Shown: in pieces, positions 1-64,000 of the stretch
Position numbering within the stretch: the stretch's first letter is position 1
Layout: each line of letters starts with the position of its first letter
Assembly (NCBI GenBank): GCA_030950285.1
Contig: JAUZRR010000004.1
Location: forward strand, 62,001 to 126,000
Source of the DNA: Planctomycetota bacterium
GTDB taxonomy: Bacteria; Planctomycetota; Phycisphaerae; Phycisphaerales; UBA1924
Reading direction: 5' to 3'
Length of the DNA: 64,000 nt
Notes under the pieces: generated by a model
Told to the model about the DNA's origin: nothing
Databases searched by the model: none
The model's input: the letters and a program-made list of their open reading frames with translations, nothing else
Translations under genes and position numbers: made by a program

Positions 1-85
1 CGCACTCGCCGAGCATCTCGGCGGTCGCCCGCCCGATGCCGCTGCCTGCTCCGGTCACGATCGCGACGCGCTGTGTGTTGTTCAT
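1..85 (-). CDS. Short-chain dehydrogenase/reductase, N-terminal fragment
   Basis: The gene enters the window from its 5' end and runs off the left edge, so only the first 28 codons are visible. They read MNNTQRVAIVTGAGSGIGRA followed by TAEMLGEC. The TGAGSGIG stretch is the TGxxxGIG nucleotide-binding motif of classical short-chain dehydrogenases, which bind NAD(P)H at exactly this place next to the first beta strand. The substrate cannot be told from this fragment. The start codon follows a TATCCT hexamer by 5 nt and has no Shine-Dalgarno sequence, so it is probably translated from a leaderless mRNA. It is divergent from the solute-binding protein gene at 148. Confidence 0.85.
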   Translation of the reverse strand, partial: MNNTQRVAIVTGAGSGIGRATAEMLGEC

Positions 86-90
86 GCCGG

Positions 91-96
91 AGGATA
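91..96 (-). promoter_or_regulatory. -10 element, leaderless type, for the dehydrogenase at 85
   Basis: TATCCT on the minus strand ends 5 nt before the ATG, which would put the transcription start at or next to the start codon. Confidence 0.55.
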
Positions 97-135
97 GGTG
101 CGGGTGTGCGGCGGCGGCCCTGCGATGTGCCCGCG

Positions 136-141
136 TACACT
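136..141 (+). promoter_or_regulatory. -10 element, leaderless type, for the gene at 148
   Basis: TACACT is followed by 6 nt (ccgccc) and then ATG at 148. This spacing decides in favour of 148 over the in-frame upstream ATG at 73. Confidence 0.6.
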
Positions 142-147
142 CCGCCC

Positions 148-1791
148 ATGGCCCGTGCTCGTCTGGTGATCGCTGCCTGCTTTCTGGTCGTCCTCGGTCT
201 GCCGATGCTGGTCGGGCGGTGTACGCGCAGCACCGACACCGCGGTGGACCGTGACGCCCCGGCGATCATCGTCATCACGCCGCACGTGGCGCAGATTCGC
301 AGCGAGTTTGCCAGGGCGTTCAGCGAGTGGCACCTCCGCAACTACGGCACGACCGCCCGGATCGACTTCCGCACCGTCGGCGGCACCAGCGAGATCATCC
401 GAGCCCTCGAGGCACGGTTCAACGCGGCGCTCGCGGCGGGAAAGTATATCCGCGAGAGTGATGGCACCATCACCATGCAGCCCGGCGCGGTCGACTTTGA
501 CATTATGTTCGGCGGCGGGTCGTACGACCACGGGGGGCTCAAATCGGGGGTTGTCTTTCAGATAGACGGCGAGGATATCCGTGTCCCGATATCGGTCCCT
601 GCGGGTTTTTCACAAGACCAACTCGACGAGTGGTTCGGCGACAACACGGTCGGCGCAGGCAAACTCTACGATCCCGACCAGTACTGGATCGGCAACGCAC
701 TCTCGGGCTTCGGCATCGTCTACAACCGCGACCTGACCCGTGAGTTGCTCGGCCGAGACGATCTCGACAGCTTCCGCGACCTCACCGACCCGCGCCTCGC
801 CGGGTGGGTTGCGCTGGCCGATCCGAGGCAGTCCGGTTCCATCACCACCTCGATGGACGCGATCCTCTCGGTGTTTGGATGGGACGAAGGGTGGCGCACC
901 CTCCGCGCGGCGGCGGCGAACACGCGGTACTTCACCAACTCATCGACCAAGCCTCCGATTGATGTCTCGCAGGGCGAGGCGGCGGCGGGGCTGGCGATCG
1001 ACTTCTACGGCCGGTCGCAGTCCCAGGTGGTAATGCGCCCCGGCGAGACCCCCGAGACCGCGCGCGTCGGGTATGTCGATCCGCCGGGCGAGGTTTCGAT
1101 CGATGCCGACCCGGTGTCGATCATCCGCGGCGGACCCAACCCCGAGCTCGCGCGGCGGTTCCTGGAGTTCACACTCTCCGACGAGGGGCAGGCGCTCTGG
1201 AACTTTCACGCGACCGAGACGCCCAGCGGCGAGACCAACCCGATGACTGCCGAGGGCGACCAGCTCGGCCCCAGACACTTCGAGCTCCGCCGGATGCCGA
1301 TCCGTCGTGATTTCTACGCGCGGTACCGCGAGTTTCTTATCGACAAGGTGGACCCCTTCGAGGCCGCGTCCGACACCCCCCCCGCCGGCTGGCGGTCCGC
1401 GATCGGGATGATGATGGGCGCGTTCGCGGTGGACAATCAGCACGCGATCCGCGAGGCGTGGGTGGCGCTGCGCGACGCCCGCGAGCGTGGTGTTGACCCG
1501 GCGCAGATCGCCGAAGCCGAGGCGGTGTTCTTTGCGTTCCCCACGCCCGAGCAGGTACGGCGCCACTGGATCGAGCGCTTTGGCGAGGCCGACTCTGCGG
1601 ACGCGGTCACGTTGCCGGACGATGCTTTGTTGTTCTTCACGCCCGAGAACTACCGTGCGATCCGGAATACATGGCGCAACCCGGCGGTCCAATCGCGCCT
1701 TAAGATTGTGTACGCCCGTGCGTTCGCCGAAAACTATCATCATGTCACCAGCACTCTCCAAGCCGCTTCCGATGCCGACCCAATCCACTGA
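148..1791 (+). CDS. Extracellular solute-binding protein, Fe3+-type ABC transporter family
   Basis: The 547-residue product starts with an Arg-containing n-region and a hydrophobic stretch (MARARLVIAACFLVVLGLPM), a probable signal peptide or membrane anchor; the Cys at residue 25 is preceded by Arg, so it is not a good lipobox. The body has features of periplasmic iron(III)/polyamine-type binding proteins: an early VGGTSEIIRALEARF stretch, FGGGSYDHGG, then GIVYNRDL and DLTDPRLAGWVALADPRQSG, which are typical of this fold. It is longer than the usual 330-350 residues, with an extra C-terminal region of about 180 residues rich in Ala, Arg and acidic residues. No permease or ATPase gene lies next to it in the window, so its transporter partner and substrate are not established. 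The start at 148 was chosen from the leaderless promoter. Confidence 0.8.
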   Translation: MARARLVIAACFLVVLGLPMLVGRCTRSTDTAVDRDAPAIIVITPHVAQIRSEFARAFSEWHLRNYGTTARIDFRTVGGTSEIIRALEARFNAALAAGKYIRESDGTITMQPGAVDFDIMFGGGSYDHGGLKSGVVFQIDGEDIRVPISVPAGFSQDQLDEWFGDNTVGAGKLYDPDQYWIGNALSGFGIVYNRDLTRELLGRDDLDSFRDLTDPRLAGWVALADPRQSGSITTSMDAILSVFGWDEGWRTLRAAAANTRYFTNSSTKPPIDVSQGEAAAGLAIDFYGRSQSQVVMRPGETPETARVGYVDPPGEVSIDADPVSIIRGGPNPELARRFLEFTLSDEGQALWNFHATETPSGETNPMTAEGDQLGPRHFELRRMPIRRDFYARYREFLIDKVDPFEAASDTPPAGWRSAIGMMMGAFAVDNQHAIREAWVALRDARERGVDPAQIAEAEAVFFAFPTPEQVRRHWIERFGEADSADAVTLPDDALLFFTPENYRAIRNTWRNPAVQSRLKIVYARAFAENYHHVTSTLQAASDADPIH

Positions 1792-1822
1792 CGCCACCGC
1801 GCCACAGACAAGGCCGCCGACG

Positions 1823-3397
1823 ATGCCCGACACCGCGCCCGCAGACCTGCCCGTTCATCTGGAGCGGCCGACGCTGACCAAAATCGTCGCGACGCTCGGG
1901 CCGGCGAGTGACTCGGCCGAGGTGATGACCAAACTCGTCGAGGCCGGGGTCAGTGTGTTCCGGTTCAACTTCTCCCACGGCACACTCGACGAGCACACCG
2001 CGCGGCTCAAGACGCTCCGCACGGTCGCGAGCACGCTGCGCCGTCCGCTCGCGGCGCTTGGAGACCTTCAGGGGCCGAAGATCCGTGTCGGGACGGTTCC
2101 CGGTGCGGGGATCGAGATCGAAGCGGGGCACGAGGTCACCCTCCGGCTCGGGCTCGCCGAGGCGATCGAGGAGCGCGACCCCGATACCGGCGTCATGCGG
2201 GTTGTCCTTCCCTTCGAGTACGAGCCTCTCGTCCGCGAGGTCCTGCCCGGGCACCGTGTCCTCATCAACGACGGCGCGATCCGGATGCTCGCGATCGACA
2301 AGAACTTGGCGCGGGGAGAACTGCACTGCCGCGTCACCACCGGCGGCCTGGTCACCTCCCGCAAGGGGATCAACCTTCCCGACTCAGACCTCACCGCTCC
2401 GGCGATCACCGAGCGCGACTGGGAGTGCGTCGAGTGGGCGGTCGAGCATGGCATCGACATGCTCGCGCTTTCCTTTGTCCGCAACGCCGGGGAAGTGACC
2501 GAACTCAAGGAACGCCTCGCGGGGATGTGCCCGATCAGCCCCGATGAGAGCGACGACTTTCTCGGCTCGACGATCCCCGTGATCGCCAAGATCGAGAAGC
2601 CGCAAGCGGTGGACAACATCGAGGAGATCGTCGAAGCGGCCGACGCGATCATGGTCGCCCGCGGCGATCTTGGGGTCGAGATGGAACTCGCCCGCGTGCC
2701 GATCGTGCAAAAGCAGATCATCGAGACGTGCAACCGGTATGGCAAGCCGTGCATCGTTGCGACGCAGATGCTCGAGTCGATGATCGAGAACGCCAGCCCG
2801 ACCCGCGCCGAGACGACCGACGTTTCCAACGCGGTGCTTGATGGCGCAGGTGCGGTCATGCTCAGCGCCGAGACCGCGACCGGGAAGCACCCGGCGTTGG
2901 TGGTCGAGACCATGCGGCGGATTGCGCGCGCGGCTGAGGAGCATCTCGCGGCACTTCCCCAGCGGGCAAGCGCCCCTCAGCGCCTCCGCGAACAGCGGTA
3001 CCGCACCGCGGCGCTCGCCCACGGCGCGTGGCACATCGCCAACGACATCGGGGCCGAGCTTGTCGTCTGCTGGTCCCAGCACGGCGGCGGCGCGCGATAC
3101 CTGAGCCAGAACGACTTTACAATCCCCATCATCGCCTACACCAGCAGCCTCAAGGCCGCTCGGCGGATGGCGCTCTTGCGGGGGGTAACGCCCATCCGCA
3201 CCGAGCCGCCGGAGTCGGGTCGGCTCCGCGACTGGAACGCGATGGTGGATGCTGACCTGATCGCCCGCGGGTGGGCCGTCACCGGCACGCCCATTGCCAT
3301 CCTCGCCGGGAAGCCTCTGGGCACCCCGAAAGTCGCCACCAGCGTCGCGATTCACTACATCGGGCACCCGACCGGCTACCGCTCAAACGACGGCTGA
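1823..3397 (+). CDS. pyk: Pyruvate kinase
   Basis: Pyruvate kinase transfers phosphate from phosphoenolpyruvate to ADP in the last step of glycolysis. Visible motifs in order are TKIVATLGPAS near residue 19, FRFNFSHG, LGDLQGPKIRVG, LSFVRNAGEV, then IAKIEKPQAVDNIEEI (about residue 253) with the catalytic Lys, MVARGDLGVE with the divalent-metal ligands, and ATQMLESMIENASPTRAETTDV. From 1823 it is 524 residues, slightly longer than the usual 470-480. In-frame ATGs at 1742 and 1772 are alternatives that would overlap the preceding gene; they would only add a Thr/Pro-rich leader with no family similarity, so 1823 is preferred, but there is no strong ribosome binding site to decide. The gene lies 31 nt behind the solute-binding protein and may be co-transcribed with it. 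Confidence 0.95.
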   Translation: MPDTAPADLPVHLERPTLTKIVATLGPASDSAEVMTKLVEAGVSVFRFNFSHGTLDEHTARLKTLRTVASTLRRPLAALGDLQGPKIRVGTVPGAGIEIEAGHEVTLRLGLAEAIEERDPDTGVMRVVLPFEYEPLVREVLPGHRVLINDGAIRMLAIDKNLARGELHCRVTTGGLVTSRKGINLPDSDLTAPAITERDWECVEWAVEHGIDMLALSFVRNAGEVTELKERLAGMCPISPDESDDFLGSTIPVIAKIEKPQAVDNIEEIVEAADAIMVARGDLGVEMELARVPIVQKQIIETCNRYGKPCIVATQMLESMIENASPTRAETTDVSNAVLDGAGAVMLSAETATGKHPALVVETMRRIARAAEEHLAALPQRASAPQRLREQRYRTAALAHGAWHIANDIGAELVVCWSQHGGGARYLSQNDFTIPIIAYTSSLKAARRMALLRGVTPIRTEPPESGRLRDWNAMVDADLIARGWAVTGTPIAILAGKPLGTPKVATSVAIHYIGHPTGYRSNDG

Positions 3398-3425
3398 TGT
3401 CGAGGTCGTGCCTGAGGGCGATCCA

Positions 3426-3462
3426 CCCCGGGGCGGGACACTCCGGGGCCACGACTCTTTCT
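3426..3462 (+). terminator. Possible terminator after pyk, overlapping a GC-rich repeat
   Basis: A stem CCCCGG/CCGGGG (3426-3431 and 3443-3448) with an 11-nt loop is followed by a pyrimidine-rich tract containing CTCTTTCTT. The right part, GGGGCGGGACACTCCGGGG, recurs with few changes at 37957, 38124 and 38387, so this may be a mobile palindromic repeat that has landed where a terminator is useful. Confidence 0.45.
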
Positions 3463-3478
3463 TATCCTTGTTCCCTTC

Positions 3479-3484
3479 TATCAT
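3479..3484 (+). promoter_or_regulatory. -10 element, leaderless type, for thiS
   Basis: TATCAT, 6 nt (ctcccc), then ATG at 3491. Confidence 0.55.
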
Positions 3485-3490
3485 CTCCCC

Positions 3491-3691
3491 ATGGACATCA
3501 CCGTCAACGCCAAGCCGCACTCCCTCTCCGAAGGCACCACGCTCGCCGACCTCATCAGGGAACTCGGCCTCGCCGATGCGCCCTGTGCTGCGGAAGTCAA
3601 CCAGACCCTTGTTCCCAAACGCCGTCACGAACAGCACCCGCTCAGCGAGGGTGATGTTGTCGAACTGGTGACCCTCGTCGGCGGCGGGTGA
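3491..3691 (+). CDS. thiS: Sulfur carrier protein ThiS
   Basis: This 66-residue protein has the beta-grasp pattern of Thi[22 protein letters not shown] at the N-terminus, a central [11 protein letters not shown] strand, an [12 protein letters not shown] strand and a C-terminal Gly-Gly (the last residues are VGGG). In the family the terminal glycine is adenylated and converted to a thiocarboxylate, which delivers sulfur to the thiazole ring of thiamine. It is 61 nt upstream of thiG, its partner enzyme. Each of the two genes has its own leaderless-type promoter, so they need not be transcribed only as a unit. No thiF, thiO, thiC or thiE is in the window. Confidence 0.92.
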
Positions 3692-3740
3692 GCACCGGGT
3701 TGTTCCGCAGCCCGGCAGAGCCGCTGCGTCTGCCCGCTCC

Positions 3741-3746
3741 TATCCT
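3741..3746 (+). promoter_or_regulatory. -10 element, leaderless type, for thiG
   Basis: TATCCT, 6 nt (tcgggc), then ATG at 3753, located inside the short thiS-thiG gap. Confidence 0.55.
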
Positions 3747-3752
3747 TCGGGC

Positions 3753-4613
3753 ATGACCACCACCGCCACCACCACGACCACCACCGAGCCGGGGCTCTCC
3801 CCGTTCACCATCGCCGGCCGCACGTTCCAGAGCCGTCTCTTTGTCGGCACCGGGAAGTACACCGACTTCCCCACCATGCAGGCGGCGCTTGACGCCTCGG
3901 GTTCTGAGGTGGTCACGGTCGCGGTCCGCCGCGAGAGGCTGTACAACGATCGCGGCGAGTCGCTGCTCGACCATCTTGATACCGCGAGGTACACGATCCT
4001 CCCCAACACCGCGGGATGTTTCAGTGCGGAGGACGCGGTGCGGGTCGCGCGGCTCGGGCGCGAGCTGCTCGATCAGATGGGCAACGCGGGCGCGAGCTGG
4101 GTCAAGCTCGAAGTGCTGGGAGACAAGAAGACGCTGCTGCCCGACCCGGTCGGCACGCTCGAAGCCACCCGCGAACTGGTGGCTGACGGGTTCCAGGTGC
4201 TGTGCTATTCGAGCGATGACCCGATCTCTGCGGCACGGATCAAGGACGCGGGCGCAGCGAGCGTCATGCCCGCCGGCTCGCCGATCGGTTCGGGGCAGGG
4301 CGTCCTCAACCCCAACAATATTGTCCTGTGTCTCGAGGCGCTCAAGCGGGGTGACCCGACCTATCCGGTGATCGTTGATGCGGGTGTTGGTGCTGCGAGC
4401 GATGTCTCGCAGGCGATGGAACTCGGCGCCGACGGCGTGCTGCTCAACACCGCGATCGCCCACGCCAGAGAGCCGGTGATGATGGCCCACGCGATGCGCA
4501 AAGCCTGCGAAGCCGGGCGGCAGAGCTACCTGTCTGGGCGTATCGAGAAGAAGCTGTACGCGACCGCCAGCAGCCCGTTCGAGGGCGCGATCGGCTACAT
4601 CCCCGGCGAGTAA
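3753..4613 (+). CDS. thiG: Thiazole synthase ThiG
   Basis: ThiG condenses 1-deoxy-D-xylulose 5-phosphate, dehydroglycine and ThiS thiocarboxylate into the thiazole phosphate moiety of thiamine. The 286-residue product carries the family motifs [38 protein letters not shown] (the Schiff-base Lys lies here, near residue 117), [16 protein letters not shown] and [21 protein letters not shown], which form the TIM-barrel phosphate-binding loops. An unusual Thr-rich leader of about 12 residues (seven Thr within ten residues) precedes the conserved core. It follows thiS by 61 nt and ends 99 nt before the convergent gene at 4713. Confidence 0.96.
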
Positions 4614-4712
4614 CGCCGAGGTTTGGTGGTCGCTCCGTCCTGCCCTGTGACCCGCGGCATCATTCTCAGGTCAGGTTCGCTGTGCTGCTCCTTGCCCGAG
4701 TCTGTGTCTCGG

Positions 4713-5306
4713 TTACTTCTCGTCGATCACCCGCCGCACGGCTTCTTCGACCGATTCGCTGCGCATCCCCGCGGCCTTGCCCGCTTCGATTGCTTTCTCG
4801 GTGTTCCAGCCCTGCTCGCGGGCGAGGTAGGCCGCCCACATCCCGCCGACGCGGTTGGAGGAGCCGCAGTGGACCAGCACCGGGCCGGCGGCGTTGTCGA
4901 GCGCGTCGGCGAAGCGGTCGACGTCGGCGGCGCTGAACGTCGAGGAGGACATCGGCAGGTGCAGGTAGTCCATCCCCAGCGCGGCGGCTGTGGCGCTCTC
5001 GTCAAACTCGGCGGCGTCTTTGCCCTGGTGGGTGCGGAGGTCGATGACCACCGACCCTCCCTCGGCGGCGTAGTGCTCCAGCGCTTCTTCGGTGGGTTGG
5101 CCGCCGAAGGTGTAGCTGCCGGCGCGGCTGGTGTTGGGCATCTGGTCTTCCCACCCGGCGACGGGCTGGGCGGTCGCGTCGCGGACCGACATCCGCTGGG
5201 CGGCGCACCCGCCCAGGCCGATCGTCATCGCGCCGAATACTCCGCACGCCGCCGACACACACACGATCTTCATCCCACGCCGAACCGGTGTTGTTCTGTT
5301 CTTCAT
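4713..5306 (-). CDS. Lipoprotein with DUF442/dual-specificity phosphatase-like domain
   Basis: The 197-residue product begins with MKNRTTPVRRGMK, a hydrophobic stretch and the sequence IGLGGCAAQ, a plausible lipobox (L-G-G-C), so it is probably an exported lipoprotein. The mature part has the fold signature of protein tyrosine phosphatase-like proteins of the DUF442 type: GQPTEEALEHYAAEGGSVVIDLRTHQG, then YLHLPM and a VLVHCGSSNRVGG P-loop (HCxxxxxR pattern, Cys near residue 145) followed by AAYLAREQGW. The loop has His-Cys and Arg but Ser-Ser-Asn in between rather than the canonical residues. The start was chosen from AGAGGAG, 9 nt upstream. Substrate unknown. It is convergent with thiG. Confidence 0.75.
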   Translation of the reverse strand: MKNRTTPVRRGMKIVCVSAACGVFGAMTIGLGGCAAQRMSVRDATAQPVAGWEDQMPNTSRAGSYTFGGQPTEEALEHYAAEGGSVVIDLRTHQGKDAAEFDESATAAALGMDYLHLPMSSSTFSAADVDRFADALDNAAGPVLVHCGSSNRVGGMWAAYLAREQGWNTEKAIEAGKAAGMRSESVEEAVRRVIDEK

Positions 5307-5536
5307 CTGTTGGCACTCCTCTTTCTGGAAACCAGACGCCCGACTCCCGCGAACAGGACGCGGAGACCGATCGTGTCTCGGTCTTGCTTGTTGCGCTGCC
5401 GCGGCGTTGCGGTCGGCACATCGTACCACCGCCCGCCCGTTCGGTTGCACGCCCGGCCGCACGCCTACGCTTTTTGTTGTCGAGGGAATCCACGCCCAGC
5501 CCACCTGCCCACCAGTCCCCCTGCCCACCAGCCATC
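5307..5536. other. Divergent intergenic region between the lipoprotein and apaG
   Basis: On the minus strand a TACGAT hexamer (5420-5425) could be the -10 of the lipoprotein gene, giving a leader of roughly 110 nt that ends in a good AGAGGAG site. On the plus strand TTGCAC (5445-5450) and TACGCT (5466-5471), 15 nt apart, could drive apaG. The stretch 5490-5536 is made of repeated CCCACC/CCCAGC-like words and holds no gene I can support. Confidence 0.3.
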
Positions 5537-5974
5537 ATGCCCGCCCGCACTTCCATCCCATCTGCTGCCACGGCGTCCAGGCACCGCGGTTCTTCGGCGC
5601 TCACCCGTGGGGTGCGGGTCGACGCCTCGCCGGTCTACATGCGGGCGCAGTCGACCCACGAGGGCACCGAGTATCTCTTCGGCTACCGGATCGTGATCTC
5701 GAACCAGTCCGACCAGGCGGTGCAGGTGGTGCGGCGTCGCTGGACGATCATCGACGGCGACGGGTGTCGGCGTGAGGTCGAGGGCGAGGGGGTGATCGGG
5801 CAGCGGCCGATTCTTGAGCCGGGCGAGTCGTTTGAGTACGCGAGTTTCTGCCCGTTGCCGACGCGGTGGGGGACGATGGAGGGTTCGTACCTCATGGCCG
5901 GCGAGACCGGCGAGTTCCACGCCACGATCGCCCGGTTCTTTCTGGTTGCCGACGACGCCGGCGGGGCGGGCTGA
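5537..5974 (+). CDS. apaG: ApaG family protein
   Basis: The 145-residue product matches ApaG, a single immunoglobulin-like beta domain: GVRVDASPVYMRAQSTHEG, EYLFGYRIVISNQSDQAVQV, RRRWTIIDGDG, GEGVIGQRPILEPGESFEY and FCPLPTRWGTMEGSYLM. The molecular role of ApaG is still unclear; mutants in enterobacteria affect Co2+ and Mg2+ transport, and the same domain occurs in F-box proteins. The protein is about 20 residues longer than usual because of an Ala/Ser/Arg-rich N-terminus, so the true start could lie a little downstream, but no better start codon with a ribosome binding site is present. It is followed 114 nt later by a separately promoted transporter gene. Confidence 0.9.
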   Translation: MPARTSIPSAATASRHRGSSALTRGVRVDASPVYMRAQSTHEGTEYLFGYRIVISNQSDQAVQVVRRRWTIIDGDGCRREVEGEGVIGQRPILEPGESFEYASFCPLPTRWGTMEGSYLMAGETGEFHATIARFFLVADDAGGAG

Positions 5975-6076
5975 CCGCGGCGGCGGTTCGACGGCGCGTG
6001 TCGCCCCTTCGACGGCTCTTAGCAAAGCAGGAGTGTGCCGCTCTTGGTTTGTCCTTTGCCCTTTGCCGCGGTGGGC

Positions 6077-6082
6077 TACGCT
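6077..6082 (+). promoter_or_regulatory. -10 element, leaderless type, for the transporter at 6089
   Basis: TACGCT, 6 nt (ccgccc), then ATG at 6089. The same ccgccc spacer occurs before the gene at 148. It decides against the in-frame ATG at 6035. Confidence 0.6.
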
Positions 6083-6088
6083 CCGCCC

Positions 6089-7447
6089 ATGCCCGCCTTG
6101 CTCACCCGCCTCAACCCCTTCGCAAAGCTCGACAACGGGCGGGCGGTCTGGGCGTGGGGGATGTTCGACCTGGCCAACCAGTCGTTCCAGCTGCTCATCA
6201 ACACGCTGCTGTTCTCGATCTTCATCCAGCAGGTCATCGTCCCGGCCGAGGACGGGGACACCAGCAAAGGCACCACCACCTGGATGCTCATGGCCGCGTC
6301 GAGCCTGCTCCTGGTGGTCGTCTTCTCGCCGATCCTCGGGGCGCTGGCCGACCACAAAGCATGGAAACGAGAACTGCTGCTGGGCTCGGGGCTGGTCTGC
6401 GCGCTGCTCACCTCGGCCCTGGCGTTCCTCCAGCCCGGGCAGGTCGGGCTGGCCTTTACGCTCTACGTGATCGCGGCGCTGGCGTGCGGCCTGGGCGAGA
6501 ACTTCCTCGGGGCGTTCCTGCCCGAGATCTCCACACCCAAGAACGTCGGCTACGTCTCGGCGCTGGGCTGGACCATGAGCTACATCGGGGCGTTGCTCCT
6601 GCTTGGGATCACCGCGGTCTACGCCCTGGTCCTGGGCAACGCCGAGCCCGAGCAGGCCCGACCGATGTTCCTGTTTGCCGGGCTGTGGTTCGCGGTGGGA
6701 ATCCTCCCGGCGTTCCTGTTCCTCCGCGAGAAAGCCACGCCGCAGGAGAAGGACGCCGAAGGGAAGGCGCGGGGGGTCGGAGTGGCGGTGGTCGAGGCGT
6801 TCGCGCGGCTGGTGCAAAGCGCCCGCCAGACCCGCCGCTACCGGGACCTGGGACGGTTCTTCATCGCGTTCTTTGTCTACAGCCTGGGCACGCAGACCGT
6901 CATCTACTTCCTGGGGCTGATCTCCAGCGAACTGGGCAACACGCTCGGCCAGACCATCCTCTTTGCACTGGTGGTGGCGTTGGCTGCGGGCCTGGCGTCG
7001 GCGGTGCTGGTGCGGGTGCAGGACCGGGTGGGGCACCTCCGCACGGTGCGCTTCTTCCTGATGGTGTGGGTGGCCGCGAGCCTCGGGCTGGCGCTGGTGC
7101 GGGTGCTCGACCCGCCGGCGGTCGCGTTCTGGATCATCGCCGGGCTGGTCGGGGTGGGGCTCGGGGGGATCGGGACCTCGAGCCGCGCGGTGGTGGGGGC
7201 GTTCAGCCCCGAAGCCAGGTCGGGGGAGTTCTTCGGCGTGTGGGGGACGACCTACAAACTCTCGGGGATCGTCGGCGTGCTGGCGTTCGGGCAGGTCAAG
7301 AACGTCTTTGGGCTGCCCGTGTCGCTGCTGGTGCTGGCGGGGTTCTTCGCGGCGGGGTTTGTGCTGCTGCGGCGGGTGGATGAAAGGGCGGGCATCGCCG
7401 CGGCGGCAGAAGAGGGAGACCAATCGCCTGTGCCGCCCGGGGCGTAG
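6089..7447 (+). CDS. MFS transporter, UMF1/Atg22-like family
   Basis: This 452-residue integral membrane protein shows about twelve hydrophobic segments. Its first segment, WAWGMFDLANQSFQLLINTLLF, has the WxxxDxANqsF pattern typical of the UMF1 branch of the major facilitator superfamily, to which the yeast vacuolar amino-acid effluxer Atg22 belongs. The loop PILGALADHKAWKRELL after the second helix pair corresponds to the MFS signature. A cytoplasmic central loop with charged residues (REKATPQEKDAEGKARG) lies between the two six-helix halves. Transport substrate cannot be read from the sequence. The stop codon TAG forms part of the -10 element of trpB, which starts 10 nt later. Confidence 0.85.
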   Translation: MPALLTRLNPFAKLDNGRAVWAWGMFDLANQSFQLLINTLLFSIFIQQVIVPAEDGDTSKGTTTWMLMAASSLLLVVVFSPILGALADHKAWKRELLLGSGLVCALLTSALAFLQPGQVGLAFTLYVIAALACGLGENFLGAFLPEISTPKNVGYVSALGWTMSYIGALLLLGITAVYALVLGNAEPEQARPMFLFAGLWFAVGILPAFLFLREKATPQEKDAEGKARGVGVAVVEAFARLVQSARQTRRYRDLGRFFIAFFVYSLGTQTVIYFLGLISSELGNTLGQTILFALVVALAAGLASAVLVRVQDRVGHLRTVRFFLMVWVAASLGLALVRVLDPPAVAFWIIAGLVGVGLGGIGTSSRAVVGAFSPEARSGEFFGVWGTTYKLSGIVGVLAFGQVKNVFGLPVSLLVLAGFFAAGFVLLRRVDERAGIAAAAEEGDQSPVPPGA

Positions 7448-7450
7448 AGT
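7445..7450 (+). promoter_or_regulatory. -10 element, leaderless type, for trpB
   Basis: TAGAGT, 6 nt (ctgggc), then ATG at 7457. The TAG of this hexamer is also the stop codon of the upstream transporter gene. Confidence 0.5.
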
Positions 7451-7456
7451 CTGGGC

Positions 7457-8755
7457 ATGACCCCCACAACCCCCACCACCCCCACGACACAGGACACCCA
7501 GACGCCCGACAAGACCCCAGCCCCCATCGTGCGCATCAGCGACGCCCCAACCGCCCAAGGCCGCTTCGGCCGCTTCGGCGGGTCGTACATCCCCGAGACC
7601 CTCGTCGCGGCGTGCACGCAGCTCAAAGAGGTCTACAAGAGCATCCAGCGCGACGAGCGGTTCTGGGAGGAGCTGCGCGATCTCCAGACCTACTACACAG
7701 GGCGGCCGACGGCGCTCTACCTCGCCGCAAGGCTCACCGCCAACGCCCGGGCCCGAGCCTCCCACGGCCACGGGGCGACGATCCTGCTCAAACGCGAGGA
7801 CCTCGCCCACACCGGGGCCCACAAGATCAACAACACCCTCGGGCAGGCGCTGCTGACCAAGAAGATGGGCAAACGCCGCATCATCGCCGAGACCGGAGCC
7901 GGGCAGCACGGCGTCGCCAGCGCGACGGCCGCCGCCCACTTCGGGCTCGAGTGCGATGTCTACATGGGCAGCGAGGACGCCCGCCGCCAACGGCTCAACG
8001 TCACCCGCATGAAGATGCTCGGGGCCAATGTCATCGAGGTCGATTCGGGTTCGCGCACGCTCAAGGACGCGACCAACGAGGCGATGCGGGACTGGATGGA
8101 TTCAGTCGAGCACACCCACTACATCATCGGCTCGGTCGTCGGGCCGCACCCCTTCCCGATGATCGTCCGAGACTTTCAATCCGTCATCGGGCAGGAGGCC
8201 AAAGCCCAGTGCCTGCGTCATATCGGGAAGCTGCCCGAGGCGATCGTCGCGTGTGTCGGCGGCGGGTCGAACGCGGCGGGCATCTTCTACTCGTTCATCG
8301 ACGACGAGCACGTGCGGCTGATCGGGGTCGAGGCGGGGGGGACGGCGATCGAGCCCGGCAAGCACGCGGCACCGCTTACCCACGGCGAGCCGGGCATCCT
8401 GCACGGGTCGCTCAGTTATGTGCTTCAGGACAAGGACGGGCAGACCAGCGACGTCCACTCCTGCTCGGCGGGGCTCGACTATCCCGGGGTCGGCCCCGAG
8501 CACGCGTACTGGAAGGAGTCCAGCCGCGTCCGCTACACGTCGTGCTCTGACGATGAGGCGCTCGATGCGTTTCTGCACCTGGCGAGGGCCGAGGGGATCA
8601 TCCCCGCGCTCGAGACCGCCCACGCGATCGCCGAGGGGATCCGGCTGGCGATCGAGATGCGCGAAGACGAGCACGTGCTGATCAACTGCTCGGGCCGTGG
8701 CGACAAGGATGTCGAGGAGGCTGCCCGGCTGCTCAAGGCTCGGGAGTCCGACTGA
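7457..8755 (+). CDS. trpB: Tryptophan synthase beta subunit
   Basis: TrpB joins indole and L-serine to L-tryptophan using pyridoxal phosphate. The 432-residue product has [12 protein letters not shown] near the N-terminus, [33 protein letters not shown] with the PLP Lys at about residue 123, [57 protein letters not shown] and the phosphate-binding [12 protein letters not shown]. The N-terminus carries a Thr/Pro-rich leader of about 25 residues. This is TrpB1-type and would normally pair with TrpA, but no trpA lies downstream; the next gene is convergent and overlaps the last 23 nt. trpD is about 23 kb away, so the tryptophan pathway is not an operon here. Confidence 0.97.
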
Positions 8756-10136
8756 CCGCGCGTCGTCTGTCGGGGCGGCGCTTTGCGGGTTTGAGCATGC
8801 GCCCGACCCATCGCGCCAACTCGCCGAACGCCTGCACCCGCAGCTTGAGCCGCAGCCGGCGCAGGGAGGGGTCGTCGGGCGCGAGGCGGCGGGCCTGGGC
8901 CGCCCAGTACCGGGCGCGGGTCCACTGCCCCTGGTCGAGATACGCCATCGCGAGGTTGTGCATGGGCGAGACGTAGCGGGGCTCGAGCCGGAGGGCGGCT
9001 CGGGCGCACTCCATCCCGGCGGCCCGGTCTTCACGGAGGAAGTGGCACACGCTCAGCGCGTGGTGTGCCGCGGCGTTGTTGGGGCGGCGTGCGATCATTC
9101 GGCGGAAGACCCGCGATGCCTCGGTGGGCAGGTCGGCGTCGAGCAGCAACTGCCCAAGCTCGTCCATCTCGTCGATCGTGAACCGGTCGGAGCGTTCGCT
9201 CTGCTCACACAACTCGGCGACGAGCAACTGCCGGGCTCTGTCGAGCGCCGCATCCCCACCGGCATCGAGCAGCTCGGCGGCGAGTCGGCACCGGGCGGAC
9301 GGATAGCTCGGGTCGAGCCGGACGACCAGGTCAAACTGCCGCGTCGCCTCGGCGCGGTCGCCCAGTGTTGACGCCAGCCGCCCCAAGTTAAAGTGGGCGT
9401 CGGCGTTGTCGGGTTCGAGCTCGAGCACCCGGCGAAACTTCTCCGCGGCTTCGGAGTCGCGGTGCATGTCGAGCAGCAGCTCCCCAAGGTCGAGCAGCGT
9501 GTCCACGCTCCCCGCGTCGCGGCGGAGCTCGCGGAGGTAGAGCTGCCGGGCCCGCTCCAGACGGCCGGTGCGGGCGTAAGCCTCGGCGAGCTTGGCCTCG
9601 ACGCGGGGCAGCGTCGGGTCGAGCCGCGCCGCTTCACGCAGACACCATACCGCCTTCTCGTGCAGGTCGCGGGCAAGCAGCGACTCGGCCATCGCGGCGT
9701 AGATCTCGGGGTGTTCGGGCGCGAGCTGCTGGGCAAGGTAGTACGTCTCTTCGGCGAGTTCGTGCCGGCCGAGCTGGGTGAGCGCCTCGATGCGGTAGAT
9801 CAGCGCGTCGATCCGCTCGTTGTCAAGCTCGCGGGCTTTGTCGAGCCAGGGGAGCGCGCCCTCGGGGTCTCCGGCGCGGAGGTTGTTGAGCCCGACCATG
9901 ACCGCGGTGAGCGCGTCGCCGGGCCCGAGGTCAAACGCCTTTTTGAACGACTCGGCCGCGTCGCGGAACCGCTCGGAAGCCTCGAGCGTCAGAGCAAGAT
10001 TGAAGTGCCACTCGGCCTGAAACGGATCGCGCGCCAACGCCTTGCGGAGTTCGGACTCCGCTTCGCCCCAGCGACCAGCCTCGAACAGCTCGTGGGCGCG
10101 TTCCACATGATCTTCTGCGTCGAACCACTCGTTCAT
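8733..10136 (-). CDS. Tetratricopeptide repeat protein
   Basis: The 467-residue product consists almost entirely of tetratricopeptide repeats, about eleven of them, recognisable by the recurring pattern of small residues in helix A and A-x-x-x-P at the repeat end (for example [78 protein letters not shown]). It has no signal peptide, so it is probably cytoplasmic, and it ends in a basic tail ([16 protein letters not shown]). TPR arrays serve as protein-binding scaffolds; no catalytic domain is attached. The gene overlaps trpB by 23 nt in convergent orientation and is divergent from the HEAT-like gene. Confidence 0.85.
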
Positions 10137-10321
10137 CGCCGATCACCGCTCCGTTCGGGCTGGGCACAATCGCCCACCCGAGACCCAACTCCATGGCCAA
10201 ATCCCGTAGCAAATCCTGTTCCGCGTCCAATGATGCTAGTCCGGGGCAGTCCCCAGTTCTACGCCACGTCCGCCCGACTACGATGCGACAACTGTCCCAA
10301 CTCGCCCAGCTTTCCTCCATC

Positions 10322-12478
10322 ATGCACCCATCCGCAGGCCAACCGAGCACCTCTCATCGTCCAAAGCCACGGCCGAGCGCTGTTGGGGCGGTTGTGGGGG
10401 TGATGGTGGGGCTATGTGTGGTCGTGATGACCCCCGCATTCTTGCGTGCCCAGTCCCAGGATGAGCCCGAGCAGGTGGTCACGACCGAGGCTGCGACACC
10501 AGCAGCGGCCGAGAGTACCGCCCAACCCGCAACCCAACCCGAGCCGGACCTTCTCAGCCAACTCCTCAGCCCGGAAACGGCTGCCGAGGGTCGGGCTTCG
10601 CTTGCGGACGCGATTCTCGCGCTCCCGGCGGATGACCCGGTCATGCAGCAGACGATCGCGTTGCTGGGTTCGCCGATCGACACCTCGGCGTCCGATGCAG
10701 ATGGTCTGGCAATCCGGGCGTTGTTTGCGGCGATCGCGCGGACGGCTCTCCCGCCGATGGGGCTCTACGCACCGACCGCATCGGTGGCGCAGGACGGCAA
10801 CTCGCGGTTCAGTCAGGACGCGATCCGTGCGCTCCGCAGCTATCGCACCCGTGAGGCCGTTGCGACGCTCGTGGCGATTCTTGCAGAGCCAGAGGTCACG
10901 GATCGGCAGCACCTGGCCGGGCAGAGCCTCGCCGAGCTTGCAGGCCGGGACGACATCCCGCTCGGGGGGTGGAGCGGGTGGCTGAGCGAAGCGGTGGGGC
11001 TGTCCGAACGGGAGTGGCAAACCAGACTCCTCGCGGCGCACGTCCGGCGTGCAGACAGGCTGGCCGTCGAGTCTCACCGGGCCGAGCGGCAGCTCGCCGA
11101 GGCGTGGAGTCGAATCCACCTGCTCACCCCGGCCGACCAGCGGTCGGCGGTGTTGGTGCAGCTTTTGGAGAGCCCGATCCCGGCGTTGCGGACGCTCGGG
11201 TTTGACCTGGTCAACCGCGAGATCGGGGAGAGCCGTCAGCTTGATCCTTCTGTCGCGACCGCGGCGATCGCGTTGCTCGAAAGCCCCGAGCCTCTGATCC
11301 GCGTTCGGGCGGCGCAGCTCCTCAATCGGCTCGCCGCAGCCGAGGCCGAGGCGCCGGTGCTCGCGGCCCTCGCCCGCGAGACCGATCCGCGTGCGGCCGA
11401 TGCGCTCCTGCTGGCGGTGTCCCGGTGGGCGTCCCCGGCTGCGGTCGCGCCGACGCTCAAGTGGTTGGGGGCTTCTCCGGCGACCCGCCTGCGTGCTGCG
11501 AGCACGGCGTGGACGCTCTACCGCGCCGACGCGATCACCCGTGAAGAAGACCGGCGTGCGGTGCTTGAGGGTGTGCGTCAGGTTCCCGATGAGCGTGTCA
11601 CGACCGCTGTGTGCCGTTTGCTCGCGGTGTTTGGTGAGGCCGAGGACATCGAGCGTCTGCACCGCCTTCTTTCGGCCGAGGCCGCAACGGTCCGCGCCAG
11701 CGCCGCCGATGCGCTGGCCCTTCTCGAGAGCGAGTTGGACACGGTTCTTGCGGCCGCGACCGACGACGCCGCACTCTTTGAAGCCGCGGCGAAGGCGCTC
11801 CGCACCCACGCGCTCGACGCTCGTGGGTACGACGTGCTGAGTCGGCTCCCCGCGCCCTCGGCCGAGGTGCGCAGCCGGGTCCTGCGGGAGTACGCGGCGC
11901 TGCTTCCGACCGCCGAGATTGTCCGTCTTGCACGGTTGTCGGCAGAACCTGCCGAGGCGGTGGGCCTGCTCCAGCCGCTCCTCTCGGCCGGACGGGCTGC
12001 GGACGATGCCTCGCGCGCGCAGCTCGCTGAGGGGCTGCTTCTGCTCGCCCAGACGCATGTTGCGCTCAACAACCCGAACGATGCACTCCGTGCGCTCGCG
12101 GTGATCCCCGAGCCGAGAGCGACCGATACCACGACCGACCCCGAAAGCGAGACGACACCGACCACGGTGCAGACGGACGCGGATCTCACGGCCGAGGTTC
12201 AGCGCTTGCGTGTCATGCTTTTGGTCTGGCTCAACCGGCTGGACGAAGCAAGCCAGGTCGTGGCGACGGATAATGGAACAATCGACGAAGCGGGCATCGC
12301 CGACGCCTGGCTCGACGGCTTTGAGCGTGCGATCGTCGAGCCCCATGCGGCAGATATCGCACGAGCGATTGTTGAACGCTTCACCGAACTCTCCGCCGAG
12401 CAGACCACACGTCTCAACACCCTTCAGCAACAGCTCGTCGCGGCGAACGCAGAAGACCCACCCCAGAGCGGGGGCTGA
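10322..12478 (+). CDS. Exported HEAT-repeat-like protein
   Basis: The product is about 718 residues from this start. It opens with a basic/Pro-rich n-region, a hydrophobic core (AVGAVVGVMVGLCVVVM) and FLRAQSQ, a plausible signal peptidase site. The rest is Ala/Leu/Arg-rich helical sequence with repeated units such as AAIALLESPEPLIRVRAAQLLNRLA and RRAVLEGVRQVPDERVTTAVCRLLAVFGEAEDIERLHRLL, typical of HEAT-like alpha-solenoids. It would act as a binding scaffold outside the cytoplasm; the partner is unknown. In-frame ATGs at 10193 and 10283 are possible, but the signal peptide fits best from 10322. A TACGAT hexamer at 10279-10284 may be the promoter. The gene ends 20 nt from the convergent pseudokinase. 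Confidence 0.75.
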   Translation: MHPSAGQPSTSHRPKPRPSAVGAVVGVMVGLCVVVMTPAFLRAQSQDEPEQVVTTEAATPAAAESTAQPATQPEPDLLSQLLSPETAAEGRASLADAILALPADDPVMQQTIALLGSPIDTSASDADGLAIRALFAAIARTALPPMGLYAPTASVAQDGNSRFSQDAIRALRSYRTREAVATLVAILAEPEVTDRQHLAGQSLAELAGRDDIPLGGWSGWLSEAVGLSEREWQTRLLAAHVRRADRLAVESHRAERQLAEAWSRIHLLTPADQRSAVLVQLLESPIPALRTLGFDLVNREIGESRQLDPSVATAAIALLESPEPLIRVRAAQLLNRLAAAEAEAPVLAALARETDPRAADALLLAVSRWASPAAVAPTLKWLGASPATRLRAASTAWTLYRADAITREEDRRAVLEGVRQVPDERVTTAVCRLLAVFGEAEDIERLHRLLSAEAATVRASAADALALLESELDTVLAAATDDAALFEAAAKALRTHALDARGYDVLSRLPAPSAEVRSRVLREYAALLPTAEIVRLARLSAEPAEAVGLLQPLLSAGRAADDASRAQLAEGLLLLAQTHVALNNPNDALRALAVIPEPRATDTTTDPESETTPTTVQTDADLTAEVQRLRVMLLVWLNRLDEASQVVATDNGTIDEAGIADAWLDGFERAIVEPHAADIARAIVERFTELSAEQTTRLNTLQQQLVAANAEDPPQSGG

Positions 12479-12498
12479 GACGGCTCACGAGATATGGT

Positions 12499-13287
12499 TT
12501 ACCGCGACCAGGCTGCCAGTCGGCCGAGCACCGTGCGCACGCGCGAGGGCTCGGGCTCTGACCGGAACGCGGCCAGTGCGGCGATCGCGTCCTCGGCGGT
12601 CTGGTACCCGCCGCTCGGGTCGAGCCCGGTCTCGATCCATTCGGCAAACCCCTGCGGCAGCCGCTTGACGAGGCGCCCGACGGGGATGCGTGGCTCGTCG
12701 GCTTCGATTCCTGTGAGGAGTCGGTAGGCGATCTCGACAACCGATCGCACCTCGTCGCGGACGAGTTCGCCGTTCATGCCTTCGAGCCCGGCGAGTGCCC
12801 GCGCCACGCCGTAGAGCTCGATCAGGAGCGAGCCGTGGCGATCGACCAGCAACTGCTCGATCGCGACCGGTCCGTTGCAGACCCCGACCGAGTGGGCAAA
12901 CGCCATGCCTTCGAGCACCTGCTGCACCGTGCGCTCTGCTTCGGCTGCGGGGAGCATGTCGCCTTTGGCCCGGACGACGTCCATCAGCGTGACGATGCAG
13001 TCGTGGTTGCCGGTGTAGGGAGCAGACGCCCACGCCTCGCCGCCGACCTCGAACGAGCAGGTCTCGATGGAGAGCACGTGCGGGTGCTGCAAGGTGGCGA
13101 GCATCTGCATCGCCCGGGTGTGGCGGCGGCGCCAGACCCGGTCTGGCAGGCAGCCGAACTCGTACACCGTATGGCTTGTCTGGTCCGATTCACGCAGCGC
13201 CAGCCAGCGCTTGCCGAGCAGCGAAGACGACAACCGCCGCACCAATCGGTACGGGCCAAACCGAACACGTTCTGCTTGATCGCTCAT
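12499..13287 (-). CDS. Protein kinase-like protein lacking catalytic residues (pseudokinase)
   Basis: This 262-residue cytoplasmic protein follows the layout of a Ser/Thr kinase domain: FGPYRLVRRLSSSLLGKRWLAL at the N-lobe start, HTRAMQMLATLQHPHVLSIE as the alphaC-beta4 region, AEAERTVQQVLEGMAFAHSVGV as alphaE, and a C-lobe with EVRSVVEIAYRLLTG and GGYQTAEDAIAALAAF. The catalytic residues are gone: the beta3 Lys position reads HTVYEFG, the HRDLKPxN loop reads CNGPVAIEQLL, and the DFG motif reads IELYG. It may still bind a nucleotide or a partner and act as a scaffold or regulator. A GAGGG sequence 10 nt before the ATG is a weak ribosome binding site. It is convergent with the HEAT-like gene and divergent from the dioxygenase gene. 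Confidence 0.75.
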   Translation of the reverse strand: MSDQAERVRFGPYRLVRRLSSSLLGKRWLALRESDQTSHTVYEFGCLPDRVWRRRHTRAMQMLATLQHPHVLSIETCSFEVGGEAWASAPYTGNHDCIVTLMDVVRAKGDMLPAAEAERTVQQVLEGMAFAHSVGVCNGPVAIEQLLVDRHGSLLIELYGVARALAGLEGMNGELVRDEVRSVVEIAYRLLTGIEADEPRIPVGRLVKRLPQGFAEWIETGLDPSGGYQTAEDAIAALAAFRSEPEPSRVRTVLGRLAAWSR

Positions 13288-13618
13288 CCGCGAATTGCCC
13301 TCAGCTCAAACACCGTCGATTCCATCCGACGCTCGTGTCCGGCTCCCTCAGCACATCCTCGCCCGAGTGGGCCCCACAAACTCGCCCGGACCATACACGA
13401 CGGCTTCCAGACGATCGCAAAGTCTAGGGAGGCAACCTCGCATAATCCCGTGTTCGGGCGGCTCCCTATCAAAATCCAATCGGCACACCAGTCCTTCGGC
13501 TGGAAATGCCTCAGCCCGCGGTTCTGGCTGCTTCTCGCCGCCGCGGCCGCTGGCATCTAGAATCTATCGGCCCTCAGGCGGGCTCACCATCAACCCCGAC
13601 CAACTCCGGAGCACAACC
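13288..13618. other. Divergent intergenic region before HPPD
   Basis: These 331 nt hold no gene I can support; the plus frame that reads through them has Ser/Pro/Arg-rich sequence with no family match. TAGAAT at 13557-13562 is a possible -10 for the dioxygenase gene, giving a leader of about 50 nt that ends in GGAG. CATAAT near 13440 and TATGGT on the minus strand near 13390 are weaker candidates. Confidence 0.3.
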
Positions 13619-14821
13619 ATGACAACCGCGACGCCGAACCCCGCTTCCAACCCGGCCCAGGCCTCCACCGATCCGCTCGAGCTTATTGACGTCGATCATG
13701 TCCGATTTTATGTGGGCAACGCCAAGCAGGCTGCTTATTTCTACGCCCAGACCTTCGGGTTCCATATCTCGCAGGTCGCCGACCTGACCACCGGCTCGCG
13801 CGACGAGGCCGACTACTTGCTCACCCAGGGCAACATCCGCATCATGCTCACCACGCCGCTGAGTAAGGACCACCCGGCCGCCGACGAGATCAGGCGTTTC
13901 GGCGATGGGGTCAAGGACGTCGCGTTCACGGTGCACGATGCGACCAAGGCCTACGAGCAGGCGCTCAAGAACGGCGGCGAGTGCGGGGGGGAGCCGCGCG
14001 AGATCACCGACGAGCGCGGCACGGTGACCGTCGCCTCGATCAAGACCTACGGCCGGTGCATGCACTCGTTCGTGAGCCGGACCGGGGACTACGCATTGCC
14101 CAACGTCAAGAAGGGCGGCGAGTTCATGCCGGTGTTCAGGAAGATGGACTCGCCGGTCAACGAGTACAACACGAAGAACCCCTGCGGCCTGAAGTTTGTC
14201 GACCACCTCGTCGGCAACGTCGAAGAGGGGAAGATGAACTATTGGGTCGAGTGGTACGAGAACGTCATGGGCTTTGCGATGTTCAAGCACTTTGACGATG
14301 CGGACATCTCGACCGAGTTTTCTGCGCTGATGTCCAAAGTGATGGCCAGCGGCAACCACCTGATCAAGATGCCGATCAACGAGCCGGCCGAGGGCAAGAA
14401 GAAGAGCCAGATCCAGGAATATCTGGAGTGGCACGATATGACCCCCGGCGTGCAGCACCTGGCGTTCCGTACTGATGACGAGTTGTCGAGTGTTGCCGAG
14501 CTTCGGCGTCGAGGGGTTGACTTCCTGAGCTTGCCCGACAGCTACTACGACATCGTCTGGGAGCGTGTGAACAAGACGCTAGCCGCGCACGGGCACGAGG
14601 CGGTGCGGGAGGACCACGACCGGATCAAGAAGCTCGGGATTCTGGTCGATGCCGACGACGAGGGGTATTTGTTGCAGCTGTTCACCAAGCCGTTGCAGGA
14701 CCGGCCGACCCTGTTCTTCGAGATCATCTCCCGCCGCGGCAGCCAGAGCTTCGGCAAGGGAAACTTTAAGGCGCTGTTCGAGGCGCTGGAGATCGAGCAG
14801 GAGCGGCGGGGGAACTTGTAG
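13619..14821 (+). CDS. hppD: 4-hydroxyphenylpyruvate dioxygenase
   Basis: HPPD converts 4-hydroxyphenylpyruvate to homogentisate with O2 and Fe(II), in tyrosine breakdown or in quinone/tocopherol-type pathways. The 400-residue product has two vicinal-oxygen-chelate domains: IDVDHVRFYVGNAKQAAYFY at residue 25 onward and LKFVDHLVGNVEEGKMNYWV in the second. The 2-His-1-Glu metal site is intact: His196 in VDHLVGN, His280 in VQHLAFRTDD and Glu368 in FFEIISRRG. The C-terminal FGKGNFKALFEALEIEQERRGN is the family's closing helix. The start was chosen from GGAG 7 nt upstream. No hmgA or other homogentisate gene is nearby. Confidence 0.95.
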   Translation: MTTATPNPASNPAQASTDPLELIDVDHVRFYVGNAKQAAYFYAQTFGFHISQVADLTTGSRDEADYLLTQGNIRIMLTTPLSKDHPAADEIRRFGDGVKDVAFTVHDATKAYEQALKNGGECGGEPREITDERGTVTVASIKTYGRCMHSFVSRTGDYALPNVKKGGEFMPVFRKMDSPVNEYNTKNPCGLKFVDHLVGNVEEGKMNYWVEWYENVMGFAMFKHFDDADISTEFSALMSKVMASGNHLIKMPINEPAEGKKKSQIQEYLEWHDMTPGVQHLAFRTDDELSSVAELRRRGVDFLSLPDSYYDIVWERVNKTLAAHGHEAVREDHDRIKKLGILVDADDEGYLLQLFTKPLQDRPTLFFEIISRRGSQSFGKGNFKALFEALEIEQERRGNL

Positions 14822-14828
14822 CGATTTG

Positions 14829-14885
14829 GCCCCCGCCGGGGGCGAGAACCTCGAAGTTCGGTTCATGGCCACGCAGAGCCGTGGC
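14829..14885. repeat. Two consecutive perfect hairpins after HPPD
   Basis: The first stem is GCCCCC/GGGGGC (14829-14834, 14838-14843) with a 3-nt loop. The second is GCCACG/CGTGGC (14868-14873, 14880-14885) with a 6-nt loop. No T-run follows either. They may terminate HPPD transcription or be palindromic repeat units; I see no second copy in this window. Confidence 0.5.
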
Positions 14886-15017
14886 TACGCCACTCACGAT
14901 GGATGAAGATGTGTCGTCGCAGGCCCTTCTGCGGCGGTTGCTGCGGCTCTGGCGTGGCCGGCCGGGAGGACGTGAGAGCCGTCGTCCAGGACACCCACGG
15001 CCGGTGCAGGACTTTGT

Positions 15018-15023
15018 TAGTAT
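15018..15023 (+). promoter_or_regulatory. -10 element, leaderless type, for the DUF2726 gene
   Basis: TAGTAT, 6 nt (gtcagc), then ATG at 15030. Confidence 0.6.
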
Positions 15024-15029
15024 GTCAGC

Positions 15030-15677
15030 ATGACCCCGACGCAACTCCTCCTCATCGCCGGCATCCTCCTGGGCACCGTCGTTGTCCTTATCGTCATTGC
15101 GGCGATCACCTTCCCGGGATTCCGGCGGGCGGTGGGCCGGGTGCTCGCCGAGATGTTGCAGGGCGCGGACGCGACCGATCAAGGCACCGACGCGAAGGGT
15201 GCCTCGGCTGCAACGTATCGACCCATGCCCGCCCTGCTCAGTCCGGCCGAGCGGGCGTTCTTCCCGCACGTCGAGGCCGTGCTGCCGAGTGTCGCCAAGC
15301 ACCTTGGGCTGGCCCCGCTCCGGGCGTTTGCCAAGGTGCGGCTTGCGGACCTCGTCGAGCCGGACTGCCCGCGCGGCAAGGGCACGCCTTACATGAGCTG
15401 GTTCGGCAAGATCAGCCAGAAGCACGTTGATGTTGTGCTTGTTGATACCGCGACGTTTCGGCCTGTCTGTGTCATTGAACTCGACGACCGCTCGCACCAA
15501 TCGGCCCGGGCCCGTGATCGCGACGCGACGAAGGATGCTGCCCTTGCTTCGGCCTTGATCCCCGTGGTTCGGATTGCCGCCGCAGTGAGGTATGACGATC
15601 GTGCGCTGGCTCGGAGCATCGCCGATGCCTTGGGCGGCGGGGGCGTGGGTGGTGTGGGGGGCGTGGGAGCGGGCTGA
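15030..15677 (+). CDS. DUF2726 domain protein with N-terminal membrane anchor
   Basis: The 215-residue product begins with a single strongly hydrophobic segment (LLLIAGILLGTVVVLIVIAA) and then carries a DUF2726 domain: LLSPAERAFFPHVEAVLPS, then VRLADLV, GKISQKHVDVVLVDTATFRP and VCVIELDDRSHQSARARDRD followed by KDAALASALIPVVRI. The ELDDxSH plus conserved Arg/Asp/Lys pattern resembles restriction-endonuclease-fold proteins, and this domain is often described as a topoisomerase or nuclease accessory, but no activity is proven. The protein ends in a low-complexity Gly/Val tail (GGGGVGGVGGVGAG). It stands alone between HPPD and a nucleotidyltransferase gene, each with its own promoter. Confidence 0.85.
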   Translation: MTPTQLLLIAGILLGTVVVLIVIAAITFPGFRRAVGRVLAEMLQGADATDQGTDAKGASAATYRPMPALLSPAERAFFPHVEAVLPSVAKHLGLAPLRAFAKVRLADLVEPDCPRGKGTPYMSWFGKISQKHVDVVLVDTATFRPVCVIELDDRSHQSARARDRDATKDAALASALIPVVRIAAAVRYDDRALARSIADALGGGGVGGVGGVGAG

Positions 15678-15699
15678 ATAGACACGGCGTGTTTCCGCG

Positions 15700-15705
15700 T
15701 ATAGT
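15700..15705 (+). promoter_or_regulatory. -10 element, leaderless type, for the gene at 15712
   Basis: TATAGT, 6 nt (ccgcac), then ATG at 15712. Confidence 0.6.
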
Positions 15706-15711
15706 CCGCAC

Positions 15712-16929
15712 ATGACACCCGCTGTGGTCTTTGACGACGGGCAGGGCGAGCTCGCCCCGCTGACCCACCTGCGTGCGGCGTTCGACGTGCGGACGGGGGC
15801 GTTGACGACGCTCGAACGGCTACGGCTTTCGCTGGGGCTGCAGGTGGTTGCGCTCTATGTGCCCGAAGTCCTTGCCGACCTGACCGCCGAGGCCCACGAC
15901 CTGGCGATCAACCGGCTGCCGGGCGATCTGGGTGAGGTGTTTGTGATGAACGGGCGGTGTCCGCTCCCGCCGGATCAGCTCCGCGAGCCCGAGCCCGGGG
16001 TGCTGTATATCGAGCCCGAGACCCACACGCCGGTGGGCGGGAAGCTTGGTTTGGTTGACGCGATCCGGGTGCTCGTCGGCGAGGTGCCGGAGGTGCGGAC
16101 CGAGACGCTCGAAGGCCCGGTGCTGATGAACCGCCCCTGGCACTTCCGCTCGGTGCGGGATCAGGCGATCCGGTTCGATCTGGAACTGATCCGCACGACG
16201 CGGATGTTCAAGCCGGTGCCCGATGGCGTGCTGGTGATCGGGTCGCGTGAGCAGGTGCTGGTGGACCATGACGCGACGGTCTATCCCGGCGCAACGCTCG
16301 ATGTCGAGGACGGGCCGATCTCGATCGCTGGGGGCGCGGTGCTGCGACCGGGGGCGGTGGTGATCGGGCCGACCGCGATCGGGCCGCACTCGGTGATCAG
16401 CGAGCACGCGGTGGTGCGGGCCAACACCGCGATCGGCCGCCGGTGCAAGATCGGGGGCGAGGTCGCGGGGACGGTGTTCCAGGGCTTTGCCAATAAAGTC
16501 CACGACGGGTACCTCGGCGATTCGTGGGTGGGCGAGTGGAGCAACCTCGGCGCGGGGACGACCAACTCGAACCTGCTGAACACCTATTCGGAGATCGTGA
16601 GTCAGGCATCACCCGACGGCCGCCGGGAGCGCACCGGCGAGACCTTTCTGGGCGCGATGATCGGCGACCACGTCAAGACCGCCATCGGCACGCGGATCAT
16701 GACCGGGTCGGTGATTCATACGGGCTCGATGTGGGCTTCGAGCGCCGCGGTGACCGGGTGCGTCGAGCCGTTCGCGTGGGTGACCGACACCGCACGGCGG
16801 AGCTACCGGCTCGACAAGTTTCTCGACGTGATGGGCGACGTGATGGCGCGGCGGGATGTCGAGCCGAGCGATGCGTATGTGGAGCGGTTGAAGGGGTTGC
16901 ATCAGGACTCGGTTGCGAGCAGCGCCTAA
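15712..16929 (+). CDS. GlmU-like sugar nucleotidyl/acyltransferase
   Basis: The 405-residue product has two parts. The N-terminal part (FDDGQGELAPLTHLRAAFDVRTGALTTLERLR) resembles the putative sugar-nucleotidyltransferase domain found next to left-handed beta-helix domains in GlmU-like proteins. The C-terminal part has hexapeptide-type repeats (VYPGATLDVEDGPISIAGGAVLRPGAVVIGPTAIGPHSVI) and the conserved WSNLGAGTTNSNLLNTY segment, which in bifunctional GlmU-like enzymes lies in the acetyl-CoA-binding helix. It probably activates a sugar phosphate, but whether it makes UDP-GlcNAc or another precursor is not visible. It is co-directional with polA, from which it is separated by a pair of inverted palindromic repeats. 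Confidence 0.8.
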   Translation: MTPAVVFDDGQGELAPLTHLRAAFDVRTGALTTLERLRLSLGLQVVALYVPEVLADLTAEAHDLAINRLPGDLGEVFVMNGRCPLPPDQLREPEPGVLYIEPETHTPVGGKLGLVDAIRVLVGEVPEVRTETLEGPVLMNRPWHFRSVRDQAIRFDLELIRTTRMFKPVPDGVLVIGSREQVLVDHDATVYPGATLDVEDGPISIAGGAVLRPGAVVIGPTAIGPHSVISEHAVVRANTAIGRRCKIGGEVAGTVFQGFANKVHDGYLGDSWVGEWSNLGAGTTNSNLLNTYSEIVSQASPDGRRERTGETFLGAMIGDHVKTAIGTRIMTGSVIHTGSMWASSAAVTGCVEPFAWVTDTARRSYRLDKFLDVMGDVMARRDVEPSDAYVERLKGLHQDSVASSA

Positions 16930-16933
16930 TGCC

Positions 16934-17024
16934 GTGGGACCGGCTTCCAGCCGGTGCGATGTCTGCACAGCGGAAAGTACACACCCGATGCGATGCACCA
17001 CCACCGGCTGGAAGCCGGTGCCAC
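16934..17024. repeat. Inverted pair of palindromic repeats (ACCGGCT-TCC-AGCCGGT family)
   Basis: Each unit is itself a hairpin: ACCGGCT, a 3-nt loop, AGCCGGT. The left unit (16934-16961) and the right unit (16996-17024) face each other, so together they can also form one long hairpin. This is the layout of bacterial interspersed mosaic elements. The left unit is nearly identical to a copy inside the methyltransferase coding sequence at 38411-38438. Confidence 0.85.
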
Positions 17025-17038
17025 GGTGTGGCGGGCAC

Positions 17039-17044
17039 TACCAT
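17039..17044 (+). promoter_or_regulatory. -10 element, leaderless type, for polA
   Basis: TACCAT, 6 nt (gcggcg), then ATG at 17051. It lies just behind the repeat pair and decides against the frame extension to 16913. Confidence 0.6.
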
Positions 17045-17050
17045 GCGGCG

Positions 17051-20032
17051 ATGAAAACCCTCTACCTCATCGACGGCTTTGCCCAGTTCTTCCGGGCGTA
17101 CCACGCGATCCGCACGCCGATGACCAGCCCGGTGACCAAAGAGCCGACGAACATGACGTTCGGCTTTGTGGGGATGATGCTCAAACTGCTGCGGGGCGAG
17201 GGGCAGATGGACGGCCCGCCCGATTATGTCGCGGTGGCGATCGATGTCTCGGGAGACCGGGGGACGTTCCGTTCGCAGCTGTACCCGGAGTACAAAGCGA
17301 CGCGCGACGCGCCGCCGGAGGATTTGATGCCTCAGGTCGAGCGGGCGTTGGCGATGCTGCGGGCGATCGGCGTGCCGGTGCTTGGAGCCGAGGGGTTCGA
17401 GGCCGACGACGTCATCGCGACGATCGCAAGCCGCTTCAGCGAACAGCACCCCGACGTGCGGGTGCGGATCGTGAGCAAGGACAAGGACCTCAAGCAGCTG
17501 CTCGGCGAGGGAGTGCCGCCGACGGAGATGTACGATGTCCACACCGATCGGATCATCACCGCCGAGACGTTGCGCGAGGAGTTCGGGATCTCGCCGGCGC
17601 AGGTGATTGACATGCTGGCGTTGATGGGCGACACGTCGGACAACATCCCGGGGGTGGTGGGGGTCGGGCCGAAGACGGCAGCGCAGCTTGTGACGGAGTT
17701 CGGCTCGGTCGAGGCGGTGGTCGCCGAGGTGCGCGAGGAAAAGGCCAAGAAAGACTGGAAAATCAAGGGCAAACGGCGGGAGAATATTCTCGCCGCGGCC
17801 GAGGCGGGGGTGCTGACCCTTTCGCGCGAGCTGGTCACGCTGCGGCATGACGTGCCGATCGAGTTGAGCCTGGAGGACGCCGCGACGGCAGGGTTCCGGC
17901 TCGCCGAACTCAGGCCGATCCTGGAGGAGCTGGGGTTTCATAGATACCAGCACGAGTTGAAGACGCTGCTCGGCGAGACGACCGACGGCGCGGCGGGCAC
18001 CTCTGCTGCGTCGGCGGGCGGGTCTGCCCAGCAGGCGCGGCGACAACGGGCAGAACCGGGCGGGTTGTTCGCCGAGTTGGACAGCGCCGAAAACGATTCC
18101 GCAGCGGTGACAGCGCACGGCGACTACCGCTGCGTGAAGACGCGGGCGGCACTGGCCGAACTGGTGCGTGCGCTCGAAGCGGCCGACGCGGTCGCGGTGG
18201 ATACCGAGACGACGTCGGTGCGGCCGATGCGTGCTGAGCTTGTCGGGCTGTCGTTTGCGGTCGAAGCGGGGGCCGGGTGGTATGTGCCGGTGCGGTCGCC
18301 CGAGCCTGATTCGCACCTGGACGCGGCGACAGTGCTCGAGGCATTGCGGCCGGTGCTCGAGGATGCGGACAAGCCGAAACTCGGGCACAACCTCAAGTAC
18401 GACATCCTCGTGTTGCGGCAGGCCGGGGTGGAGCTGCGCGGGCACGTGCCGCGGGTGCAGGACGGGAGTCTCGGCGAGGGTTGGAGCGGGTGCGACTCGA
18501 TGATCGCCAGCTATCTGGTGGACGCTTCACGGTCGAGCCATTCGATGGACGCCCTTGCGCTCGCGCTGCTCGAGCGAAGGAACATCCCGATCTCCGAACT
18601 GATCGGGTCGGGGAAGAAGCAGCGGACGTTTGACACGGTGCCGTTGGATCTTGCGACGCCGTACGCGGCTGAGGACGCGGACGTGACGTTGCAGTTGTGC
18701 GCGCTGATGCTGCCGCGCCTCGCAGAGATGGGGCTCGGCGGACTGTTCGGCGGGCTGGAAATGCCGTTGGTTGATGTGCTGGCGGAACTTGAGTGGAACG
18801 GTATTCGCGTGGACCCCGAGGAACTGGGCCGTCAGCGGGAGCGGATCGAGGGTCGCGTCAAGGAGCTGCGCAACGAGATCGCCGACGAGTCGATGCGGGC
18901 GGTGGGGCGGGAGTTTGATCCCGATTCGCCGAAACAACTCGCGGGCGTGTTGTTCGGCAAGCCCGACGCGGCCGATCCTGGGCTGGGGCTTCGGGTCATC
19001 AAACGGCGCAAGACCGGCCCTTCGACCGATGCCGAAGTGCTGGAAAAACTGGTGCAGGACGCCGCGGTGGAGACGCCGATCCCGGGATTGATCCTCGAAT
19101 ATCGACAGCTCACCAAGCTCGTGAATACCTACCTGGTAAGCCTCGTCGAAGAGATCGATCCACGCACGGGCAGGATTCATGCGAGCTTCAACCAGACCGT
19201 CGCGGCGACCGGGCGACTCAGCTCCAGCGATCCGAACCTGCAAAACATTCCGATCCGGACCGAGATCGGGCGGGAGATTCGTCGGGCGTTTGTCGCCGAG
19301 CCCGGGCACGTGCTGCTGGCGGCCGACTATTCGCAGATCGAGCTGCGTCTGCTCGCGCACCTCTCGCGCGACCCGGCGTTGATCGAAGCCTTCCGCGAGG
19401 GGCAGGACATCCACGCGGCGGTCGCGGCGCAGATCCACAGCGTGCCGCTCGAAGAGGTCACCCGTGAGCAACGCAACGGCGCAAAGATGGTCAACTTCGG
19501 GATCGTCTACGGCGTGACCGCTTTCGGGCTGGCGCGGCGGCTTGGCGTCTCCAACACCGAAGCGGCGGAGATCATCGACGGCTACAAAAAACGATTCGCG
19601 GGGATCACCACGTTTCTCGACGAGTGCATCGCCCAGGCGCAGTCGCTCGGCTATGTCGAGACGATGATGAAGCGGCGAAGGCCTATCCCCGATATCGATT
19701 CACGCGACCAGAACCGCCGGGCGCTGGCCGAGCGGATGGCGATCAACAGCGTCGTTCAGGGTTCGGCGGCCGACCTTATCAAGATCGCGATGGTGGACCT
19801 GCACCGGCGGCTCAGCCCGCGCGCCGCGGCTGCGCGTGATGGAGCGCCGCCCGAGATCGAGGGGGTGCGGATGCTGCTGCAGATCCACGACGAACTGGTC
19901 TTTGAGGTGCCCGAAGACAGGGCGGACGCGACGCGCGATCTGGTGGTCGAGCGTATGGAACACGCAATGGTGCTGGACGTGCCGCTGGTGGCGGACGCTT
20001 CGGTGAGCAGCGATTGGTACGGCGCGAAGTAG
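17051..20032 (+). CDS. polA: DNA polymerase I
   Basis: PolA fills gaps and removes RNA primers during replication and repair. All three domains are present in 993 residues. The 5'-3' exonuclease comes first (TLYLIDGFAQFFRAYHAI, EGFEADDVIATIA, MGDTSDNIPGVVGVGPKTA). The 3'-5' proofreading domain keeps its acidic residues: AVDTETTSV with Asp384 and Glu386, LGHNLKYDILVL, and YAAEDADVTLQL. The polymerase domain has TGRLSSSDPNLQNIPIR, LLAADYSQIELRLLAHLS (Asp759), RNGAKMVNFGIVYG and QIHDELVFEV (Asp947). Proofreading therefore looks intact, unlike in several bacterial PolA proteins. The start at 17051 gives the expected MKTLYLIDG N-terminus and follows a leaderless promoter. Confidence 0.97.
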   Translation: MKTLYLIDGFAQFFRAYHAIRTPMTSPVTKEPTNMTFGFVGMMLKLLRGEGQMDGPPDYVAVAIDVSGDRGTFRSQLYPEYKATRDAPPEDLMPQVERALAMLRAIGVPVLGAEGFEADDVIATIASRFSEQHPDVRVRIVSKDKDLKQLLGEGVPPTEMYDVHTDRIITAETLREEFGISPAQVIDMLALMGDTSDNIPGVVGVGPKTAAQLVTEFGSVEAVVAEVREEKAKKDWKIKGKRRENILAAAEAGVLTLSRELVTLRHDVPIELSLEDAATAGFRLAELRPILEELGFHRYQHELKTLLGETTDGAAGTSAASAGGSAQQARRQRAEPGGLFAELDSAENDSAAVTAHGDYRCVKTRAALAELVRALEAADAVAVDTETTSVRPMRAELVGLSFAVEAGAGWYVPVRSPEPDSHLDAATVLEALRPVLEDADKPKLGHNLKYDILVLRQAGVELRGHVPRVQDGSLGEGWSGCDSMIASYLVDASRSSHSMDALALALLERRNIPISELIGSGKKQRTFDTVPLDLATPYAAEDADVTLQLCALMLPRLAEMGLGGLFGGLEMPLVDVLAELEWNGIRVDPEELGRQRERIEGRVKELRNEIADESMRAVGREFDPDSPKQLAGVLFGKPDAADPGLGLRVIKRRKTGPSTDAEVLEKLVQDAAVETPIPGLILEYRQLTKLVNTYLVSLVEEIDPRTGRIHASFNQTVAATGRLSSSDPNLQNIPIRTEIGREIRRAFVAEPGHVLLAADYSQIELRLLAHLSRDPALIEAFREGQDIHAAVAAQIHSVPLEEVTREQRNGAKMVNFGIVYGVTAFGLARRLGVSNTEAAEIIDGYKKRFAGITTFLDECIAQAQSLGYVETMMKRRRPIPDIDSRDQNRRALAERMAINSVVQGSAADLIKIAMVDLHRRLSPRAAAARDGAPPEIEGVRMLLQIHDELVFEVPEDRADATRDLVVERMEHAMVLDVPLVADASVSSDWYGAK

Positions 20033-20048
20033 GGGAGATCGACTCCCC
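20032..20048. terminator. Possible bidirectional hairpin between convergent polA and hydrolase genes
   Basis: GGGGAG (20032-20037), a 5-nt loop and CTCCCC (20043-20048) form a perfect stem beginning at the last base of the polA stop codon, 20 nt before the convergent gene's stop. There is no T-run on either side. Confidence 0.4.
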
Positions 20049-20068
20049 CGCGACGCTCTGTGCCCGCC

Positions 20069-22123
20069 CTAATCGACGCGCTCGAATCGGATATCGCGGG
20101 CCCGGCCGTTGCCGGCGATGAACGCGGTGGCGTGGCCGGTTTCGTCGGTCTCGAAGGCAACGGTGGCAACGGGGAACCCGCCGGTGAACTCGTGCTCGGA
20201 GTTGGGGCTGAGCTTGACGTCGTCAAAGCGGCGGTGCCGGATGACGAGATGGTCGTCCTCGAGCGCGATGGTGTAGAACGTCTCGAGCTCTTCGCTGAAA
20301 TAACGGCCGGTATAGGCAGCCAGCGCGTCGGCGTCGGGTGCCCACGCCTCTTCTTCAAGGCGTTTGGCGGGATGGTCGCCGTTCTGGTGGAGGATGATCG
20401 ACTCGGCGGTGCCGGTGTCGCCGAGGTTGAAGGTGATGCTGGCATCGACGACGGTGATCTTGAACTTGTTTGGGGCAATCGGAACGATCTCGAACTCGGG
20501 CTGGCCGGTCGCTTGACCCATGAGCGTGTCCCCGTCGCGCCAGAACCTGAGGACGAATCCGGGGGCTTCCTCCAACTCGAACCGGCCGGCGAGTGCGTCG
20601 AACGATTCGGCGTCGAATGCGGTCGGGTCGAACTCGGTGTCCTCGTTGGTGGCCTGCGCGTCGGTGTCTTCGGTCGGCTTGGGTTCCATGCTGTCCTCGA
20701 AGAACGCGGTCGCGACCGCGTCGGAGATGGTGCCGAGGAACGTGGCGTTGTTGCTCTGGGTGATGACAGCGGCGTCGAGCTCGGGGAAGTACATGACCAT
20801 AGAGCGGTGGGCGGTGTCGGCGCCGCCGTGCTGGATGCGTTTAAGGCCGCGCAGCTCGTCGATAAAGAGCCCGAATCCGTAGCCGGTGGGCTTGCCGTTG
20901 GTGAGGACGTACGGCGTGGACATCTGCTCGAAGATCGCGGGGCTTCCCAGCTGGCCGGTGCGGTAGTTGCGGACCCACTTGGCGAGATCGGGGATGGTGG
21001 TGTAGATGCCACCTGCGCCGGTCGAGCCGCCGAGGTCCCGAGCGATCTGGTAGCCGCCGTTTTCGGTGGGGGCGTAGCCTTCGGCACGGCGTTCGATGAG
21101 TTCGGCCGGGTTTTTGCGGACGAACGTGTCATTCATACCGAGCGGGTGGAAGACGTTGTCGGCCATCCAGTCGGGGAAGGTCTCGCCGCTGATGCGTTCG
21201 ACGGTGGTCGCGAGCAGGCCGAACGCGGTGTTGTTGTAGTTCCACTCGGCACCGGGGCTGTTCTGGAGCGTGGGCTGGTGCTGGACGATGGCGATGAGCT
21301 CGTCGCGGTCGATGGAATCGCCGCGATCAAGGCGGCGGCCGGACATCGCGAGGGTGTTGAGAAACTCGCGGTAGCCGCTGGTGTGGGTGAGCAGGTGGCG
21401 GATGGTGACGGTCTCGCCGAAGTCGGGCAGCTCGGGGATGTACTCGCGGATGTCGTCGTCGATGTCGAGCTTGCCTTGCTCGGCGAGGAGCAGAATGGCG
21501 TAGGCGGTGAACTGTTTGGTGGTCGAGCCGATGTTGGTGCGGGTGTCGATCTCGAAGGGGATGCCGAAGGTGAGGTTTGCGGAGCCGTAGGCTTTGGCGA
21601 ACGCGAGCTCGCCGTCTTTGACGACCGCGACGACACCGCCGGGAGTGCGGGGGTCGTCGTAGGCGACCATGAGCTGATCGACCCTTGCTTCGGGCGTCGA
21701 CGCGATCGGCTCGGCCCGGCGGAGGCGGAGGGTGTATTCGCCGGTTTGGTCCTCGAAGGGGGCGATCTCGATCCGGTAGGTGCCCGCGGCTTTGGACTCG
21801 AACTGGAAGGGTTCGTAGCCCCGGGGCGGGCCGTCGAACTTGCCGACGATCTCGCCTTCGTCGTTGTAGATCGTGACGACGACATCGACGGTTTTCTGGT
21901 CGGCGGTGCCGTGGACGAAGTAGCCCTCGCCGAGATCGACGGTATAGGAATCGGCACCACCCTCGGCCAGTGAGCCGGTGACTTCGCGGTCTACAGCAAG
22001 CGCTGTCGCGCTCTGGGCGAGCGCCCACGCGGGGCTCAGCGCGACGAGGCCGACAGCAGCGAGCAGCCGGACGGCGAGGGCGTGGCGGGTGCGAAGGAAG
22101 CGGGCGTGGGCCGACAGGTGCAT
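20069..22123 (-). CDS. Exported serine hydrolase, class C beta-lactamase family, with pre-peptidase-like domain
   Basis: The 684-residue product starts with a signal peptide (AVRLLAAVGLVALSPAWALAQS). Next comes a domain of about 100 residues like bacterial pre-peptidase C-terminal domains (GSLAEGGADSYTVDLGEGYF, AGTYRIEIAPFEDQTGEYTL). The beta-lactamase/transpeptidase-like domain follows, with the SxxK motif as GSTTKQF (Ser200, Lys203), YxN as WNYNNTAFGLL and the HxG motif as IQHGGADTAHRS. The C-terminal part has two beta-rich segments (AFDAESFDALAGRFELEEAPGF and LAAYTGRYFSEELETFYTI), a pattern seen in family members acting as peptidases or esterases. GGAGAC lies 7 nt before the ATG. True beta-lactam hydrolysis is not implied. 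Confidence 0.9.
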   Translation of the reverse strand: MHLSAHARFLRTRHALAVRLLAAVGLVALSPAWALAQSATALAVDREVTGSLAEGGADSYTVDLGEGYFVHGTADQKTVDVVVTIYNDEGEIVGKFDGPPRGYEPFQFESKAAGTYRIEIAPFEDQTGEYTLRLRRAEPIASTPEARVDQLMVAYDDPRTPGGVVAVVKDGELAFAKAYGSANLTFGIPFEIDTRTNIGSTTKQFTAYAILLLAEQGKLDIDDDIREYIPELPDFGETVTIRHLLTHTSGYREFLNTLAMSGRRLDRGDSIDRDELIAIVQHQPTLQNSPGAEWNYNNTAFGLLATTVERISGETFPDWMADNVFHPLGMNDTFVRKNPAELIERRAEGYAPTENGGYQIARDLGGSTGAGGIYTTIPDLAKWVRNYRTGQLGSPAIFEQMSTPYVLTNGKPTGYGFGLFIDELRGLKRIQHGGADTAHRSMVMYFPELDAAVITQSNNATFLGTISDAVATAFFEDSMEPKPTEDTDAQATNEDTEFDPTAFDAESFDALAGRFELEEAPGFVLRFWRDGDTLMGQATGQPEFEIVPIAPNKFKITVVDASITFNLGDTGTAESIILHQNGDHPAKRLEEEAWAPDADALAAYTGRYFSEELETFYTIALEDDHLVIRHRRFDDVKLSPNSEHEFTGGFPVATVAFETDETGHATAFIAGNGRARDIRFERVD

Positions 22124-22284
22124 GGTCGTGTCTCCGGCGGGTGGTTGGTCAGGTTCGTGATCTGGTCGTTGCCGAGCGTACTCGGTCCTGGCGCAACGTC
22201 CACCCTCGCCTCGGTGCGGCGCTGGCGATTTGTTTGGAGAACCGGCACGCGGGTTTCGGGGGAGAGGAGGAAACTTCGGCGGGC

Positions 22285-22962
22285 TCAGTCGATCCAGCGG
22301 CGGAGCAGGTCGGCGACTTCGGGCATGGATCGGCACACCTCGGTCGCGCCGGCCGCGGCGAGCGTGTCGGGGCTGGTCAGGTCGGCCAGGGCGATGACCC
22401 GCATCCCAGCCGCGACAGCGGCCTCGACGCCGCTGGTGGAATCCTCGACGACGATCGACGCGGCGGGCTCGCTGCCCATCTGTGCCGCGGCATGGAGAAA
22501 GAGCGCCGGGTCGGGCTTCCAGCGTTGGATCTCGTAGGCGCTGAAACGGCGTCCCTCGAACCGGCCGAACCAGCCGTTGGCCCAGCGGGAGCGGTCGATG
22601 GTGCCGAGCGTGAGCTGCATCTTTTTATGCGGGGCGTTGCTCGCGACCGCGTGGGTGATCTCGGCATCGTCGAGCCAGTCGAGCAGGTCGGCTGCGCCCT
22701 CGATCGGCGGGACCCCCTGACGCTCGAACCGTTCGACCATGCGGGCGCGGTACCGCGTAATGAACTCGTCGCCGAGCGTCGTCCCGGTCTTGTGCTCCAG
22801 GAGATCACGGATCTCGTGCAGGTCGCGGCCTTTGAACTGTTCGATGGACTGAGCAGGGGTGACCGGCCAGCCGAGTTCGGTCGCCATCGTCGCGAGGAGG
22901 TTGGTGGTGATGCGTTCGCTGTCGACGAGCACGCCGTCGCAGTCGAGAATGACCAGGGGCAT
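22285..22962 (-). CDS. HAD-superfamily phosphatase, beta-phosphoglucomutase-like
   Basis: The 225-residue product has all HAD motifs: MPLVILDCDGVLVDSE with nucleophile Asp7 and acid/base Asp9, HAVASNAPHKKM as motif II, a Lys in IQRWKPDPALF as motif III, and IVVEDSTSGVEAAVAAGM as motif IV. The helical cap between motifs I and II (about residues 17-80) marks subfamily IA, which includes beta-phosphoglucomutases and small sugar-phosphate phosphatases. The exact substrate is not readable. It is 48 nt downstream of the PAS-LuxR gene on the same strand and may be in an operon with it. An in-frame ATG at 22998 would overlap the preceding gene's end and adds no recognisable sequence. Confidence 0.85.
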   Translation of the reverse strand: MPLVILDCDGVLVDSERITTNLLATMATELGWPVTPAQSIEQFKGRDLHEIRDLLEHKTGTTLGDEFITRYRARMVERFERQGVPPIEGAADLLDWLDDAEITHAVASNAPHKKMQLTLGTIDRSRWANGWFGRFEGRRFSAYEIQRWKPDPALFLHAAAQMGSEPAASIVVEDSTSGVEAAVAAGMRVIALADLTSPDTLAAAGATEVCRSMPEVADLLRRWID

Positions 22963-23010
22963 AGGGATTTCCGTGTGGCAGGATGAGGCGGGCCGCAAGT
23001 GGAGAGCGCG

Positions 23011-23679
23011 TCAGAACCGTTTGAGATTGGCGTCCTCGACGCGGAGGCCGGCGCGGCGGGCGAACTCGGAGAGCTGTACACGGTTGGCGGTGTTGAGCTT
23101 TTCGCGCAGGCCGTCGCAGTGCCGTTCGATCGTGCGCGGGGAGCGGTGGAGCGTGTCGGCGATCTGCTTGGTGCTCATCCCGTGGCCGATCAGCGCCAGG
23201 ACTTCGATCTCCCGACGGGTCAGCGGGTTGAGCGGCCCGAGATTGACGAGCTTGCTCTCGACGATCTCGAAGGCCTCGGGATTCTCGGGGTCGTGCTCGC
23301 CCTCGACGATCGTGATAAGAAAGGAGGGTGGTCCGCCCTCGGGGTCGTCGAGGAGGCGGATCGTGCTCTGGAGTTGCACGCCGTCGCGGATATGGCGCAT
23401 GATCGCGGGCTTGCCGGATTCGACGATGCCCTGGAACATGACCATCCGCTCGGCGACAAACTCCTTGTCGAAGAAGTCGCCGAGGGACTTGCCGATCGCT
23501 TCTTCGGTGGTTTTGGTCTTGAAGCAGAGTTCGCAGGCGCGGAAGTTGGTGTAGCGGAGCACGCCCTCGGCGTCGATGATACAGAACCCGACGCCCGGCT
23601 CCGATTTGAACATGGCGCAGATATCGGCGTGTACGGTGTTCTCTCTACAAGGACCGGCCGTGTCGTCAGACGAAGTCAT
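23011..23679 (-). CDS. PAS domain-LuxR-type transcriptional regulator
   Basis: The 222-residue product combines a PAS sensor domain (about residues 20-125: FKSEPGVGFCIIDAEGVLRY, ACELCFKTKTTEEAIGKSL) with a C-terminal LuxR/FixJ helix-turn-helix (about residues 150-205: NPLTRREIEVLALIGHGMST, KQIADTLHRSPRTIERHCDGLREKL). It is soluble and has no receiver domain, so the signal is probably sensed directly by the PAS pocket; two Cys in the PAS region (RACELCF) could hold a redox cofactor or metal, which is speculative. It precedes the HAD phosphatase gene and has a leaderless-type promoter. Confidence 0.88.
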   Translation of the reverse strand: MTSSDDTAGPCRENTVHADICAMFKSEPGVGFCIIDAEGVLRYTNFRACELCFKTKTTEEAIGKSLGDFFDKEFVAERMVMFQGIVESGKPAIMRHIRDGVQLQSTIRLLDDPEGGPPSFLITIVEGEHDPENPEAFEIVESKLVNLGPLNPLTRREIEVLALIGHGMSTKQIADTLHRSPRTIERHCDGLREKLNTANRVQLSEFARRAGLRVEDANLKRF

Positions 23680-23684
23680 CCCTC

Positions 23685-23690
23685 ATGATA
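23685..23690 (-). promoter_or_regulatory. -10 element, leaderless type, for the PAS-LuxR gene
   Basis: TATCAT on the minus strand, 5 nt (gaggg), then ATG at 23679. The gaggg could also be a very short ribosome binding site, but it lies too close to the start codon. Confidence 0.5.
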
Positions 23691-23755
23691 GCCCGCAAGA
23701 ACACCGGGGTAGGAATCGGGCAACTCTTTGGCGGTCACCGGCTCCGAAGCCATGC

Positions 23756-24322
23756 TCACCGTCGGCCGACATATCGGCTCGGGGCGTGCTGAAACGCGAA
23801 CAGGGGCGTGATGATGAGCAGGACCAGCGAGAGGGGCAACGCGAGAAGCCCGGTGTAGAGGCTGGACGCCAGGCGGGTCCAGAGTTCGCTCGCGGGGGCC
23901 CATGCGGTGGGGTCGCCGGTGAAGCTGCGGACGGTGAAGAGTGCGGTCACGATCACCTGCCAGACCGCAAAGCCGACCGCGGCGAGGACGGCGATGGTCA
24001 GCGGATTGCGGCGGAAGAGCAGCCCTCTGACCGCGATGATGAGCTGGCACATGAGGAGCGCGCCCAGCGCGTTGGGGCCGAGCACCGTGAAGCTGCTGGC
24101 CGCGTCGATGCGGGGGATCGGGGCGGTGAGGTCGATCAGCGCACCGAGAATGAGGCACGCCCACTGCGAGGTGCGCGGCGGGGCGGCGGACGCGACAAAG
24201 ACCGCGTAGATCGCAAGGAAACTCGGCGCGATCGAGGAATCACCCAGGCGGAGTGACGACTTGAGCCCGAGTTCGAGCCCGAGCATGACCCAAGTGACAA
24301 ATGCGAAGACCAGCCAGTTCAT
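23756..24322 (-). CDS. mreD: Rod shape-determining protein MreD
   Basis: The 188-residue membrane protein has about five hydrophobic segments (for example WLVFAFVTWVMLGLELGL, IAPSFLAIYAVFVASAA, WACLILGALIDLTAPI, LSLVLLIITPLFAF). MreD sequences are poorly conserved, so the call rests on size, topology and position: it is the third gene of mreB-mreC-mreD and its start codon overlaps the mreC stop by 4 nt. MreD is an inner-membrane part of the elongasome that links MreB filaments to peptidoglycan synthesis. Confidence 0.85.
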   Translation of the reverse strand: MNWLVFAFVTWVMLGLELGLKSSLRLGDSSIAPSFLAIYAVFVASAAPPRTSQWACLILGALIDLTAPIPRIDAASSFTVLGPNALGALLMCQLIIAVRGLLFRRNPLTIAVLAAVGFAVWQVIVTALFTVRSFTGDPTAWAPASELWTRLASSLYTGLLALPLSLVLLIITPLFAFQHAPSRYVGRR

Positions 24323-25218
24323 GGTGTGCCCCCCGTGCTGCGGTCGCGTTCATCGCCGGGCATCTCGCTGACGCGGATGATGACCTCGGTGACCCGTTCG
24401 AGGGCGACCGTGGGGCGGACGATGACGACCGGGCGAAGGGGAGAGTCGGGCGCGGGCTCGACCGCTTCGACGGTGCCGAGCACGAGCATCTGGGCGCCCG
24501 CCGACCATTCGCCGTCGTCGAGGCGGACGAGCTGCCCGACCTTGATCTGGGTTGTGGCGTCAGGGTCTTCGGGGTCGTACGCCGCGTCGCCGCGGAGGGT
24601 GCCGTCGCCGACGGGCCGGAGCGAGCAGGTGATGCCGCGACCATCGCCGATCATGACCAGTCCCTGGATAAAGCCCTGTGACTTGGCGGTGATGGGACGG
24701 ATCCAGCTGGTGCGATTGGAAGCGTCGATGACCGCGCCGAAGAGCTGGACCCCTTCGACCGCGACGACGTCGTTGGTGTGGACACCCTGGCGCGTGCCGG
24801 CTCGGATGAGGAGCTGGGCGTTGGAAGGATCGCTGCCGGCCCCGATTACCGGGGCGTAGAGCAGGCGGGTGCTGACCGAGGGGTTGAGCTCGACCATGAG
24901 CCGGAGCTGTTCCATCTGGCGGAGCAGGTCGTTGTTGCGGCTCTTGGCCCGTTCGTAGAGGGTCTTGTACTCGTCAATCTGGCGGCGGAGCTGGGCAATC
25001 TCGGCGGGTTCGGCGGCTCCGAGTTTGGCCGGAGCAAGCCAGCCGCCGATGGCGCGGAGGGGCTGGGCGACCGGGGCGCTGACCAGCTCGACGAGGCCGC
25101 CGATCCAGGCGTTAGGCACGAGCCAGCGGTGGGGGACGACGCTGAGGACGAGCAGCAGCACCACTGCCGCGGGGAGCAGTCGGTCGGCGTGCGTGCGTTG
25201 GTGCGCTTGTCGCCCCAT
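24319..25218 (-). CDS. mreC: Rod shape-determining protein MreC
   Basis: The 299-residue product has a cytoplasmic N-terminus, one membrane segment (AAVVLLLVLSVVPHRWLV), a coiled coil (residues about 70-105, EIAQLRRQIDEYKTLYERAK), and the beta-rich periplasmic core with LLYAPVIGAGSDPSNAQLLI, AGTRQGVHTNDVVAVEGVQ, FGAVIDASNRTSWIRPIT and GLVMIGDGRGITC, all characteristic of MreC. It couples MreB to the cell-wall synthases. An acidic insertion around YDPEDPDATTQI is longer than usual. It is 125 nt downstream of mreB; the 25219-25343 gap shows no clear terminator, so the three genes probably form an operon. Confidence 0.93.
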   Translation of the reverse strand: MGRQAHQRTHADRLLPAAVVLLLVLSVVPHRWLVPNAWIGGLVELVSAPVAQPLRAIGGWLAPAKLGAAEPAEIAQLRRQIDEYKTLYERAKSRNNDLLRQMEQLRLMVELNPSVSTRLLYAPVIGAGSDPSNAQLLIRAGTRQGVHTNDVVAVEGVQLFGAVIDASNRTSWIRPITAKSQGFIQGLVMIGDGRGITCSLRPVGDGTLRGDAAYDPEDPDATTQIKVGQLVRLDDGEWSAGAQMLVLGTVEAVEPAPDSPLRPVVIVRPTVALERVTEVIIRVSEMPGDERDRSTGGTP

Positions 25219-25343
25219 CGTGGGTGGTGTGCGGCTCTTGGCGGGGCCGATGCGAACGGGTGTGAACTGCTAGAAAGTCAGTGATTCGGTCACAAATACA
25301 CGAAGGGACGTGCCCCGTGTGGTTCGGGTGGTGGCGGCGGAGG

Positions 25344-26393
25344 TCAGAGCTCCAAGTTGGTCTCGAGAGTGTCCTTCCACTCGTCGATATTTTCGAGGAA
25401 GAGGGCGGTGCCCCGGGCAACGCAGGTGAGCGGGTCGTCAGCGAGAACGCACGCCAGGCCGGTGGCTTTTTCAACGACGAGCGCGAGCCCGCGGAGCAGC
25501 GCGCCGCCGCCGGCCATCGTGACGCCGTTCTCGACGAGATCGGCCGAGAGTTCGGGTTCGGCTTTTTCGAGTGTCCCGGTGACCGCTTCGATGATCGCGT
25601 TGACGGGCTCCTGAAGAGCCTCGCGGATTTCTTCGCTGGAGACGACGGTTTTGCGTGGAAGGCCCGAGATCATGTCGCGGCCGCGGACCTCCATGGTGGT
25701 TTCTTCGCCGGTTGGGGCGGCCGATCCGATCTCGATCTTGATCCGTTCGGCGGTCTGCTCGCCGACCATGAGGTTGTAGGTCCGCTTCATGTGGCTGATG
25801 ATTGCTTCGTCCATGTCGTCCCCGGCGACACGGACGGACTCGCAGACCGCGATGTCGGCCAGGGACATGATCGCAACCTCGGTGGTGCCGCCCCCGATAT
25901 CGACGATCATGCTCGCGGTTGCTTCGGCAAAGGGCAGCCCCGACCCGATGGCAGCCGCGACAGGCTCCTCGATGAGGTAGGTTTTCCAAGCCCCGGCTCG
26001 TTCGGCGGAGTTGAAGACCGCCTGCTTTTCGACCGCGGTGATGCCCGAGGGGATGGAGATGACGACGCGAGGGCGGACGAGCCGGTTCTTGCCGTTGACT
26101 TTGCGTATGAAGTAGCCGAGCATCGCTTCGGTGATCTCGAAGTCGGAGATGACGCCGTCTTTGAGCGGGCGGATGGCGGTGATCGAGCCGGGGGTTCTGC
26201 CGAGCATCTCCTTGGCAACCCACCCGACGGCTTCGCCATTCTTGAGGACCTGGTTGGTGCCCTTACGGACTGCGACAACGCTCGGCTCATTGAGCACGAT
26301 GCCCTGCCCGCGCACCGCGACAAGGGTGTTGCAGGTGCCGAGGTCGATGCCCATGTCCACTCGGAACATGCGAAGAAAGCGGTTGAGGTCCAC
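25344..26393 (-). CDS. mreB: Rod shape-determining protein MreB
   Basis: MreB is the bacterial actin homologue that positions cell-wall synthesis. The 349-residue product has the actin-fold motifs MGIDLGTCNTLVAVRGQGIV (phosphate 1), VISIPSGITAVEKQAVF, ASMIVDIGGGTTEVAIMSLA (phosphate 2) and NGVTMAGGGALLRGLALVV (adenosine). It starts with GTG at 26393; an ATG eight codons further in (MFRVDMGIDLG) is an alternative with no better ribosome binding site. An MreB gene in a planctomycete-like genome is informative because many spherical or budding planctomycetes have lost it, whereas Phycisphaerae often keep the operon. Confidence 0.96.
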   Translation of the reverse strand: MDLNRFLRMFRVDMGIDLGTCNTLVAVRGQGIVLNEPSVVAVRKGTNQVLKNGEAVGWVAKEMLGRTPGSITAIRPLKDGVISDFEITEAMLGYFIRKVNGKNRLVRPRVVISIPSGITAVEKQAVFNSAERAGAWKTYLIEEPVAAAIGSGLPFAEATASMIVDIGGGTTEVAIMSLADIAVCESVRVAGDDMDEAIISHMKRTYNLMVGEQTAERIKIEIGSAAPTGEETTMEVRGRDMISGLPRKTVVSSEEIREALQEPVNAIIEAVTGTLEKAEPELSADLVENGVTMAGGGALLRGLALVVEKATGLACVLADDPLTCVARGTALFLENIDEWKDTLETNLEL

Positions 26394-26682
26394 GGAAGGG
26401 TTCTCTCAGGCGTCTGTTCGGGGCGTCGTGCCCGGTTGTGTGAGCCTTCGGACGTGCGCGGCGTCACTTAGGCGTCAGAATCCATCCTTGATGTCGTGCC
26501 CGATTGACCAGAGCCGGCCGCGCATCGGCTGGGGCAGTGATAATAGGGTATCGGGCTTGCCCAGCTTGTGCCACCAGAGGATTCTTATTCGAGTGAGTCT
26601 GCCGAAGGCCTTGTGGAGGCCGGTGGTGCGGTATGCCGCTGGACCTCGGCCCGCAGTGATACGGGCTGGTGGGGACGGGAGC
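26394..26682 (-). promoter_or_regulatory. mreB upstream region with a possible -10
   Basis: No gene is supported in this stretch. A consensus-like TATTAT lies at 26540-26545 on the minus strand and would give mreB a leader of about 140 nt, long compared with the leaderless genes around it. No convincing -35 is visible. The weak reading frames here have no family similarity. Confidence 0.35.
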
Positions 26683-26715
26683 AAAAAAACGCCCCGGCCC
26701 TTTCGGGTCGGGGCG
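26683..26715 (-). terminator. Intrinsic terminator of the coiled-coil protein gene
   Basis: On the minus strand a stem of CGCCCCGACCC pairing with GGGCCGGGGCG (one mismatch allowed near the loop) is followed directly by seven T residues. This is the clearest Rho-independent terminator in the window and lies 52 nt after the stop codon at 26768. Confidence 0.9.
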
Positions 26716-26767
26716 CATCCACGGTCGGGTTCAGTGGCCGTGGAGGGAAGGGTCAGGGGGAGGAAGA

Positions 26768-27733
26768 TCAGCGGTTGGACGCCAGAGGGCCTGCGGGGGC
26801 GGCCGGGGCGTCGCTGTCGGGAGTGATCTCGATCACGTCGGGTTCAAACTCGATGACCTGGTAGTCGCTGCTGAGCAGGTCCGCGCCGATGCGGGTCTGG
26901 TAGGTGAGCTCCTGGCGGGCGAGGTCTGCCTCGGCCTGCCGTTCGTAGTCGTTCTGATTTGACGCCAGCGAAAGATCGTTGAGGCGTGCTTCCTGCTCGG
27001 CGAGGATGCGGGCGATGCGACCCTTGACGTGGTCGGAGCTTGCGACTTCGCCGTAGCGGTCGTACTTGGCGAACGACTCGTGCCGCTTCTCGAGCATCTC
27101 GATCATGCGGTCGTTGCGTGCGATGGCGTCGACCTGTCGGTCGAGCTGCCAGAGCTGGGTCTGGAAGTCGGCCCGCTCGGACTCGAGCTGGTTGAGGATC
27201 TGGGTGAGGCGGACCTCCTGTTGCTGGAGCACGGAGATGTTGGCATCGAGGTCAGCGGCCTTGCTCATGTAGGAGCTCTGGAGCTGGCTGATCTGGTTCG
27301 CCTTGGCGTACGCCTGGTCCATGTCCATGGCTTCTTCGCCGAAGCGGACGCGGACGATCGAACCGGTGCTGCCGTTCTGTGCGGTCTGGGCTTTGGCGAG
27401 CAGGGCCTTCATCTGGCCGAAGTCGGCCTGGGCGAGTTCGGCAACCCGGAGGCTGACGGTGCGTTCGCGGCTGAGTTGGCCGAGCTGACTCTGCAACTCG
27501 GCGAGGTCACCCTTGACCTCGGCGATACGGCCGGGGTACTGGGCTTCGAGCTCACGCAGCTGCTGCCGGAGCGCGACGGGGTCGTCGATCTGCGAGTCGA
27601 TGGAGGCGTTGATCTTGCCTTGCATCGAGCTGAGAAGTGCGTGGGCGCGGCTCGGCCCCATGACGGCGAATGCGGTGCCTGTGGCGAGTGTGCCGGCGAC
27701 GCTTATCCAGATGACGGGTTTCAGAAATCCCAT
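26768..27733 (-). CDS. Exported or membrane-anchored coiled-coil protein
   Basis: The 321-residue product starts with MGFLKPVIWISVAGTLATG, a short hydrophobic segment that is a signal peptide or anchor. The rest is mostly heptad-patterned coiled coil (for example DPVALRQQLRELEAQYPGRI, EVKGDLAELQSQLGQLSRER, QLESERADFQTQLWQLDRQV, ILAEQEARLNDLSLA), ending in an acidic Pro/Ala tail. A perfect AGGAGG lies 7 nt before this ATG, which fixes the start against an in-frame ATG at 27757. I do not recognise the family. It is divergent from the sigma factor-kinase pair and has its own terminator, so it forms a single-gene unit next to that signalling module. Confidence 0.75.
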   Translation of the reverse strand: MGFLKPVIWISVAGTLATGTAFAVMGPSRAHALLSSMQGKINASIDSQIDDPVALRQQLRELEAQYPGRIAEVKGDLAELQSQLGQLSRERTVSLRVAELAQADFGQMKALLAKAQTAQNGSTGSIVRVRFGEEAMDMDQAYAKANQISQLQSSYMSKAADLDANISVLQQQEVRLTQILNQLESERADFQTQLWQLDRQVDAIARNDRMIEMLEKRHESFAKYDRYGEVASSDHVKGRIARILAEQEARLNDLSLASNQNDYERQAEADLARQELTYQTRIGADLLSSDYQVIEFEPDVIEITPDSDAPAAPAGPLASNR

Positions 27734-27913
27734 GGTCAGCCTCCTGTCGAGTCTCATTTCGAGATGCCTTCTTGCGGCCTCCGACGTGGGGTCGCCGAGT
27801 TGGCTTTGGGTCAGTGCTTCGGGGATGTGATTGGGAGGCGGTGACTGTGTCTTTCAGGGTTGGTTGGCCGATTCGTTGCGAAAGTTGGCGTGGGGGGTGG
27901 ATTCTCGGACGGT

Positions 27914-27941
27914 TTGGAACACCGGCTGCATGTGGTATCCT
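27914..27941 (+). promoter_or_regulatory. Sigma70-like promoter of the sigma factor-kinase operon
   Basis: TTGGAA (27914-27919), a 16-nt spacer and TATCCT (27936-27941) form a conventional promoter. The start codon at 28121 is about 170 nt downstream, so this is one of the few long leaders in the window. The rest of the 27734-28120 gap holds GC-rich inverted sequence but no gene I can support. Confidence 0.55.
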
Positions 27942-28120
27942 CTAGAGAGCCGGGGCGTACCTCCCGGCGGTGAAAGCGGCGGTGCTGCTCTCCGAAAGTT
28001 TGAGTGGGAAGGTTCTTTTTTTTGGCTTGGCACGCACCGCCGGGCGGGGCTTCCCGTACCACACGGCAGCCGGATTGCCCTCGGGGTCCGGCTCGATGGA
28101 GCGTCCTTGTGCTGAGTTCG

Positions 28121-28861
28121 ATGACGACATCTTTCGTGGCCCGTCTCCGCGCCAACGACCAGGCGGCCTGGTTCGAGCTGTGGGAGACCTTCGGGCCGGT
28201 GGTCAGAGCCCAGATCATGAAATGGGGCAACGGCCGTATCGGCGCCGAGACGGTCCGCGACCTCTCGCAAGAGACCATGGCAGCCCTCTCCAACTCGATC
28301 GAGCGGTACGACCCGTCGCGGGGCGCGCGGTTCAGCACGTGGCTGCTGGCGATTGCAAGGCACGTTCTCGGCGACGAGATGGACCGGCGGATGGCTGCCA
28401 AACGTGGCGGGGGCAAGCGCGGCACCTCGCTGGAAGAGGCGTGGATGACCACCTCGGGCGGCGTCGGCGTGGATGAGGCGTACGAAGCCGCGGTGTTTCG
28501 TGCAAAGATCGAAGCCGCGATCCGGCAGGTCGAGAAAGCGTGCGAGTTCACGGACTTCGAGATCTTTCGGATGCGGGTGCTCGACGGGCAGAGCGGCAAA
28601 GACGTGGCGGCCGCGGTCGGGGTGAGTGAGCCGACGGTGAGCCGAAGGCTGGCGAAGGTCCGCGAAATGCTGCGTTCGCGGGTTGCCCAGACCGTCGCGA
28701 CGTTCAGCTTCACCGAAGAGGAGCTTGCTGAGGGCGAGCGAAACGGGTTGGTGCAGAGCCCCAACAAGGCAGACGACGCCCTGTTTGACGAAGCGGTGGG
28801 GGAGATCTTCCACCGGCAGATGGAGTTGAGGGCGACAGGCGAGCGTGGGGAGAGGTTCTAA
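28121..28861 (+). CDS. RNA polymerase sigma factor, ECF-like
   Basis: The 246-residue product has region 2 (TTSFVARLRANDQAAWFELW, TVRDLSQETMAALSNSIERY, RGARFSTWLLAIARHVLGDE) and region 4 (FEIFRMRVLDGQSGKDVAAA, VGVSEPTVSRRLAKVREMLR). The linker is long and Gly/Lys-rich and the C-terminus carries an extra 50-residue acidic tail, unlike minimal ECF factors. It is 25 nt upstream of a membrane Ser/Thr kinase gene in the same direction. In planctomycetes several ECF-type groups are known to be encoded beside Ser/Thr kinases, which suggests that the kinase controls this factor by phosphorylation in place of an anti-sigma factor. An alternative GTG start lies at 28109. Confidence 0.88.
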   Translation: MTTSFVARLRANDQAAWFELWETFGPVVRAQIMKWGNGRIGAETVRDLSQETMAALSNSIERYDPSRGARFSTWLLAIARHVLGDEMDRRMAAKRGGGKRGTSLEEAWMTTSGGVGVDEAYEAAVFRAKIEAAIRQVEKACEFTDFEIFRMRVLDGQSGKDVAAAVGVSEPTVSRRLAKVREMLRSRVAQTVATFSFTEEELAEGERNGLVQSPNKADDALFDEAVGEIFHRQMELRATGERGERF

Positions 28862-28886
28862 GGACCCGCGTGAAGGGAGCAAGAGC

Positions 28887-31385
28887 ATGCAGGTCGCTTT
28901 CGGGTTTATCGCGGTGGTCTTTGGCTTGCTTGTCGCAGCGATGCTGCTCGCGGTCGTGCTGGTCCCGCTCTTTCGTGGGATCGGCTGGCTCGTTCGCCAC
29001 CTCTTCGCGTTTGTGGGCGGCGAGATCAAAGACACCCTGCGGGTCGTCGGGGCGGTCATCACCGCGCTGGTCTTCAGCCTGCTGGTCGTCGGGAATATCC
29101 TGATCTTCCGCTGGTCGGCGTCGTCGCACTTCGGCAGGGCGTTCTCGGCGGAGATATCCGCGGGAGCGTCCAGCATCTACCGGATATTTGTCGGGCATCC
29201 GGCACGCTTGCTCGGGCTTAAATCGCTGGTGGACGGCATCGAGAACCGCGTGCCCCAAGCGGTCGCCGCCGCCCCGACGCGGGACAAGCCTTCACGCCGG
29301 ACCGGGCAGTTCGAGCACTACAAGATCGTCGGGTCGTTGCCCGGCGGCGGGTCGGGCAGCAAGCTCTACGTCGCCGAGCCAGACGACATCAAGCTCGCGT
29401 CGTTTGCCCGCAACGGGCACGGCGATATCGGGCAGGTGGTGGTCAAATCGTTCAGCCTGAAGGACGGGTCGAGCCTGCCGCAGATCGTGCGGGAGAGCCG
29501 CTCGCTGGACGCGGCGAAGAACCTGGGGCTGGTGCTCGATCACGAGCTGACGCCCGAGCGTTTCTACTACGTGATGGAATACATGCCGGGCGAGTCGCTG
29601 GGCGTCGAGACGCAACGGATGCACGCCGCAAGCCCGGCCGAGGGTTTGAGCGACGCGAGTCTGCGGCGGGGGCTCGGGTATGTCGAGGGGCTGCTGGCGA
29701 CGCTGCGACGGTACCACGACGGCGGGCTGTGGCATAAAGACGTGAAGCCGGACAACATCATTATTCACGACGGTGATGCGCACCTGGTGGACTTCGGGCT
29801 CATCACGCCGCTGCGTTCGGCGATGACGCTTACCACGCACGGCACGGAGTACTTCCGCGACCCGGAGATGGTGCGGATGGCGCTCAAGGGTGTGAAGGTT
29901 CACGAGGTGGACGGCGCGAGGTTTGATGTGTACGCCGCGGGCGCGGTGCTGTATTCGACGATCGAGAACTCGTTCCCCGCCCACGGCGGACTCAGCCGTA
30001 TCAGCAAGCGGTGCCCGGACACGCTTCGGTGGATCGTGCGGCGGGCGATGACGGACTACGACAAGCGGTACCCGACGGCTGCGGCGATGCTGGCCGACGT
30101 GCAGTATGTGCGGTCGGCGCAAGATCCGTTCAACGTGAAACCGGCGGAGCTGCCAAGTGTTGCGGGCGGCATTGCCGAACCGAACGAGCCGGTGGTCGAG
30201 GTGCGCGATGAGGACCTGGCGTTCATGCCTCCGGTCCAGCCGACCAACCCAACCAAGGCAGTGCCCACCCCGGGCGGCGGCCCGCGCCGGGCGGCGGCGA
30301 CCATGGCGGCTTCCGTCGCGGCGGCTCGGGCAAAGCCCAAGCTCAAGGTGACCGGGTGGTGGTCGGGCAAATACAAGCTTGAAGACGACGAGAAGCTGGC
30401 GGGCAAGGGCTCGCGGGCGGTGGCGATGGGGCTGGCGCCCAAGCCGTTTGTCAGGGTCGGCAAGTTCGGAACGTCGGTCGCGGAGTCACTGCGTGAGGCC
30501 GACGCGATGTTGGATGATGCGTTCGGCGAGATTGATGACGCGATCAACGGCGGGGCGAAAGCCGATCGGGAGTTCTTCCGTGCGGCCCATCGCGCGGGAG
30601 GGGTTGGGGCGGCGGGCGTTCGACGTCCGGCGGCTGAGCAACTCGAATCGGCGCGGGCCCGGGCGGCGGCGCGTCGTTCGTCTGCGCAGGAACGCATGAA
30701 TCGGCACCGCCACAACCGGTCGGGCCGCAAATACGCCAGCGGCGTAAACTTTGGCGTGGCGGCGAGCCTCTTTATCTTCTTGGCGTTTGGCGTCGGGGTG
30801 GCAGGTCTGCTCGTGATCGGCAGCATCGGCAGCCTGAAACAGAACAACACCGTGACGGTGCAGGCAAATGGCGATACCTACGCCGACGGTGTCGTCGCCC
30901 GGGCTTCGGCTGCTGCTGAGGCGGCCGGTGATGGGGTGTCGGCGCTCGTCAACGCCGAGAGCCCCGAGCCGATCGCAGCACCAACGCTGCGAGGGCGGGT
31001 GCTGGTGGTTGATGATCTGTCACGCCCGCTCGACGCTCGGGTCTCGGCGTGGCTTCGCGGCGGTGTGGCGCTGATGGAGCAGGCGGGCCTCGAAGTGTTC
31101 AGCACACTGAGCGACACCCAGACCGACGCCGCGGACGTGAACGAACTGGTGGCGAGGGTCAAGGTCGCTCGAGCGCAGCAGCCCCTGGACAGCGGCAAAG
31201 CCCGCGAAGCAATCTCGAACTGGTTGCACGCTGAGGACAGCGCCGACGTGCTGGTGTGGATCGACCCGGCACCGGCAGGAGAGGGGCAGCCGGCGGTGTA
31301 CGTCTTCGGCTCGCCCGAGGCATTGGAAGGGGCGCCCGAAGGGTTCCTGCCGATGATCGAGAGGTTGTTTTCGCCGCAGGGGTAA
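28887..31385 (+). CDS. Membrane Ser/Thr protein kinase with an unknown extracytoplasmic C-terminal domain
   Basis: The 832-residue product has two N-terminal membrane segments (AFGFIAVVFGLLVAAMLLAV and VVGAVITALVFSLLVVGNIL), then a kinase domain from about residue 145 to 420. The catalytic residues are intact: Lys187 in VVVKSFSL, Asp285 in WHKDVKPDNIII (HKD instead of HRD) and Asp302 in LVDFGL. A basic low-complexity linker follows, then a third membrane segment (about residues 621-646) and a C-terminal domain of about 185 residues (RVLVVDDLSRPLDARVSAWL, VLVWIDPAP) that I do not recognise. AAGGGAGC before the ATG is a good ribosome binding site. With the sigma factor gene 25 nt upstream, it probably senses an envelope signal and controls that factor. 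Confidence 0.88.
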   Translation: MQVAFGFIAVVFGLLVAAMLLAVVLVPLFRGIGWLVRHLFAFVGGEIKDTLRVVGAVITALVFSLLVVGNILIFRWSASSHFGRAFSAEISAGASSIYRIFVGHPARLLGLKSLVDGIENRVPQAVAAAPTRDKPSRRTGQFEHYKIVGSLPGGGSGSKLYVAEPDDIKLASFARNGHGDIGQVVVKSFSLKDGSSLPQIVRESRSLDAAKNLGLVLDHELTPERFYYVMEYMPGESLGVETQRMHAASPAEGLSDASLRRGLGYVEGLLATLRRYHDGGLWHKDVKPDNIIIHDGDAHLVDFGLITPLRSAMTLTTHGTEYFRDPEMVRMALKGVKVHEVDGARFDVYAAGAVLYSTIENSFPAHGGLSRISKRCPDTLRWIVRRAMTDYDKRYPTAAAMLADVQYVRSAQDPFNVKPAELPSVAGGIAEPNEPVVEVRDEDLAFMPPVQPTNPTKAVPTPGGGPRRAAATMAASVAAARAKPKLKVTGWWSGKYKLEDDEKLAGKGSRAVAMGLAPKPFVRVGKFGTSVAESLREADAMLDDAFGEIDDAINGGAKADREFFRAAHRAGGVGAAGVRRPAAEQLESARARAAARRSSAQERMNRHRHNRSGRKYASGVNFGVAASLFIFLAFGVGVAGLLVIGSIGSLKQNNTVTVQANGDTYADGVVARASAAAEAAGDGVSALVNAESPEPIAAPTLRGRVLVVDDLSRPLDARVSAWLRGGVALMEQAGLEVFSTLSDTQTDAADVNELVARVKVARAQQPLDSGKAREAISNWLHAEDSADVLVWIDPAPAGEGQPAVYVFGSPEALEGAPEGFLPMIERLFSPQG

Positions 31386-31448
31386 GGAAGCAGTGAACGC
31401 CGTGGCAGCGGACAGGGCACGTGAGAAGAAAAACGAACATGTACCAGA

Positions 31449-31475
31449 TGTCCCCTCGCTTGCGCGAGGGGCTCT
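31449..31475. repeat. Palindromic repeat, CCCCTCGC family, single unit
   Basis: CCCCTCGC, a TTGC loop and GCGAGGGG (31452-31471), flanked by GT on the left and CTCT on the right. It lies between the 3' ends of the convergent kinase and trpD genes. The same unit occurs at 43148, 51274 and 54470. Confidence 0.85.
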
Positions 31476-31487
31476 GCAAAATACATG

Positions 31488-32546
31488 TTAGCTTATATGT
31501 GAAACTCTGGTGAGTGTGTCGAGGGTCGCGGCGGCGCGGCCCTTGTCAATCGCTTCGGTGGCAAGCGCGAGTGCGGTTGCCAGGTCGTCGGTGATACCCG
31601 CAACCACAATCGCAGCCGCGGCGTTGAGCAGGACCATCTCGCGGTGCGGGCCGGGCGTGCCGTCGAGCACGTCGCGGATGATGCGGGCCGAGTCTTCGAC
31701 GTCCGTCGCCTGGAGGTCGGCGAGTGTCGCGGGCGCGAGCCCGAGGGCGGCCGGGTCGATCGTCTGTTCGCGGGTGGTGCCGTGCTCGACGTGGACGAGG
31801 TGGGTCGGCGCGGTGGTGGAGAGCTCGTCGAGCCCGTCGGCGGCGTGGGCGATGATGGCGCGGGTCGCGCCGAGCCGCACGAGCGCCTCGCCGAGCAGCG
31901 GCAGAAACCGTGCGTCGTAGACCCCGATGAGTTGCCGATCGGCGCCGGCGGGGTTGGTCAGCGGGCCGAGGATGTTGAAGATCGTCGGGAACCCCAGCGA
32001 GCGGCGGGGGCCGATGGCGTGCTTCATCGCGGGGTGGTGGTGGATCGCAAAGCAGAAGCAGACCCCGGCCTCGCCGAGACAGCGCGACTGGACCTCGGGG
32101 GACGCCGCGACGTTGACCCCGAGCGCTTCGAGCACCTCGGCCGAGCCCCGCCCGGTGCGGGAGCGGTTGCCGTGCTTGGCGACGAGGACGCGGGGAGTGC
32201 CGGTCGAGGCGGCCGCGGCAACAATCGCAGCCGCGGTCGAGACGTTGAAGGTCTTCGGCGCACCACCGGTGCCGCAGGTGTCGATGAGGACCGCGTCGTC
32301 GGTGTCGAACGGTCGGGGCACCGGGGTGACGTGCCTTCGCATGACGCGGGCGGCCCCGACGATCTCGTCCACCGTGACGTCTCGGGCCTGGATGAGCGCG
32401 AGGATGCCGGCGATCTGGGCGTCGTCGAGTCCGCCGGTGAGGAGCGCCTCGAAGAGCGCCTCGGCTTGCTCGGCCGAAAGGGTGTCGCCGGAGAGGAGGT
32501 GCCCGAGCGTGCCTTGGGCGCTGCCGAATGGTGGGGTGGAGGTCAT
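31488..32546 (-). CDS. trpD: Anthranilate phosphoribosyltransferase
   Basis: TrpD transfers phosphoribosyl from PRPP to anthranilate, the second step of tryptophan synthesis. The 352-residue product has the N-terminal helical domain (LSAEQAEALFEALLTGGLDD), the family signature DTCGTGGAPKTFNVSTAAAI that binds PRPP, VAKHGNRSRTGRGSAEVLEA and a conserved FCFAIHHHPAMKHAIGPRRS. It is a single gene with a leaderless-type promoter and no trpE, trpC or trpG beside it, in line with the dispersed trp genes of this genome. Confidence 0.96.
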   Translation of the reverse strand: MTSTPPFGSAQGTLGHLLSGDTLSAEQAEALFEALLTGGLDDAQIAGILALIQARDVTVDEIVGAARVMRRHVTPVPRPFDTDDAVLIDTCGTGGAPKTFNVSTAAAIVAAAASTGTPRVLVAKHGNRSRTGRGSAEVLEALGVNVAASPEVQSRCLGEAGVCFCFAIHHHPAMKHAIGPRRSLGFPTIFNILGPLTNPAGADRQLIGVYDARFLPLLGEALVRLGATRAIIAHAADGLDELSTTAPTHLVHVEHGTTREQTIDPAALGLAPATLADLQATDVEDSARIIRDVLDGTPGPHREMVLLNAAAAIVVAGITDDLATALALATEAIDKGRAAATLDTLTRVSHIS

Positions 32547-32552
32547 GGAGCT

Positions 32553-32558
32553 AGCTTA
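32553..32558 (-). promoter_or_regulatory. -10 element, leaderless type, for trpD
   Basis: TAAGCT on the minus strand, 6 nt (agctcc), then ATG at 32546. Confidence 0.5.
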
Positions 32559-32657
32559 TGGGATCACGACTGAGAATATCGGTGTCCGCCGAGAGGTTTC
32601 TTTGCACTTCATGTGGAGGCATCATTGTGACACCGACCCACCGGGCGTGCGGTCTCG

Positions 32658-32663
32658 TACACT
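32658..32663 (+). promoter_or_regulatory. -10 element, leaderless type, for the gene at 32670
   Basis: TACACT, 6 nt (ctcgag), then ATG at 32670. Confidence 0.6.
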
Positions 32664-32669
32664 CTCGAG

Positions 32670-35018
32670 ATGGACGCGGCACGCACCAGGCAAGTAGCAG
32701 GGCGGGTTCGCCGGCGGGTGCTGGCGGGGTCGATGGTTGCGCGCGGGGGGTGGGGGCTGCTGGGTGGTGCTGTCGTCGGTCTGGCAGCAGTGATCGCCAC
32801 GCGGATCGGGTTGCTGGGCGCGGTCGAAGCGGCTGGCGAATCGGGCGGCAATGGGCCGACGCTGTGGGGCCTGCCTTGGTGGGGGCTGCTTGGTGTGGCG
32901 GTCGGTCTTGGGCTTTTGCTCGGGGCAGCAGCCGGGCTCTACGGACGGCGGACACTGCTCGCCGCGGCGCAGCGTGCGGACGAAGCCAGCGGGCTGCGCG
33001 ATCGGTTGAGCAACGCGCTGACTTTCGCGGCCAGGACAGCACCGACACCGAGCGAACAGCTGGCGGTCGCCGATGGCGAACACGCCGCCGAGCGGGTGGA
33101 CGTGCGGCGGGTCGCGCCGGTGCGGTTCGGATCGGTATGGGCGGCGTGGCCGGTGGTCGTGGCGGCGGCGGTGGCGAGCGGGCTGTGGGTGCCGGTGCGG
33201 CAGGCGGAGGTGCGGGAGGTCGCCGAGCGCGAGACCACGAACCAGGAGCGGGACGCGGCGGCCGAGGTGATCGCCCAAGCCGCGGCCGAGGTGCGCGAGG
33301 CGGTGGGCGAAACACCCGGCGAACTGGCGACCGCTGAAGAACTCGCACGGATGGAGGCGATCGAGCGGGAACTTCTCGAAGGCATGGGCGACCCGAGCGA
33401 GGCGATCGCCGAGGGCGCACAGCAGTTGGAAGCCATTGCGGATCGGATCGAACGCGAGGCAGAAACCGATGCCATGGCAGACCAGGCGACGCGCGAAGAA
33501 CTCGCCCGAACGATGGACCCAGCCGAGGACGACTCGGAGCTGGCACGGGCGCTCGCCGACGGGGACTTGGAGGGTGCCCGCGACGCGGCCGAGCGGCTGT
33601 TTGACCGGATAGACGAGATGAGCCCGGCCGAGCGTGAACGGCTTGCGGGGGAGCTGGAGCGGCTCGCGGAGCGGGCGTCGCGTGAGGAAAGCAGCGAGCC
33701 CGTGGACACCGAGGCATTGCTGCGCGAGCAGGGGATCGAGGACGCCAGCGACATCGCCGAGTCGCTTGACCCAGCGCCGATCCGCAAACGGCTCGAGCGC
33801 GAGGGGGTCGAGCCCGAAGCGGCCGAACAACTGGCCGAGGACATCGCCGAGCGGAACCGGGAGCGGGAAGCCGAACAACGTGCGCAAGACGAGATGAACG
33901 AACTCTCGGACGCGGCGCGGGAAGCAGCCGAGGAGCTGCGCGAGCCGCAGCCAGAACGGGGACGCGACCAGAAGGACGATGGCGCAGAACAGCGTGGGCA
34001 AGAGCAGGGCGAAGCGGGAGATCCTTCGCAAGAGCAGCAGCAGGGCAAGGACGGGCAGGAGCAGCAACGCGAAGCACCGCGGCAGCAGGACGGTGCCGGG
34101 AAGCCGGCGCAGGAGCGTGAACAATCGAACGGGCAAACAGAAGAGCGGCCGGATGAGCAGGCACGCGAGCCGGAAGGCGAACAGGGCGAACAGGGCGAAC
34201 AGGGTGAACAGGGCGGGCAGAGAGAATCGCGGCCGAAGGATGAGAACTCTGCCCGTGACACGACAGAACCTCAAGGGGGAGAACAGCCTCAAGAGAACGG
34301 GAACGAGCAGGCACCCCCTGAGGGCGAGCCGGGTGGTGAGCCGGGCGAGAACAGCCGCGAGCGGTCGACTGACGGGCAGGGCGAGCCGTCGGACCCGCGG
34401 GGTGTGGAGCGGCTGCGCAAACAGCTCGAGCGGATGGCCGAGCGAGGGGAATCGGCGCAGGAGCAGCAAGAATCGGCCGAACGGCTGCGCGAGCGGGCGG
34501 AGCGCATGCTCGAAAATGCCTCGCCCGAACAACGCGAGCAGCTCGAAGAGCTGGCGCGGGAGATGGCGCGCAACCGGGGCGCGGGCGACCCCGCGGGCGA
34601 CCCGGGCGGCGACGGGGGGACAGACCAGAGGCGCGCAGAAGGGGCGCAGGCTGCGCCGAACCGTGTGTGGGAAACCGAGGACGTGAACGCCCGGGCCGAG
34701 GCAACGGGCGAGCCGGGCAGCGAGGGGCGGGTGGTTGCCGAGTGGTTCGGCGAGGACGGCGATCGGTCGGTCGGCGGCCCGGCTGGGACTGCTGCGGGCT
34801 CGGCGGTGCGTGATGCGGCACGGGGGGCCGAGCGCGCGGTCGAGCGAAGGGCGGTGCCTCGGGAAAGGCGCGAGCTGGTGCGCCGGGTGTTCGAGCGCTA
34901 TCGACAGCGGGCGGCTGCGGCGCAGGAGTCGGGCACGGATTCTGAGAAATCTGGCGGCGGCGAATCGGACACCGAATCGGACAGCAAGTCCAAGAGCGGT
35001 TCGGACAACGGCTCGTGA
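32670..35018 (+). CDS. DUF4175-like membrane protein with long charged coiled-coil region
   Basis: The 782-residue product has two N-terminal hydrophobic segments (WGLLGGAVVGLAAVIATRIG, WWGLLGVAVGLGLLLGAAAG) and a third near residue 155 (AAWPVVVAAAVASGLWV). The rest is an extremely charged Glu/Arg/Gln-rich helical region with little hydrophobic core, including a run of Gln-Gly-Glu repeats. The layout matches DUF4175-type proteins, which pair with VWA membrane proteins in aerotolerance-like clusters, and a VWA gene does follow 14 nt later. The function is not known; it may form an extended extracytoplasmic coiled coil. The start is fixed by the leaderless promoter. Confidence 0.65.
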   Translation: MDAARTRQVAGRVRRRVLAGSMVARGGWGLLGGAVVGLAAVIATRIGLLGAVEAAGESGGNGPTLWGLPWWGLLGVAVGLGLLLGAAAGLYGRRTLLAAAQRADEASGLRDRLSNALTFAARTAPTPSEQLAVADGEHAAERVDVRRVAPVRFGSVWAAWPVVVAAAVASGLWVPVRQAEVREVAERETTNQERDAAAEVIAQAAAEVREAVGETPGELATAEELARMEAIERELLEGMGDPSEAIAEGAQQLEAIADRIEREAETDAMADQATREELARTMDPAEDDSELARALADGDLEGARDAAERLFDRIDEMSPAERERLAGELERLAERASREESSEPVDTEALLREQGIEDASDIAESLDPAPIRKRLEREGVEPEAAEQLAEDIAERNREREAEQRAQDEMNELSDAAREAAEELREPQPERGRDQKDDGAEQRGQEQGEAGDPSQEQQQGKDGQEQQREAPRQQDGAGKPAQEREQSNGQTEERPDEQAREPEGEQGEQGEQGEQGGQRESRPKDENSARDTTEPQGGEQPQENGNEQAPPEGEPGGEPGENSRERSTDGQGEPSDPRGVERLRKQLERMAERGESAQEQQESAERLRERAERMLENASPEQREQLEELAREMARNRGAGDPAGDPGGDGGTDQRRAEGAQAAPNRVWETEDVNARAEATGEPGSEGRVVAEWFGEDGDRSVGGPAGTAAGSAVRDAARGAERAVERRAVPRERRELVRRVFERYRQRAAAAQESGTDSEKSGGGESDTESDSKSKSGSDNGS
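34179..34214 (+). repeat. Four tandem copies of a 9-bp unit in coding sequence
   Basis: The unit GAACAGGGC (third copy GAACAGGGT) is repeated four times in frame and encodes a Glu-Gln-Gly tripeptide run. It looks like replication-slippage expansion inside an already low-complexity region. Confidence 0.8.
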
Positions 35019-35032
35019 TGCGGGGGGTGTGA

Positions 35033-38000
35033 ATGCCGATCGGGTTTGCTCAACCGATGTGGTTTCTGCTGGCGTTGGCGGTCGTGCCGATGGCGTGGCT
35101 CGCCGGGCGCTGGTTTCTGTCGATGAGCCGGATGCGCCGATGGAGCGCCGTGGGCGCGCGGGCGTTGCTGTTTGTTGCGATCGCCGCGCTTCTTGCCGGG
35201 GCGGTCTCGGTGCGTCGGACCGATCGGCTTGCGGTGGTCGCGGTGATCGACGTGTCCGAATCGGTGCGGCGGTTCGGGGACGAATCGGTCGCGGTGCGGC
35301 AGAGCAGAGCAGCCGGGGCGATCGACGCGGCCCGCGCGGCACTGGCGCGGGCAACCGCCGAGCGCGGCGCAGAAGACTTGCTCGGCGTGGTGGTCTTTGA
35401 CGGGCGTGCGCTGGCGATCGCCACCCCGACGCGGGCCGACCCGTTGGACCGCCCGCTCGATGTGTCGATGGCTGCCGGGACGGATATCGAGGCTGCGCTG
35501 CGGTACGCCTCGGCAATGATCCCGGCCGACGCGGCGGGGCGGATCGTGCTGTTCAGCGACGGGAACGAGACGATCGGCGACGCCGAGCACGCCGCGGCCG
35601 AACTGGTTGCCCGGCTCTCCGGGGCGAGCGGCGGTCGGTCGGGCGTGCCGATTGATGTCGTGCCGTTGTGGTACGACATCGAGCACGAGGTGATCGTCGA
35701 GACGGTCGACGTGCCCCCGACCGCCGAGGAGGAATCGGTGGTGGCGGTGCGTGTGGTGCTCCGGTCGGCGGGTGAGGCCGAGGGAACGCTGCGGCTGTCG
35801 CGCAACGGGGAAGAGATCGACATCAGCCCGGGGGCTGCGGGGCTCGGGCGGGCGTTGCGTCTTGTGGCGGGTCGGCGGGTGGAGGTCATCGAGGTGCCGC
35901 TCGAACGCGGGCGGGTGCATCGGTTTGACGCGGTGTGGGAGCCTCGGATACTCCCGGCCGCCGGGGGGGGCGCCGACGGCGAGACCGGCGGCACCACGAT
36001 GGCGGGCGATACCCGCGTAGAGAACAACCGCGCGGCAGGGTTGACCATCACGCCGGGGCAGGGTGAGGTGTTGATCGTCGACGGCGTCGGACGCGGTGCA
36101 CCGACCGGCGGCGGGGCGTTGCTTGCGCGGACGCTGCGACTGGCGGGAATCGGGGTCAGCGCGATCGACCCGGCGGCGATGCCCGAAGACCTTGTGTCGT
36201 TGCAGGCCTACGACCTGGTGATCCTGCAGGACGTCCCCGCCGACGCGATGAGCCAACGCGCTCAAGCGGCGCTGGCTGCGCATGTGCAGGAGCTCGGCGC
36301 GGGGTTGGTGATGCTTGGCGGGTACAACTCGTTCGCGGTCGGGGGGTGGCGCGGGTCGGCGATCGAGCCCTTGCTGCCGGTCGATCTGGAGATCCCCGAC
36401 GAACTGATCGTCCCCTCGGCCGCGGTGATGATCGTGCTCGATTCATCGGGCTCGATGGGGCACAACGTGATGGGGTCGGTGCGGACCCAGCAGGAGATCG
36501 CCAACGAATCGGCGGCACTCGCGGTGTCCACGCTCGACAAACGCGATCTGGTCGGGGTGGTGTCCTTCGACAGCAGGACCCGCGAGGTCGTACCGCTCGG
36601 GCCGAACACCGACCCCGACGCGACCGCCGCGCGCATCCGGAGTATCTCGGCCGGGGGCGGGACCGTGATCGGGCCGGCGCTCGGGCTCGCACGCGATCGG
36701 CTGATCGCGGTTGACGCCGAGATCAAGCACGTGATCCTGCTCTCCGACGGGCAGGCTGCGGACGCCGAGATGCTGCCGGCGATGGCCGAATCGCTCGGTC
36801 GGCTGGGGATCCGCATCACGACGATCAGCGTGGGCGCCGGGGCGGACCAGGAGACCATGAAAGCGGTCGCGGACATGAGCGGCGGCGAACACCACGCGGT
36901 GATGAACCCGAGCACGCTGCCGCGGATCTTTGTGCGCGCGATCCGCGTGGTGCGTACGCCGCTGGTGCGCGAGTCGCCGTTTGTGCCTCGGGTGTTGGGG
37001 ACCGGCTCGCCGTTGGTCGAGGGGTTTGAGGGGGCCGCGCGGGTGCCGGCACTTGGAGGGCTTTCGCTGACGCGGGCGCGGACCGACCCGACGATCACCA
37101 CCGCGATGGTGACCAATCAGGGCGAGCCCGTGCTGGCGCACTGGCAGGTGGGGCTCGGGCAGGTCGCGGTGTTTACTTCCGACGCGCGAAGCGACAACTG
37201 GGCGAGCATGTGGGCGGCGTGGCCGGGGTACGCCGAGTTCTGGATCGGTCTGGTGCGAAACCTCTTGCGGCCGACCGCGGCCGGGCCCTACGAACTGCAG
37301 ATGGTGCGCGAGGGCGACGGGCTGGTCCTTCGGCTCGATGCTGTCGAAGAGAACGGGGAACCGGTCAACTACCTTTCGGTGCCCGCGACGGTCTACGACG
37401 ACCGGGGAGCGGCGCGTGAGGTAACGCTGGCGCAGGTTGCGCCGGGGGTGTATGAGGCAAGGCTCGATCGGCCAGAACCCGGGCAGGTGGTCGCGGTGGT
37501 GCGACCCAGGCTCGGGCAGGAGGCACTGCCGCCGGTGGTCGGGGGGACGACGATCCCGGCCGGCGCAGAGTTTCGCCGGCTCCGCTCCGACGGGGCGTTG
37601 CTCGAACAGCTGGCCGACATCACCGGCGGGCGGATGCTTGACCTTTCGCAGCCGACGGCGTGGGGGGTGTTTGACCGGGCGGGTGTGCCGCCGCGGGTGA
37701 CGATGACGCCGGTGTTTGTGCCGTTGATGCTGTTGGCACTGGGGTTGTTTGTGCTTGATGTCGCGACGCGACGGGTGGCATGGGACCGGTTCGTGAGCCG
37801 TGAGTTCGGGGTGGACCTGCGCAAAGCCGCTGCCGAGGCAACCCGAGAACGCGGCGAGGAAGCCGGGCGGACGCTGGCGGGGCTCAAAGCGGGTCGGACA
37901 GACGCTGCGGACGCGACCTCGGGACGGGGGACGGGAGAGGGTGCGAGGCGGGGCGCGGGGCGGGGCACTCCGGGCTCCGAGCAAGGCAGCCTGGGTGAAC

Positions 38001-38260
38001 AGTCAGCCGCGAGAGTCATCGCCGAGGCCAGGCAGCGACGGGCACACGAAGAAGCCGAACGGTTGCGGAAACTGCGGGAGGAAATGCTGGGCGCTTCGGG
38101 CGCGAGAGGAACTACGACAAATCGGGGCGGGACACCTCGGATCCCGAGCGAGAAAGAGCACGATTCGCAGCCGAAAGATGGGGACAGCGGCACGGGTGGG
38201 CTGCTGGCTGCAAAGCGCAGGGCGCAGGAGCGATTCGAGCAAACAGAAGATGAGATATGA
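35033..38260 (+). CDS. Membrane protein with two VWA domains and a glutamine amidotransferase-like region
   Basis: The 1075-residue product starts with two membrane helices (MWFLLALAVVPMAWLAG, ARALLFVAIAALLAGAV) and has another near residue 900 (PVFVPLMLLALGLFVLDVAT). The first VWA domain begins AVIDVSESV with a complete DxSxS metal site (Asp73). A middle part (DLVILQDVPADAM, GAGLVMLGGYNSFAVGGW) resembles the Class I glutamine amidotransferase-like fold seen in such proteins. A second VWA domain follows with MIVLDSSGSMGHNVMG (Asp470), VGVVSFDSRTREV and HVILLSDGQAADA. Family members are thought to act with DUF58 and MoxR ATPases in envelope or stress functions; neither is in the window. The cytoplasmic tail after residue 930 is low complexity and holds GC-rich repeat copies. 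Its stop overlaps the next start (ATGA). Confidence 0.85.
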   Translation: MPIGFAQPMWFLLALAVVPMAWLAGRWFLSMSRMRRWSAVGARALLFVAIAALLAGAVSVRRTDRLAVVAVIDVSESVRRFGDESVAVRQSRAAGAIDAARAALARATAERGAEDLLGVVVFDGRALAIATPTRADPLDRPLDVSMAAGTDIEAALRYASAMIPADAAGRIVLFSDGNETIGDAEHAAAELVARLSGASGGRSGVPIDVVPLWYDIEHEVIVETVDVPPTAEEESVVAVRVVLRSAGEAEGTLRLSRNGEEIDISPGAAGLGRALRLVAGRRVEVIEVPLERGRVHRFDAVWEPRILPAAGGGADGETGGTTMAGDTRVENNRAAGLTITPGQGEVLIVDGVGRGAPTGGGALLARTLRLAGIGVSAIDPAAMPEDLVSLQAYDLVILQDVPADAMSQRAQAALAAHVQELGAGLVMLGGYNSFAVGGWRGSAIEPLLPVDLEIPDELIVPSAAVMIVLDSSGSMGHNVMGSVRTQQEIANESAALAVSTLDKRDLVGVVSFDSRTREVVPLGPNTDPDATAARIRSISAGGGTVIGPALGLARDRLIAVDAEIKHVILLSDGQAADAEMLPAMAESLGRLGIRITTISVGAGADQETMKAVADMSGGEHHAVMNPSTLPRIFVRAIRVVRTPLVRESPFVPRVLGTGSPLVEGFEGAARVPALGGLSLTRARTDPTITTAMVTNQGEPVLAHWQVGLGQVAVFTSDARSDNWASMWAAWPGYAEFWIGLVRNLLRPTAAGPYELQMVREGDGLVLRLDAVEENGEPVNYLSVPATVYDDRGAAREVTLAQVAPGVYEARLDRPEPGQVVAVVRPRLGQEALPPVVGGTTIPAGAEFRRLRSDGALLEQLADITGGRMLDLSQPTAWGVFDRAGVPPRVTMTPVFVPLMLLALGLFVLDVATRRVAWDRFVSREFGVDLRKAAAEATRERGEEAGRTLAGLKAGRTDAADATSGRGTGEGARRGAGRGTPGSEQGSLGEQSAARVIAEARQRRAHEEAERLRKLREEMLGASGARGTTTNRGGTPRIPSEKEHDSQPKDGDSGTGGLLAAKRRAQERFEQTEDEI
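37957..38145 (+). repeat. Two copies of a GC-rich repeat inside the VWA coding sequence
   Basis: GGGGCGGGGCACTCCGGGCT at 37957 and GGGGCGGGACACCTCGGATC at 38124 resemble GGGGCGGGACACTCCGGGGC at 3430 and the copy at 38387. They fall in the low-complexity cytoplasmic tail and are read in frame. Confidence 0.5.
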
Positions 38261-39108
38261 GTGAGCGCCTGCACAAAAGTAACCCGATCGGTCGGTTCAG
38301 CGACCGGGCGGCCGACTATGTGAAGTACCGCCCGAGCTATCCGCCCGAGGCGATCGACGCGGTGCTGGAGGGGCTCACGCCCTCGCGGGGCGGGACATTC
38401 CGGGGTCCGAGCCGTGGGGCCGGCTTCCAGCCGGTGCGAGAGTCTCGGGCGCTCCAAGCCGCCGATGTCGGTGCAGGGACCGGCATCTCCGCGAAACTGC
38501 TCGCAGAGCGGGGCGTGGAGGTGTTTGCGATCGAGCCCAACACAGAAATGCGGAACGCGGGGGAAAAGGTACCTTCCCCAAACAAGGAGGGCGGGCGTGT
38601 CACCTGGCGTGACGGCACCGCCGAAGCAACCGGGCTCGCCGATGCGAGTGTTGATCTTGTGCTGTGTGCGCAGAGCTACCACTGGTTCGAGCCCGTCGCG
38701 GCCTGCCTTGAGTTTGGGCGAGTGCTTCGACCGGGTGGCAGGCTTGCGCTGATGTGGAACGATGCCGACGAAAGCGACCCGGTGGCAAAGGGGTATTACG
38801 ACCTGGTGCGTGCTTCGAGCGAGGGTGTCGGCCCGACCAGCCACCAGACGGTGGCGAAGGAGCCGCGGGTCGAGCCACCGTTTGCGATGTCCGCGATGCG
38901 GCGGCTGCGCTTTCGCCACGAACAGCGGCTGGATGCCGAAGGGCTGGTGGGCCGGGCGATGAGCGCGAGCTATGTGCCGAGAACGGGGGAGAAAGCCGAG
39001 CGGCTGGTGGAGGGGCTGCGCCGGTTGCACGCCGAGTATGTGGGGGCGGATGGATGTGTGGGGTTAGTGTATGGGGTGTGGGTGTACTTGAATGAACCCG
39101 ATCAGTGA
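38257..39108 (+). CDS. Class I SAM-dependent methyltransferase with in-frame repeat insertion
   Basis: The 283-residue product opens with NPIGRFSDRAADYVKYRPSYPP, the usual start of a common methyltransferase family, and has the SAM-binding motif AADVGAGTGISAKLLAERGV at about residue 68, EVFAIEPNTEMR, GTAEATGLADASVDLVLCAQ, YHWFEP and VLRPGGRLALMWND. Between the N-terminal helix and the SAM motif, residues about 44-62 are encoded by two adjacent palindromic repeats (38387-38440) read in frame; homologues normally go straight from the helix to the SAM motif. The substrate is unknown. The start codon overlaps the stop of the VWA gene, so it is the third gene of that operon. Confidence 0.85.
   Translation: MSERLHKSNPIGRFSDRAADYVKYRPSYPPEAIDAVLEGLTPSRGGTFRGPSRGAGFQPVRESRALQAADVGAGTGISAKLLAERGVEVFAIEPNTEMRNAGEKVPSPNKEGGRVTWRDGTAEATGLADASVDLVLCAQSYHWFEPVAACLEFGRVLRPGGRLALMWNDADESDPVAKGYYDLVRASSEGVGPTSHQTVAKEPRVEPPFAMSAMRRLRFRHEQRLDAEGLVGRAMSASYVPRTGEKAERLVEGLRRLHAEYVGADGCVGLVYGVWVYLNEPDQ
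38387..38440 (+). repeat. Compound palindromic repeat inside the methyltransferase gene
   Basis: 38387-38408 is a copy of the GGGGCGGGACAxTCCGGGG repeat; 38411-38438 differs at one base from the left repeat unit at 16931-16958 and contains the GCCGGCTTCCAGCCGGT hairpin. Together they add 18 codons without disturbing the frame. Confidence 0.8.
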
Positions 39109-39117
39109 TCATGATGC

Positions 39118-39123
39118 TATGAT
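39118..39123 (+). promoter_or_regulatory. -10 element, leaderless type, for the gene at 39130
   Basis: TATGAT, 6 nt (agtctt), then ATG at 39130. Confidence 0.55.
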
Positions 39124-39129
39124 AGTCTT

Positions 39130-39684
39130 ATGGACGAGCAACTAATTGCGATTGTTGGCATTCTTTCAGGTCTTGCCGTTTCCACTTGCTCGCTCTTATT
39201 AACCTTCTACTTGTCGAAGCGGCGGGCCGATCACGAGCGGGAACAGATGAAGTATGGCGTTGTGTACACTCACCGATTTCGGGCTGCGATGAGGATTCAC
39301 GTGTTTCTTGCTCGACTGAGGGCGAGGTACGAAGAATACACCTATCAAGGTGACGGACCCTGCCAGCGCCGCCAGAATTATCCAGCGATGGAGGAAGCCG
39401 CGAATCGCTTTCGTCGTTCCGTTTGTGAGTACGAAGTTCTGTTTCCCGAACATATTGCCGATGGCTTTGATTCGATCTGGGAGCAAATCAAGTCACATCT
39501 CTACTATACAGTCGATGAAGATCGCAATCGGGGCATGATCGAACCAGATGTTCGGCGAAAGGCTCTCGCCGCGATGGATGATTCTATTTCTCAGGTGCAG
39601 ATATTCATGCGGAAGGAGTTTGGAGTTTCTTCCGCTGGGTCTCAAGCAGTTGACCATGCAAGCTCAACCGATCCGCCCCGGTGA
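39130..39684 (+). CDS. Small membrane-anchored protein of unknown function, AT-richer than its surroundings
   Basis: The 184-residue product has one N-terminal membrane segment (LIAIVGILSGLAVSTCSLLL) followed by a charged, helical cytoplasmic part (YLSKRRADHEREQMKYGVVY). I do not recognise a family. The reading frame is visibly less GC-rich than every neighbour, uses A/T in many third positions and has codons such as TTA and CTA that are rare nearby, which suggests recent acquisition. Its last 80 nt overlap the end of miaB on the other strand, and GC content returns to normal there, so the present C-terminus (SSAGSQAVDHASSTDPPR) may be read-through into miaB antisense sequence and not original coding sequence. 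Confidence 0.65.
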   Translation: MDEQLIAIVGILSGLAVSTCSLLLTFYLSKRRADHEREQMKYGVVYTHRFRAAMRIHVFLARLRARYEEYTYQGDGPCQRRQNYPAMEEAANRFRRSVCEYEVLFPEHIADGFDSIWEQIKSHLYYTVDEDRNRGMIEPDVRRKALAAMDDSISQVQIFMRKEFGVSSAGSQAVDHASSTDPPR

Positions 39685-41347
39685 TCCGCAGCTTGAGCAA
39701 CTGCCCCGCCAGCGCATCGCGTTGCTCGGCTGGGGCGTTGAAAAAGACGATTAGGTCGGTATCGGTGCGACCGGAGAGCTGGACGGGCTCGGCGTCGAGT
39801 GTTGCAACTTGCGGCGACGCGGGTCCGGGGACTGAAGCCCCCCGGCTCGGAGGGGCGGGGGCTTCGAGTGTTGGGGAGTTGCCGTTGACGGTCAGGGTGA
39901 TTGCGCCGCCCGCGCGGCGGATGTCGCCGTGGCTCATGCCTTCGCGTTTGAGCTGTTGCTTGCTGGGGCCTTCGACAAAGACCTCGACCTCGCGGCCGAC
40001 CTGTTCGCGGGCGATCTGGTCGGAAATCTCTGACTGGACCGCCAGCAGGTCGTTGTTCCGGCGGCGCTTCACCTCGTCGGGCACGTCGTCGGGGATGCGG
40101 TCGTAGGCGACGGTGCCGGGGCGGGGGGAGTACTTGAATATAAAGCAATTCTTATATCGCGATCGGCGGAGCAGCGCGACGGTCGCGGCGTAGTCCTCGT
40201 CGGTCTCGGTGGGAAAGCCGACGATGATGTCTCCCGAGAGCATGAGCGGGCGGCCGAGCTCGGGCTGATCGAGATAGCCGCGGGCGCGGTCGATGAAATC
40301 GTTATATTCCTCGACGGTGTAGCCGCGGTTCATCTTCTTGAGCAGGCGGTTGGATCCGGTCTGTGCGGGGACGTGGAGGTATCGGCAGATGCGTGGGTGG
40401 TCGCGGATGACCTCGAGCACGTCGTCGCCGAAGTCGCGCGGGTAGCTGGTAACAAAGCGGAGGCGTTGGACCGCGGGGACCTCGTCGTGGATCCGGGCGA
40501 GCAGGTCGGCGAACGTCGTCGTCGATTCACCCGCGAAGGCGTCGCGTTGATGGCTGCCCTTGTAGGTCCGGCCCTTCTGCGGCTGTTCGATCCCGCCGAG
40601 GCTGATCGAGGAGCCGTGCTCGAAGCGGTAGTGGTTGACGGTCTGCCCGAGCAGTGTGATCTCGATGACGCCGGCGTCGGCGAGTTTCTTGCACTCGTCG
40701 ATGATGTGGTCAGGCGGGCGGTGGATCTCGGCGCCGCGGGTGAAGGGCACGACGCAGTAGGTGCAGAACTTGTTGCAGCCACGGGTGATGCGGACGTACG
40801 CCGATCGACTCGCTGCGCCCGACGCGGGATCGACCGGTGAGACGGCGCGGGAGAGATCGAGCAGCTCGAGCGAGTCCTCCGCGGCGGCCAGTGTCGCACT
40901 GCGGCGGCTGGTGTTGCCCTGGAGTGCAACGAACTCGGCCGGCCGCGCTCTCCTCGCGGGGCTCTGTTCGGCGAGGCTTTCTTTGGTGCGGACCGCGTTA
41001 TCGAGGAGTGCGGGGAGTTTGTCGAGTTCGCCCGGGCCGCACATGAGATCGACGACCGGCATGCGGCGGATGAGGTCCACGCCGTCGCGTTCGGCCATGC
41101 AGCCGAGAACGCCGACGACGACCGACGGGTCGCGGTTCTTGCGATGGGTCAGTTCGCCCAGTCGGCTCCAGACCTTTTGCTCGGCCTGCTCGCGGACCGA
41201 GCAGGTGTTGTAGAGGACGACGTCCGCGTCCGCAGCGTTGCCGGTAAAGGCGTACCCGAGGCGGGCGAGCTGCCCGGCGACAAGCTCGGAATCAAGCTCG
41301 TTCATCTGGCAGCCGAAGGTTTCGAGATAGATGGTGCGTCCGGTCAT
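39605..41347 (-). CDS. miaB: tRNA-2-methylthio-N6-dimethylallyladenosine synthase
   Basis: MiaB is a radical-SAM methylthiotransferase that modifies A37 of tRNAs reading UNN codons. The 580-residue product has the UPF0004 domain (YLETFGCQMNELDSELVAGQ with Cys13, NTCSVREQAEQKVWSRLGEL, GVLGCMAERDG), the radical-SAM motif CNKFCTYCVVPFTRG (Cys191, Cys195, Cys198), and a C-terminal TRAM region. Usual length is 440-480 residues. The excess is in three inserts: about 35 residues before the radical-SAM motif (RSATLAAAEDSLELLDLSRA), about 25 after NHYRFEHG (QPQKGRTYKGSHQRDAFAGE), and a Pro/Ala-rich stretch inside the TRAM region. Core motifs are intact, so it should be active. Confidence 0.93.
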   Translation of the reverse strand: MTGRTIYLETFGCQMNELDSELVAGQLARLGYAFTGNAADADVVLYNTCSVREQAEQKVWSRLGELTHRKNRDPSVVVGVLGCMAERDGVDLIRRMPVVDLMCGPGELDKLPALLDNAVRTKESLAEQSPARRARPAEFVALQGNTSRRSATLAAAEDSLELLDLSRAVSPVDPASGAASRSAYVRITRGCNKFCTYCVVPFTRGAEIHRPPDHIIDECKKLADAGVIEITLLGQTVNHYRFEHGSSISLGGIEQPQKGRTYKGSHQRDAFAGESTTTFADLLARIHDEVPAVQRLRFVTSYPRDFGDDVLEVIRDHPRICRYLHVPAQTGSNRLLKKMNRGYTVEEYNDFIDRARGYLDQPELGRPLMLSGDIIVGFPTETDEDYAATVALLRRSRYKNCFIFKYSPRPGTVAYDRIPDDVPDEVKRRRNNDLLAVQSEISDQIAREQVGREVEVFVEGPSKQQLKREGMSHGDIRRAGGAITLTVNGNSPTLEAPAPPSRGASVPGPASPQVATLDAEPVQLSGRTDTDLIVFFNAPAEQRDALAGQLLKLRITGADRLSLHGQLLETQRKKLQTPSA

Positions 41348-41355
41348 GTGCGGAG

Positions 41356-41361
41356 ATAGTA
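41356..41361 (-). promoter_or_regulatory. -10 element, near-leaderless, for miaB
   Basis: TACTAT on the minus strand, 8 nt (ctccgcac), then ATG at 41347. The mRNA would begin within about two bases of the start codon. Confidence 0.45.
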
Positions 41362-41467
41362 GAAGCGCGGGCGGCTGTGCACCGTGGGCGGGAGAAGGTT
41401 CTTGTCCGGGGAATCCTCGCTGTCCCGGCCGTTGCCGATACCATTCGAGCGAGCCGCTCCAGGCTGT

Positions 41468-43138
41468 GTGAGTCGATCCCGGAGAACCGCCGCCTTGAAA
41501 CCCTGGTATTCCGCAGCCTGGCTCCGCCGCGTGTCGCTTGCCGACAAGTGTGTCATTCTGTTCGGCGGGGCGGTGGTGTTGATTGTGCTGGTGGCGTTGA
41601 GCGTCCCCTGGCTGCGGATGGGGGCGCTGGTGGACGGCGGGCAGCTCGAGTTGAGTCGTAATCTGGCGCGGGCGTGGACCGCGGCCCAGACCGCCACGGG
41701 GACCGCAAGCCCGGCCGCGGCGATCGCCGAGCAGGTCGGGTTTGAGGCCGAGCGACTGGGCGTCGAGGATGCGCGGGCACGGGCCGAGGCTGACAAACCG
41801 TTCGCCCGGATGCTTCGGCGTCTCGACGGCGAGCAGACGCGGATGGAAGCCCAGCGGGCGCGGTGGGACGGCGCGACGCGGGTCTATCGCTATCTGGCAG
41901 CCGAGCGAGCCGAGGACGGCACGTTGCTGTCGGTCGTGCACATCTCGCGTCGTTCGACGGATGCTGCGGGGCAGCTGGTGGTCAACACGGCGTACCTGCT
42001 CAGCGCCGGCACGCTGGTGCTGAGCCTGGCGCTGGTGGTGTTCTACCAGATCACACACCGGATCATCCTCGGGCCGGTGCGGAGCCTGCGCGAGACGGCC
42101 GACCGAGTGCGATCCGGCGAGCTGGATGTGCGGAGTCAGATCGAGACCGGCGACGAGTTCGAGGAGCTGGCCGAGACGTTCAACGGCATGCTCGAACACC
42201 TCGCCGAGACCAACGATCAGCTGCGCGCAATCAACACCGCGATGGACGTGCGGCTGACCGATCTTGCCGAGTCAAACCGGGTGCTGTTTGAGACCAACAC
42301 GCTCAAGAGTGAGTTTCTTGCGAACGTGAGCCACGAGCTTCGGACGCCGCTCAACTCGATCATCGGGTTTGCCGAGTTGCTGCTCTCGATCGCCGAGGCC
42401 GAGCAGCAGGAGCAGGCAAAGCAGGACGGTGCACCGCCCGATCAGGACCTCGCCAAGCGGACGCGGTATCTGCAGAACATCGAGAAAGCAAGCCGAAACC
42501 TCTTGTCGTTGATCGAGGAGCTGCTGACCATGGCGCGGCTCGAAGCCGGGAAGGTGGACCTGCACATCGAGCCGATGAGCGTGCGTGATGCGTGCGAGGG
42601 GCTCGTCGCGCTGATTCAGCCTCAGGCCGACCGGCGCGGGGTGTTGGTGCGGGGGGAGGTGGTCGGCGAGGTGCCGATGGTCGAGACCGACCCGCGACGG
42701 TTTCAGCAGGTGATTTTCAACTTTCTCAGCAACGCGGTGAAGTTTTCCGGGCAGGAGGGAGGGCCCCAGGGCGAGGTGGTCCTGCGGGCCGAGCGACTGC
42801 CCGCAGGGCACGGCGGCGACGACCGCGAGCGGGTGCGGATCAGCGTGCTCGACAACGGGCCTGGCATCCCGCCGGAAGAACAGGACCGCGTGTTCGAGAA
42901 GTTTCGTCAGCTCGGCGAGGGACCAACACGGCAGTACGGCGGCACGGGGCTCGGGCTCGCGATCGCCAAAGAGCTCGCGCACCTGTTGCAGGGTGATATT
43001 CAGCTTGTGAGTGATGCCGGGCGCGGGGCGATGTTCAGCTTTATCCTCCCGGTGTCGTTCGACCACGACCGATCGGCCGAACAGTTGCTCGAAGGGCGGT
43101 TCCGCGGCGCGCTGGCTGGGCGGAGGCGGTGGGGTTGA
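41468..43138 (+). CDS. Membrane sensor histidine kinase
   Basis: From GTG at 41468 the product is 556 residues; a GTG at 41384 would add 28 residues with no recognisable function. It has a first membrane helix (CVILFGGAVVLIVLVALSV), an extracytoplasmic sensor region of about 130 residues, a second helix (YLLSAGTLVLSLALVVFYQI), a HAMP linker (RIILGPVRSLRETADRVRSG), a dimerisation domain with the phospho-acceptor His289 in LANVSHELRTPLNSIIGFAE, and an ATPase domain with NFLSNAVKFSG, LDNGPGIPPEEQDRVFEKFR and YGGTGLGLAIAKEL. No response regulator gene is adjacent, so it is an orphan kinase. It is divergent from miaB. Confidence 0.92.
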   Translation: MSRSRRTAALKPWYSAAWLRRVSLADKCVILFGGAVVLIVLVALSVPWLRMGALVDGGQLELSRNLARAWTAAQTATGTASPAAAIAEQVGFEAERLGVEDARARAEADKPFARMLRRLDGEQTRMEAQRARWDGATRVYRYLAAERAEDGTLLSVVHISRRSTDAAGQLVVNTAYLLSAGTLVLSLALVVFYQITHRIILGPVRSLRETADRVRSGELDVRSQIETGDEFEELAETFNGMLEHLAETNDQLRAINTAMDVRLTDLAESNRVLFETNTLKSEFLANVSHELRTPLNSIIGFAELLLSIAEAEQQEQAKQDGAPPDQDLAKRTRYLQNIEKASRNLLSLIEELLTMARLEAGKVDLHIEPMSVRDACEGLVALIQPQADRRGVLVRGEVVGEVPMVETDPRRFQQVIFNFLSNAVKFSGQEGGPQGEVVLRAERLPAGHGGDDRERVRISVLDNGPGIPPEEQDRVFEKFRQLGEGPTRQYGGTGLGLAIAKELAHLLQGDIQLVSDAGRGAMFSFILPVSFDHDRSAEQLLEGRFRGALAGRRRWG

Positions 43139-43147
43139 GGCGGTTGC

Positions 43148-43174
43148 TGTCCCCTCGCTTGCGCGAGGGGCTCT
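43148..43174. repeat. Palindromic repeat, CCCCTCGC family, single unit
   Basis: The unit is identical to the copy at 31449. It lies between convergent genes and its right edge overlaps the yraN stop codon, so the stop TAG is partly repeat sequence. Confidence 0.85.
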
Positions 43175-43673
43175 ATCGCAGCCCCCCGGCACCGGTGACA
43201 GCGTTGACGTAGTGACGAATGGCAGGAGCACGGTCGGCAGCGTGCGCGTACTCGACAGTCACCACGTCGATGCGGATCGGGCGTGTGGCAAATCGCGGGA
43301 GTTGGTGCAGGCTCTTTGCCGTGCGGACAAGGCGGCGGCGTTTGTCGGCGTTGATCGCGGCGGCCGGGGAGATCGTCTGTGACTTTGATCGCGGCCGGGC
43401 ATGTTCCCCGACAGGTCCGTGGCTCGGTTCCTCGTGGCCGACGACGCGGGCCTTGACCTCGACCAGAACCACCGCCCCGGTCTTGCGATCGAGGCACACC
43501 AGGTCGGCCTCGCCGCCGGGCGTCCGGAGGTTGCGGGCGAGGGTGCGGCAGCCGAGCTTGCGGAGGAACCGGACGGCGTCACGTTCGCCCCGAACGCCGA
43601 CATCCAGGTGCGCGGCACGGGCTCGTTTCTTCCTGAAACAAAGCAATCGACGGCCGGATCGGCCCGGGGTCAC
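43173..43673 (-). CDS. yraN: YraN family (UPF0102) endonuclease-like protein
   Basis: The 166-residue product has the UPF0102 pattern, a predicted Holliday-junction-resolvase-like fold: GERDAVRFLRKLGCRTLARN, LRTPGGEADLVCLDRKTGAV, VLVEVKARVVGHEE and a C-terminal INADKRRRLVRTAKSLHQLP plus RIDVVTVEY. The catalytic-type residues Glu, Asp and ExK are in place (GEADLV and VEVKAR). An extra 30 basic residues precede the family core. The GTG start overlaps the TGA of the upstream lipoprotein gene by 4 nt (GTGA), which supports this start and translational coupling. The actual function of YraN is not settled. Confidence 0.88.
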   Translation of the reverse strand: MTPGRSGRRLLCFRKKRARAAHLDVGVRGERDAVRFLRKLGCRTLARNLRTPGGEADLVCLDRKTGAVVLVEVKARVVGHEEPSHGPVGEHARPRSKSQTISPAAAINADKRRRLVRTAKSLHQLPRFATRPIRIDVVTVEYAHAADRAPAIRHYVNAVTGAGGLR

Positions 43674-45004
43674 GGCGCGCTCTCGCCCTGGTAGTACCAC
43701 TCCTCGGCGATCTGGACCAGCCGGAGGATAAGGTCGTCGAAGTTGGAGATGCCGGCGCGCTGGAAGAGGCGGAACAGATAGCGGGACGATTCCTCGATGC
43801 CGCGTGCTTCGATGAGCCGTCGGCGGAGTTCGAGCTGGGCTTCGTAGAGCGTGCGGGAGTTGTCCTCGATCTGGTCGAGATACACCCAGTAGGTGAAGGT
43901 CCCCGCGTTGATCGGCCCTTGCCACTGCCCGATCGAGAGCTGCGAGGCCGCCGCCTGGAGTGGTTCGAGCCCGAACAGTTCGGTCTCTGCGAGACTCTCG
44001 GCCAACTCGCGGATCACAGGATCGGGCGTCTGGTTGTGTTCGTTCGCGACAACCTCGACAAATGGGGTGGTGTTCAGCGCGTCCGTGATCTCGGCAACCG
44101 CCTCGGGCTCGTCGGTGCGCACCCGGATGAGCCGAAAGACCGCCGACCGGGGTGGGTTGAACTCGTCGGCGTTGCGTTCATATTCGAGGATAAGGTCGCG
44201 GGAGGTGACCTGCACGCGGTCGCGGATGCGTTGCTGAACCTGCGCGACCAGCGCCGCACGCTCGCGTTGACGCTTTGCCTCTGCAAGCCCGATGCCCGAC
44301 GTGCGGCGGAGCTGCTCGTCGGCGAGGGTCTGGCTGCCGTAGGAACTGCGGACAACGTCCTTCTCGAACCGTTGGAGGAAGACACGGAGCCCGGCCCGTT
44401 CCTGATCGGTGAGCGCCGAGCGAGCTTCGGCAAGAAAGAGCTCTTCCTGAAGATCGGAGATGAGACGGTCGTTGATAATCCCGGCGGCCAAGCTGCGCCA
44501 CTCCGGGCGGGACTTCTCAGCAGACTCGGCGCGGAGACGCGGGCCGAGCGGTTCGAGCCAGCTCCGAGCAACGATCGGCAGCCCGTTGAGATCGCCGACC
44601 TTCGCGTCGACGATCACGAGATTGGAGGCATCGATCGGGGCGGATGAAGGCCGGGGCCGACCGACCCCATCGTTCGGCGCAGTGCGGTCGGACGAAACGA
44701 ACGCGGGGTCCCCGGTGCTGACTCCGACCTCACCGACACCGGCGCTGGCTTGTTCTTCGGTGAGCGATCGGATCTCGACCCGTTCGGCGCGGGGGCGTTC
44801 TGGGGTGTACGCGGGGATCGGGGTGTGCGAGCCGGTCGAGGTCGCGGCGGGATTCCGGAAGTCGCCGGCCGAGAGGCGTGTGCCGCTTGAAAGCTTCGGC
44901 AGTGACACACCGCTGCAACCCGCGAGGAGGAGCGCCAGCAACGCGACGGTTTGTCGCGTGAAGCGATTCCGACGCGATCGGCGATGTTGTTGAACGTCTA
45001 TCAT
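43670..45004 (-). CDS. Exported lipoprotein, SurA/PpiC-like chaperone N-domain type
   Basis: The 444-residue product begins with a basic n-region, a hydrophobic stretch and LLALLLAGCSG, a good lipobox (L-A-G-C), so it should be a lipoprotein. After a Pro/Ser/Thr-rich linker it has helical sequence like the chaperone part of peptidyl-prolyl isomerases of the SurA/PrsA group: NDRLISDLQEELFLAEARSA, QVQQRIRDRVQVTSRDLILE, and YERNADEFNPPRSAVFRLIR. No clear parvulin catalytic domain is visible, so it may be a chaperone only. The gene is translationally coupled to yraN and divergent from the DUF1844 gene, with only 32 nt between the two start codons. Confidence 0.65.
   Translation of the reverse strand: MIDVQQHRRSRRNRFTRQTVALLALLLAGCSGVSLPKLSSGTRLSAGDFRNPAATSTGSHTPIPAYTPERPRAERVEIRSLTEEQASAGVGEVGVSTGDPAFVSSDRTAPNDGVGRPRPSSAPIDASNLVIVDAKVGDLNGLPIVARSWLEPLGPRLRAESAEKSRPEWRSLAAGIINDRLISDLQEELFLAEARSALTDQERAGLRVFLQRFEKDVVRSSYGSQTLADEQLRRTSGIGLAEAKRQRERAALVAQVQQRIRDRVQVTSRDLILEYERNADEFNPPRSAVFRLIRVRTDEPEAVAEITDALNTTPFVEVVANEHNQTPDPVIRELAESLAETELFGLEPLQAAASQLSIGQWQGPINAGTFTYWVYLDQIEDNSRTLYEAQLELRRRLIEARGIEESSRYLFRLFQRAGISNFDDLILRLVQIAEEWYYQGESAP
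44999..45004 (+). promoter_or_regulatory. -10 element of the DUF1844 gene, overlapping the divergent start codon
   Basis: TATCAT on the plus strand coincides with the start codon of the minus-strand lipoprotein gene. It would start a leader of about 25 nt that ends in AAAGGAA, 8 nt before ATG at 45037. Confidence 0.45.
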
Positions 45005-45012
45005 GCGGGAGA

Positions 45013-45018
45013 ATCCTA
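45013..45018 (-). promoter_or_regulatory. -10 element, near-leaderless, for the lipoprotein gene
   Basis: TAGGAT on the minus strand, 8 nt (tctcccgc), then ATG at 45004. Confidence 0.5.
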
Positions 45019-45036
45019 GCAGAAAGGAACGCCGCC

Positions 45037-45561
45037 ATGGCCGAGGATCAGCAGCCGAAGATCATTATTGACGACGACTGGAAAGCCCAGGCCCAGGCGG
45101 AGAAGGCCAAACTCGCCGAGAAGGAGCGGGAAAAAGCCGCAGGAGCTCCGGCCGGGACAAGTGGTGAGGCACCCGCAGCCGGGGCTGTCCCGGGGCAGCA
45201 GGAGAAGATCGGTATTTCCGATCTGGTGCAGATGCTGGCGAGCCAGGCGTTGATGTATATGGGGGCGGTCGCCGACCCGCAGACGGGCAAAGCGGTGGTT
45301 TCCCCTCCAATGGCACAAGCCCATATCGAACTGCTCGGCGTGCTTGAAGAAAAGACCAAGGGCAATCTGACCGATGATGAGTCCAAGATGATCTCGGGCA
45401 TCACGCACGAGTTGCGGATGCAGTTTGTCGAGCTGACCAAAGCGATCGAACAAGCGGTCAAGGAAGGCAAGATTACCATGGGCCCCGACGGCGAGATGCG
45501 CGCGGTGAGTCCGCCGGCCGGAGCACCGGGGATGCCGCCGATCCCGGGACAGCCCGGGTGA
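45037..45561 (+). CDS. DUF1844 domain protein
   Basis: The 174-residue soluble protein has a charged Lys/Ala/Glu-rich N-terminal helix, then the DUF1844 core: GISDLVQMLASQALMYMGAV, DPQTGKAVVSPPMAQAHIEL, LGVLEEKTKGNLTDDESKMI and THELRMQFVELTKAIEQA. The function of DUF1844 is unknown; the family is common in planctomycetes and other Gram-negative groups. It ends in a Pro/Gly tail. A good AAAGGAA site precedes the ATG. It is divergent from the SurA-like lipoprotein gene and is followed by the sdh operon in the same direction. Confidence 0.85.
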   Translation: MAEDQQPKIIIDDDWKAQAQAEKAKLAEKEREKAAGAPAGTSGEAPAAGAVPGQQEKIGISDLVQMLASQALMYMGAVADPQTGKAVVSPPMAQAHIELLGVLEEKTKGNLTDDESKMISGITHELRMQFVELTKAIEQAVKEGKITMGPDGEMRAVSPPAGAPGMPPIPGQPG

Positions 45562-45608
45562 GATTGACCGCGGCCTGTTTGGCGGTCGGCTACACTAAAA
45601 TCTTGAGT

Positions 45609-45672
45609 CGCCGGGAGCCGTGATCCCGGCGTGCTCTGATTCAGATCGTGACGGCCTGCAATCGGCGGCCGT
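45609..45672 (+). promoter_or_regulatory. Two hairpins in the sdh operon leader
   Basis: The first stem is perfect: CGCCGGGA (45609-45616), a 7-nt loop, TCCCGGCG (45624-45631). The second is ACGGCC (45651-45656), a 10-nt loop and GGCCGT (45667-45672), and ends two bases before the GGAAGGG ribosome binding site. A TACACT hexamer at 45590 may be the promoter. The position suggests control of translation or RNA stability. Confidence 0.45.
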
Positions 45673-45688
45673 GGGAAGGGTGTGATTC

Positions 45689-46552
45689 GTGGCCAATTCT
45701 GAGGGCTTTCTGGAGCGTCACCACTTTCTGCTCCGGCGACTGCATTCGCTCACCGGCGTCATGCCGATCGGCGTGTTCCTGCTCGCCCACCTGACGACAA
45801 ACGCCTCGATCGTGTGGGGTCGTTTCAACGCCCACGACGGACGCGAAGGCGCGGCCGCCGGTGTCGCGACCTTTCAGCACGAAGTCAACTTCATCCACAG
45901 CCTGCCGGCGCTGCTCCTGATCGAGATCTTCGGCCTGTGGCTGCCGATCGCGTTCCACTCCGTGCTCGGGGTGATCTACGCGACCAAGGGACGCCCAAAC
46001 AACGCGAACTACGCCTATCAGTCCAACCGACGCTACACGCTGCAACGGATCAGCGGCTACGTCGGGGTGCTGTTCATCTTCTACCACGTCGCCACGCTCC
46101 GATGGGGGTGGACGTTCCTGATCCCCGGCGGGACAGAATGGAGCGGTGAGTACGCCGCCTCGACGATGGCCGCGGTGCTGCGGGGCGGGATGGACGGTTT
46201 CACCCTCGGCGGGCTCCTTGTCTCGGCGTTCTACATGGCGGGCGTCTCGCTGCTGGTCTTCCACCTGGCAAACGGGCTCTGGACCGCCGCGATCACCTGG
46301 GGGCTGACCGTCAGCGAAGCAGCCCAGAAGCGCTGGGGGCAGGTCTGCGCCGTGATCGGCGTCGGGCTGATGCTCGCGGCGTGGTCGGCGGTGATCGGGT
46401 TTGCCACGCTCGATCCTGCTGCCGCAAGAGTCGTTGAAACCAGAATGCTGGACCAACAGCACGACGGCGAGATCGAAGCGACGCTCCCCGAAGGCGCCGC
46501 CCACGAAGAAGAACATGCGGGCGGATTGACGAGCGACTCGAACGGCGGGTGA
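45689..46552 (+). CDS. sdhC: Succinate dehydrogenase cytochrome b subunit
   Basis: SdhC anchors the SdhAB head in the membrane, holds heme b and hands electrons to quinone. The 287-residue product has five hydrophobic segments (GVMPIGVFLLAHLTT, ALLLIEIFGLWLPIAFHSVL, GYVGVLFIFYHVATL, GGLLVSAFYMAGVSLLVFHL, VCAVIGVGLMLAAWSAVIGF) as in the single-subunit B-type (Bacillus-like) cytochrome b558. Likely heme His ligands are in LLAHLTT, FHSVLG, FYHVAT and VFHLANG. It starts with GTG behind GGAAGGG. A 35-residue acidic/His tail follows the last helix. It is the first gene of sdhC-sdhA-sdhB, an order typical for this enzyme type. Confidence 0.93.
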   Translation: MANSEGFLERHHFLLRRLHSLTGVMPIGVFLLAHLTTNASIVWGRFNAHDGREGAAAGVATFQHEVNFIHSLPALLLIEIFGLWLPIAFHSVLGVIYATKGRPNNANYAYQSNRRYTLQRISGYVGVLFIFYHVATLRWGWTFLIPGGTEWSGEYAASTMAAVLRGGMDGFTLGGLLVSAFYMAGVSLLVFHLANGLWTAAITWGLTVSEAAQKRWGQVCAVIGVGLMLAAWSAVIGFATLDPAAARVVETRMLDQQHDGEIEATLPEGAAHEEEHAGGLTSDSNGG

Positions 46553-46618
46553 TCTCTTCACCCTTTACCGGCCGATCTGAGGAAACACCGCGGCCGCATG
46601 CGAGGAAAGCAGGCACAG

Positions 46619-48595
46619 ATGACACAGCAACGAGTGATCGTGGTCGGAGGAGGGTTGGCCGGGCTCGCGGCATCGGCGCGGATCGCCGAGCAGGGGCTCG
46701 CGGTCGATTTGTTCTCTCTGGTCCCGGTCAAACGCTCGCACTCCGTGTGCGCGCAGGGCGGGATCAACGCCTGCAACGAGGTCGCCAGGCAGCAAGGCTA
46801 CAGCGAGTACGAGCACTTCGACGAGACGATCTACGGCGGTGACTTTCTCGCCGATCATCACCCGGTGCTCGAGATGGCAAACTGGGCGCCGCGAATCATC
46901 GACCTGCTCGACCGCATGGGCGTGCCGTTCAACAGAACCGCCGAGGGCTACCGCGACCTCCGGCTGTTCGGCGGGTCCCTCTTCAAACGCACTCACTTTG
47001 CTGGCGCAACCACAGGGCAGCAGTTGCTCTACGCACTGGATGAACAGGTCCGGCGGCTCGAAGCCGACGCGACGGTGACCAAGTACGAGTCGTGGGAGTT
47101 CCTGCGGCCGATCCTCGCCGACGGCAGCAGCGGGCCGCGCTGTGTCGGGATCGTCGCCCAGGACCTGCGGACCATGCAGATCCGGTCGTTCAGAGCCGAC
47201 GCCGTCGTGATGGCGACCGGCGGTGCGGGGATGGTCTTCGGCAAAAGCACCAACTCGGTGATCTGCACCGGCGCCGCGCTGGCAAGGTGCTACCAGGCCG
47301 GGGCGGCGTACGCGAACCCGGAGATGACGCAGGTCCACCCGACCGCGGTGCCGGGTGCTGACAAACTCCGCCTGATGAGCGAATCGGCGCGGGGCGAGGG
47401 CGGCCGTGTGTGGGTGCCCCGCAAAAAGGGCGACACGCGAACCGCGAGGGACATCCCCGAAGCCGAGCGGCTGTACTTTCTGGAAGAGAAGTACCCCAAG
47501 TACGGCAACATCGTGCCCCGCGATATCGCGACCCGGGAGATCTTCGACATCTGTGTGAATCAGGGCATGGGGATCGACTGCGGGAACCAGGTCTATCTTG
47601 ATCTAACGCACAAAGATCCCGACTACCTCACACGCAAGCTCGGCGGCATCATGGACATCTACCAGAAGTTCGTGGGGGTCGATCCACGCTTTGAGCCCAT
47701 GAAGATCTTCCCCGGGGTGCACTATTCGATGGGCGGCCTGTGGACGCAGTACACCGCGGGGAGTTACGCCCCCAGCACGCCGCAGCCGGCGCATGTCTCG
47801 GGTACGCCGACCGCGTGTGATACCGAGATCGGCCGGGGGATGCTGCCCGGCGCGCCCAACAACATGATGACAAACATCGAGGGGTTGTACGCGTTCGGCG
47901 AGGTCAACTTCGCGTTCCACGGCGCCAACCGACTCGGGGCAAATGCGCTGCTTTCGTGCATCTTTGACGGGCTCTTCAGCGGCGTGAGTGTGGTCAACTA
48001 CATCCAGAGCGGCGTGCCTTCGACTGCGCCGGCTGAGTCAATCGGGCAGGGTGTGTTCGAGAACGCGGTGAGCGCCGAAGAGTCCCGCCAGAAGACGATC
48101 GTCGACACCGCGACCGGCGGCGACCACGCCGACGAGACCAACCCTTACATCATCGCCAAAGAGATGGGCGAGGAGATGACCGCCGGGTGTACGGTGGTGC
48201 GCGAAGAGGCGAGGCTCGAGAAGACGCTCGACAAGATCGCCGAGCTGCGCGACAGGTGGGGGCGGATGAAACTCGCCGACGGCGCGACCTGGACCAACCA
48301 GTCGCTGAGCTTTGCAAGAGCGGTGGGGGACATGCTGACGGTCGCCGACGCGATGGCGTCGGGCGCAAAGTCGCGGAAAGAGAGCCGCGGCGCGCACTAC
48401 CGGCCGGACTATCCGGACCGCGACGATGCAAACTTTATGAAGACAACGTACGTGACCTACGACGTGAGCGAAGGGCGGGCGCGGATTGAGTACCGCGAGG
48501 TCCGGGCCGACCTCATCGAGCCGCGGGCGCGGACGTACGGCAAGGTTGACAAAGAAGAATCCGCCAAGGCCGAAGCCGCGGCTGCTGGTGCCTGA
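46619..48595 (+). CDS. sdhA: Succinate dehydrogenase flavoprotein subunit
   Basis: SdhA oxidises succinate to fumarate with covalently bound FAD. The 658-residue product has the FAD-binding VIVVGGGLAGLAASARIAEQ, the FAD-attachment His in KRSHSVCAQGGINACNEVAR (His41), ATGGAGMVFGKSTNS, TQVHPTAVPGADKLRLMSES, the catalytic-type ARGEGGRVW, and FPGVHYSMGGLWT, GEVNFAFHGANRLGANALLS. Length and insertions match the B-type enzyme that works with a single cytochrome b subunit. The start at 46619 follows GAGGAAAG by 10 nt; an ATG at 46598 is the alternative. It begins 66 nt after sdhC. Confidence 0.97.
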   Translation: MTQQRVIVVGGGLAGLAASARIAEQGLAVDLFSLVPVKRSHSVCAQGGINACNEVARQQGYSEYEHFDETIYGGDFLADHHPVLEMANWAPRIIDLLDRMGVPFNRTAEGYRDLRLFGGSLFKRTHFAGATTGQQLLYALDEQVRRLEADATVTKYESWEFLRPILADGSSGPRCVGIVAQDLRTMQIRSFRADAVVMATGGAGMVFGKSTNSVICTGAALARCYQAGAAYANPEMTQVHPTAVPGADKLRLMSESARGEGGRVWVPRKKGDTRTARDIPEAERLYFLEEKYPKYGNIVPRDIATREIFDICVNQGMGIDCGNQVYLDLTHKDPDYLTRKLGGIMDIYQKFVGVDPRFEPMKIFPGVHYSMGGLWTQYTAGSYAPSTPQPAHVSGTPTACDTEIGRGMLPGAPNNMMTNIEGLYAFGEVNFAFHGANRLGANALLSCIFDGLFSGVSVVNYIQSGVPSTAPAESIGQGVFENAVSAEESRQKTIVDTATGGDHADETNPYIIAKEMGEEMTAGCTVVREEARLEKTLDKIAELRDRWGRMKLADGATWTNQSLSFARAVGDMLTVADAMASGAKSRKESRGAHYRPDYPDRDDANFMKTTYVTYDVSEGRARIEYREVRADLIEPRARTYGKVDKEESAKAEAAAAGA

Positions 48596-48616
48596 CCAGC
48601 GCAGGAGTGAGTGCCG

Positions 48617-49471
48617 ATGACAGCGAACGGAACAACAGAAAGCTCGGGCGCGGCTCGGGCGAACGGTTCGGCCAGCACCCCGCCCGCCGGGACGCGGAAA
48701 GTCCGGTTCCGTATCAAGCGGTGCGAGGGGCCGGGCAAGCTCACGCGGTGGGAGACTTTCGAGTTTGACATCGCCCGCGGCGAGAACGTGATCTCGTGCC
48801 TGCAACGGATCGCGGCCCACCCGGTCACCACCGACGGCAAGCGCTCGACGCCCGTGGTCTGGGATTGCAGCTGTCTCGAAGAGGTCTGCGGGGCCTGCAC
48901 GATGGTCATCAACGGGCAAGCAAGGCAGAGTTGCTCGGCGTTGATCGACGTCATCGCGCCCAACGACGGCGACACCATCACGCTCGAGCCGATGAGCAAG
49001 TTCCCGGTGATCCGCGACCTCTGGGTTGATCGCTCGCGGATGTTCGATGCGCTCAAGCGGATCAAGGCGTGGGTTCCGATCGACGGGCTCTACGACCTGG
49101 GCGCGGGCCCGCGCGAACGGCCGGACGATCAGGCGGTGCGGTACACACTCTCTGAGTGCATGACCTGCGGCTGCTGCCTCGAAGCCTGCCCGCAGTTTCT
49201 GCTTGTCGAAGACGAAGCCGCGTGGGCCGAGTCGTTTATCGGGGCTCAGGCGATCAGCCAGGCGCGGCTCTTCAATATGCACGAGACCGGGGCGCAGTTC
49301 AAAGGCGACCGCCTCGACACGCTGATGGGCCCCGGGGGCGTGTCCGACTGCGGGAACGCGCAGAACTGCGTCAAGGTCTGCCCAAAGCACATCCCGCTGA
49401 CCGAGTCGATCGCGAGCATCGGGCGGAGCGCCACGGCACACGCCATTTCGAAGTGGTTTGCCGGGAAATAG
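48617..49471 (+). CDS. sdhB: Succinate dehydrogenase iron-sulfur subunit
   Basis: SdhB carries electrons from the flavin to heme and quinone. The 284-residue product has the [2Fe-2S] site (WDCSCLEEVCGACTMVINGQ plus a later Cys in RQSC), the [4Fe-4S] site in ECMTCGCCLEACPQF and the remaining cysteines in DCGNAQNCVKVCPKHIPL. The N-terminus has a Ser/Ala-rich extension of about 25 residues before KVRFRIKRCEG. AGGAG lies 9 nt before the ATG; a GTG at 48611 is an alternative. It follows sdhA by 21 nt and completes the operon. Confidence 0.96.
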   Translation: MTANGTTESSGAARANGSASTPPAGTRKVRFRIKRCEGPGKLTRWETFEFDIARGENVISCLQRIAAHPVTTDGKRSTPVVWDCSCLEEVCGACTMVINGQARQSCSALIDVIAPNDGDTITLEPMSKFPVIRDLWVDRSRMFDALKRIKAWVPIDGLYDLGAGPRERPDDQAVRYTLSECMTCGCCLEACPQFLLVEDEAAWAESFIGAQAISQARLFNMHETGAQFKGDRLDTLMGPGGVSDCGNAQNCVKVCPKHIPLTESIASIGRSATAHAISKWFAGK

Positions 49472-49571
49472 GACGCGTAGAAGGAAACCAGACTCTCGGA
49501 GCAACGGGGGTTTGGGGCCCGGTTGGTACGGCCGGTGGGGCTGTGCGGGCGGGGGCGATGCAAGGGTGGGT

Positions 49572-49606
49572 GTGAGTCCCGGGCCGGCTTTGGCGGCAGG
49601 GCTCAC
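49572..49606 (+). other. Imperfect hairpin downstream of sdhB
   Basis: GTGAGTCCC (49572-49580) pairs with GGGCTCAC (49599-49606) with one bulged base and an 18-nt GC-rich loop. No T-run follows. It may end the sdh transcript or be part of the leader of the next gene. The remaining 49472-49625 sequence shows no gene. Confidence 0.35.
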
Positions 49607-49625
49607 GGGCCGATGAACGGCTCTG

Positions 49626-51233
49626 ATGAGCACCCACTTTCAGAGCGTCAACGATCAATCAAATGGTGGACCTACCAGTTCGTCGCCTTGGGGTGTCGTG
49701 CTGGCAGGGTGCGGGCTGGTGGTGACAGGTCACGTGCTCGGCGTGGCGTGGCTCCGCGAGCCGGTGCTCGGGTTGCCGGCGGGGCTCTGGTTTATCGGGC
49801 TCATCTCGGCGCTCAGTGTTGCCCAGGTTCGTGGCCGGCTCGCCGACTGGCTCGAGCGACTTCTTTCGATGGTCGGATCGGGCGGCACCGCACGCCAGAT
49901 CGAATCCCACGCGGGTTCCGAAAGTTCGGTTTACGACGGGGCCGAGTCTGCTCCGGGCTGGTGGCCGAGGAATCGCGTCGCAAGCGTGTGCCTCGACGGC
50001 GCAACCCGCGTGATGGCGGCGATGGTTCAGCTGGCATGGCTCCCGCTCTGGGGCGGCGAGCTTTCGGTGATCGGCAACGCGCGGCAACGGTTCGAACGCT
50101 GGCTCGCGGGTGCTGCGTTCCCGACGCGACCGCTGCGCGTTGGGCTCTGTCTGCCCGACGACGAGGCGGATGCGTTGGTAGAAACAGACCGCGCGGCAGG
50201 GGCTGCGCGGGTCGAGTGGTTCCGCATGGGGCAGTGGGACGACCCGGTCGGCGCGTGTCGGCGACACCTCTTTGACGCGGCGGTCTATCACGACGGCGAG
50301 GGGCCGATCCGGATCGTGACGCTCGAACGCCCCGGCCATTCGGCGAGCGTTATCGAGTGGACGGACCTGGTGGGCGAACTGACGTTCGGAAAACTGTTCC
50401 CGGGCAGGGTTGATGCCGCGGCGGTGGTTATCGAAGGCGCCAGCAGCGCGAAGGTCCGGGAGGGGGCAGGCCTGCTGCGGGCGATCGTCGAAGGGGCAGC
50501 GACCCTGGCCCGCAGCGAGCATCGGCTCACACTCGTCGACCGGGTGCTGGGGCGCAGGCCGACGGACGTGATCGAGCGCCCCGGCGGGCTTGCGCTGTGG
50601 AAGAGCTCTCGCACAGCGGCTGCGACGGCGATGGGGCGCATCGCAGAGCAGGCCGCGCAGCAGGTTGAGGTCTGGCCCGAGGCCGCCGCGATCGGGATTG
50701 ATGCCGCCAGCGCGTTCTTTGTGTCGGCGCCGGGCATGGCACCCTGCGAACGGCTCGATGGGCTGCGCGCAGTCGCCGAGGCCGGCGCGCTCAGTGGGAA
50801 GACGGCGTTGCGCCTCGGCGCGACGAGTATCGCGGCACTCGAAGACGCCGAGGGGATGGAATGGCTTGTCCGCGCCGACGCGCTGCTGCGCGATGGCTCG
50901 ACAACACTCGCAGCACTCGACCACGCGGCGTTTCTGGAATCGGAACTCTCGCACGGCTCGGAAGACCCGATGGGTGTCGGCCGCGCGGCTGCGGGGATCT
51001 GTCTGGTCTGTGCCGCGACGCCGCTCGAGCGGTTGCCGTTCGTGCGCGACGACATGCTCGAGGAAATGGCGTACGCCGGATGGCTTGTCGGGCGCGATCA
51101 GGATCGCGGCCTGCTGATCCGCGTCTTCATGGAGATCGAGCGGGCGCACGATGGGGGCGGCTCTGGGAAGTCGGGGTCGCGCACCAAGGGCGGAAAGAAA
51201 CGGCGCAGCTCGGGCCGATCCGCCGCGGCGTAG
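49626..51233 (+). CDS. Membrane-anchored protein of unknown function
   Basis: The 535-residue product has two N-terminal hydrophobic segments (WGVVLAGCGLVVTGHVLGVA, GLPAGLWFIGLISALSVAQ) and possibly a third (AAMVQLAWLPLWGGEL). The rest is soluble alpha/beta sequence with regular small hydrophobic strands (PLRVGLCLPDDEADALV, GPIRIVTLERPG, DAAAVVIEGASS) and a basic C-terminal tail (GSRTKGGKKRRSSGRSAAA). I do not recognise the family and no catalytic motif stands out. No ribosome binding site or leaderless promoter supports the start, so it is uncertain. It follows the sdh operon by 154 nt and is convergent with the small gene at 51711. Confidence 0.65.
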   Translation: MSTHFQSVNDQSNGGPTSSSPWGVVLAGCGLVVTGHVLGVAWLREPVLGLPAGLWFIGLISALSVAQVRGRLADWLERLLSMVGSGGTARQIESHAGSESSVYDGAESAPGWWPRNRVASVCLDGATRVMAAMVQLAWLPLWGGELSVIGNARQRFERWLAGAAFPTRPLRVGLCLPDDEADALVETDRAAGAARVEWFRMGQWDDPVGACRRHLFDAAVYHDGEGPIRIVTLERPGHSASVIEWTDLVGELTFGKLFPGRVDAAAVVIEGASSAKVREGAGLLRAIVEGAATLARSEHRLTLVDRVLGRRPTDVIERPGGLALWKSSRTAAATAMGRIAEQAAQQVEVWPEAAAIGIDAASAFFVSAPGMAPCERLDGLRAVAEAGALSGKTALRLGATSIAALEDAEGMEWLVRADALLRDGSTTLAALDHAAFLESELSHGSEDPMGVGRAAAGICLVCAATPLERLPFVRDDMLEEMAYAGWLVGRDQDRGLLIRVFMEIERAHDGGGSGKSGSRTKGGKKRRSSGRSAAA

Positions 51234-51273
51234 AGCAGTTTGCGTTCTTGTGCTTATTCCGGTTGCGCTGTCG

Positions 51274-51350
51274 TGTCCCCTCGCTTGCGCGAGGGGCTCT
51301 GTGGAGCATACGGCTACGGGACAAAAGAGCCCCTCGCGCAAGCGAGCGGG
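51274..51350. repeat. Inverted pair of palindromic repeats, CCCCTCGC family
   Basis: A left unit (51274-51300) reading GTGTCCCCTCGCTTGCGCGA then GGGGCTCT and a right unit (51326-51350) in the opposite orientation, the latter with one C-for-G change in its distal arm. The 25 nt between them show nothing. They lie between the 3' ends of convergent genes. Confidence 0.85.
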
Positions 51351-51417
51351 CGCACCAACCACACCACATAGGAAACATGGCGACACAAGACGTCCGAAGG
51401 CCTGCGGTTCGAGCGGG

Positions 51418-51711
51418 TCAGCCTTCGAGGTCGATCTGGTGCCGCTCGGAGTCCGGCGCGGCGCGGCGGCGTTTGGAGCCGTCGGCGTGCTGCTTGCGGT
51501 CGTCTTGCGTCTCTTCCTGCGAGTTGTCCTTGAGGTTTCGGACCGCTTCGGTGAGCTCGACCTGATCGACCGGCGCGTCGCGTTCATCGCGGCGGGTCTC
51601 TCGGGCGCGGGCATGGGCACGGGCCTCGAGCGCCGAACGCTGGACCCGTTGCCGCTCGGCCGCTGGTGCACCGGCGATTGAGGCTGCGAGATTTGGGCCG
51701 AAGGACGTCAT
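51418..51711 (-). CDS. Small charged protein of unknown function
   Basis: The 97-residue product starts MTSFGPNLAASIAGAPAAER and continues as a highly charged Arg/Glu/Asp/Gln-rich helix (RQRVQRSALEARAHARARET, EAVRNLKDNSQEETQDDRKQ), ending SERHQIDLEG. It has no membrane segment. The hydrophobic/small-residue N-terminus and the conserved-looking IDLEG end give it the look of a real small protein, and reading-frame bias supports this strand, but I cannot assign a function. An ATG at 51738 is an alternative start. It is on the same strand as fabI and 133 nt downstream of it. Confidence 0.55.
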   Translation of the reverse strand: MTSFGPNLAASIAGAPAAERQRVQRSALEARAHARARETRRDERDAPVDQVELTEAVRNLKDNSQEETQDDRKQHADGSKRRRAAPDSERHQIDLEG

Positions 51712-51844
51712 TGCCAGTGGTATCGACAGCCGAAGCACCGGGGCTTCAGTTGTAGGGACAGATTGTGGTTATCGGAAAGTCCGCTACGAGATATTGGGGG
51801 TTTGGGAAGGCAGTCGGCATTTTTTGCCGTGCTCAGGCTCCCAT

Positions 51845-52630
51845 TCAGACCCCGATCGTGTTCACGCCGCAATCCACGTAGATGTTCTCGCCGGTCACTC
51901 CTGAGGAGAGGTGGCTGGCGAGATAGACCGCGGTGTTCCCGACATCCTTGCCTTCCACGTTCCGACGGAGCGGCGAGCGGTCGAGGTTGTTGGCTTCGAT
52001 ATCGCCAGCACCCCCGACTGCCGAGGACGCCAGCGTGCGGAGGTAGCCCCCCGAGATGGTGTTGACGCGGATGTTCTTTTCGCCGAGTTCGCCGGCGAGG
52101 TAGCGGGCGGTGGCTTCGAGCGCAGCCTTGGCGACCCCCATGATGTTGTACCCGGGCACGACCTTCTCGGCGCCGTAGTAGCTCATCGCCATGATCGACC
52201 CGCCGCCGGACCGTTCCATCAGAGGCATCGCAGCCCGAGCGATGCCGAGCAGGGTGTACGCCGAGATATCGATCGCGCCGAGGTACGCCTCCCTCGGCGT
52301 ATGGACAAACTTGCCCTTGGCGAGCCACTCGCGGTCGGCAAACGCGATCGAGTGAACGAGAACGTCCAACCCGTCAAACCGCTCGGCAAAGGCTGTGAAA
52401 ACCTCGTCGATCTGTTCGTCGCTTGAGGCATCGAGCGGGGCGTACCACGGGTCTTTGATACCGATCGCGTTGACCGCGCGGCTGGTGCGGCGGAGGTTTT
52501 TCTCACCCGGCAGGTGGGTGAACGCGCAGGTGCAGCCGTGGTCGTGGAGGGCCTTGGCGATGTGCCAGGCGTAGGAGCGTTCGTTGGCGATGCCGACGAT
52601 AAGGGCGGTCTTGCCCTGAAGGAGGGTCAT
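51845..52630 (-). CDS. fabI: Enoyl-[acyl-carrier-protein] reductase (NADH), FabI type
   Basis: FabI reduces trans-2-enoyl-ACP in the last step of each fatty acid elongation cycle. The 261-residue product has the FabI-type glycine-rich start GKTALIVGIANERSYAWHIA, DVLVHSIAFADREWLAKGKF, and the active site MSYYGAEKVVPGYNIMGVAK with the family's Tyr-x6-Lys spacing (YNIMGVAK), then ALEATARYLAGELGEKNIRV and ENIYVDCGVNTIGV at the C-terminus. GGAG lies 8 nt before the ATG and TACACT on the minus strand about 30 nt upstream could be the -10. It is divergent from nadC. Confidence 0.96.
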   Translation of the reverse strand: MTLLQGKTALIVGIANERSYAWHIAKALHDHGCTCAFTHLPGEKNLRRTSRAVNAIGIKDPWYAPLDASSDEQIDEVFTAFAERFDGLDVLVHSIAFADREWLAKGKFVHTPREAYLGAIDISAYTLLGIARAAMPLMERSGGGSIMAMSYYGAEKVVPGYNIMGVAKAALEATARYLAGELGEKNIRVNTISGGYLRTLASSAVGGAGDIEANNLDRSPLRRNVEGKDVGNTAVYLASHLSSGVTGENIYVDCGVNTIGV

Positions 52631-52686
52631 GCGGATTCTCCAGCGTTTGGTGTGAGAGGAAGTGTAGGTTGACACGTCGGGGGTTG

Positions 52687-52692
52687 TAGGAT
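52687..52692 (+). promoter_or_regulatory. -10 element, leaderless type, for nadC
   Basis: TAGGAT, 7 nt (gtgggcg), then ATG at 52700. It overlaps the in-frame ATG at 52691, which therefore is unlikely to be the start. Confidence 0.5.
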
Positions 52693-52699
52693 GTGGGCG

Positions 52700-53662
52700 A
52701 TGCCGCCGGTTGATCTCAACACGTTGCCCTTGCCCGCTCTGTTCGAGGAGTTGGCCACGTTGGGGCGTCTCGGCCGATTCCTGGAGCTTGTGCGGGAAGA
52801 AGACCTCGGGCCGGACGGACTCGACGTGACCAGCCTGCTGGCGGTGGGGGCGAGCGAGCAACTGCGGGCGGAGGTGCGGGTGCGGGAGGCGGGGGTCGTC
52901 GCCGGGCTGGCGACGTTGGAGCCGATCGTCGAGGCGTTTGGTGCGGACGTGGGTGTCGAGCTGCACACAGCCGACGGCGAGCACGTCGAGCGAGGCCGTT
53001 CGGTCGCGGTGATTGAAGGCAGCGCCCGCGACGTGCTCGCGGTCGAGCGCCCGATGCTCAACCTGCTCGGGCGGCTGTCGGGTGTGGCGACTCGGACCGC
53101 CGCGTTTGTCGAGGCGATGGGCGAGGGGTGGCCTGCGAAACTTTTCGATACGCGGAAGACAACGCCCGGGCTTCGTCATCTCGAGAAGTACGCGGTACGC
53201 TGCGGCGGCGGGTGCTGCCACCGGCTCGGGCTGCACGACGCGGTGCTCGTCAAAGACAACCACATCGCCGCGATGGGCAGCGGGTCGTGGGCCGAACGGG
53301 TCGGCACGATGGCGGCTGCGGCGCGGGCACGGTTCGGCGAGCACCTGCGGTTTATCGAGGTCGAGGTGGACGGGCTCGCACAGTTCGAGCGGTTGCTCGC
53401 GCTCGACATGGGGAGGCCGGCAGTGGGGGTGCCGGCAGTGGGGGTGATCGACGTGGTGTTGCTTGACAACATGCCGGTTGCGGACATGCGCCAGGCCGTC
53501 ACGATGCGCGATGCGCAGCAGCCGGCCCTGCAACTCGAAGCGTCCGGGGGCGTGACGCTCGAGACCGTGCGCGATGTCGCCAGCAGCGGTGTGGACCGGA
53601 TCAGCGTCGGCTCGCTCACGCATCACGCGGTGTCGCTGGACTTCGGGCTGGACGCGGTGTGA
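52700..53662 (+). CDS. nadC: Nicotinate-nucleotide pyrophosphorylase (carboxylating)
   Basis: NadC converts quinolinate and PRPP to nicotinate mononucleotide in de novo NAD synthesis. The 320-residue product has the N-terminal ELVREEDLGPDGLDVTSLLA, VAVIEGSARDVLAVERPMLN, LLGRLSGVATRTAAFVEAMG, KLFDTRKTTPGLRHLEKYAV, VRCGGGCCHRLGLHDAVLVK, DNHIAAMG and the barrel end VVLLDNM, LEASGGVTLETVRDVASSGV. A 15-bp tandem duplication adds a repeated PAVGV segment just before VVLLDNM. The gene overlaps birA at its stop codon. Confidence 0.96.
   Translation: MPPVDLNTLPLPALFEELATLGRLGRFLELVREEDLGPDGLDVTSLLAVGASEQLRAEVRVREAGVVAGLATLEPIVEAFGADVGVELHTADGEHVERGRSVAVIEGSARDVLAVERPMLNLLGRLSGVATRTAAFVEAMGEGWPAKLFDTRKTTPGLRHLEKYAVRCGGGCCHRLGLHDAVLVKDNHIAAMGSGSWAERVGTMAAAARARFGEHLRFIEVEVDGLAQFERLLALDMGRPAVGVPAVGVIDVVLLDNMPVADMRQAVTMRDAQQPALQLEASGGVTLETVRDVASSGVDRISVGSLTHHAVSLDFGLDAV
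53416..53445 (+). repeat. Perfect 15-bp tandem duplication inside nadC
   Basis: GCCGGCAGTGGGGGT occurs twice in succession and is in frame, giving PAVGVPAVGV in the loop before the conserved LLDNM strand. It looks like a recent slippage event. Confidence 0.85.
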
Positions 53663-54462
53663 TGGGAGGCAGCCGTTCCTCAGGCGCGTTGCCGGATGAG
53701 CCGCCGCTCGAAGCGTGGGCCGAGCCGCTCGAAGCCGCCTGCGCTGCGTGCCCGAGGCTTGGGGTGCGGCATGTCCGCGTGCTCGCAGAGACCGCTTCGA
53801 CCCAGGACGCGGCATGGGCAGCATGTGCCGGGCGCTCGGGTTGGCTTGTACTCGCGGGCCGCCAGCACGCCGGGCGCGGGCGGCTCGGGCGGGTGTGGGC
53901 CGACACCGCAGACCGCGGGCTGGCGATGACGTTTGTGCTGCCGGCGCAGTCGATTCACTCGGTGGCGGTGGGGGTCGCGGTGTGTCTGGGGATACGGGAG
54001 TGCGTGCCCGAGCCGGAACGCCTCGGGCTCCGTTGGCCCAACGACGTGGTCGAACGCGAGAGTGGCCGCAAGATCGCGGGGGTGCTGATCGAGGTGAAGG
54101 ACGGTGTGGCGCTGGTAGGGATCGGCATCAACGTGCGCCAGGCCGACGGTGAGTTTGACCCTGCGCTTACGGGGCGGGCGGTGTCGATCCGACAGCTCGG
54201 GAGCAAGGCGGATCGGCTGTGCGTTGCCGAGCGGGTCGTGGCTGCGCTCGACGGTGTTGCGGGGCGCGAGCAAGGCGAGATCGTTCGCGCCGCGATGGCA
54301 ATGGACACGATCGTTGGGACGCGACGGCGCTTTGTGCACGACGGACGTGAGGTGGAGGGTGATGTTGTTTCGATCAGTCTGGACGGCGCGATCGAGGTTG
54401 CGATTGCGGGCGGCGGTGTGGTCAAGCTGCCCGCCGCGACGACTTCGATTGTACACGAATAG
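53662..54462 (+). CDS. birA: Biotin-[acetyl-CoA-carboxylase] ligase
   Basis: BirA activates biotin with ATP and attaches it to the biotin carrier of acetyl-CoA carboxylase. The 266-residue product has LAETASTQDAAWA, the biotinyl-AMP loop AGRQHAGRGRLGRVWADTAD, LRWPNDVVERESGRKIAGVL with the conserved Lys, and a C-terminal SH3-like domain (GTRRRFVHDGREVEGDVVSI). There is no N-terminal DNA-binding domain, so it is a monofunctional ligase, not a repressor. Its ATG shares a base with the nadC stop codon (TGATG); a GTG at 53659 is an alternative. The nadC-birA pair is translationally coupled. Confidence 0.93.
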   Translation: MGGSRSSGALPDEPPLEAWAEPLEAACAACPRLGVRHVRVLAETASTQDAAWAACAGRSGWLVLAGRQHAGRGRLGRVWADTADRGLAMTFVLPAQSIHSVAVGVAVCLGIRECVPEPERLGLRWPNDVVERESGRKIAGVLIEVKDGVALVGIGINVRQADGEFDPALTGRAVSIRQLGSKADRLCVAERVVAALDGVAGREQGEIVRAAMAMDTIVGTRRRFVHDGREVEGDVVSISLDGAIEVAIAGGGVVKLPAATTSIVHE

Positions 54463-54469
54463 AAGCACT

Positions 54470-54586
54470 TGCCCCCTCGCTTGCGCGAGGGGCTCTACTT
54501 TACTGGTGTGCCGAATCTGGTGCGCAGAATGTCTTTACAGATGCGCAGAATGTCTTTACAGAGCCCCTCGCGCGAGCGAGGGGACA
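54470..54586. repeat. Inverted pair of palindromic repeats, CCCCTCGC family, around a tandem duplication
   Basis: The left unit (54470-54496) and right unit (54560-54586) face each other between the 3' ends of convergent birA and the HIT gene. The right unit has GCGCGAGCG in place of GCGCAAGCG. The inner stretch contains a 21-bp tandem duplication. Confidence 0.85.
54521..54562. repeat. Perfect 21-bp tandem duplication within a repeat pair
   Basis: TGCGCAGAATGTCTTTACAG plus A occurs twice in succession (54521-54541, 54542-54562). The second copy ends inside the right palindromic unit, so it formed next to or during arrival of that unit. The DNA here is AT-richer than the flanks. Confidence 0.9.
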
Positions 54587-54632
54587 AGGTCAACCACATC
54601 AAGAACAACGAATCACCGCGACGCCAGAGGTT

Positions 54633-55043
54633 TTAGAGCAACCGCGCGAGCTTGCGGCCGAGTTCTGCGCCGGCCTCTTCGTCGAGAGCTTCTGCGTTCC
54701 AGACAATGCCCAGGCCGTGGGCGTCGGTCTTGGGGATGACGTGGAAATGGACGTGCGGCACCGCCTGATAGGCGAGGCTGCCGTTGTTCTGGAGGATGTT
54801 GATCGCGGTTGCCCCCGAGACCCTCATGACCGCGCGGCTGATTCTAGGCAGCACGCGCCCGATCGCTGCGGCTGATTCGTCAGAAAGTTCGTCGATCGTG
54901 GCGACGGGCTCTTTGGGAACCACAAGGGTGTGCCCCGGCGCGATCGGGTTGATGTCGAGGAACGCGAGGGTGAGTTCGTCCTCGTACACGCGGTGGCAGG
55001 GGATTTCGTTGCGGATGATTTTGCTGAAGATGCTGTCGCTCAT
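54633..55043 (-). CDS. HIT family nucleotide-binding protein (HinT-like)
   Basis: The 136-residue product has SIFSKIIRNEIPCHRVYEDE, LAFLDINPIAPGHTLVVPKE and the catalytic triad PHVHFHVIP near residue 106, the Hint branch of the histidine-triad family. These proteins hydrolyse purine nucleoside phosphoramidates and related adenylates in the cytoplasm. The length (about 110-140 residues) is normal. The start codon follows a leaderless-type promoter. It is divergent from mutL with 101 nt between starts, and convergent with birA across the repeat pair. Confidence 0.93.
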   Translation of the reverse strand: MSDSIFSKIIRNEIPCHRVYEDELTLAFLDINPIAPGHTLVVPKEPVATIDELSDESAAAIGRVLPRISRAVMRVSGATAINILQNNGSLAYQAVPHVHFHVIPKTDAHGLGIVWNAEALDEEAGAELGRKLARLL

Positions 55044-55049
55044 GCAGCG

Positions 55050-55055
55050 AGTGTA
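55050..55055 (-). promoter_or_regulatory. -10 element, leaderless type, for the HIT gene
   Basis: TACACT on the minus strand, 6 nt (cgctgc), then ATG at 55043. Confidence 0.6.
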
Positions 55056-55132
55056 GTGCCCGCGCGGGCTCGCCGGGCGGGGAGAGAATCCAGCCCGGAG
55101 CGGGGCCGCCACGGGTTGCGCCGCTGCGCGGT

Positions 55133-55138
55133 TACAAT
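55133..55138 (+). promoter_or_regulatory. -10 element, leaderless type, for mutL
   Basis: TACAAT, 6 nt (gacccc), then ATG at 55145. Confidence 0.6.
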
Positions 55139-55144
55139 GACCCC

Positions 55145-57145
55145 ATGCAGCAGGCCGTGCCTCAACCCTCTTCGGACGCCCCCGGTCCCCCTCCGCCGGG
55201 TGACCGCAGGATTCGTCGGCTCAGAACACTGCTGGTCAACCAGATCGCGGCTGGGGAGGTCGTCGAGCGGCCGGCGAGCGTGGTGAAGGAACTGCTCGAG
55301 AACGCCCTCGATGCGGGGGCGACGCGGGTGCGGATCGAGATCGAGTCGGGCGGCATCGAGCTGGTCCGGGTCACCGACGACGGCGTGGGGATGGGCAAAG
55401 ACGACCTGCCTCTCGCGGTCGCGCCGCATGCGACGAGCAAGATCGAGACCGCGACCGATCTGGACCGGATCGCGACGTTCGGGTTCCGAGGCGAGGCGTT
55501 GGCCTCGATCGCGTCGGTCTCACGGATGTCGATCCGCTCGCGCACCGCCTCCGAGCCGGGCGGGTGGCAGCTCGATATCGAAGGCGATGTCGTCGGGGCT
55601 GTCCGGCCCGCATCGGGCGCGGTGGGGACGAGTGTTGCGGCGCGAAATCTCTTCTTCAACACGCCCGCACGGCGGAAGTTTTTGCGGACCGTCGGCACCG
55701 AGCGGACGCGGTGCATCGACGTGGTCCGCGCGTGCGCGATGTCCCACGCGGCTGTCGCGTTCGAGGCGTTGGTCGACGGCAAGTCGGTACTCGACGTCCC
55801 CCCCGGGCAGTCGCCGCGCGATCGGGCGCTGGCGATCCTCGGCAAAGAGCTCGAGAGCGAGATGATCGAGGTGCGGGCCGATCGGTACGACGACGCGCGC
55901 GGGCTGAGCCTGTGGGGGCTCGTCGGCAAGCCCTCGACCGCGCGGGCAACGGCGCGCGCCCAGCACCTGTTCATCAACGGCCGCGCGATCAAGGACCGCA
56001 CCGTGCAGCACGCGGTCGGCGAGGCGTTCCGCGGCCTGATCGAGCCGGGGCGGTACCCGACCGCGGTGGTCATGCTCGAGCTCTCGCCCGAAGGCGTGGA
56101 CGTCAACGTCCACCCGCAGAAGACGGAGGTGCGGTTCCGCGATCAGTCGATGGTGCACTCGGTGGTGCTGCGGGCGGTGCGCGAAGCGCTGGCGCGGGAG
56201 GACCTGACGCCGAGCCTTGGCGGGCGGCTTGATGGCTCGGGCAGAGGGCAACGCCCGGGCAGCGCGACGGAGATTCTGCCCGGTGGTGTCGGTGGTGGTG
56301 TCGCTGGCGGGGCGGACGTCGGCACGCGGGGGTTTGTCGATTTCTTCAAGCGGGCGATCCCGGAACGGGCGCAGCATCGGCTGAGCTACGACGCGGTGCG
56401 TGAAGCGATCGAGCGTGTCGAGCGCGCGGGGACCGAACCGGCCGAACAGGGAGCGGCCCAGACCGGAACACCCCGGGCGGAAGTGCCGGATGCCGGTCGG
56501 GGGTTCGAGAGTTCCGCCGAGGCGCAGCGAGCGGACGCGGGTGCTGCGGCGTTGCCTGCACCGGTCCCGGCCCACCGTGTGTTGCAGGTCCACAACAGCT
56601 ATCTGGTGACCCAGGACGAGCACGGCGTCGTGATCGTCGATCAGCACGCGCTGCACGAGCGGGTGATGTTCGAGATTCTCTACGCGCGGGTGAGCGAGGG
56701 CGTGCTCGAGAGTCAGCAGCTGCTCACCCCCGCGGTGGTCGAGGCAACACCCGAACGCATCGAACGGCTGGGCGAGCTTGCGGCGCTCCTGGCAAAGATC
56801 GGCATCGTGGCCGAGCCGATGGGGCCGCGGACCGTCGGCGTGCGGAGCTTTGCGACGCTGCTCTTTGAGCGCGGCGTGGACCCGGTCGAGTTCATGCAGG
56901 AGCTGCTCGACAAAGCAGACCGCGAGAGGTTTGTGCCCGATAGTGAGGAGGCGCTCCGCGAGGTGCTCGACATGATGGCCTGCAAGGCCGCGGTCAAAGC
57001 GGGGGACCGGATGAGCGACGACGAGCTGCGGGCGCTGCTGGAGCTGCGGGGAGAGGTCGAACGGAGTAGCAACTGTCCGCATGGGCGGCCGACGTCGGTG
57101 CGGCTGACGATTTCAGAACTCGAACGGCTGTTCGGCCGGTCGTGA
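55145..57145 (+). CDS. mutL: DNA mismatch repair protein MutL, endonuclease type
   Basis: MutL links mismatch recognition by MutS to strand incision. The 666-residue product has the GHKL ATPase motifs LLVNQIAAGEVVERPASVVK, ELLENALDAGATRVRIE, VTDDGVGM, HATSKIETATDLDRIATFGF and FRGEALASIASV, then VAARNLFFNTPARRKFLRT. After a Gly/Ala/Pro-rich linker the C-terminal domain carries the metal-dependent nicking motif as DQHALHERVMFE (DQHAx2Ex4E) together with ACKAAVKAG and NCPHGRPTSV. This means it should nick DNA itself, as in bacteria without MutH. mutS is not in the window. Confidence 0.96.
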   Translation: MQQAVPQPSSDAPGPPPPGDRRIRRLRTLLVNQIAAGEVVERPASVVKELLENALDAGATRVRIEIESGGIELVRVTDDGVGMGKDDLPLAVAPHATSKIETATDLDRIATFGFRGEALASIASVSRMSIRSRTASEPGGWQLDIEGDVVGAVRPASGAVGTSVAARNLFFNTPARRKFLRTVGTERTRCIDVVRACAMSHAAVAFEALVDGKSVLDVPPGQSPRDRALAILGKELESEMIEVRADRYDDARGLSLWGLVGKPSTARATARAQHLFINGRAIKDRTVQHAVGEAFRGLIEPGRYPTAVVMLELSPEGVDVNVHPQKTEVRFRDQSMVHSVVLRAVREALAREDLTPSLGGRLDGSGRGQRPGSATEILPGGVGGGVAGGADVGTRGFVDFFKRAIPERAQHRLSYDAVREAIERVERAGTEPAEQGAAQTGTPRAEVPDAGRGFESSAEAQRADAGAAALPAPVPAHRVLQVHNSYLVTQDEHGVVIVDQHALHERVMFEILYARVSEGVLESQQLLTPAVVEATPERIERLGELAALLAKIGIVAEPMGPRTVGVRSFATLLFERGVDPVEFMQELLDKADRERFVPDSEEALREVLDMMACKAAVKAGDRMSDDELRALLELRGEVERSSNCPHGRPTSVRLTISELERLFGRS

Positions 57146-57176
57146 TGACGCAACGGCGCAGGGTTGTGGGGGTTGT

Positions 57177-58517
57177 ATGACCAAGAGCAATCGGGTGATA
57201 CCTGTCGGCGGGCCACAGGGGGCGCGGCGCACACAGCTTGCGATCGCGGCGTGGATCGGTGTCGCGGCGATGTGTGCATGGCTTCTCTACCGCATGTGGC
57301 GCGGGGCGGTGCTCACCGAAACGGGCGACTTCAACGATTTTTTCTATGCTGCCGAGGCGCTGCGGCTCGGGACCGATCCCTACACCTCGAACCGCGGGGG
57401 CTATCTGTACCCGCCGCTGGTGGCGTGGTTCTTGCAGCCTCTGGTCGGGCTCGGGCTTGTGCGCGCCGGCGTGGTCTGGGGCGTGATCAACCTCGCGTTG
57501 ACGTTGGCGTGCATGACGCTGAGCGTCCGGCTGATCGCCAGAGCGCTGCGCGGCCCGTGTGATGCGCTGACGGTCGGGGCGGTGTGGCTTGCGAGCCTGG
57601 CGTTGATGCTGAGCCCGATCCAATCGGAGCTCGAGCACGGCCAGACCGACATGGTGGTGCTGATCGGGCTGTGCGCTGGGATGGTGCTGATCGGGCGGAT
57701 GCCTTGGGCAGCTGGCTTTGCGCTCGGGCTGGCGCTCTTGGTCAAGCACCACGTCATCGTGTTCATGGCGTACCTGCTCGTTCGCAGACGCTGGAAGACC
57801 GCGCTGGGCATGGTGCTCGGCGGTGCGGTCTTCGCGTTCCTGCCCGCGATAACGCTCGGGGTTGCGCAAACGGCAAAGTATCTGGGACAGTCGTACGGGT
57901 ATGTCCTCCGACTCTTCGGCGGCGAGGGCGCACCGGAAGGCGTGAACCTGCACCCGATCACCTGGGAGCTGAGCATCTCCGTCACCAGTGCGATGGCGCG
58001 ATTCTTTGACGGCCCCGACGGCCCCTCGATGACGCTGGTCGGGATTGCGACGCTGCCGGTCGCGGGCGCGGTGTTTCTGGCGACGTGGTGGATCTATCGG
58101 CGGTACGGCGTGGCGATGTTCGTCGGGCGCGGCGGGCGGGCCGAGCGGGCGATCATGCCGATCGTGTTGCTCGAATGGTGCGGCGTGATCATCGGGCTGC
58201 TCGCGTTCAGCCCGCAGTCAATCACGCGGCACACCTCGATCATGCTGCCGGCGGTGGTGCTGGCGGCGTATGTGCTGCTCGTCAAACGGTCGGGGGTGAG
58301 CAAGTGGCCGCTCGTGATAGGAGTGGTCGGGTATCAGCTCGCCGCGCGGCTGCCGCCGGGTGAGGAGGCGTTTCGCCCGGCGCTCGAGGCGTGGCGGCAC
58401 GTCAGCGGCGCGACGTGGTTCCTGCTGCTGATGTGGCTCGGGCTCGCGTGGAGCACGCTGAGCTTCTGGAAAGCGGGCTGCAGCGGGGTTGCGTCCACTG
58501 GAACCTCTGATCTTTGA
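57177..58517 (+). CDS. Integral membrane glycosyltransferase, GT87-like (DUF2029)
   Basis: The 446-residue product has about ten to eleven membrane helices. The loop after the first helix contains the acidic motif TETGDFNDFFYAAEALRLGT followed by DPYTSNRGGYLYPPLVAWFL, typical of GT87/DUF2029 polyprenol-phosphate-mannose-dependent mannosyltransferases, with ELEHGQTDMVVLIGLCAG and ALLVKHHVIVFMAYLLVRRR in the expected positions. The substrate in this organism is unknown; an envelope glycan or lipid is likely. It begins 31 nt after mutL with no clear ribosome binding site. Confidence 0.82.
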   Translation: MTKSNRVIPVGGPQGARRTQLAIAAWIGVAAMCAWLLYRMWRGAVLTETGDFNDFFYAAEALRLGTDPYTSNRGGYLYPPLVAWFLQPLVGLGLVRAGVVWGVINLALTLACMTLSVRLIARALRGPCDALTVGAVWLASLALMLSPIQSELEHGQTDMVVLIGLCAGMVLIGRMPWAAGFALGLALLVKHHVIVFMAYLLVRRRWKTALGMVLGGAVFAFLPAITLGVAQTAKYLGQSYGYVLRLFGGEGAPEGVNLHPITWELSISVTSAMARFFDGPDGPSMTLVGIATLPVAGAVFLATWWIYRRYGVAMFVGRGGRAERAIMPIVLLEWCGVIIGLLAFSPQSITRHTSIMLPAVVLAAYVLLVKRSGVSKWPLVIGVVGYQLAARLPPGEEAFRPALEAWRHVSGATWFLLLMWLGLAWSTLSFWKAGCSGVASTGTSDL

Positions 58518-58582
58518 CGTTTTCGTACTCGGCTCAACTGTGGGCCGCGGGATGGTGGTGTGATGGATTCAGACTGCCGCCG

Positions 58583-58627
58583 GTGCTCGGCGTGTGCGGC
58601 GTGTGCGGGGTGTGCGGGGTGTTCGGC
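58583..58627. repeat. Five tandem 9-bp units between convergent genes
   Basis: Units of the form GTGTGCGGG (variants GTGCTCGGC, GTGTGCGGC, GTGTTCGGC) are repeated five times in the 149-nt gap between the GT87 gene and hutU. No gene is supported here and the CCCCTCGC palindromic repeat is absent at this convergent junction. Confidence 0.75.
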
Positions 58628-58666
58628 GTGGCAAAGGCTGTCGGAGATCCAGAAGAACACCGCCGG

Positions 58667-60382
58667 CTACTCCCGCATTGGCACCTGCACCCCGCGTTCG
58701 TCGGCGCACCGTTCGGCGTCCTCGTACCCCGCATCAACATGCCGGAAGACGCCCATCGCTGGGTCATTTGTAAGAACTCGTTCGAGCCGCGCGGCGGCCT
58801 CTGGCGTGCCGTCGGCAACGATCACCTGCCCGGCGTGCTGGCTGAAACCGATCCCCACGCCGCCGCCGTGGTGGAAGCTCACCCAGCTCGCGCCGCTTGC
58901 AACATTCACCATCGCGTTGAGGATCGCCCAGTCGCTGATCGCGTCGGAGCCATCCAGCATCGCCTCGGTCTCGCGGTTGGGGCTGGCAACTGAGCCGCAG
59001 TCGAGGTGGTCGCGGCCGATGACCAGCGGAGCCCGGACACGGCCGTCGGCGACGAGTTGGTTGAAGAGCAGCCCGGCCTTGTCACGCTCGCCATACCCCA
59101 GCCAGCAAATGCGCGCCGGCAACCCCTGAAAGCCGAACGCCGGGGCGCAGCTGGCAAAGTCGCCCGCGAGCAGGGCGTCCGGGTTGGCGTGGCAGGAAAG
59201 AATCCAGCGGCGGAGGCCGTCCTGCTCGGGGAAGAGCTTCAGCAACTCGTGGTCGGTGACGAAGATGTCTCGCTCGTCGCCGGAGAGCGCCACCCACCGG
59301 AACGGCCCGCGCCCGATGCAGAACTGCGGCCGGATGAACGCCGGCACAAAGCCGGGGAAGCTGAAGGCGTCGGCAAACCCGTGGTCGAGTGCGCGCTGGC
59401 GGATATTGTTGCCGTAGTCGAACGTTACCGCGCCGCGGCGTTGCAACTCGACCATCGCCCGGACGTGCCGCTCCATGCTCGCGTTGGCAAGCTCGACATA
59501 ATGCGCCGGATCGGCTGCGCGGGCGGTGGCCGCTTCTTTGAAACAATACTCAACGGGAACGTACCCTTCGAGCGGATCGTGGGCGCTGGTCTGGTCGGTC
59601 AGGACATCCGGTGTGATGCCCCGTTCGAGCAGCCTTTCGAGCAGCTCGACCGCGTTGCAGTGAACCCCGATCGAGCGGGCGTGTTTCTTGCTCGCCTCTT
59701 CTACCGCGCGGTCGATCGCGTCGTCAAGCTCGGTCACGATCTCGTCGAGGTACCGGTCGGCGACGCGGCGGTCGAGTCGCGAGCGATCAACGTCAGCCAG
59801 CAGGCAGACCCCACCGTTGAGCGTGATCGAGAGCGGCTGGGCCCCGCCCATCCCGCCGCAACCCGCGGTGACGCAGATCCGACCGGCGAGCGAACCGCCG
59901 AAGTGCTGGCGGCCGCACTCGGCAAACGTTTCATAGGTTCCCTGCAGGATGCCTTGCGTGCCGATGTAGATCCACGACCCGGCGGTCATCTGGCCGTACA
60001 TAATAAGGCCCTTGGCGGCAAGCTCATCAAAGTGTTCCTGCGTCGCCCAGTGGGGGACCAGGTTGGAGTTGGCGATCAGCACCCGCGGCGCGTCGGTGTG
60101 TGTGCGCACCACACCCACGGGCTTGCCGGACTGCACCAGCAGCGTCTCGTCCGCCGCGAGGTCCTGCAACGAACGGACGATCGCGTCGAACGCCGGCCAC
60201 GATCGCGCAGCCTGACCGCGGCCGCCGTACACCACCAGCTTCTCCGGGTGTTCAGCAACTTCGGGGTCGAGGTTGTTCATCAACATGCGCATCGCGGCCT
60301 CGGCTTGCCAGGTCTTGCAGGTGCGCTCGATGCCGCGCGGGGCGCGGACCATTCTGCTCTCGGTGTTGGTCTGTATAGCCAA
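58667..60382 (-). CDS. hutU: Urocanate hydratase
   Basis: HutU converts urocanate to imidazolonepropionate in histidine degradation, using NAD+. The 571-residue product has [114 protein letters not shown] and the [16 protein letters not shown] active-site region, all conserved in the family. It starts with TTG at 60382 behind GGAG; an ATG ten codons further in ([11 protein letters not shown]) is the alternative. It lies 114 nt downstream of hutH on the same strand, so hutHU is probably one operon. hutI and hutG are not in the window. Confidence 0.95.
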
Positions 60383-60496
60383 GATAAGGATCTCCGTTCA
60401 CGCGAGGGTGTTGTGGAATACCGCAGCGTATCCCGCCAGAACCCGGGGTACAAGAGGTGTGATCCCGACTGCGGCCCGCCCGGCATGCAGAGATTG

Positions 60497-62026
60497 CTAA
60501 AGCAGCGGGGGGGGAAGCACCACGCCGATGTCCTCGGAATCAAGCAGTGCGGTGAGCGCCTCGATGTCCGGGGTCTGCGGCCGATCGTCAACCAGAGTCG
60601 GCACACGCTCTCGGATCGCGGTGTAGAGTCGCTCGACACGGTCCCCGGACCGCAACGGGCGGTGCAGGTCGATGCCCTGTGCCGCGCACAAAAGCTCGAT
60701 CGCCACGACCGACCGAGTCAGCGAAAGGGCCCGCTCGGCTTTGGCGGCCGCCCGGGGTCCGAACGAGTTGTAGTCCTCGATCCCCGCGCTGGTCGAAATG
60801 TTCGCCACACTCGCGGGGTTGGCGAGCCCGATGATCTCATTACAACACGCCGCGGCCGTGTACTGCACGATCATCAGCCCCGATTGCACGCCCGGCTTTG
60901 ATGCAAGATAAGGAACCAGGCCTGAAGCAGGGTCGGCCGCCGCCAGCATGGCGAACGTACGCCGCTCACTGATCCCCGCGATATGGGAGAGTGCAATCGC
61001 AAGCGTGTCCAACGGGATCGCAAGGGGCATGCCGTGAAAGTTGCCAGCGGATATTATATCGCCGCCCTCGAAGACAAGCGGGTTGTCTGTGACGCCGCCG
61101 AGCTCCTGTTCGACCGCCCGCTTGACGTACCTCGCGGCATCCAACGCCGCCCCGAGCACCGGAGGAGCGCACCGGAACGAGTAGGGGTCCTGCACCCGTG
61201 GGTCGTCGTCGCGGTGGGAGGGGATGATCTGGCTGCCCCGGAGCATCTCGCGGAGCGCCGCCGCGACATCGGCCTGCCCGGGTTGGTTTCGAACCTTATG
61301 AACCCTCGCATCGAGGAAAGCATCGGTCGCCATCGTCGCGTCGATCGACATGCCGCACGCGGCGATCGCAGCCGAGAACAACCGCTCGAACTCATCACAT
61401 AACAACGCGGCCCGTGACGCCATCAGGTGCGTTCCGTTGATGAGGGCGAGACCTTCCTTTGCTTGTAAGGTCACCGACTCAATCCCGGCTTCGGCGAGAG
61501 CATCATCCGCCCGGCAGAGAGCACCCCGCCGATAGGCCTCTCCCTCACCCATGAGCGTGAGCGCCGCCGCGGCGAGCGGGGCGAGGTCTCCGGACGCGCC
61601 GACCGAACCGACCTCGGGCACCGCGGGCGTGATGCCGCTATTGAGCAGCGCCAGAATCTTGTCCACAACCTCCGGCCGAATCCCCGAAACGCCACGCGCG
61701 AGCGACGCGGCCTGGATGAGCATCATCCCCCGAACGATCGGGACAGAAAGATGCGGCCCGAGCCCCGCGGCGTGGCTGCGAACTAAGTTTCTCTGGAGTT
61801 GGGCGAGCTCGTCATGGGGGACCCTCTTCTTGCTCAGCGAGCCGAATCCGGTATTGATCCCGTAGCGGGGGGTGTCGCCCGAACACGCGTCCTCGACCAC
61901 GCCGCGTGACTGCGACATAGCCGAGCGGGCAGCATCCTTGAGTCCCACACGCCTCCGGCCGGTCGCCACCGACAGCACGTCTGCGATCGACAACGGCAAA
62001 CCATCGAGCATGAGCATGTCGTTCAT
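60497..62026 (-). CDS. hutH: Histidine ammonia-lyase
   Basis: HutH removes ammonia from L-histidine to give urocanate, the first step of histidine degradation. The 509-residue product has the self-processing Ala-Ser-Gly (residues 144-146) in GSVGASGDLAPLAAAALTLM that forms the MIO electrophile, preceded by YGINTGFGSLSKKRVPHDEL, and followed by LALINGTHLMASRAALL, QDPYSFRCAPPVLGAALDAA, TDNPLVFEGGDIISAGNFHG and a conserved AGIEDYNSFGPRAAAKAERA. The ATG follows AGGAAAGAG by 4 nt. It heads the hutHU operon and lies downstream of a 311-nt, AT-richer gap that contains two palindromes. Confidence 0.96.
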   Translation of the reverse strand: MNDMLMLDGLPLSIADVLSVATGRRRVGLKDAARSAMSQSRGVVEDACSGDTPRYGINTGFGSLSKKRVPHDELAQLQRNLVRSHAAGLGPHLSVPIVRGMMLIQAASLARGVSGIRPEVVDKILALLNSGITPAVPEVGSVGASGDLAPLAAAALTLMGEGEAYRRGALCRADDALAEAGIESVTLQAKEGLALINGTHLMASRAALLCDEFERLFSAAIAACGMSIDATMATDAFLDARVHKVRNQPGQADVAAALREMLRGSQIIPSHRDDDPRVQDPYSFRCAPPVLGAALDAARYVKRAVEQELGGVTDNPLVFEGGDIISAGNFHGMPLAIPLDTLAIALSHIAGISERRTFAMLAAADPASGLVPYLASKPGVQSGLMIVQYTAAACCNEIIGLANPASVANISTSAGIEDYNSFGPRAAAKAERALSLTRSVVAIELLCAAQGIDLHRPLRSGDRVERLYTAIRERVPTLVDDRPQTPDIEALTALLDSEDIGVVLPPPLL

Positions 62027-62136
62027 TTCTCTTTCCTGAAACGCAAGGCGTAGTTGTCGTCGTGACCTTTGGTAATCATTTCATTGATTCCGGGGTTGCG
62101 CTTTGGTTGGTCGGCCCTGCGCGGTGCCGATCCGAG

Positions 62137-62156
62137 ATGACTATGATCTTGGTCAT
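62137..62156. promoter_or_regulatory. Palindrome in the hutH upstream region
   Basis: ATGAC (62137-62141) and GTCAT (62152-62156) form a dyad with ATGATCTT at its centre, the size of a helix-turn-helix operator. It lies 111 nt before the hutH start codon. Confidence 0.35.
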
Positions 62157-62200
62157 CGCTGAAAGTGAGAGAAAGTTCATAGCGTATACAAAGTCCTATA

Positions 62201-62234
62201 ATACATGTTATGTATAACTGATGCGAAATCTCAA
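62201..62234 (-). promoter_or_regulatory. Possible hutH promoter overlapping a perfect palindrome
   Basis: On the minus strand TTGAGA (62229-62234) and TAACAT (62205-62210) are 18 nt apart. The perfect palindrome ATACAT-gtt-ATGTAT (62201-62215) covers the -10, as an operator would. A TTGTATAC sequence lies nearby at about 62185. The rest of the 62027-62337 gap shows no gene. The leader of hutH would be about 170 nt. Confidence 0.4.
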
Positions 62235-62337
62235 GTCTCTGGTGTCACTGAAACCACCATCCTCTGCGAAACCTGTCCCGGGCACAGCAAGGCGCCCCCC
62301 ACTCGGCCCAGAGCATGATGTACTTCGGTGCCGCGCC

Positions 62338-64000
62338 TCATGTTGTGAGCGTCGACAGGCATCTCTCCAACACCTGATCCATCGGCACCATCTCACCCTT
62401 GCCGGGGTCTGATCGAGCTTTGCACTCGACCCCGCCCGCTTCGAGCGCCTTGGCGCCGATAGTGAGCCGAATCGGCATGCCGATCAGGTCGGCGTCCTTG
62501 AACTTGACGCCCGGGCGTTCCTTTCGATCATCGATCAGCACGTCGAGCCCGGCGGTGCTGAGTTGGGCTGAGAGTTGTTCGGCCACAGCCGCGTGTTCGG
62601 CGTCGTTGGGCTTCATCAGCACGATGTGAACGTGGTACGGCGCGATGGAAGCGGGCCAGATCATTCCGCTGTCGTCATGGCTCATCTCGACACACGCCGC
62701 CATGGTCCGGCTGACCCCGATGCCGTAGCACCCCATGATGACGCTGTGCCGTTTCTGCGTTTCGTCCATGACGTGGAACCCCATCGCGTCGGAATACTTG
62801 CAGCCGAGTTTGAAGATGTGCCCGGTCTCGATCCCCCGCTGTTCGACCAGGACCGCGCCCGATTCCCTCGGTGAGGGGTCACCAACCATGGCGTTACGAA
62901 TCTCGGCGACCTTTACATAACTCGAATCCGCGAGTGCCGCTGCCATCTCGCGCGACCAGTTGAACCCGGTGACGTGATGGTCGGGCACGTCGGCGCCGGT
63001 TGCCCAGACGGTGTTGCCCTGCGCCGCGTCGGGGTCGACCACAACGACGCTCTTTCCTGCCGTCAACGCTCCTGACAGCGGGCTCACATAGCCGATCGCA
63101 AAGCCCGCAGCTCGCGCCCGCTTCTCATCGGCGAGCACGACCTTGAAGCCGACGGCATCGCGGAGTTTGCCTTCGTTGACTTCGTGATCGCCGCGCACCA
63201 CCGCGAGCACCCAGTCGATCCCCCCGCTCTCGACACCCGGAGCGGGCTCGAGCACAACGGTCTTCAACATGTCGGCAGCGGTCACGCCCAGATGGGCCGC
63301 AACCCCTTCGATTCCCGGCATATTCGGCGTGTTGACCTTGGTCAACGGGGCATCGGCATTGCCTTCAAACGACCACGCCCGCGCGCCGATCTCGCACTTT
63401 TCCACGTTCGCGGCATAGCCGGACACGGGGCAGCGCAGAATGGTGTCTTCGCCTGTTTCGCAGTTGACCATAAACTCGTGGCTCGCCGAGCCGCCGATCG
63501 GGCCGGCTTCTGCTTCGACTGCGGTAAAGTCGAGCCCGCACCGCGCAAACACGTTCGAGTAGGCCCGGAACATCGCGTCGTACGTCTCGTCGAGCCCGCC
63601 TTTGCCTTCCACGGCGAGGTGGAACGAATAGGCGTCTTTCATGATGAACTCGCGTCCACGCAGCAGCCCGGCCCGCGGCCTGACCTCGTCGCGGAACTTA
63701 CTTTGGATCTGATATAATATGAGCGGCAGCTGGCGGTAGCTGGTCACCGCATGGCGCAGAAAATCAGTGATGACCTCCTCGTGCGTCGGGCCGAGCACGG
63801 TGGCTCTGCCGTGGCGGTCGGTCAGTTGAAACAGGTCGTCGCCGTAGTCCTCTGCGCGCCCGGTCTGGTCGAAGATCTCGCGCGGCGCCATCGCGGGCAT
63901 GAGCATCTCGCTCCCCCCCACGGCGTTCATTTCTTCCCGGATGATCTGGCTGATCTTTCGCAGCGAACGCCACGCCAACGGCAGGTAGTCGTACACCCCC
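62338..64000 (-). CDS. proS: Prolyl-tRNA synthetase, bacterial type, N-terminus missing at the window edge
   Basis: ProS charges tRNA-Pro. The visible 554 codons start within the conserved YDYLPLAWRSLRKISQIIRE segment, so about 40-45 residues lie beyond the right edge. Class II motifs follow: VLGPTHEEVITDFLRH, QIQSKFRDEVRPRAGLLRGR (motif 2) and EFIMKDAYSFHLAVEG. An editing (INS/YbaK-like) domain is present from about AANVEKCEIGARAW to GNTVWATGADVPDHH, marking the bacterial long form. Motif 3 is in MGCYGIGVSRTMAACVEMSH, and the anticodon domain ends with GVECKARSDPGKGEMVPMDQ. The gene is followed by the hut operon on the same strand, with no clear terminator. Confidence 0.96.
   Translation of the reverse strand, partial: GVYDYLPLAWRSLRKISQIIREEMNAVGGSEMLMPAMAPREIFDQTGRAEDYGDDLFQLTDRHGRATVLGPTHEEVITDFLRHAVTSYRQLPLILYQIQSKFRDEVRPRAGLLRGREFIMKDAYSFHLAVEGKGGLDETYDAMFRAYSNVFARCGLDFTAVEAEAGPIGGSASHEFMVNCETGEDTILRCPVSGYAANVEKCEIGARAWSFEGNADAPLTKVNTPNMPGIEGVAAHLGVTAADMLKTVVLEPAPGVESGGIDWVLAVVRGDHEVNEGKLRDAVGFKVVLADEKRARAAGFAIGYVSPLSGALTAGKSVVVVDPDAAQGNTVWATGADVPDHHVTGFNWSREMAAALADSSYVKVAEIRNAMVGDPSPRESGAVLVEQRGIETGHIFKLGCKYSDAMGFHVMDETQKRHSVIMGCYGIGVSRTMAACVEMSHDDSGMIWPASIAPYHVHIVLMKPNDAEHAAVAEQLSAQLSTAGLDVLIDDRKERPGVKFKDADLIGMPIRLTIGAKALEAGGVECKARSDPGKGEMVPMDQVLERCLSTLTT

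Follow-up and report, generated by a model that had tools for sequence, protein, structure and literature searches.

Candidate leaderless gene starts marked by a TANNNT box six nucleotides before ATG in a Phycisphaerales genome and other Planctomycetota

About one gene in seven in the sampled part of a Phycisphaerales genome (about 14% net of chance, main and hold-out samples pooled) is preceded by a TANNNT hexamer immediately upstream of its start codon, with a sharp preference for a spacing of 6 nt. These hexamers are very probably sigma-70-type promoters reduced to a -10 element, as in Deinococcus, whose transcripts would be leaderless. The leaderless-promoter reading is supported by every sequence test that was run, namely the spacing peak, the depletion of Shine-Dalgarno (SD) sequences, the preference for C before the ATG, the operon context and the conservation in relatives. 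The window analysed is a stretch of 64,000 bases, positions 62001-126000 on contig 34, from a draft genome of 3.10 Mb in 62 contigs with a GC content of about 66%. An earlier sequence-only reading of the window had described the genome as planctomycete-like, which is right: the host is a Phycisphaerales MAG (Planctomycetota). The closest relatives of the SdhA protein encoded in the window are found in Phycisphaerales and other planctomycete MAGs, the nearest being PNC22 with 92% identity.

The main sample comprised 815 kb of the same genome, the window included, and a further 386 kb, fetched once the tests were fixed, served as the hold-out; the shares given here refer to this part of the genome. 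Gene starts were taken from a home-made, unpublished caller, which called 618 genes in the 815 kb. The chance level for gene-level counts was obtained by dinucleotide shuffling of the upstream sequence. The sequence-only reading had suggested a genome-wide histogram of TANNNT positions as a check, and in the 815 kb this histogram displays a sharp peak at 6 nt. An annotation-independent count before ATGs opening at least 100 codons gives 70 TANNNT hexamers at spacer 6, where the background is 10.3 per offset, and the peak has shoulders at 5, 7 and 8. In the same 815 kb, GTG starts give a weaker signal at spacer 6 (31 vs 16), the ATGs of short open reading frames show no TANNNT peak, and TTG and control triplets show none at spacer 6. 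A box at 5-8 nt precedes 106 of the 618 called genes (17.2%), compared with a shuffled mean of 12.4 (2.0%) and a shuffled maximum of 21. In the hold-out, 38 of 299 genes (12.7%) carry it, against a mean of 4.5 (1.5%) and a maximum of 9. Judged from the shuffle rate, about 1 in 8 individual boxes may be due to chance. Within the window, 15 of the 44 called genes have a box at spacer 4-8 where 1.3 are expected, which corresponds to about 31%; since this is well above the net share of about 14%, the window alone overstates the frequency of the box. The same discrepancy implies some clustering or selection, and it is compatible with the explanation that TANNNT is simply short and that starts were picked for having one. 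The annotation-free histogram, the shuffles, the hold-out and the ortholog conservation described below all far exceed chance, so that this explanation is already refuted for the bulk of the boxes and retains a negligible probability.

All 18 hexamers listed for the window by the sequence-only reading were checked letter by letter; each matches TANNNT at exactly the spacing claimed, and each of the 18 starts is ATG. At 16 of the 18 sites the gene is backed by Pfam, by the coding model or by both. Eleven sites on the plus strand have spacer 6. They precede a solute-binding protein gene (ATG 148, 136..150, TACACT; box in 4/4 orthologs), a thiS-like gene (ATG 3491, 3479..3493, TATCAT), thiG (ATG 3753, 3741..3755, TATCCT; 4/9 orthologs), an MFS transporter gene (ATG 6089, 6077..6091, TACGCT; 5/6 orthologs), a gene for a PLP-dependent enzyme (ATG 7457, 7445..7459, TAGAGT; 2/2 orthologs), a DUF2726 gene (ATG 15030, 15018..15032, TAGTAT), a sugar nucleotidyltransferase-like gene with hexapeptide repeats (ATG 15712, 15700..15714, TATAGT; 10/11 orthologs), polA (ATG 17051, 17039..17053, TACCAT; 5/16 orthologs), the gene of a 782-aa protein without Pfam match (ATG 32670, 32658..32672, TACACT), a doubtful 184-aa open reading frame (ATG 39130, 39118..39132, TATGAT) and mutL (ATG 55145, 55133..55147, TACAAT). 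The spacer is 7 at the quinolinate phosphoribosyltransferase gene, also on the plus strand (ATG 52700, 52687..52702, TAGGAT), for which 52691 is an alternative in-frame ATG. On the minus strand, spacer 6 is found at a glycosyl transferase family 3 (a/b domain) gene (ATG 32546, 32544..32558, TAAGCT) and at a HIT-domain gene (ATG 55043, 55041..55055, TACACT; box in 1/2 orthologs), and spacer 5 at a LuxR/PAS regulator gene (ATG 23679, 23677..23690, TATCAT) and at a short-chain dehydrogenase gene (ATG 85, 68..98, TATCCT), which is complete at 254 codons when read beyond the left window edge. Spacer 8 occurs at a UPF0004/radical-SAM gene (ATG 41347, 41345..41361, TACTAT) and at a rotamase-like gene (ATG 45004, 45002..45018, TAGGAT), both on the minus strand.

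The claim that these starts lack a Shine-Dalgarno sequence is ambiguous at 52700 and 45004, where the TAGGAT box itself holds AGGA at 8-9 nt, and these two could alternatively be SD sites. At 23679, only 1 nt separates an upstream GAGG from the ATG, too little for an SD function. The open reading frame at 39130-39684 has no Pfam match and was not called by the coding model, which leaves it doubtful as a gene; it may also be a recent acquisition. Its start region is locally AT-richer and its coding signal is weak. At 7445-7450 the stop codon TAG of the upstream MFS gene forms the first half of the TAGAGT box of the start at 7457, so that a stop codon and a putative promoter overlap; TANNNT also stands before the orthologous start in two relatives.

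Shine-Dalgarno 4-mers were found in 4 of 108 marked genes in the main sample and in 1 of 38 in the hold-out, a rate below the 8% background at random coding positions. Among unmarked genes, an SD is present in 25% when the start is fixed and in 63% when any candidate start is allowed. The marked starts show the three features of the TA-led genes of Zheng 2011 (PMC3160421): a TANNNT-type box about 12 bp before the start, here at -12..-7 for spacer 6, a box count above that of dinucleotide-shuffled upstream sequence in both samples, and no SD at the same start apart from 5 of the 146 marked genes.

Many bacterial genes possess several promoters. The boxes might accordingly be secondary promoters near the start, with the main translated mRNA carrying a leader from a more distant promoter. 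With SD present in 5/146 marked genes, such a leadered mRNA would need SD-free initiation as well, and the spacer peaks at the sole value that places +1 on the ATG; we regard this explanation as highly improbable. The leaderless-promoter reading itself faces some difficulty from the boxes at spacer 7-8, which imply leaders of 1-2 nt or a shifted +1.

The genomic context of the box points in the same direction as its position. The net excess amounts to 20% for genes with a divergent upstream neighbour, to 17% for co-directional genes with a gap above 100 nt, to 11% for gaps of 40-100 nt and to 3% for gaps of at most 40 nt. The hold-out shows the same trend, weaker and in small numbers, with a box in 3 of 45 genes with a gap of at most 40 nt. 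The box excess is concentrated at the first genes of transcription units, a feature by which leaderless mRNAs are recognized. The statement that downstream operon genes instead use SD sites, with sdhA and sdhB as examples, is supported statistically for close-spaced genes and also for sdhB, which has AGGAG 9 nt before the ATG at 48617; the SD of sdhA is weak or distant. The base immediately before the ATG is C in 53 of the 70 spacer-6 sites of the genome itself and in 81 of 108 pooled sites (about 75%), versus 44% at SD-led ATG genes. Bacterial transcription starts prefer a pyrimidine-purine step, and for this reason the C at -1 fits the leaderless reading.

These observations bear on a rival explanation in which the box, instead of being a promoter, signals translation initiation within a leadered mRNA, for example as an AU-rich S1 site or a context of the Bacteroidetes Kozak-like type. 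Nakagawa 2017 (PMC5397173) regards the AT-rich upstream bias of a planctomycete as a possible sign of leaderless initiation and/or S1 sites, and the present genome encodes a multi-domain S1 protein. A translation signal should nevertheless be as frequent at close-spaced operon genes, yet the excess drops there from about 20% to 3%. The gapped TA-NNN-T pattern at a fixed 6-nt spacer, dominated by T, A and T, resembles a -10 element and not a diffuse AU-rich site, and a bias for C at -1 is expected from a transcription start, not from S1 binding. Taken together, we consider a translation signal very unlikely.

The leaderless-promoter reading is also consistent with the sequence of the box and the cellular machinery. 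In 243 sites from the genome and its relatives the consensus is TA-Y-N-M-T; the middle positions, unconstrained in the search, are biased as well, with 79% Y and, at the fifth position, 83% A or C. A -35 element and an extended -10 were sought in these 243 sites and neither stands out (TTG 34 vs 32 and TTGA 4 vs 6 in the -35 window and the control window, respectively); the -10-motif genes of the Deinococcus type likewise have no conserved -35 region. RpoD is standard: the PDB chains nearest to it belong to principal sigma factors of bacteria, and its region 2.3-2.4 is almost identical to that of E. coli RpoD. Region 4 of this protein (G000 C7:13902-14612, L165) is ordinary, although the putative leaderless promoters show no -35 motif. 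The genome encodes IF3. No 16S gene was found in the source MAG, and the anti-SD was therefore taken from relatives, whose 16S terminates in the normal anti-SD CACCTCCTT. The presence of IF3, of the S1 protein and of a normal anti-SD in relatives suggests that leaderless starts add to SD initiation and replace nothing.

Conservation was assessed on 55 ortholog pairs alignable at the start, drawn from 12 spacer-6 genes and 20 family-level relatives; the pairs are not independent. TANNNT is kept at spacer 4-9 in 35 of the 55 pairs, with a chance level of 1.2%, although at -60..-21 the pairs share an identity of just 0.29-0.32, near that of unrelated DNA. In pairs of unmarked genes a box was found in 2 of 63. 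Conservation of the box at orthologous starts, here across 12 genes, is likewise a feature of the Deinococcus-type -10-motif genes. Among the ortholog pairs the box persists through shifts of one or two bases in its spacing, which fits selection for a promoter close to the ATG. Single loci turn over, as the polA box is retained in only 5 of 16 relatives.

From the sequence we infer a promoter function of the box, transcription from the A of the ATG and translation by the 70S/AUG-first route. In the proposed model, TANNNT would serve a housekeeping promoter of the RpoD type as its -10 element, and transcription would start at the A of the ATG or no more than 1-2 nt away. RNA polymerase would read mainly T-12, A-11 and T-7, with no conserved -35 or extended -10. 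The 5′-terminal AUG of the resulting leaderless transcript would be bound directly by a ribosome loaded with initiator tRNA and not through anti-SD pairing. About 14% of genes, chiefly the first in their transcription units, would begin in this way, and the others, including close-spaced downstream genes, would use SD sites.

To examine the spread of the signal in 128 Planctomycetota genomes, ATGs preceded by TAYNNT were counted at spacer 6 and, in the same genomes, at a control spacer of 14. Of the 128 genomes, 90 were tested for excess; those omitted are mostly AT-rich or belong to near-duplicate genera. A reversed-pattern control for this survey was judged poor, and the spacing-14 pattern was used on the same genomes instead. 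Among the 90 tested, 33 genomes in 15 families have a spacer-6 excess at p < 1e-5. Of these, 31 fall among the 53 genomes with low control density, which are GC-rich, and none among the 23 with high control density. The test is uninformative in AT-rich genomes because background swamps the signal. Per Mb, the excess is highest in the source genome among all those tabulated. In pooled 20-kb stretches of GC-rich members, the excess is weaker and broader, at 6-9 nt. Family f25 (G076, G094, G110, G122), which lies outside the class of the source genome, has a spacer-6 excess of 25-39 per Mb, nearly as strong. Deinococcus deserti plasmid 2 as the positive control and C. necator pHG1 as the negative control gave 29 and 16 excess boxes per Mb, respectively, samples too small to be separated, and the two were given no weight. 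Tentatively, -10-only leaderless expression might be an ancestral, phylum-wide trait of Planctomycetota beside SD initiation; its visibility in the GC-rich members would follow from the low chance frequency of TANNNT in their genomes.

Should mapped 5′ ends agree, leaderless expression would count as routine in the phylum Planctomycetota, as it does in Actinobacteria and Deinococcota. The annotation of gene starts would then be affected in thousands of planctomycete MAGs, a simple minimal promoter would become available for expression tools in Planctomycetota, and a data point would be gained on whether bacterial leaderless initiation is ancestral.

Leaderless transcription was taken by the sequence-only reading as established in actinobacteria and Deinococcus, in agreement with the literature (PMC3160421, PMC3898074, PMC12340547). 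Of the 953 bacterial genomes covered by Zheng 2011, 207 had leaderless genes led by TANNNT, and Planctomycetes are absent from the phyla listed there (PMC3160421). In the Deinococcus -10-motif study, a reporter shows that TANNNT 6-7 bp from the open reading frame suffices without a -35, and Planctomycetota may be among the phyla in the domain-wide bacterial survey of that study (Fig. S7; PMC12340547). By the predictions of GeneMarkS-2, as quoted in PMC9581028, 21.6% of bacterial species have leaderless transcription, and these predictions may cover some planctomycetes. Our literature search returned no report of leaderless -10-box starts for Planctomycetota and nothing relevant on transcription start-site mapping in planctomycetes. 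The mechanism is already known; what appears to be new, within the searchable literature, is the documentation of how prevalent and how conserved the signal is in Planctomycetota.

The nucleotide bias described by Nakagawa 2017 likewise suggests leaderless and/or S1-type initiation, but it concerns one species, comes without a test of -10 spacing, context or orthologs and does not separate the two modes (PMC5397173). The signal resembles that of Actinobacteria such as Streptomyces and Mycobacterium in the TANNNT about 12 bp upstream, the GC-rich genome and the mixture with SD genes (PMC3160421, PMC3898074). It differs in that ATG predominates among the planctomycete starts, GTG giving a weaker signal and TTG none, and in that the actinobacterial side has RNA evidence whereas the planctomycete case is known from sequence. 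The high share was rightly called notable for planctomycetes, but about 14% net is below the published figures of about 20% for Actinobacteria and about 30-40% for Deinococcus-Thermus (20% and 40%, respectively, in PMC3160421). With the -10-motif genes of Deinococcus-Thermus, the boxes share the TANNNT sequence, the position 6-7 bp before the open reading frame, the mostly missing -35, the coexistence with GGAG ribosome-binding sites and the conservation across orthologs (PMC12340547, PMC3160421). Deinococcus-Thermus is another phylum, and the share reported there, about 30-46%, exceeds the net share of about 14% deduced here from genome data.

Follow-up and report, generated by a model that had tools for sequence, protein, structure and literature searches.

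In-frame REP elements in a methyltransferase loop and probable REPtrons within housekeeping genes of a planctomycetotal family

A methyltransferase gene with a two-repeat block

The window analyzed here is a stretch of 64,000 nucleotides (G+C content 66.5%) from a Planctomycetota MAG of 62 contigs, 3.10 Mb and 94.6% completeness, whose nearest named relatives are CP053450.1 (isolate PNC22; a single-contig MAG, G080 below) and Dive96_bin4.162. A class I SAM-dependent methyltransferase (MTase) gene of 283 aa is located at 38257-39108 on the forward strand (Methyltransf_11, PF08241, E=4e-19), with the Pfam domain spanning residues 70-164. Its start ATG overlaps the stop of a VWA-domain gene (ATGA, 38257-38260), and the two genes are probably translationally coupled. 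The MTase frame is open throughout, as an earlier note on this DNA had stated, and it contains a 54-nt block of adjoining repeats. The first repeat, unit 2 (REP family 2), occupies 38384-38412 (+), with the tract GGGGCGGGACATTCCGGGGTCC at 38387-38408, and is read in frame as ..RGGTFRGPS..; the second, unit 1 (REP family 1), occupies 38411-38439 (+) and is read as RGAGFQPVR. Based on copy counts for unit 2, and on genome counts and a copy differing at one base for unit 1, the block very probably represents two REP elements of two families that adjoin each other within an MTase loop.

The earlier note rightly described 38411-38438 as exactly one base apart from 16931-16958 (A to G at 38419) with a second repeat adjoining it; the adjacent tract turned out to be unit 2, which has a 34-copy family of its own. 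The family 1 copy at 16931-16959 (+) is opposed by another at 17001-17027 (−), as seen by sequence comparison. This inverted pair (16931-17027) lies directly upstream of a polA-like ORF and is possibly transcribed as a hairpin. In the MTase copy of unit 1, the foot GTGG is at 38414-38417 and the stem at 38419-38425 and 38429-38435, separated by the loop TCC. The stem contains a G-T wobble and the folding energy is unexceptional (z=-0.8), a lone short DNA hairpin being weak.

In aligned copies of unit 1, a single C or G separates the GTGG foot from the hairpin ACCGGCT-TCC-AGCCGGT, which has a 7-bp stem and the loop TCC (foot and hairpin form: GTGG-ACCGGCTTCCAGCCGGT). The core CCGGCTTCCAGCCGG has 63 exact copies in the 3.10-Mb assembly, nearly all of them with GTGG one base 5' of the stem. 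Allowing up to one mismatch raised the count to 78, compared with 5 when the pattern was reversed; for the 23-nt form and its reversed control, the corresponding counts are 76 and 0. Stem variants between genomes keep the pairing (ACCGG..CCGGT, ACGGG..CCCGT, ACAGG..CCTGT, ATCGG..CCGAT), and in two genomes (G137 and G142) part of the copies have the foot GTAG. Judged from sequence, unit 1 is assignable to the GTAG-type REPs by its foot (for which GTGG is allowed), its stem within the 6-9 bp range with a short loop, and its copy number.

For unit 2, the 22-mer GGGGCGGGRCAYTCYGGGSYCC is present in 34 copies against 1 for the control in this genome, and in 58 against 5 in a congener (G014). Within the window, the 11-mer GGGGCGGGACA was not enriched (6 occurrences vs 3.5 expected), and the tract as a 23-mer with at most three mismatches was found at 2 places only; a local duplication, considered as the origin of unit 2, was overturned by the copy counts of the degenerate consensus. 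One copy, GGGGCGGGACACTCCGGGGCCA, lies at 3430-3451 (+). In the VWA-domain gene that precedes the MTase, a degenerate copy at 37954-37982 (+) is read in frame as part of the C-terminal tail, and a further copy at 38121-38149 (+) is more degenerate and family 2-like (72% over 29 nt). The protein tail that holds both (37954-38149) is of low complexity. The foot of unit 2 is not clearly GTAG-like and its fold is weak. Unit 2 also forms a 40-nt inverted pair around a RAYT transposase embedded in the Ham1 gene of G014; by this sequence identity with G014, unit 2 qualifies as a repeated hairpin bracketing a RAYT.

The MTase loop in related genomes

Homologues were compared at 30 loci, including the MTase gene itself, by the spacing between the RPxYP and GxGTG motifs. 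The spacing is 52 residues in our MTase, whereas 32 is the common value among the homologues and is also that of the congener G014. The insert is thus in frame as previously described, but its size is about 20 residues rather than about 18. The loop is empty in most homologues, which agrees with the claim that a palindromic repeat is read here as protein where homologues have none, and the insert is absent from the cyanobacterial MTase homologues compared. That claim does not extend to all relatives. A complete unit 1 occupies the same loop position in G107, a decayed unit (GGTGGCACCGGCCGCCAGCCGGAGCG) is found in G080, and three genomes of genus g7 have unit-2-like DNA at this place, e.g., CGGGGCGGGGCATTGCAGGCCCCG. 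In G084 (L044), the loop contains a third repeat family, GGTAGATCCGCTCTCCGAGCGGATG, in two direct and inverted copies. Wherever a relative has similar residues, the repeat or a remnant of it is also there at the DNA level; such residues with no DNA repeat behind them were not seen. The loop thus appears, from these alignments, to have taken up repeats more than once, or to have retained and replaced them.

In the AlphaFold model of the MTase, the mean pLDDT is 76, and residues 44-60, which correspond to the insert, fall below 50. The roughly 20 residues gained by the MTase are probably disordered.

Unit 1 in many other genes

The distribution of unit 1 across the genome extends well beyond the MTase. 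Among the 63 exact copies, 26 are in frame in 18 Pfam-supported ORFs; this 41% is a lower bound, the remaining ~59% being without assignment to a Pfam-supported gene. Only Pfam-supported genes were counted since coding scores gave many doubtful ORFs at high G+C, and HyuA at L002 and L003 is a single ORF that was counted once. The repeat had previously been called intergenic, which does not hold for a palindromic repeat with at least 26 of 63 copies inside genes. More than one copy was found in HyuAB (2), a sulfotransferase (2), PyrC (2), Ham1 (4), a DeoC-type aldolase (2) and GcvT (2), and single copies in RlmN, NuoL, an FG-GAP protein, LpxB, RsmB, an asparaginase, an SDR, SerRS, an epimerase, Rpe, PurH and the MTase. 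By comparison with orthologues or PDB homologues, the insertions in GcvT, LpxB, SDR, PyrC and SerRS are clean; relative to orthologues of congeners and the sister genus, 33 residues are inserted in GcvT, 18 in LpxB and 39 in PyrC. The alignments to solved SerRS and GcvT structures break at the REP. In G014, a different repeat occupies the REP position of our SerRS, which argues that permissive loops are reused. Broken frames in the RlmN, PurH, Rpe and SDR orthologues of G080 were kept out of the evidence; they resemble indel errors.

Ordinary loop expansion would explain the MTase residues by slippage, or as having always been present, with the likeness at the DNA level due to chance or convergent codon use. 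Loop lengths do vary in the MTase family, and low-complexity padding (poly-Gly, TSP repeats) lies beside some inserts. This explanation is nevertheless highly improbable and already contradicted at the DNA level: the MTase unit 1 and a further member of its 63-copy element agree at 28 of 29 nt, foot included, unit 2 belongs to a 34-copy element, the inserted residues are absent from most orthologues, and unrelated genes hold the same units in three reading frames. As a separate observation, several REP-bearing genes (RlmN, L014; GcvT, L083; Rpe, L088; LpxB, L017) often also hold poly-Gly and TSP simple repeats, and their insertion loops look as if they were also growing by slippage.

Unit 1 contains no stop in any of the six frames. 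Nevertheless, the 26 copies are read as GTGFQPV (9), HRLEAG (14) or APASSRC (3), with no copy in the other three frames. With one vote per gene, the chance of any three frames being empty is of the order of 1e-4 or less (4e-5 when computed for 19 genes), the copies not all being independent. Such use of three of six open frames points to selection on the peptide, and unit 1 of G107 is identical to ours at 26 of 27 nt while the MTase genes that contain them are only about 75% identical. Both observations could be explained by co-option, i.e., a selected regulatory or structural function of the inserted peptides or of the RNA/DNA hairpins in the host gene. We regard this as quite unlikely, given that many unrelated proteins are hit, that orthologues have no copy or a decayed one, and that the MTase loop is modelled with very low confidence. 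The frame bias may reflect nothing but fold tolerance, and the high REP identity may mean recent or repeated insertion.

RAYT transposases embedded in Ham1, ValRS and Hsp70

Four matches to Y1_Tnp (PF01797) are present in our genome. One of them (C14) is a RAYT inside a 509-aa ORF that reads, in order, the N-part of Ham1, two REPs, the RAYT, three antisense REPs and the C-part of Ham1. The embedded RAYT retains its HUH motif (MPDHVH) and Tyr motif (YMLKNP), and the REP pair around it is unit 1. Each of the four genomes of the genus has Ham1 and an in-frame RAYT in one ORF, and Ham1 is uninterrupted in G006 of the sister genus. A family-wide search recovered 15 further genomes with a RAYT in frame inside Ham1. 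In many other genomes of the family, the RAYT is inside an ORF of ~800-1700 aa, valyl-tRNA synthetase (ValRS); the ValRS of our genome is without a RAYT. A third host gene, Hsp70/HscA-like, contains an in-frame RAYT with REP pairs on both sides in G098 (L228:1663-4377). Distinct embedded cases across the family amount to 18 in Ham1, 26 in ValRS and 1 in Hsp70, all from one RAYT clade.

The architecture of these insertions is constant, although the bracketing REP sequences vary between genomes. The transposases match Y1_Tnp (PF01797), most with an MPDHVH-type HUH motif and most with Y-xNP. Inverted REP pairs of 23-45 nt, with at most two mismatches, enclose 44 of the 45 embedded RAYTs, compared with 7-17 nt in controls. 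Every Ham1-RAYT junction compared falls at one turn, after RFVCxMxLA. In G084, the ValRS-embedded RAYT is bracketed by a unit related to the GGTAGATCCGCTCTCCGAGCGGATG family. Four genomes carry both a Ham1- and a ValRS-embedded RAYT (G017, L205 and L218; G038, L197 and L234; G025, L198 and L235; G084, L204 and L236), and in each the two copies are separate in the RAYT tree.

The possibility that the embedded RAYT is translated apart from its host, from an internal start giving a free transposase, with the host left as two working fragments or dead, would be compatible with the 17 of 44 cases in which an ATG precedes the RAYT core by at most 40 codons. The other 27 have no ATG within that distance, the host frame is retained through the insertions, downstream host parts have dN below dS, and ValRS is normally essential; separate translation is therefore unlikely.

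Inteins with homing endonucleases are passengers with a DNA-cutting enzyme in the frame of conserved genes, with a patchy distribution and reuse of the same site. A DNA-cutting enzyme in frame in nucleotide and translation genes recalls them, and one may ask whether the insertions are spliced out of the protein. The junctions are instead REP-coded and of variable length, without a conserved N-terminal Cys/Ser or C-terminal His-Asn, and Pfam searches of the hosts returned host domains and Y1_Tnp only, with no splicing domain. An intein-like fate is highly improbable. Compared with inteins, the elements described here lack splicing motifs, have REP borders and carry, in place of a homing endonuclease, an HUH single-stranded DNA transposase.

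Possible turnover and selection of the embedded RAYTs

The RAYT tree was built from 50 rows, i.e., 18 Ham1, 26 ValRS, 1 Hsp70 and five free-standing RAYTs. A single branch (100/100) parts all embedded RAYTs, together with one long-branched free RAYT, from the four other free RAYTs. Host labels cluster on the tree, with 6 changes vs 20 when shuffled. The Ham1 RAYTs of the genus form three lineages: ours and that of G107 group with g51, that of G014 groups with g7 (100/98), and that of G080 belongs to another Ham1 group. The N part of our Ham1 is 78-81% identical to those of the congeners, whereas RAYT identity goes down to 48%. The presence of three RAYT lineages in congeners despite such similar host parts suggests turnover of RAYTs at one Ham1 site. 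Where tree support is moderate, descent with unequal rates may account for the pattern.

Purifying selection was assessed from substitution rates. The dN/dS of the RAYTs is well under 1 (examples: 0.06/0.38, 0.075/0.83, 0.19/1.41), as is that of the host part downstream of the RAYT (0.14/0.37, 0.24/1.24), several dS values being near saturation. These sequence comparisons place both the motifs of the transposase and the host frame behind it under purifying selection.

Discussion

REPs, short hairpins with a GTGG-type foot, are presumed to travel as single-stranded DNA with the help of RAYT (HUH/Y1) transposases. Under the explanation that we hold, as a whole, to be highly likely, two REPs would have settled in a permissive loop of the MTase. 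Because the unit lengths sum to whole codons and unit 1 is stop-free, the enzyme would simply have gained ~20 residues. Insertions breaking the frame or the fold would be removed by selection, and in-frame copies sited in loops would survive. Unit 1 likely stems from our genome's own RAYT, which sits in frame with its REPs in the Ham1/RdgB gene, and unit 2 would correspond to the REP enclosing the RAYT within Ham1 of the congener G014. An embedded RAYT would act on its REPs and copies would insert widely, the MTase loop being one survivor that carries two REP generations. In this family, the whole REPtron (REP-RAYT-REP) is an open-frame passenger in housekeeping genes, and it most likely forms an internal domain of the translated host enzyme.

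The mobilization of unit 1 by the RAYT is putative; our RAYT is bracketed by unit 1, and REP movement by RAYTs has been proposed in other systems. The frame and the selection on it imply that the fused enzymes may be made whole and working. We infer current mobility, translation as a single polypeptide, RAYT activity and a benign effect on the host. It is about evenly balanced whether, beyond this, a RAYT lineage has specialized as an in-frame domain of Ham1/RdgB, ValRS and occasionally Hsp70, with homing-like return, seeding of readable REPs and a frame protected by the host. In that scenario, the host gene would not survive loss of the frame, and the frame of the element would thereby be protected by the host.

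In-frame intragenic REPs are known, including the GTGG-foot GTAG-20 of Opitutus terrae; in-frame GTAG copies are found in many DNA replication and repair genes and also in tRNA synthetases, the PVC superphylum included (Di Nocera et al. 2013, PMC3733652). Taken by itself, the MTase is one more instance of this already described phenomenon. Unit 1 resembles the GTAG-superfamily REPs in the foot (GTAG/GTGG), the 7-bp stem, the 3-nt loop, the high copy number and the RAYT association. The present case differs in that at least 41% of exact copies are in genes of all kinds, in the strong frame bias, and in the presence of two families in one loop. Rickettsia palindromic elements (RPE) are likewise palindromic repeats in frame in many protein genes (PMC3733652). 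RPE-4 and RPE-6 are CGTC repeats for which a dedicated transposase was not found, and RPE-1 is longer (PMC3733652). By these descriptions our units are set apart from RPE, which are not GTAG-type, and a likely cognate transposase is present here.

TnpA_REP cuts and joins single-stranded REPs in vitro, the foot serving recognition and the choice of cleavage site (PMC8266576). Certain tnpA_REP genes themselves contain REPs in frame, and a few unusually long fusion proteins were left out of consideration in that work (PMC6006769). The embedded elements share Y1_Tnp, the HUH and Tyr motifs and bracketing inverted REPs with such REPtrons (PMC6006769, PMC8266576). Known REPtrons have been described as stand-alone genes, whereas in the present family Ham1, ValRS or Hsp70 carries an entire REPtron in its reading frame. 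We found no published account of this arrangement in a search that covered the literature without most subscription journals; within that literature, the REPtron-in-housekeeping-gene system is new.

Peptides like RGTGFQPV, HRLEAGAT and VAPASSRC in these proteins should be annotated as REP-coded, and a transposase domain within ValRS or Ham1 should not be dismissed as an assembly error. More broadly, one bacterial family displays a likely source (the transposase), the units, the sites where they inserted and orthologous sites without an insert, which would make it a natural system for the passage of mobile DNA into protein. It also offers a testable idea, that a transposon may persist hidden in the reading frame of an essential gene, a strategy otherwise known from inteins.
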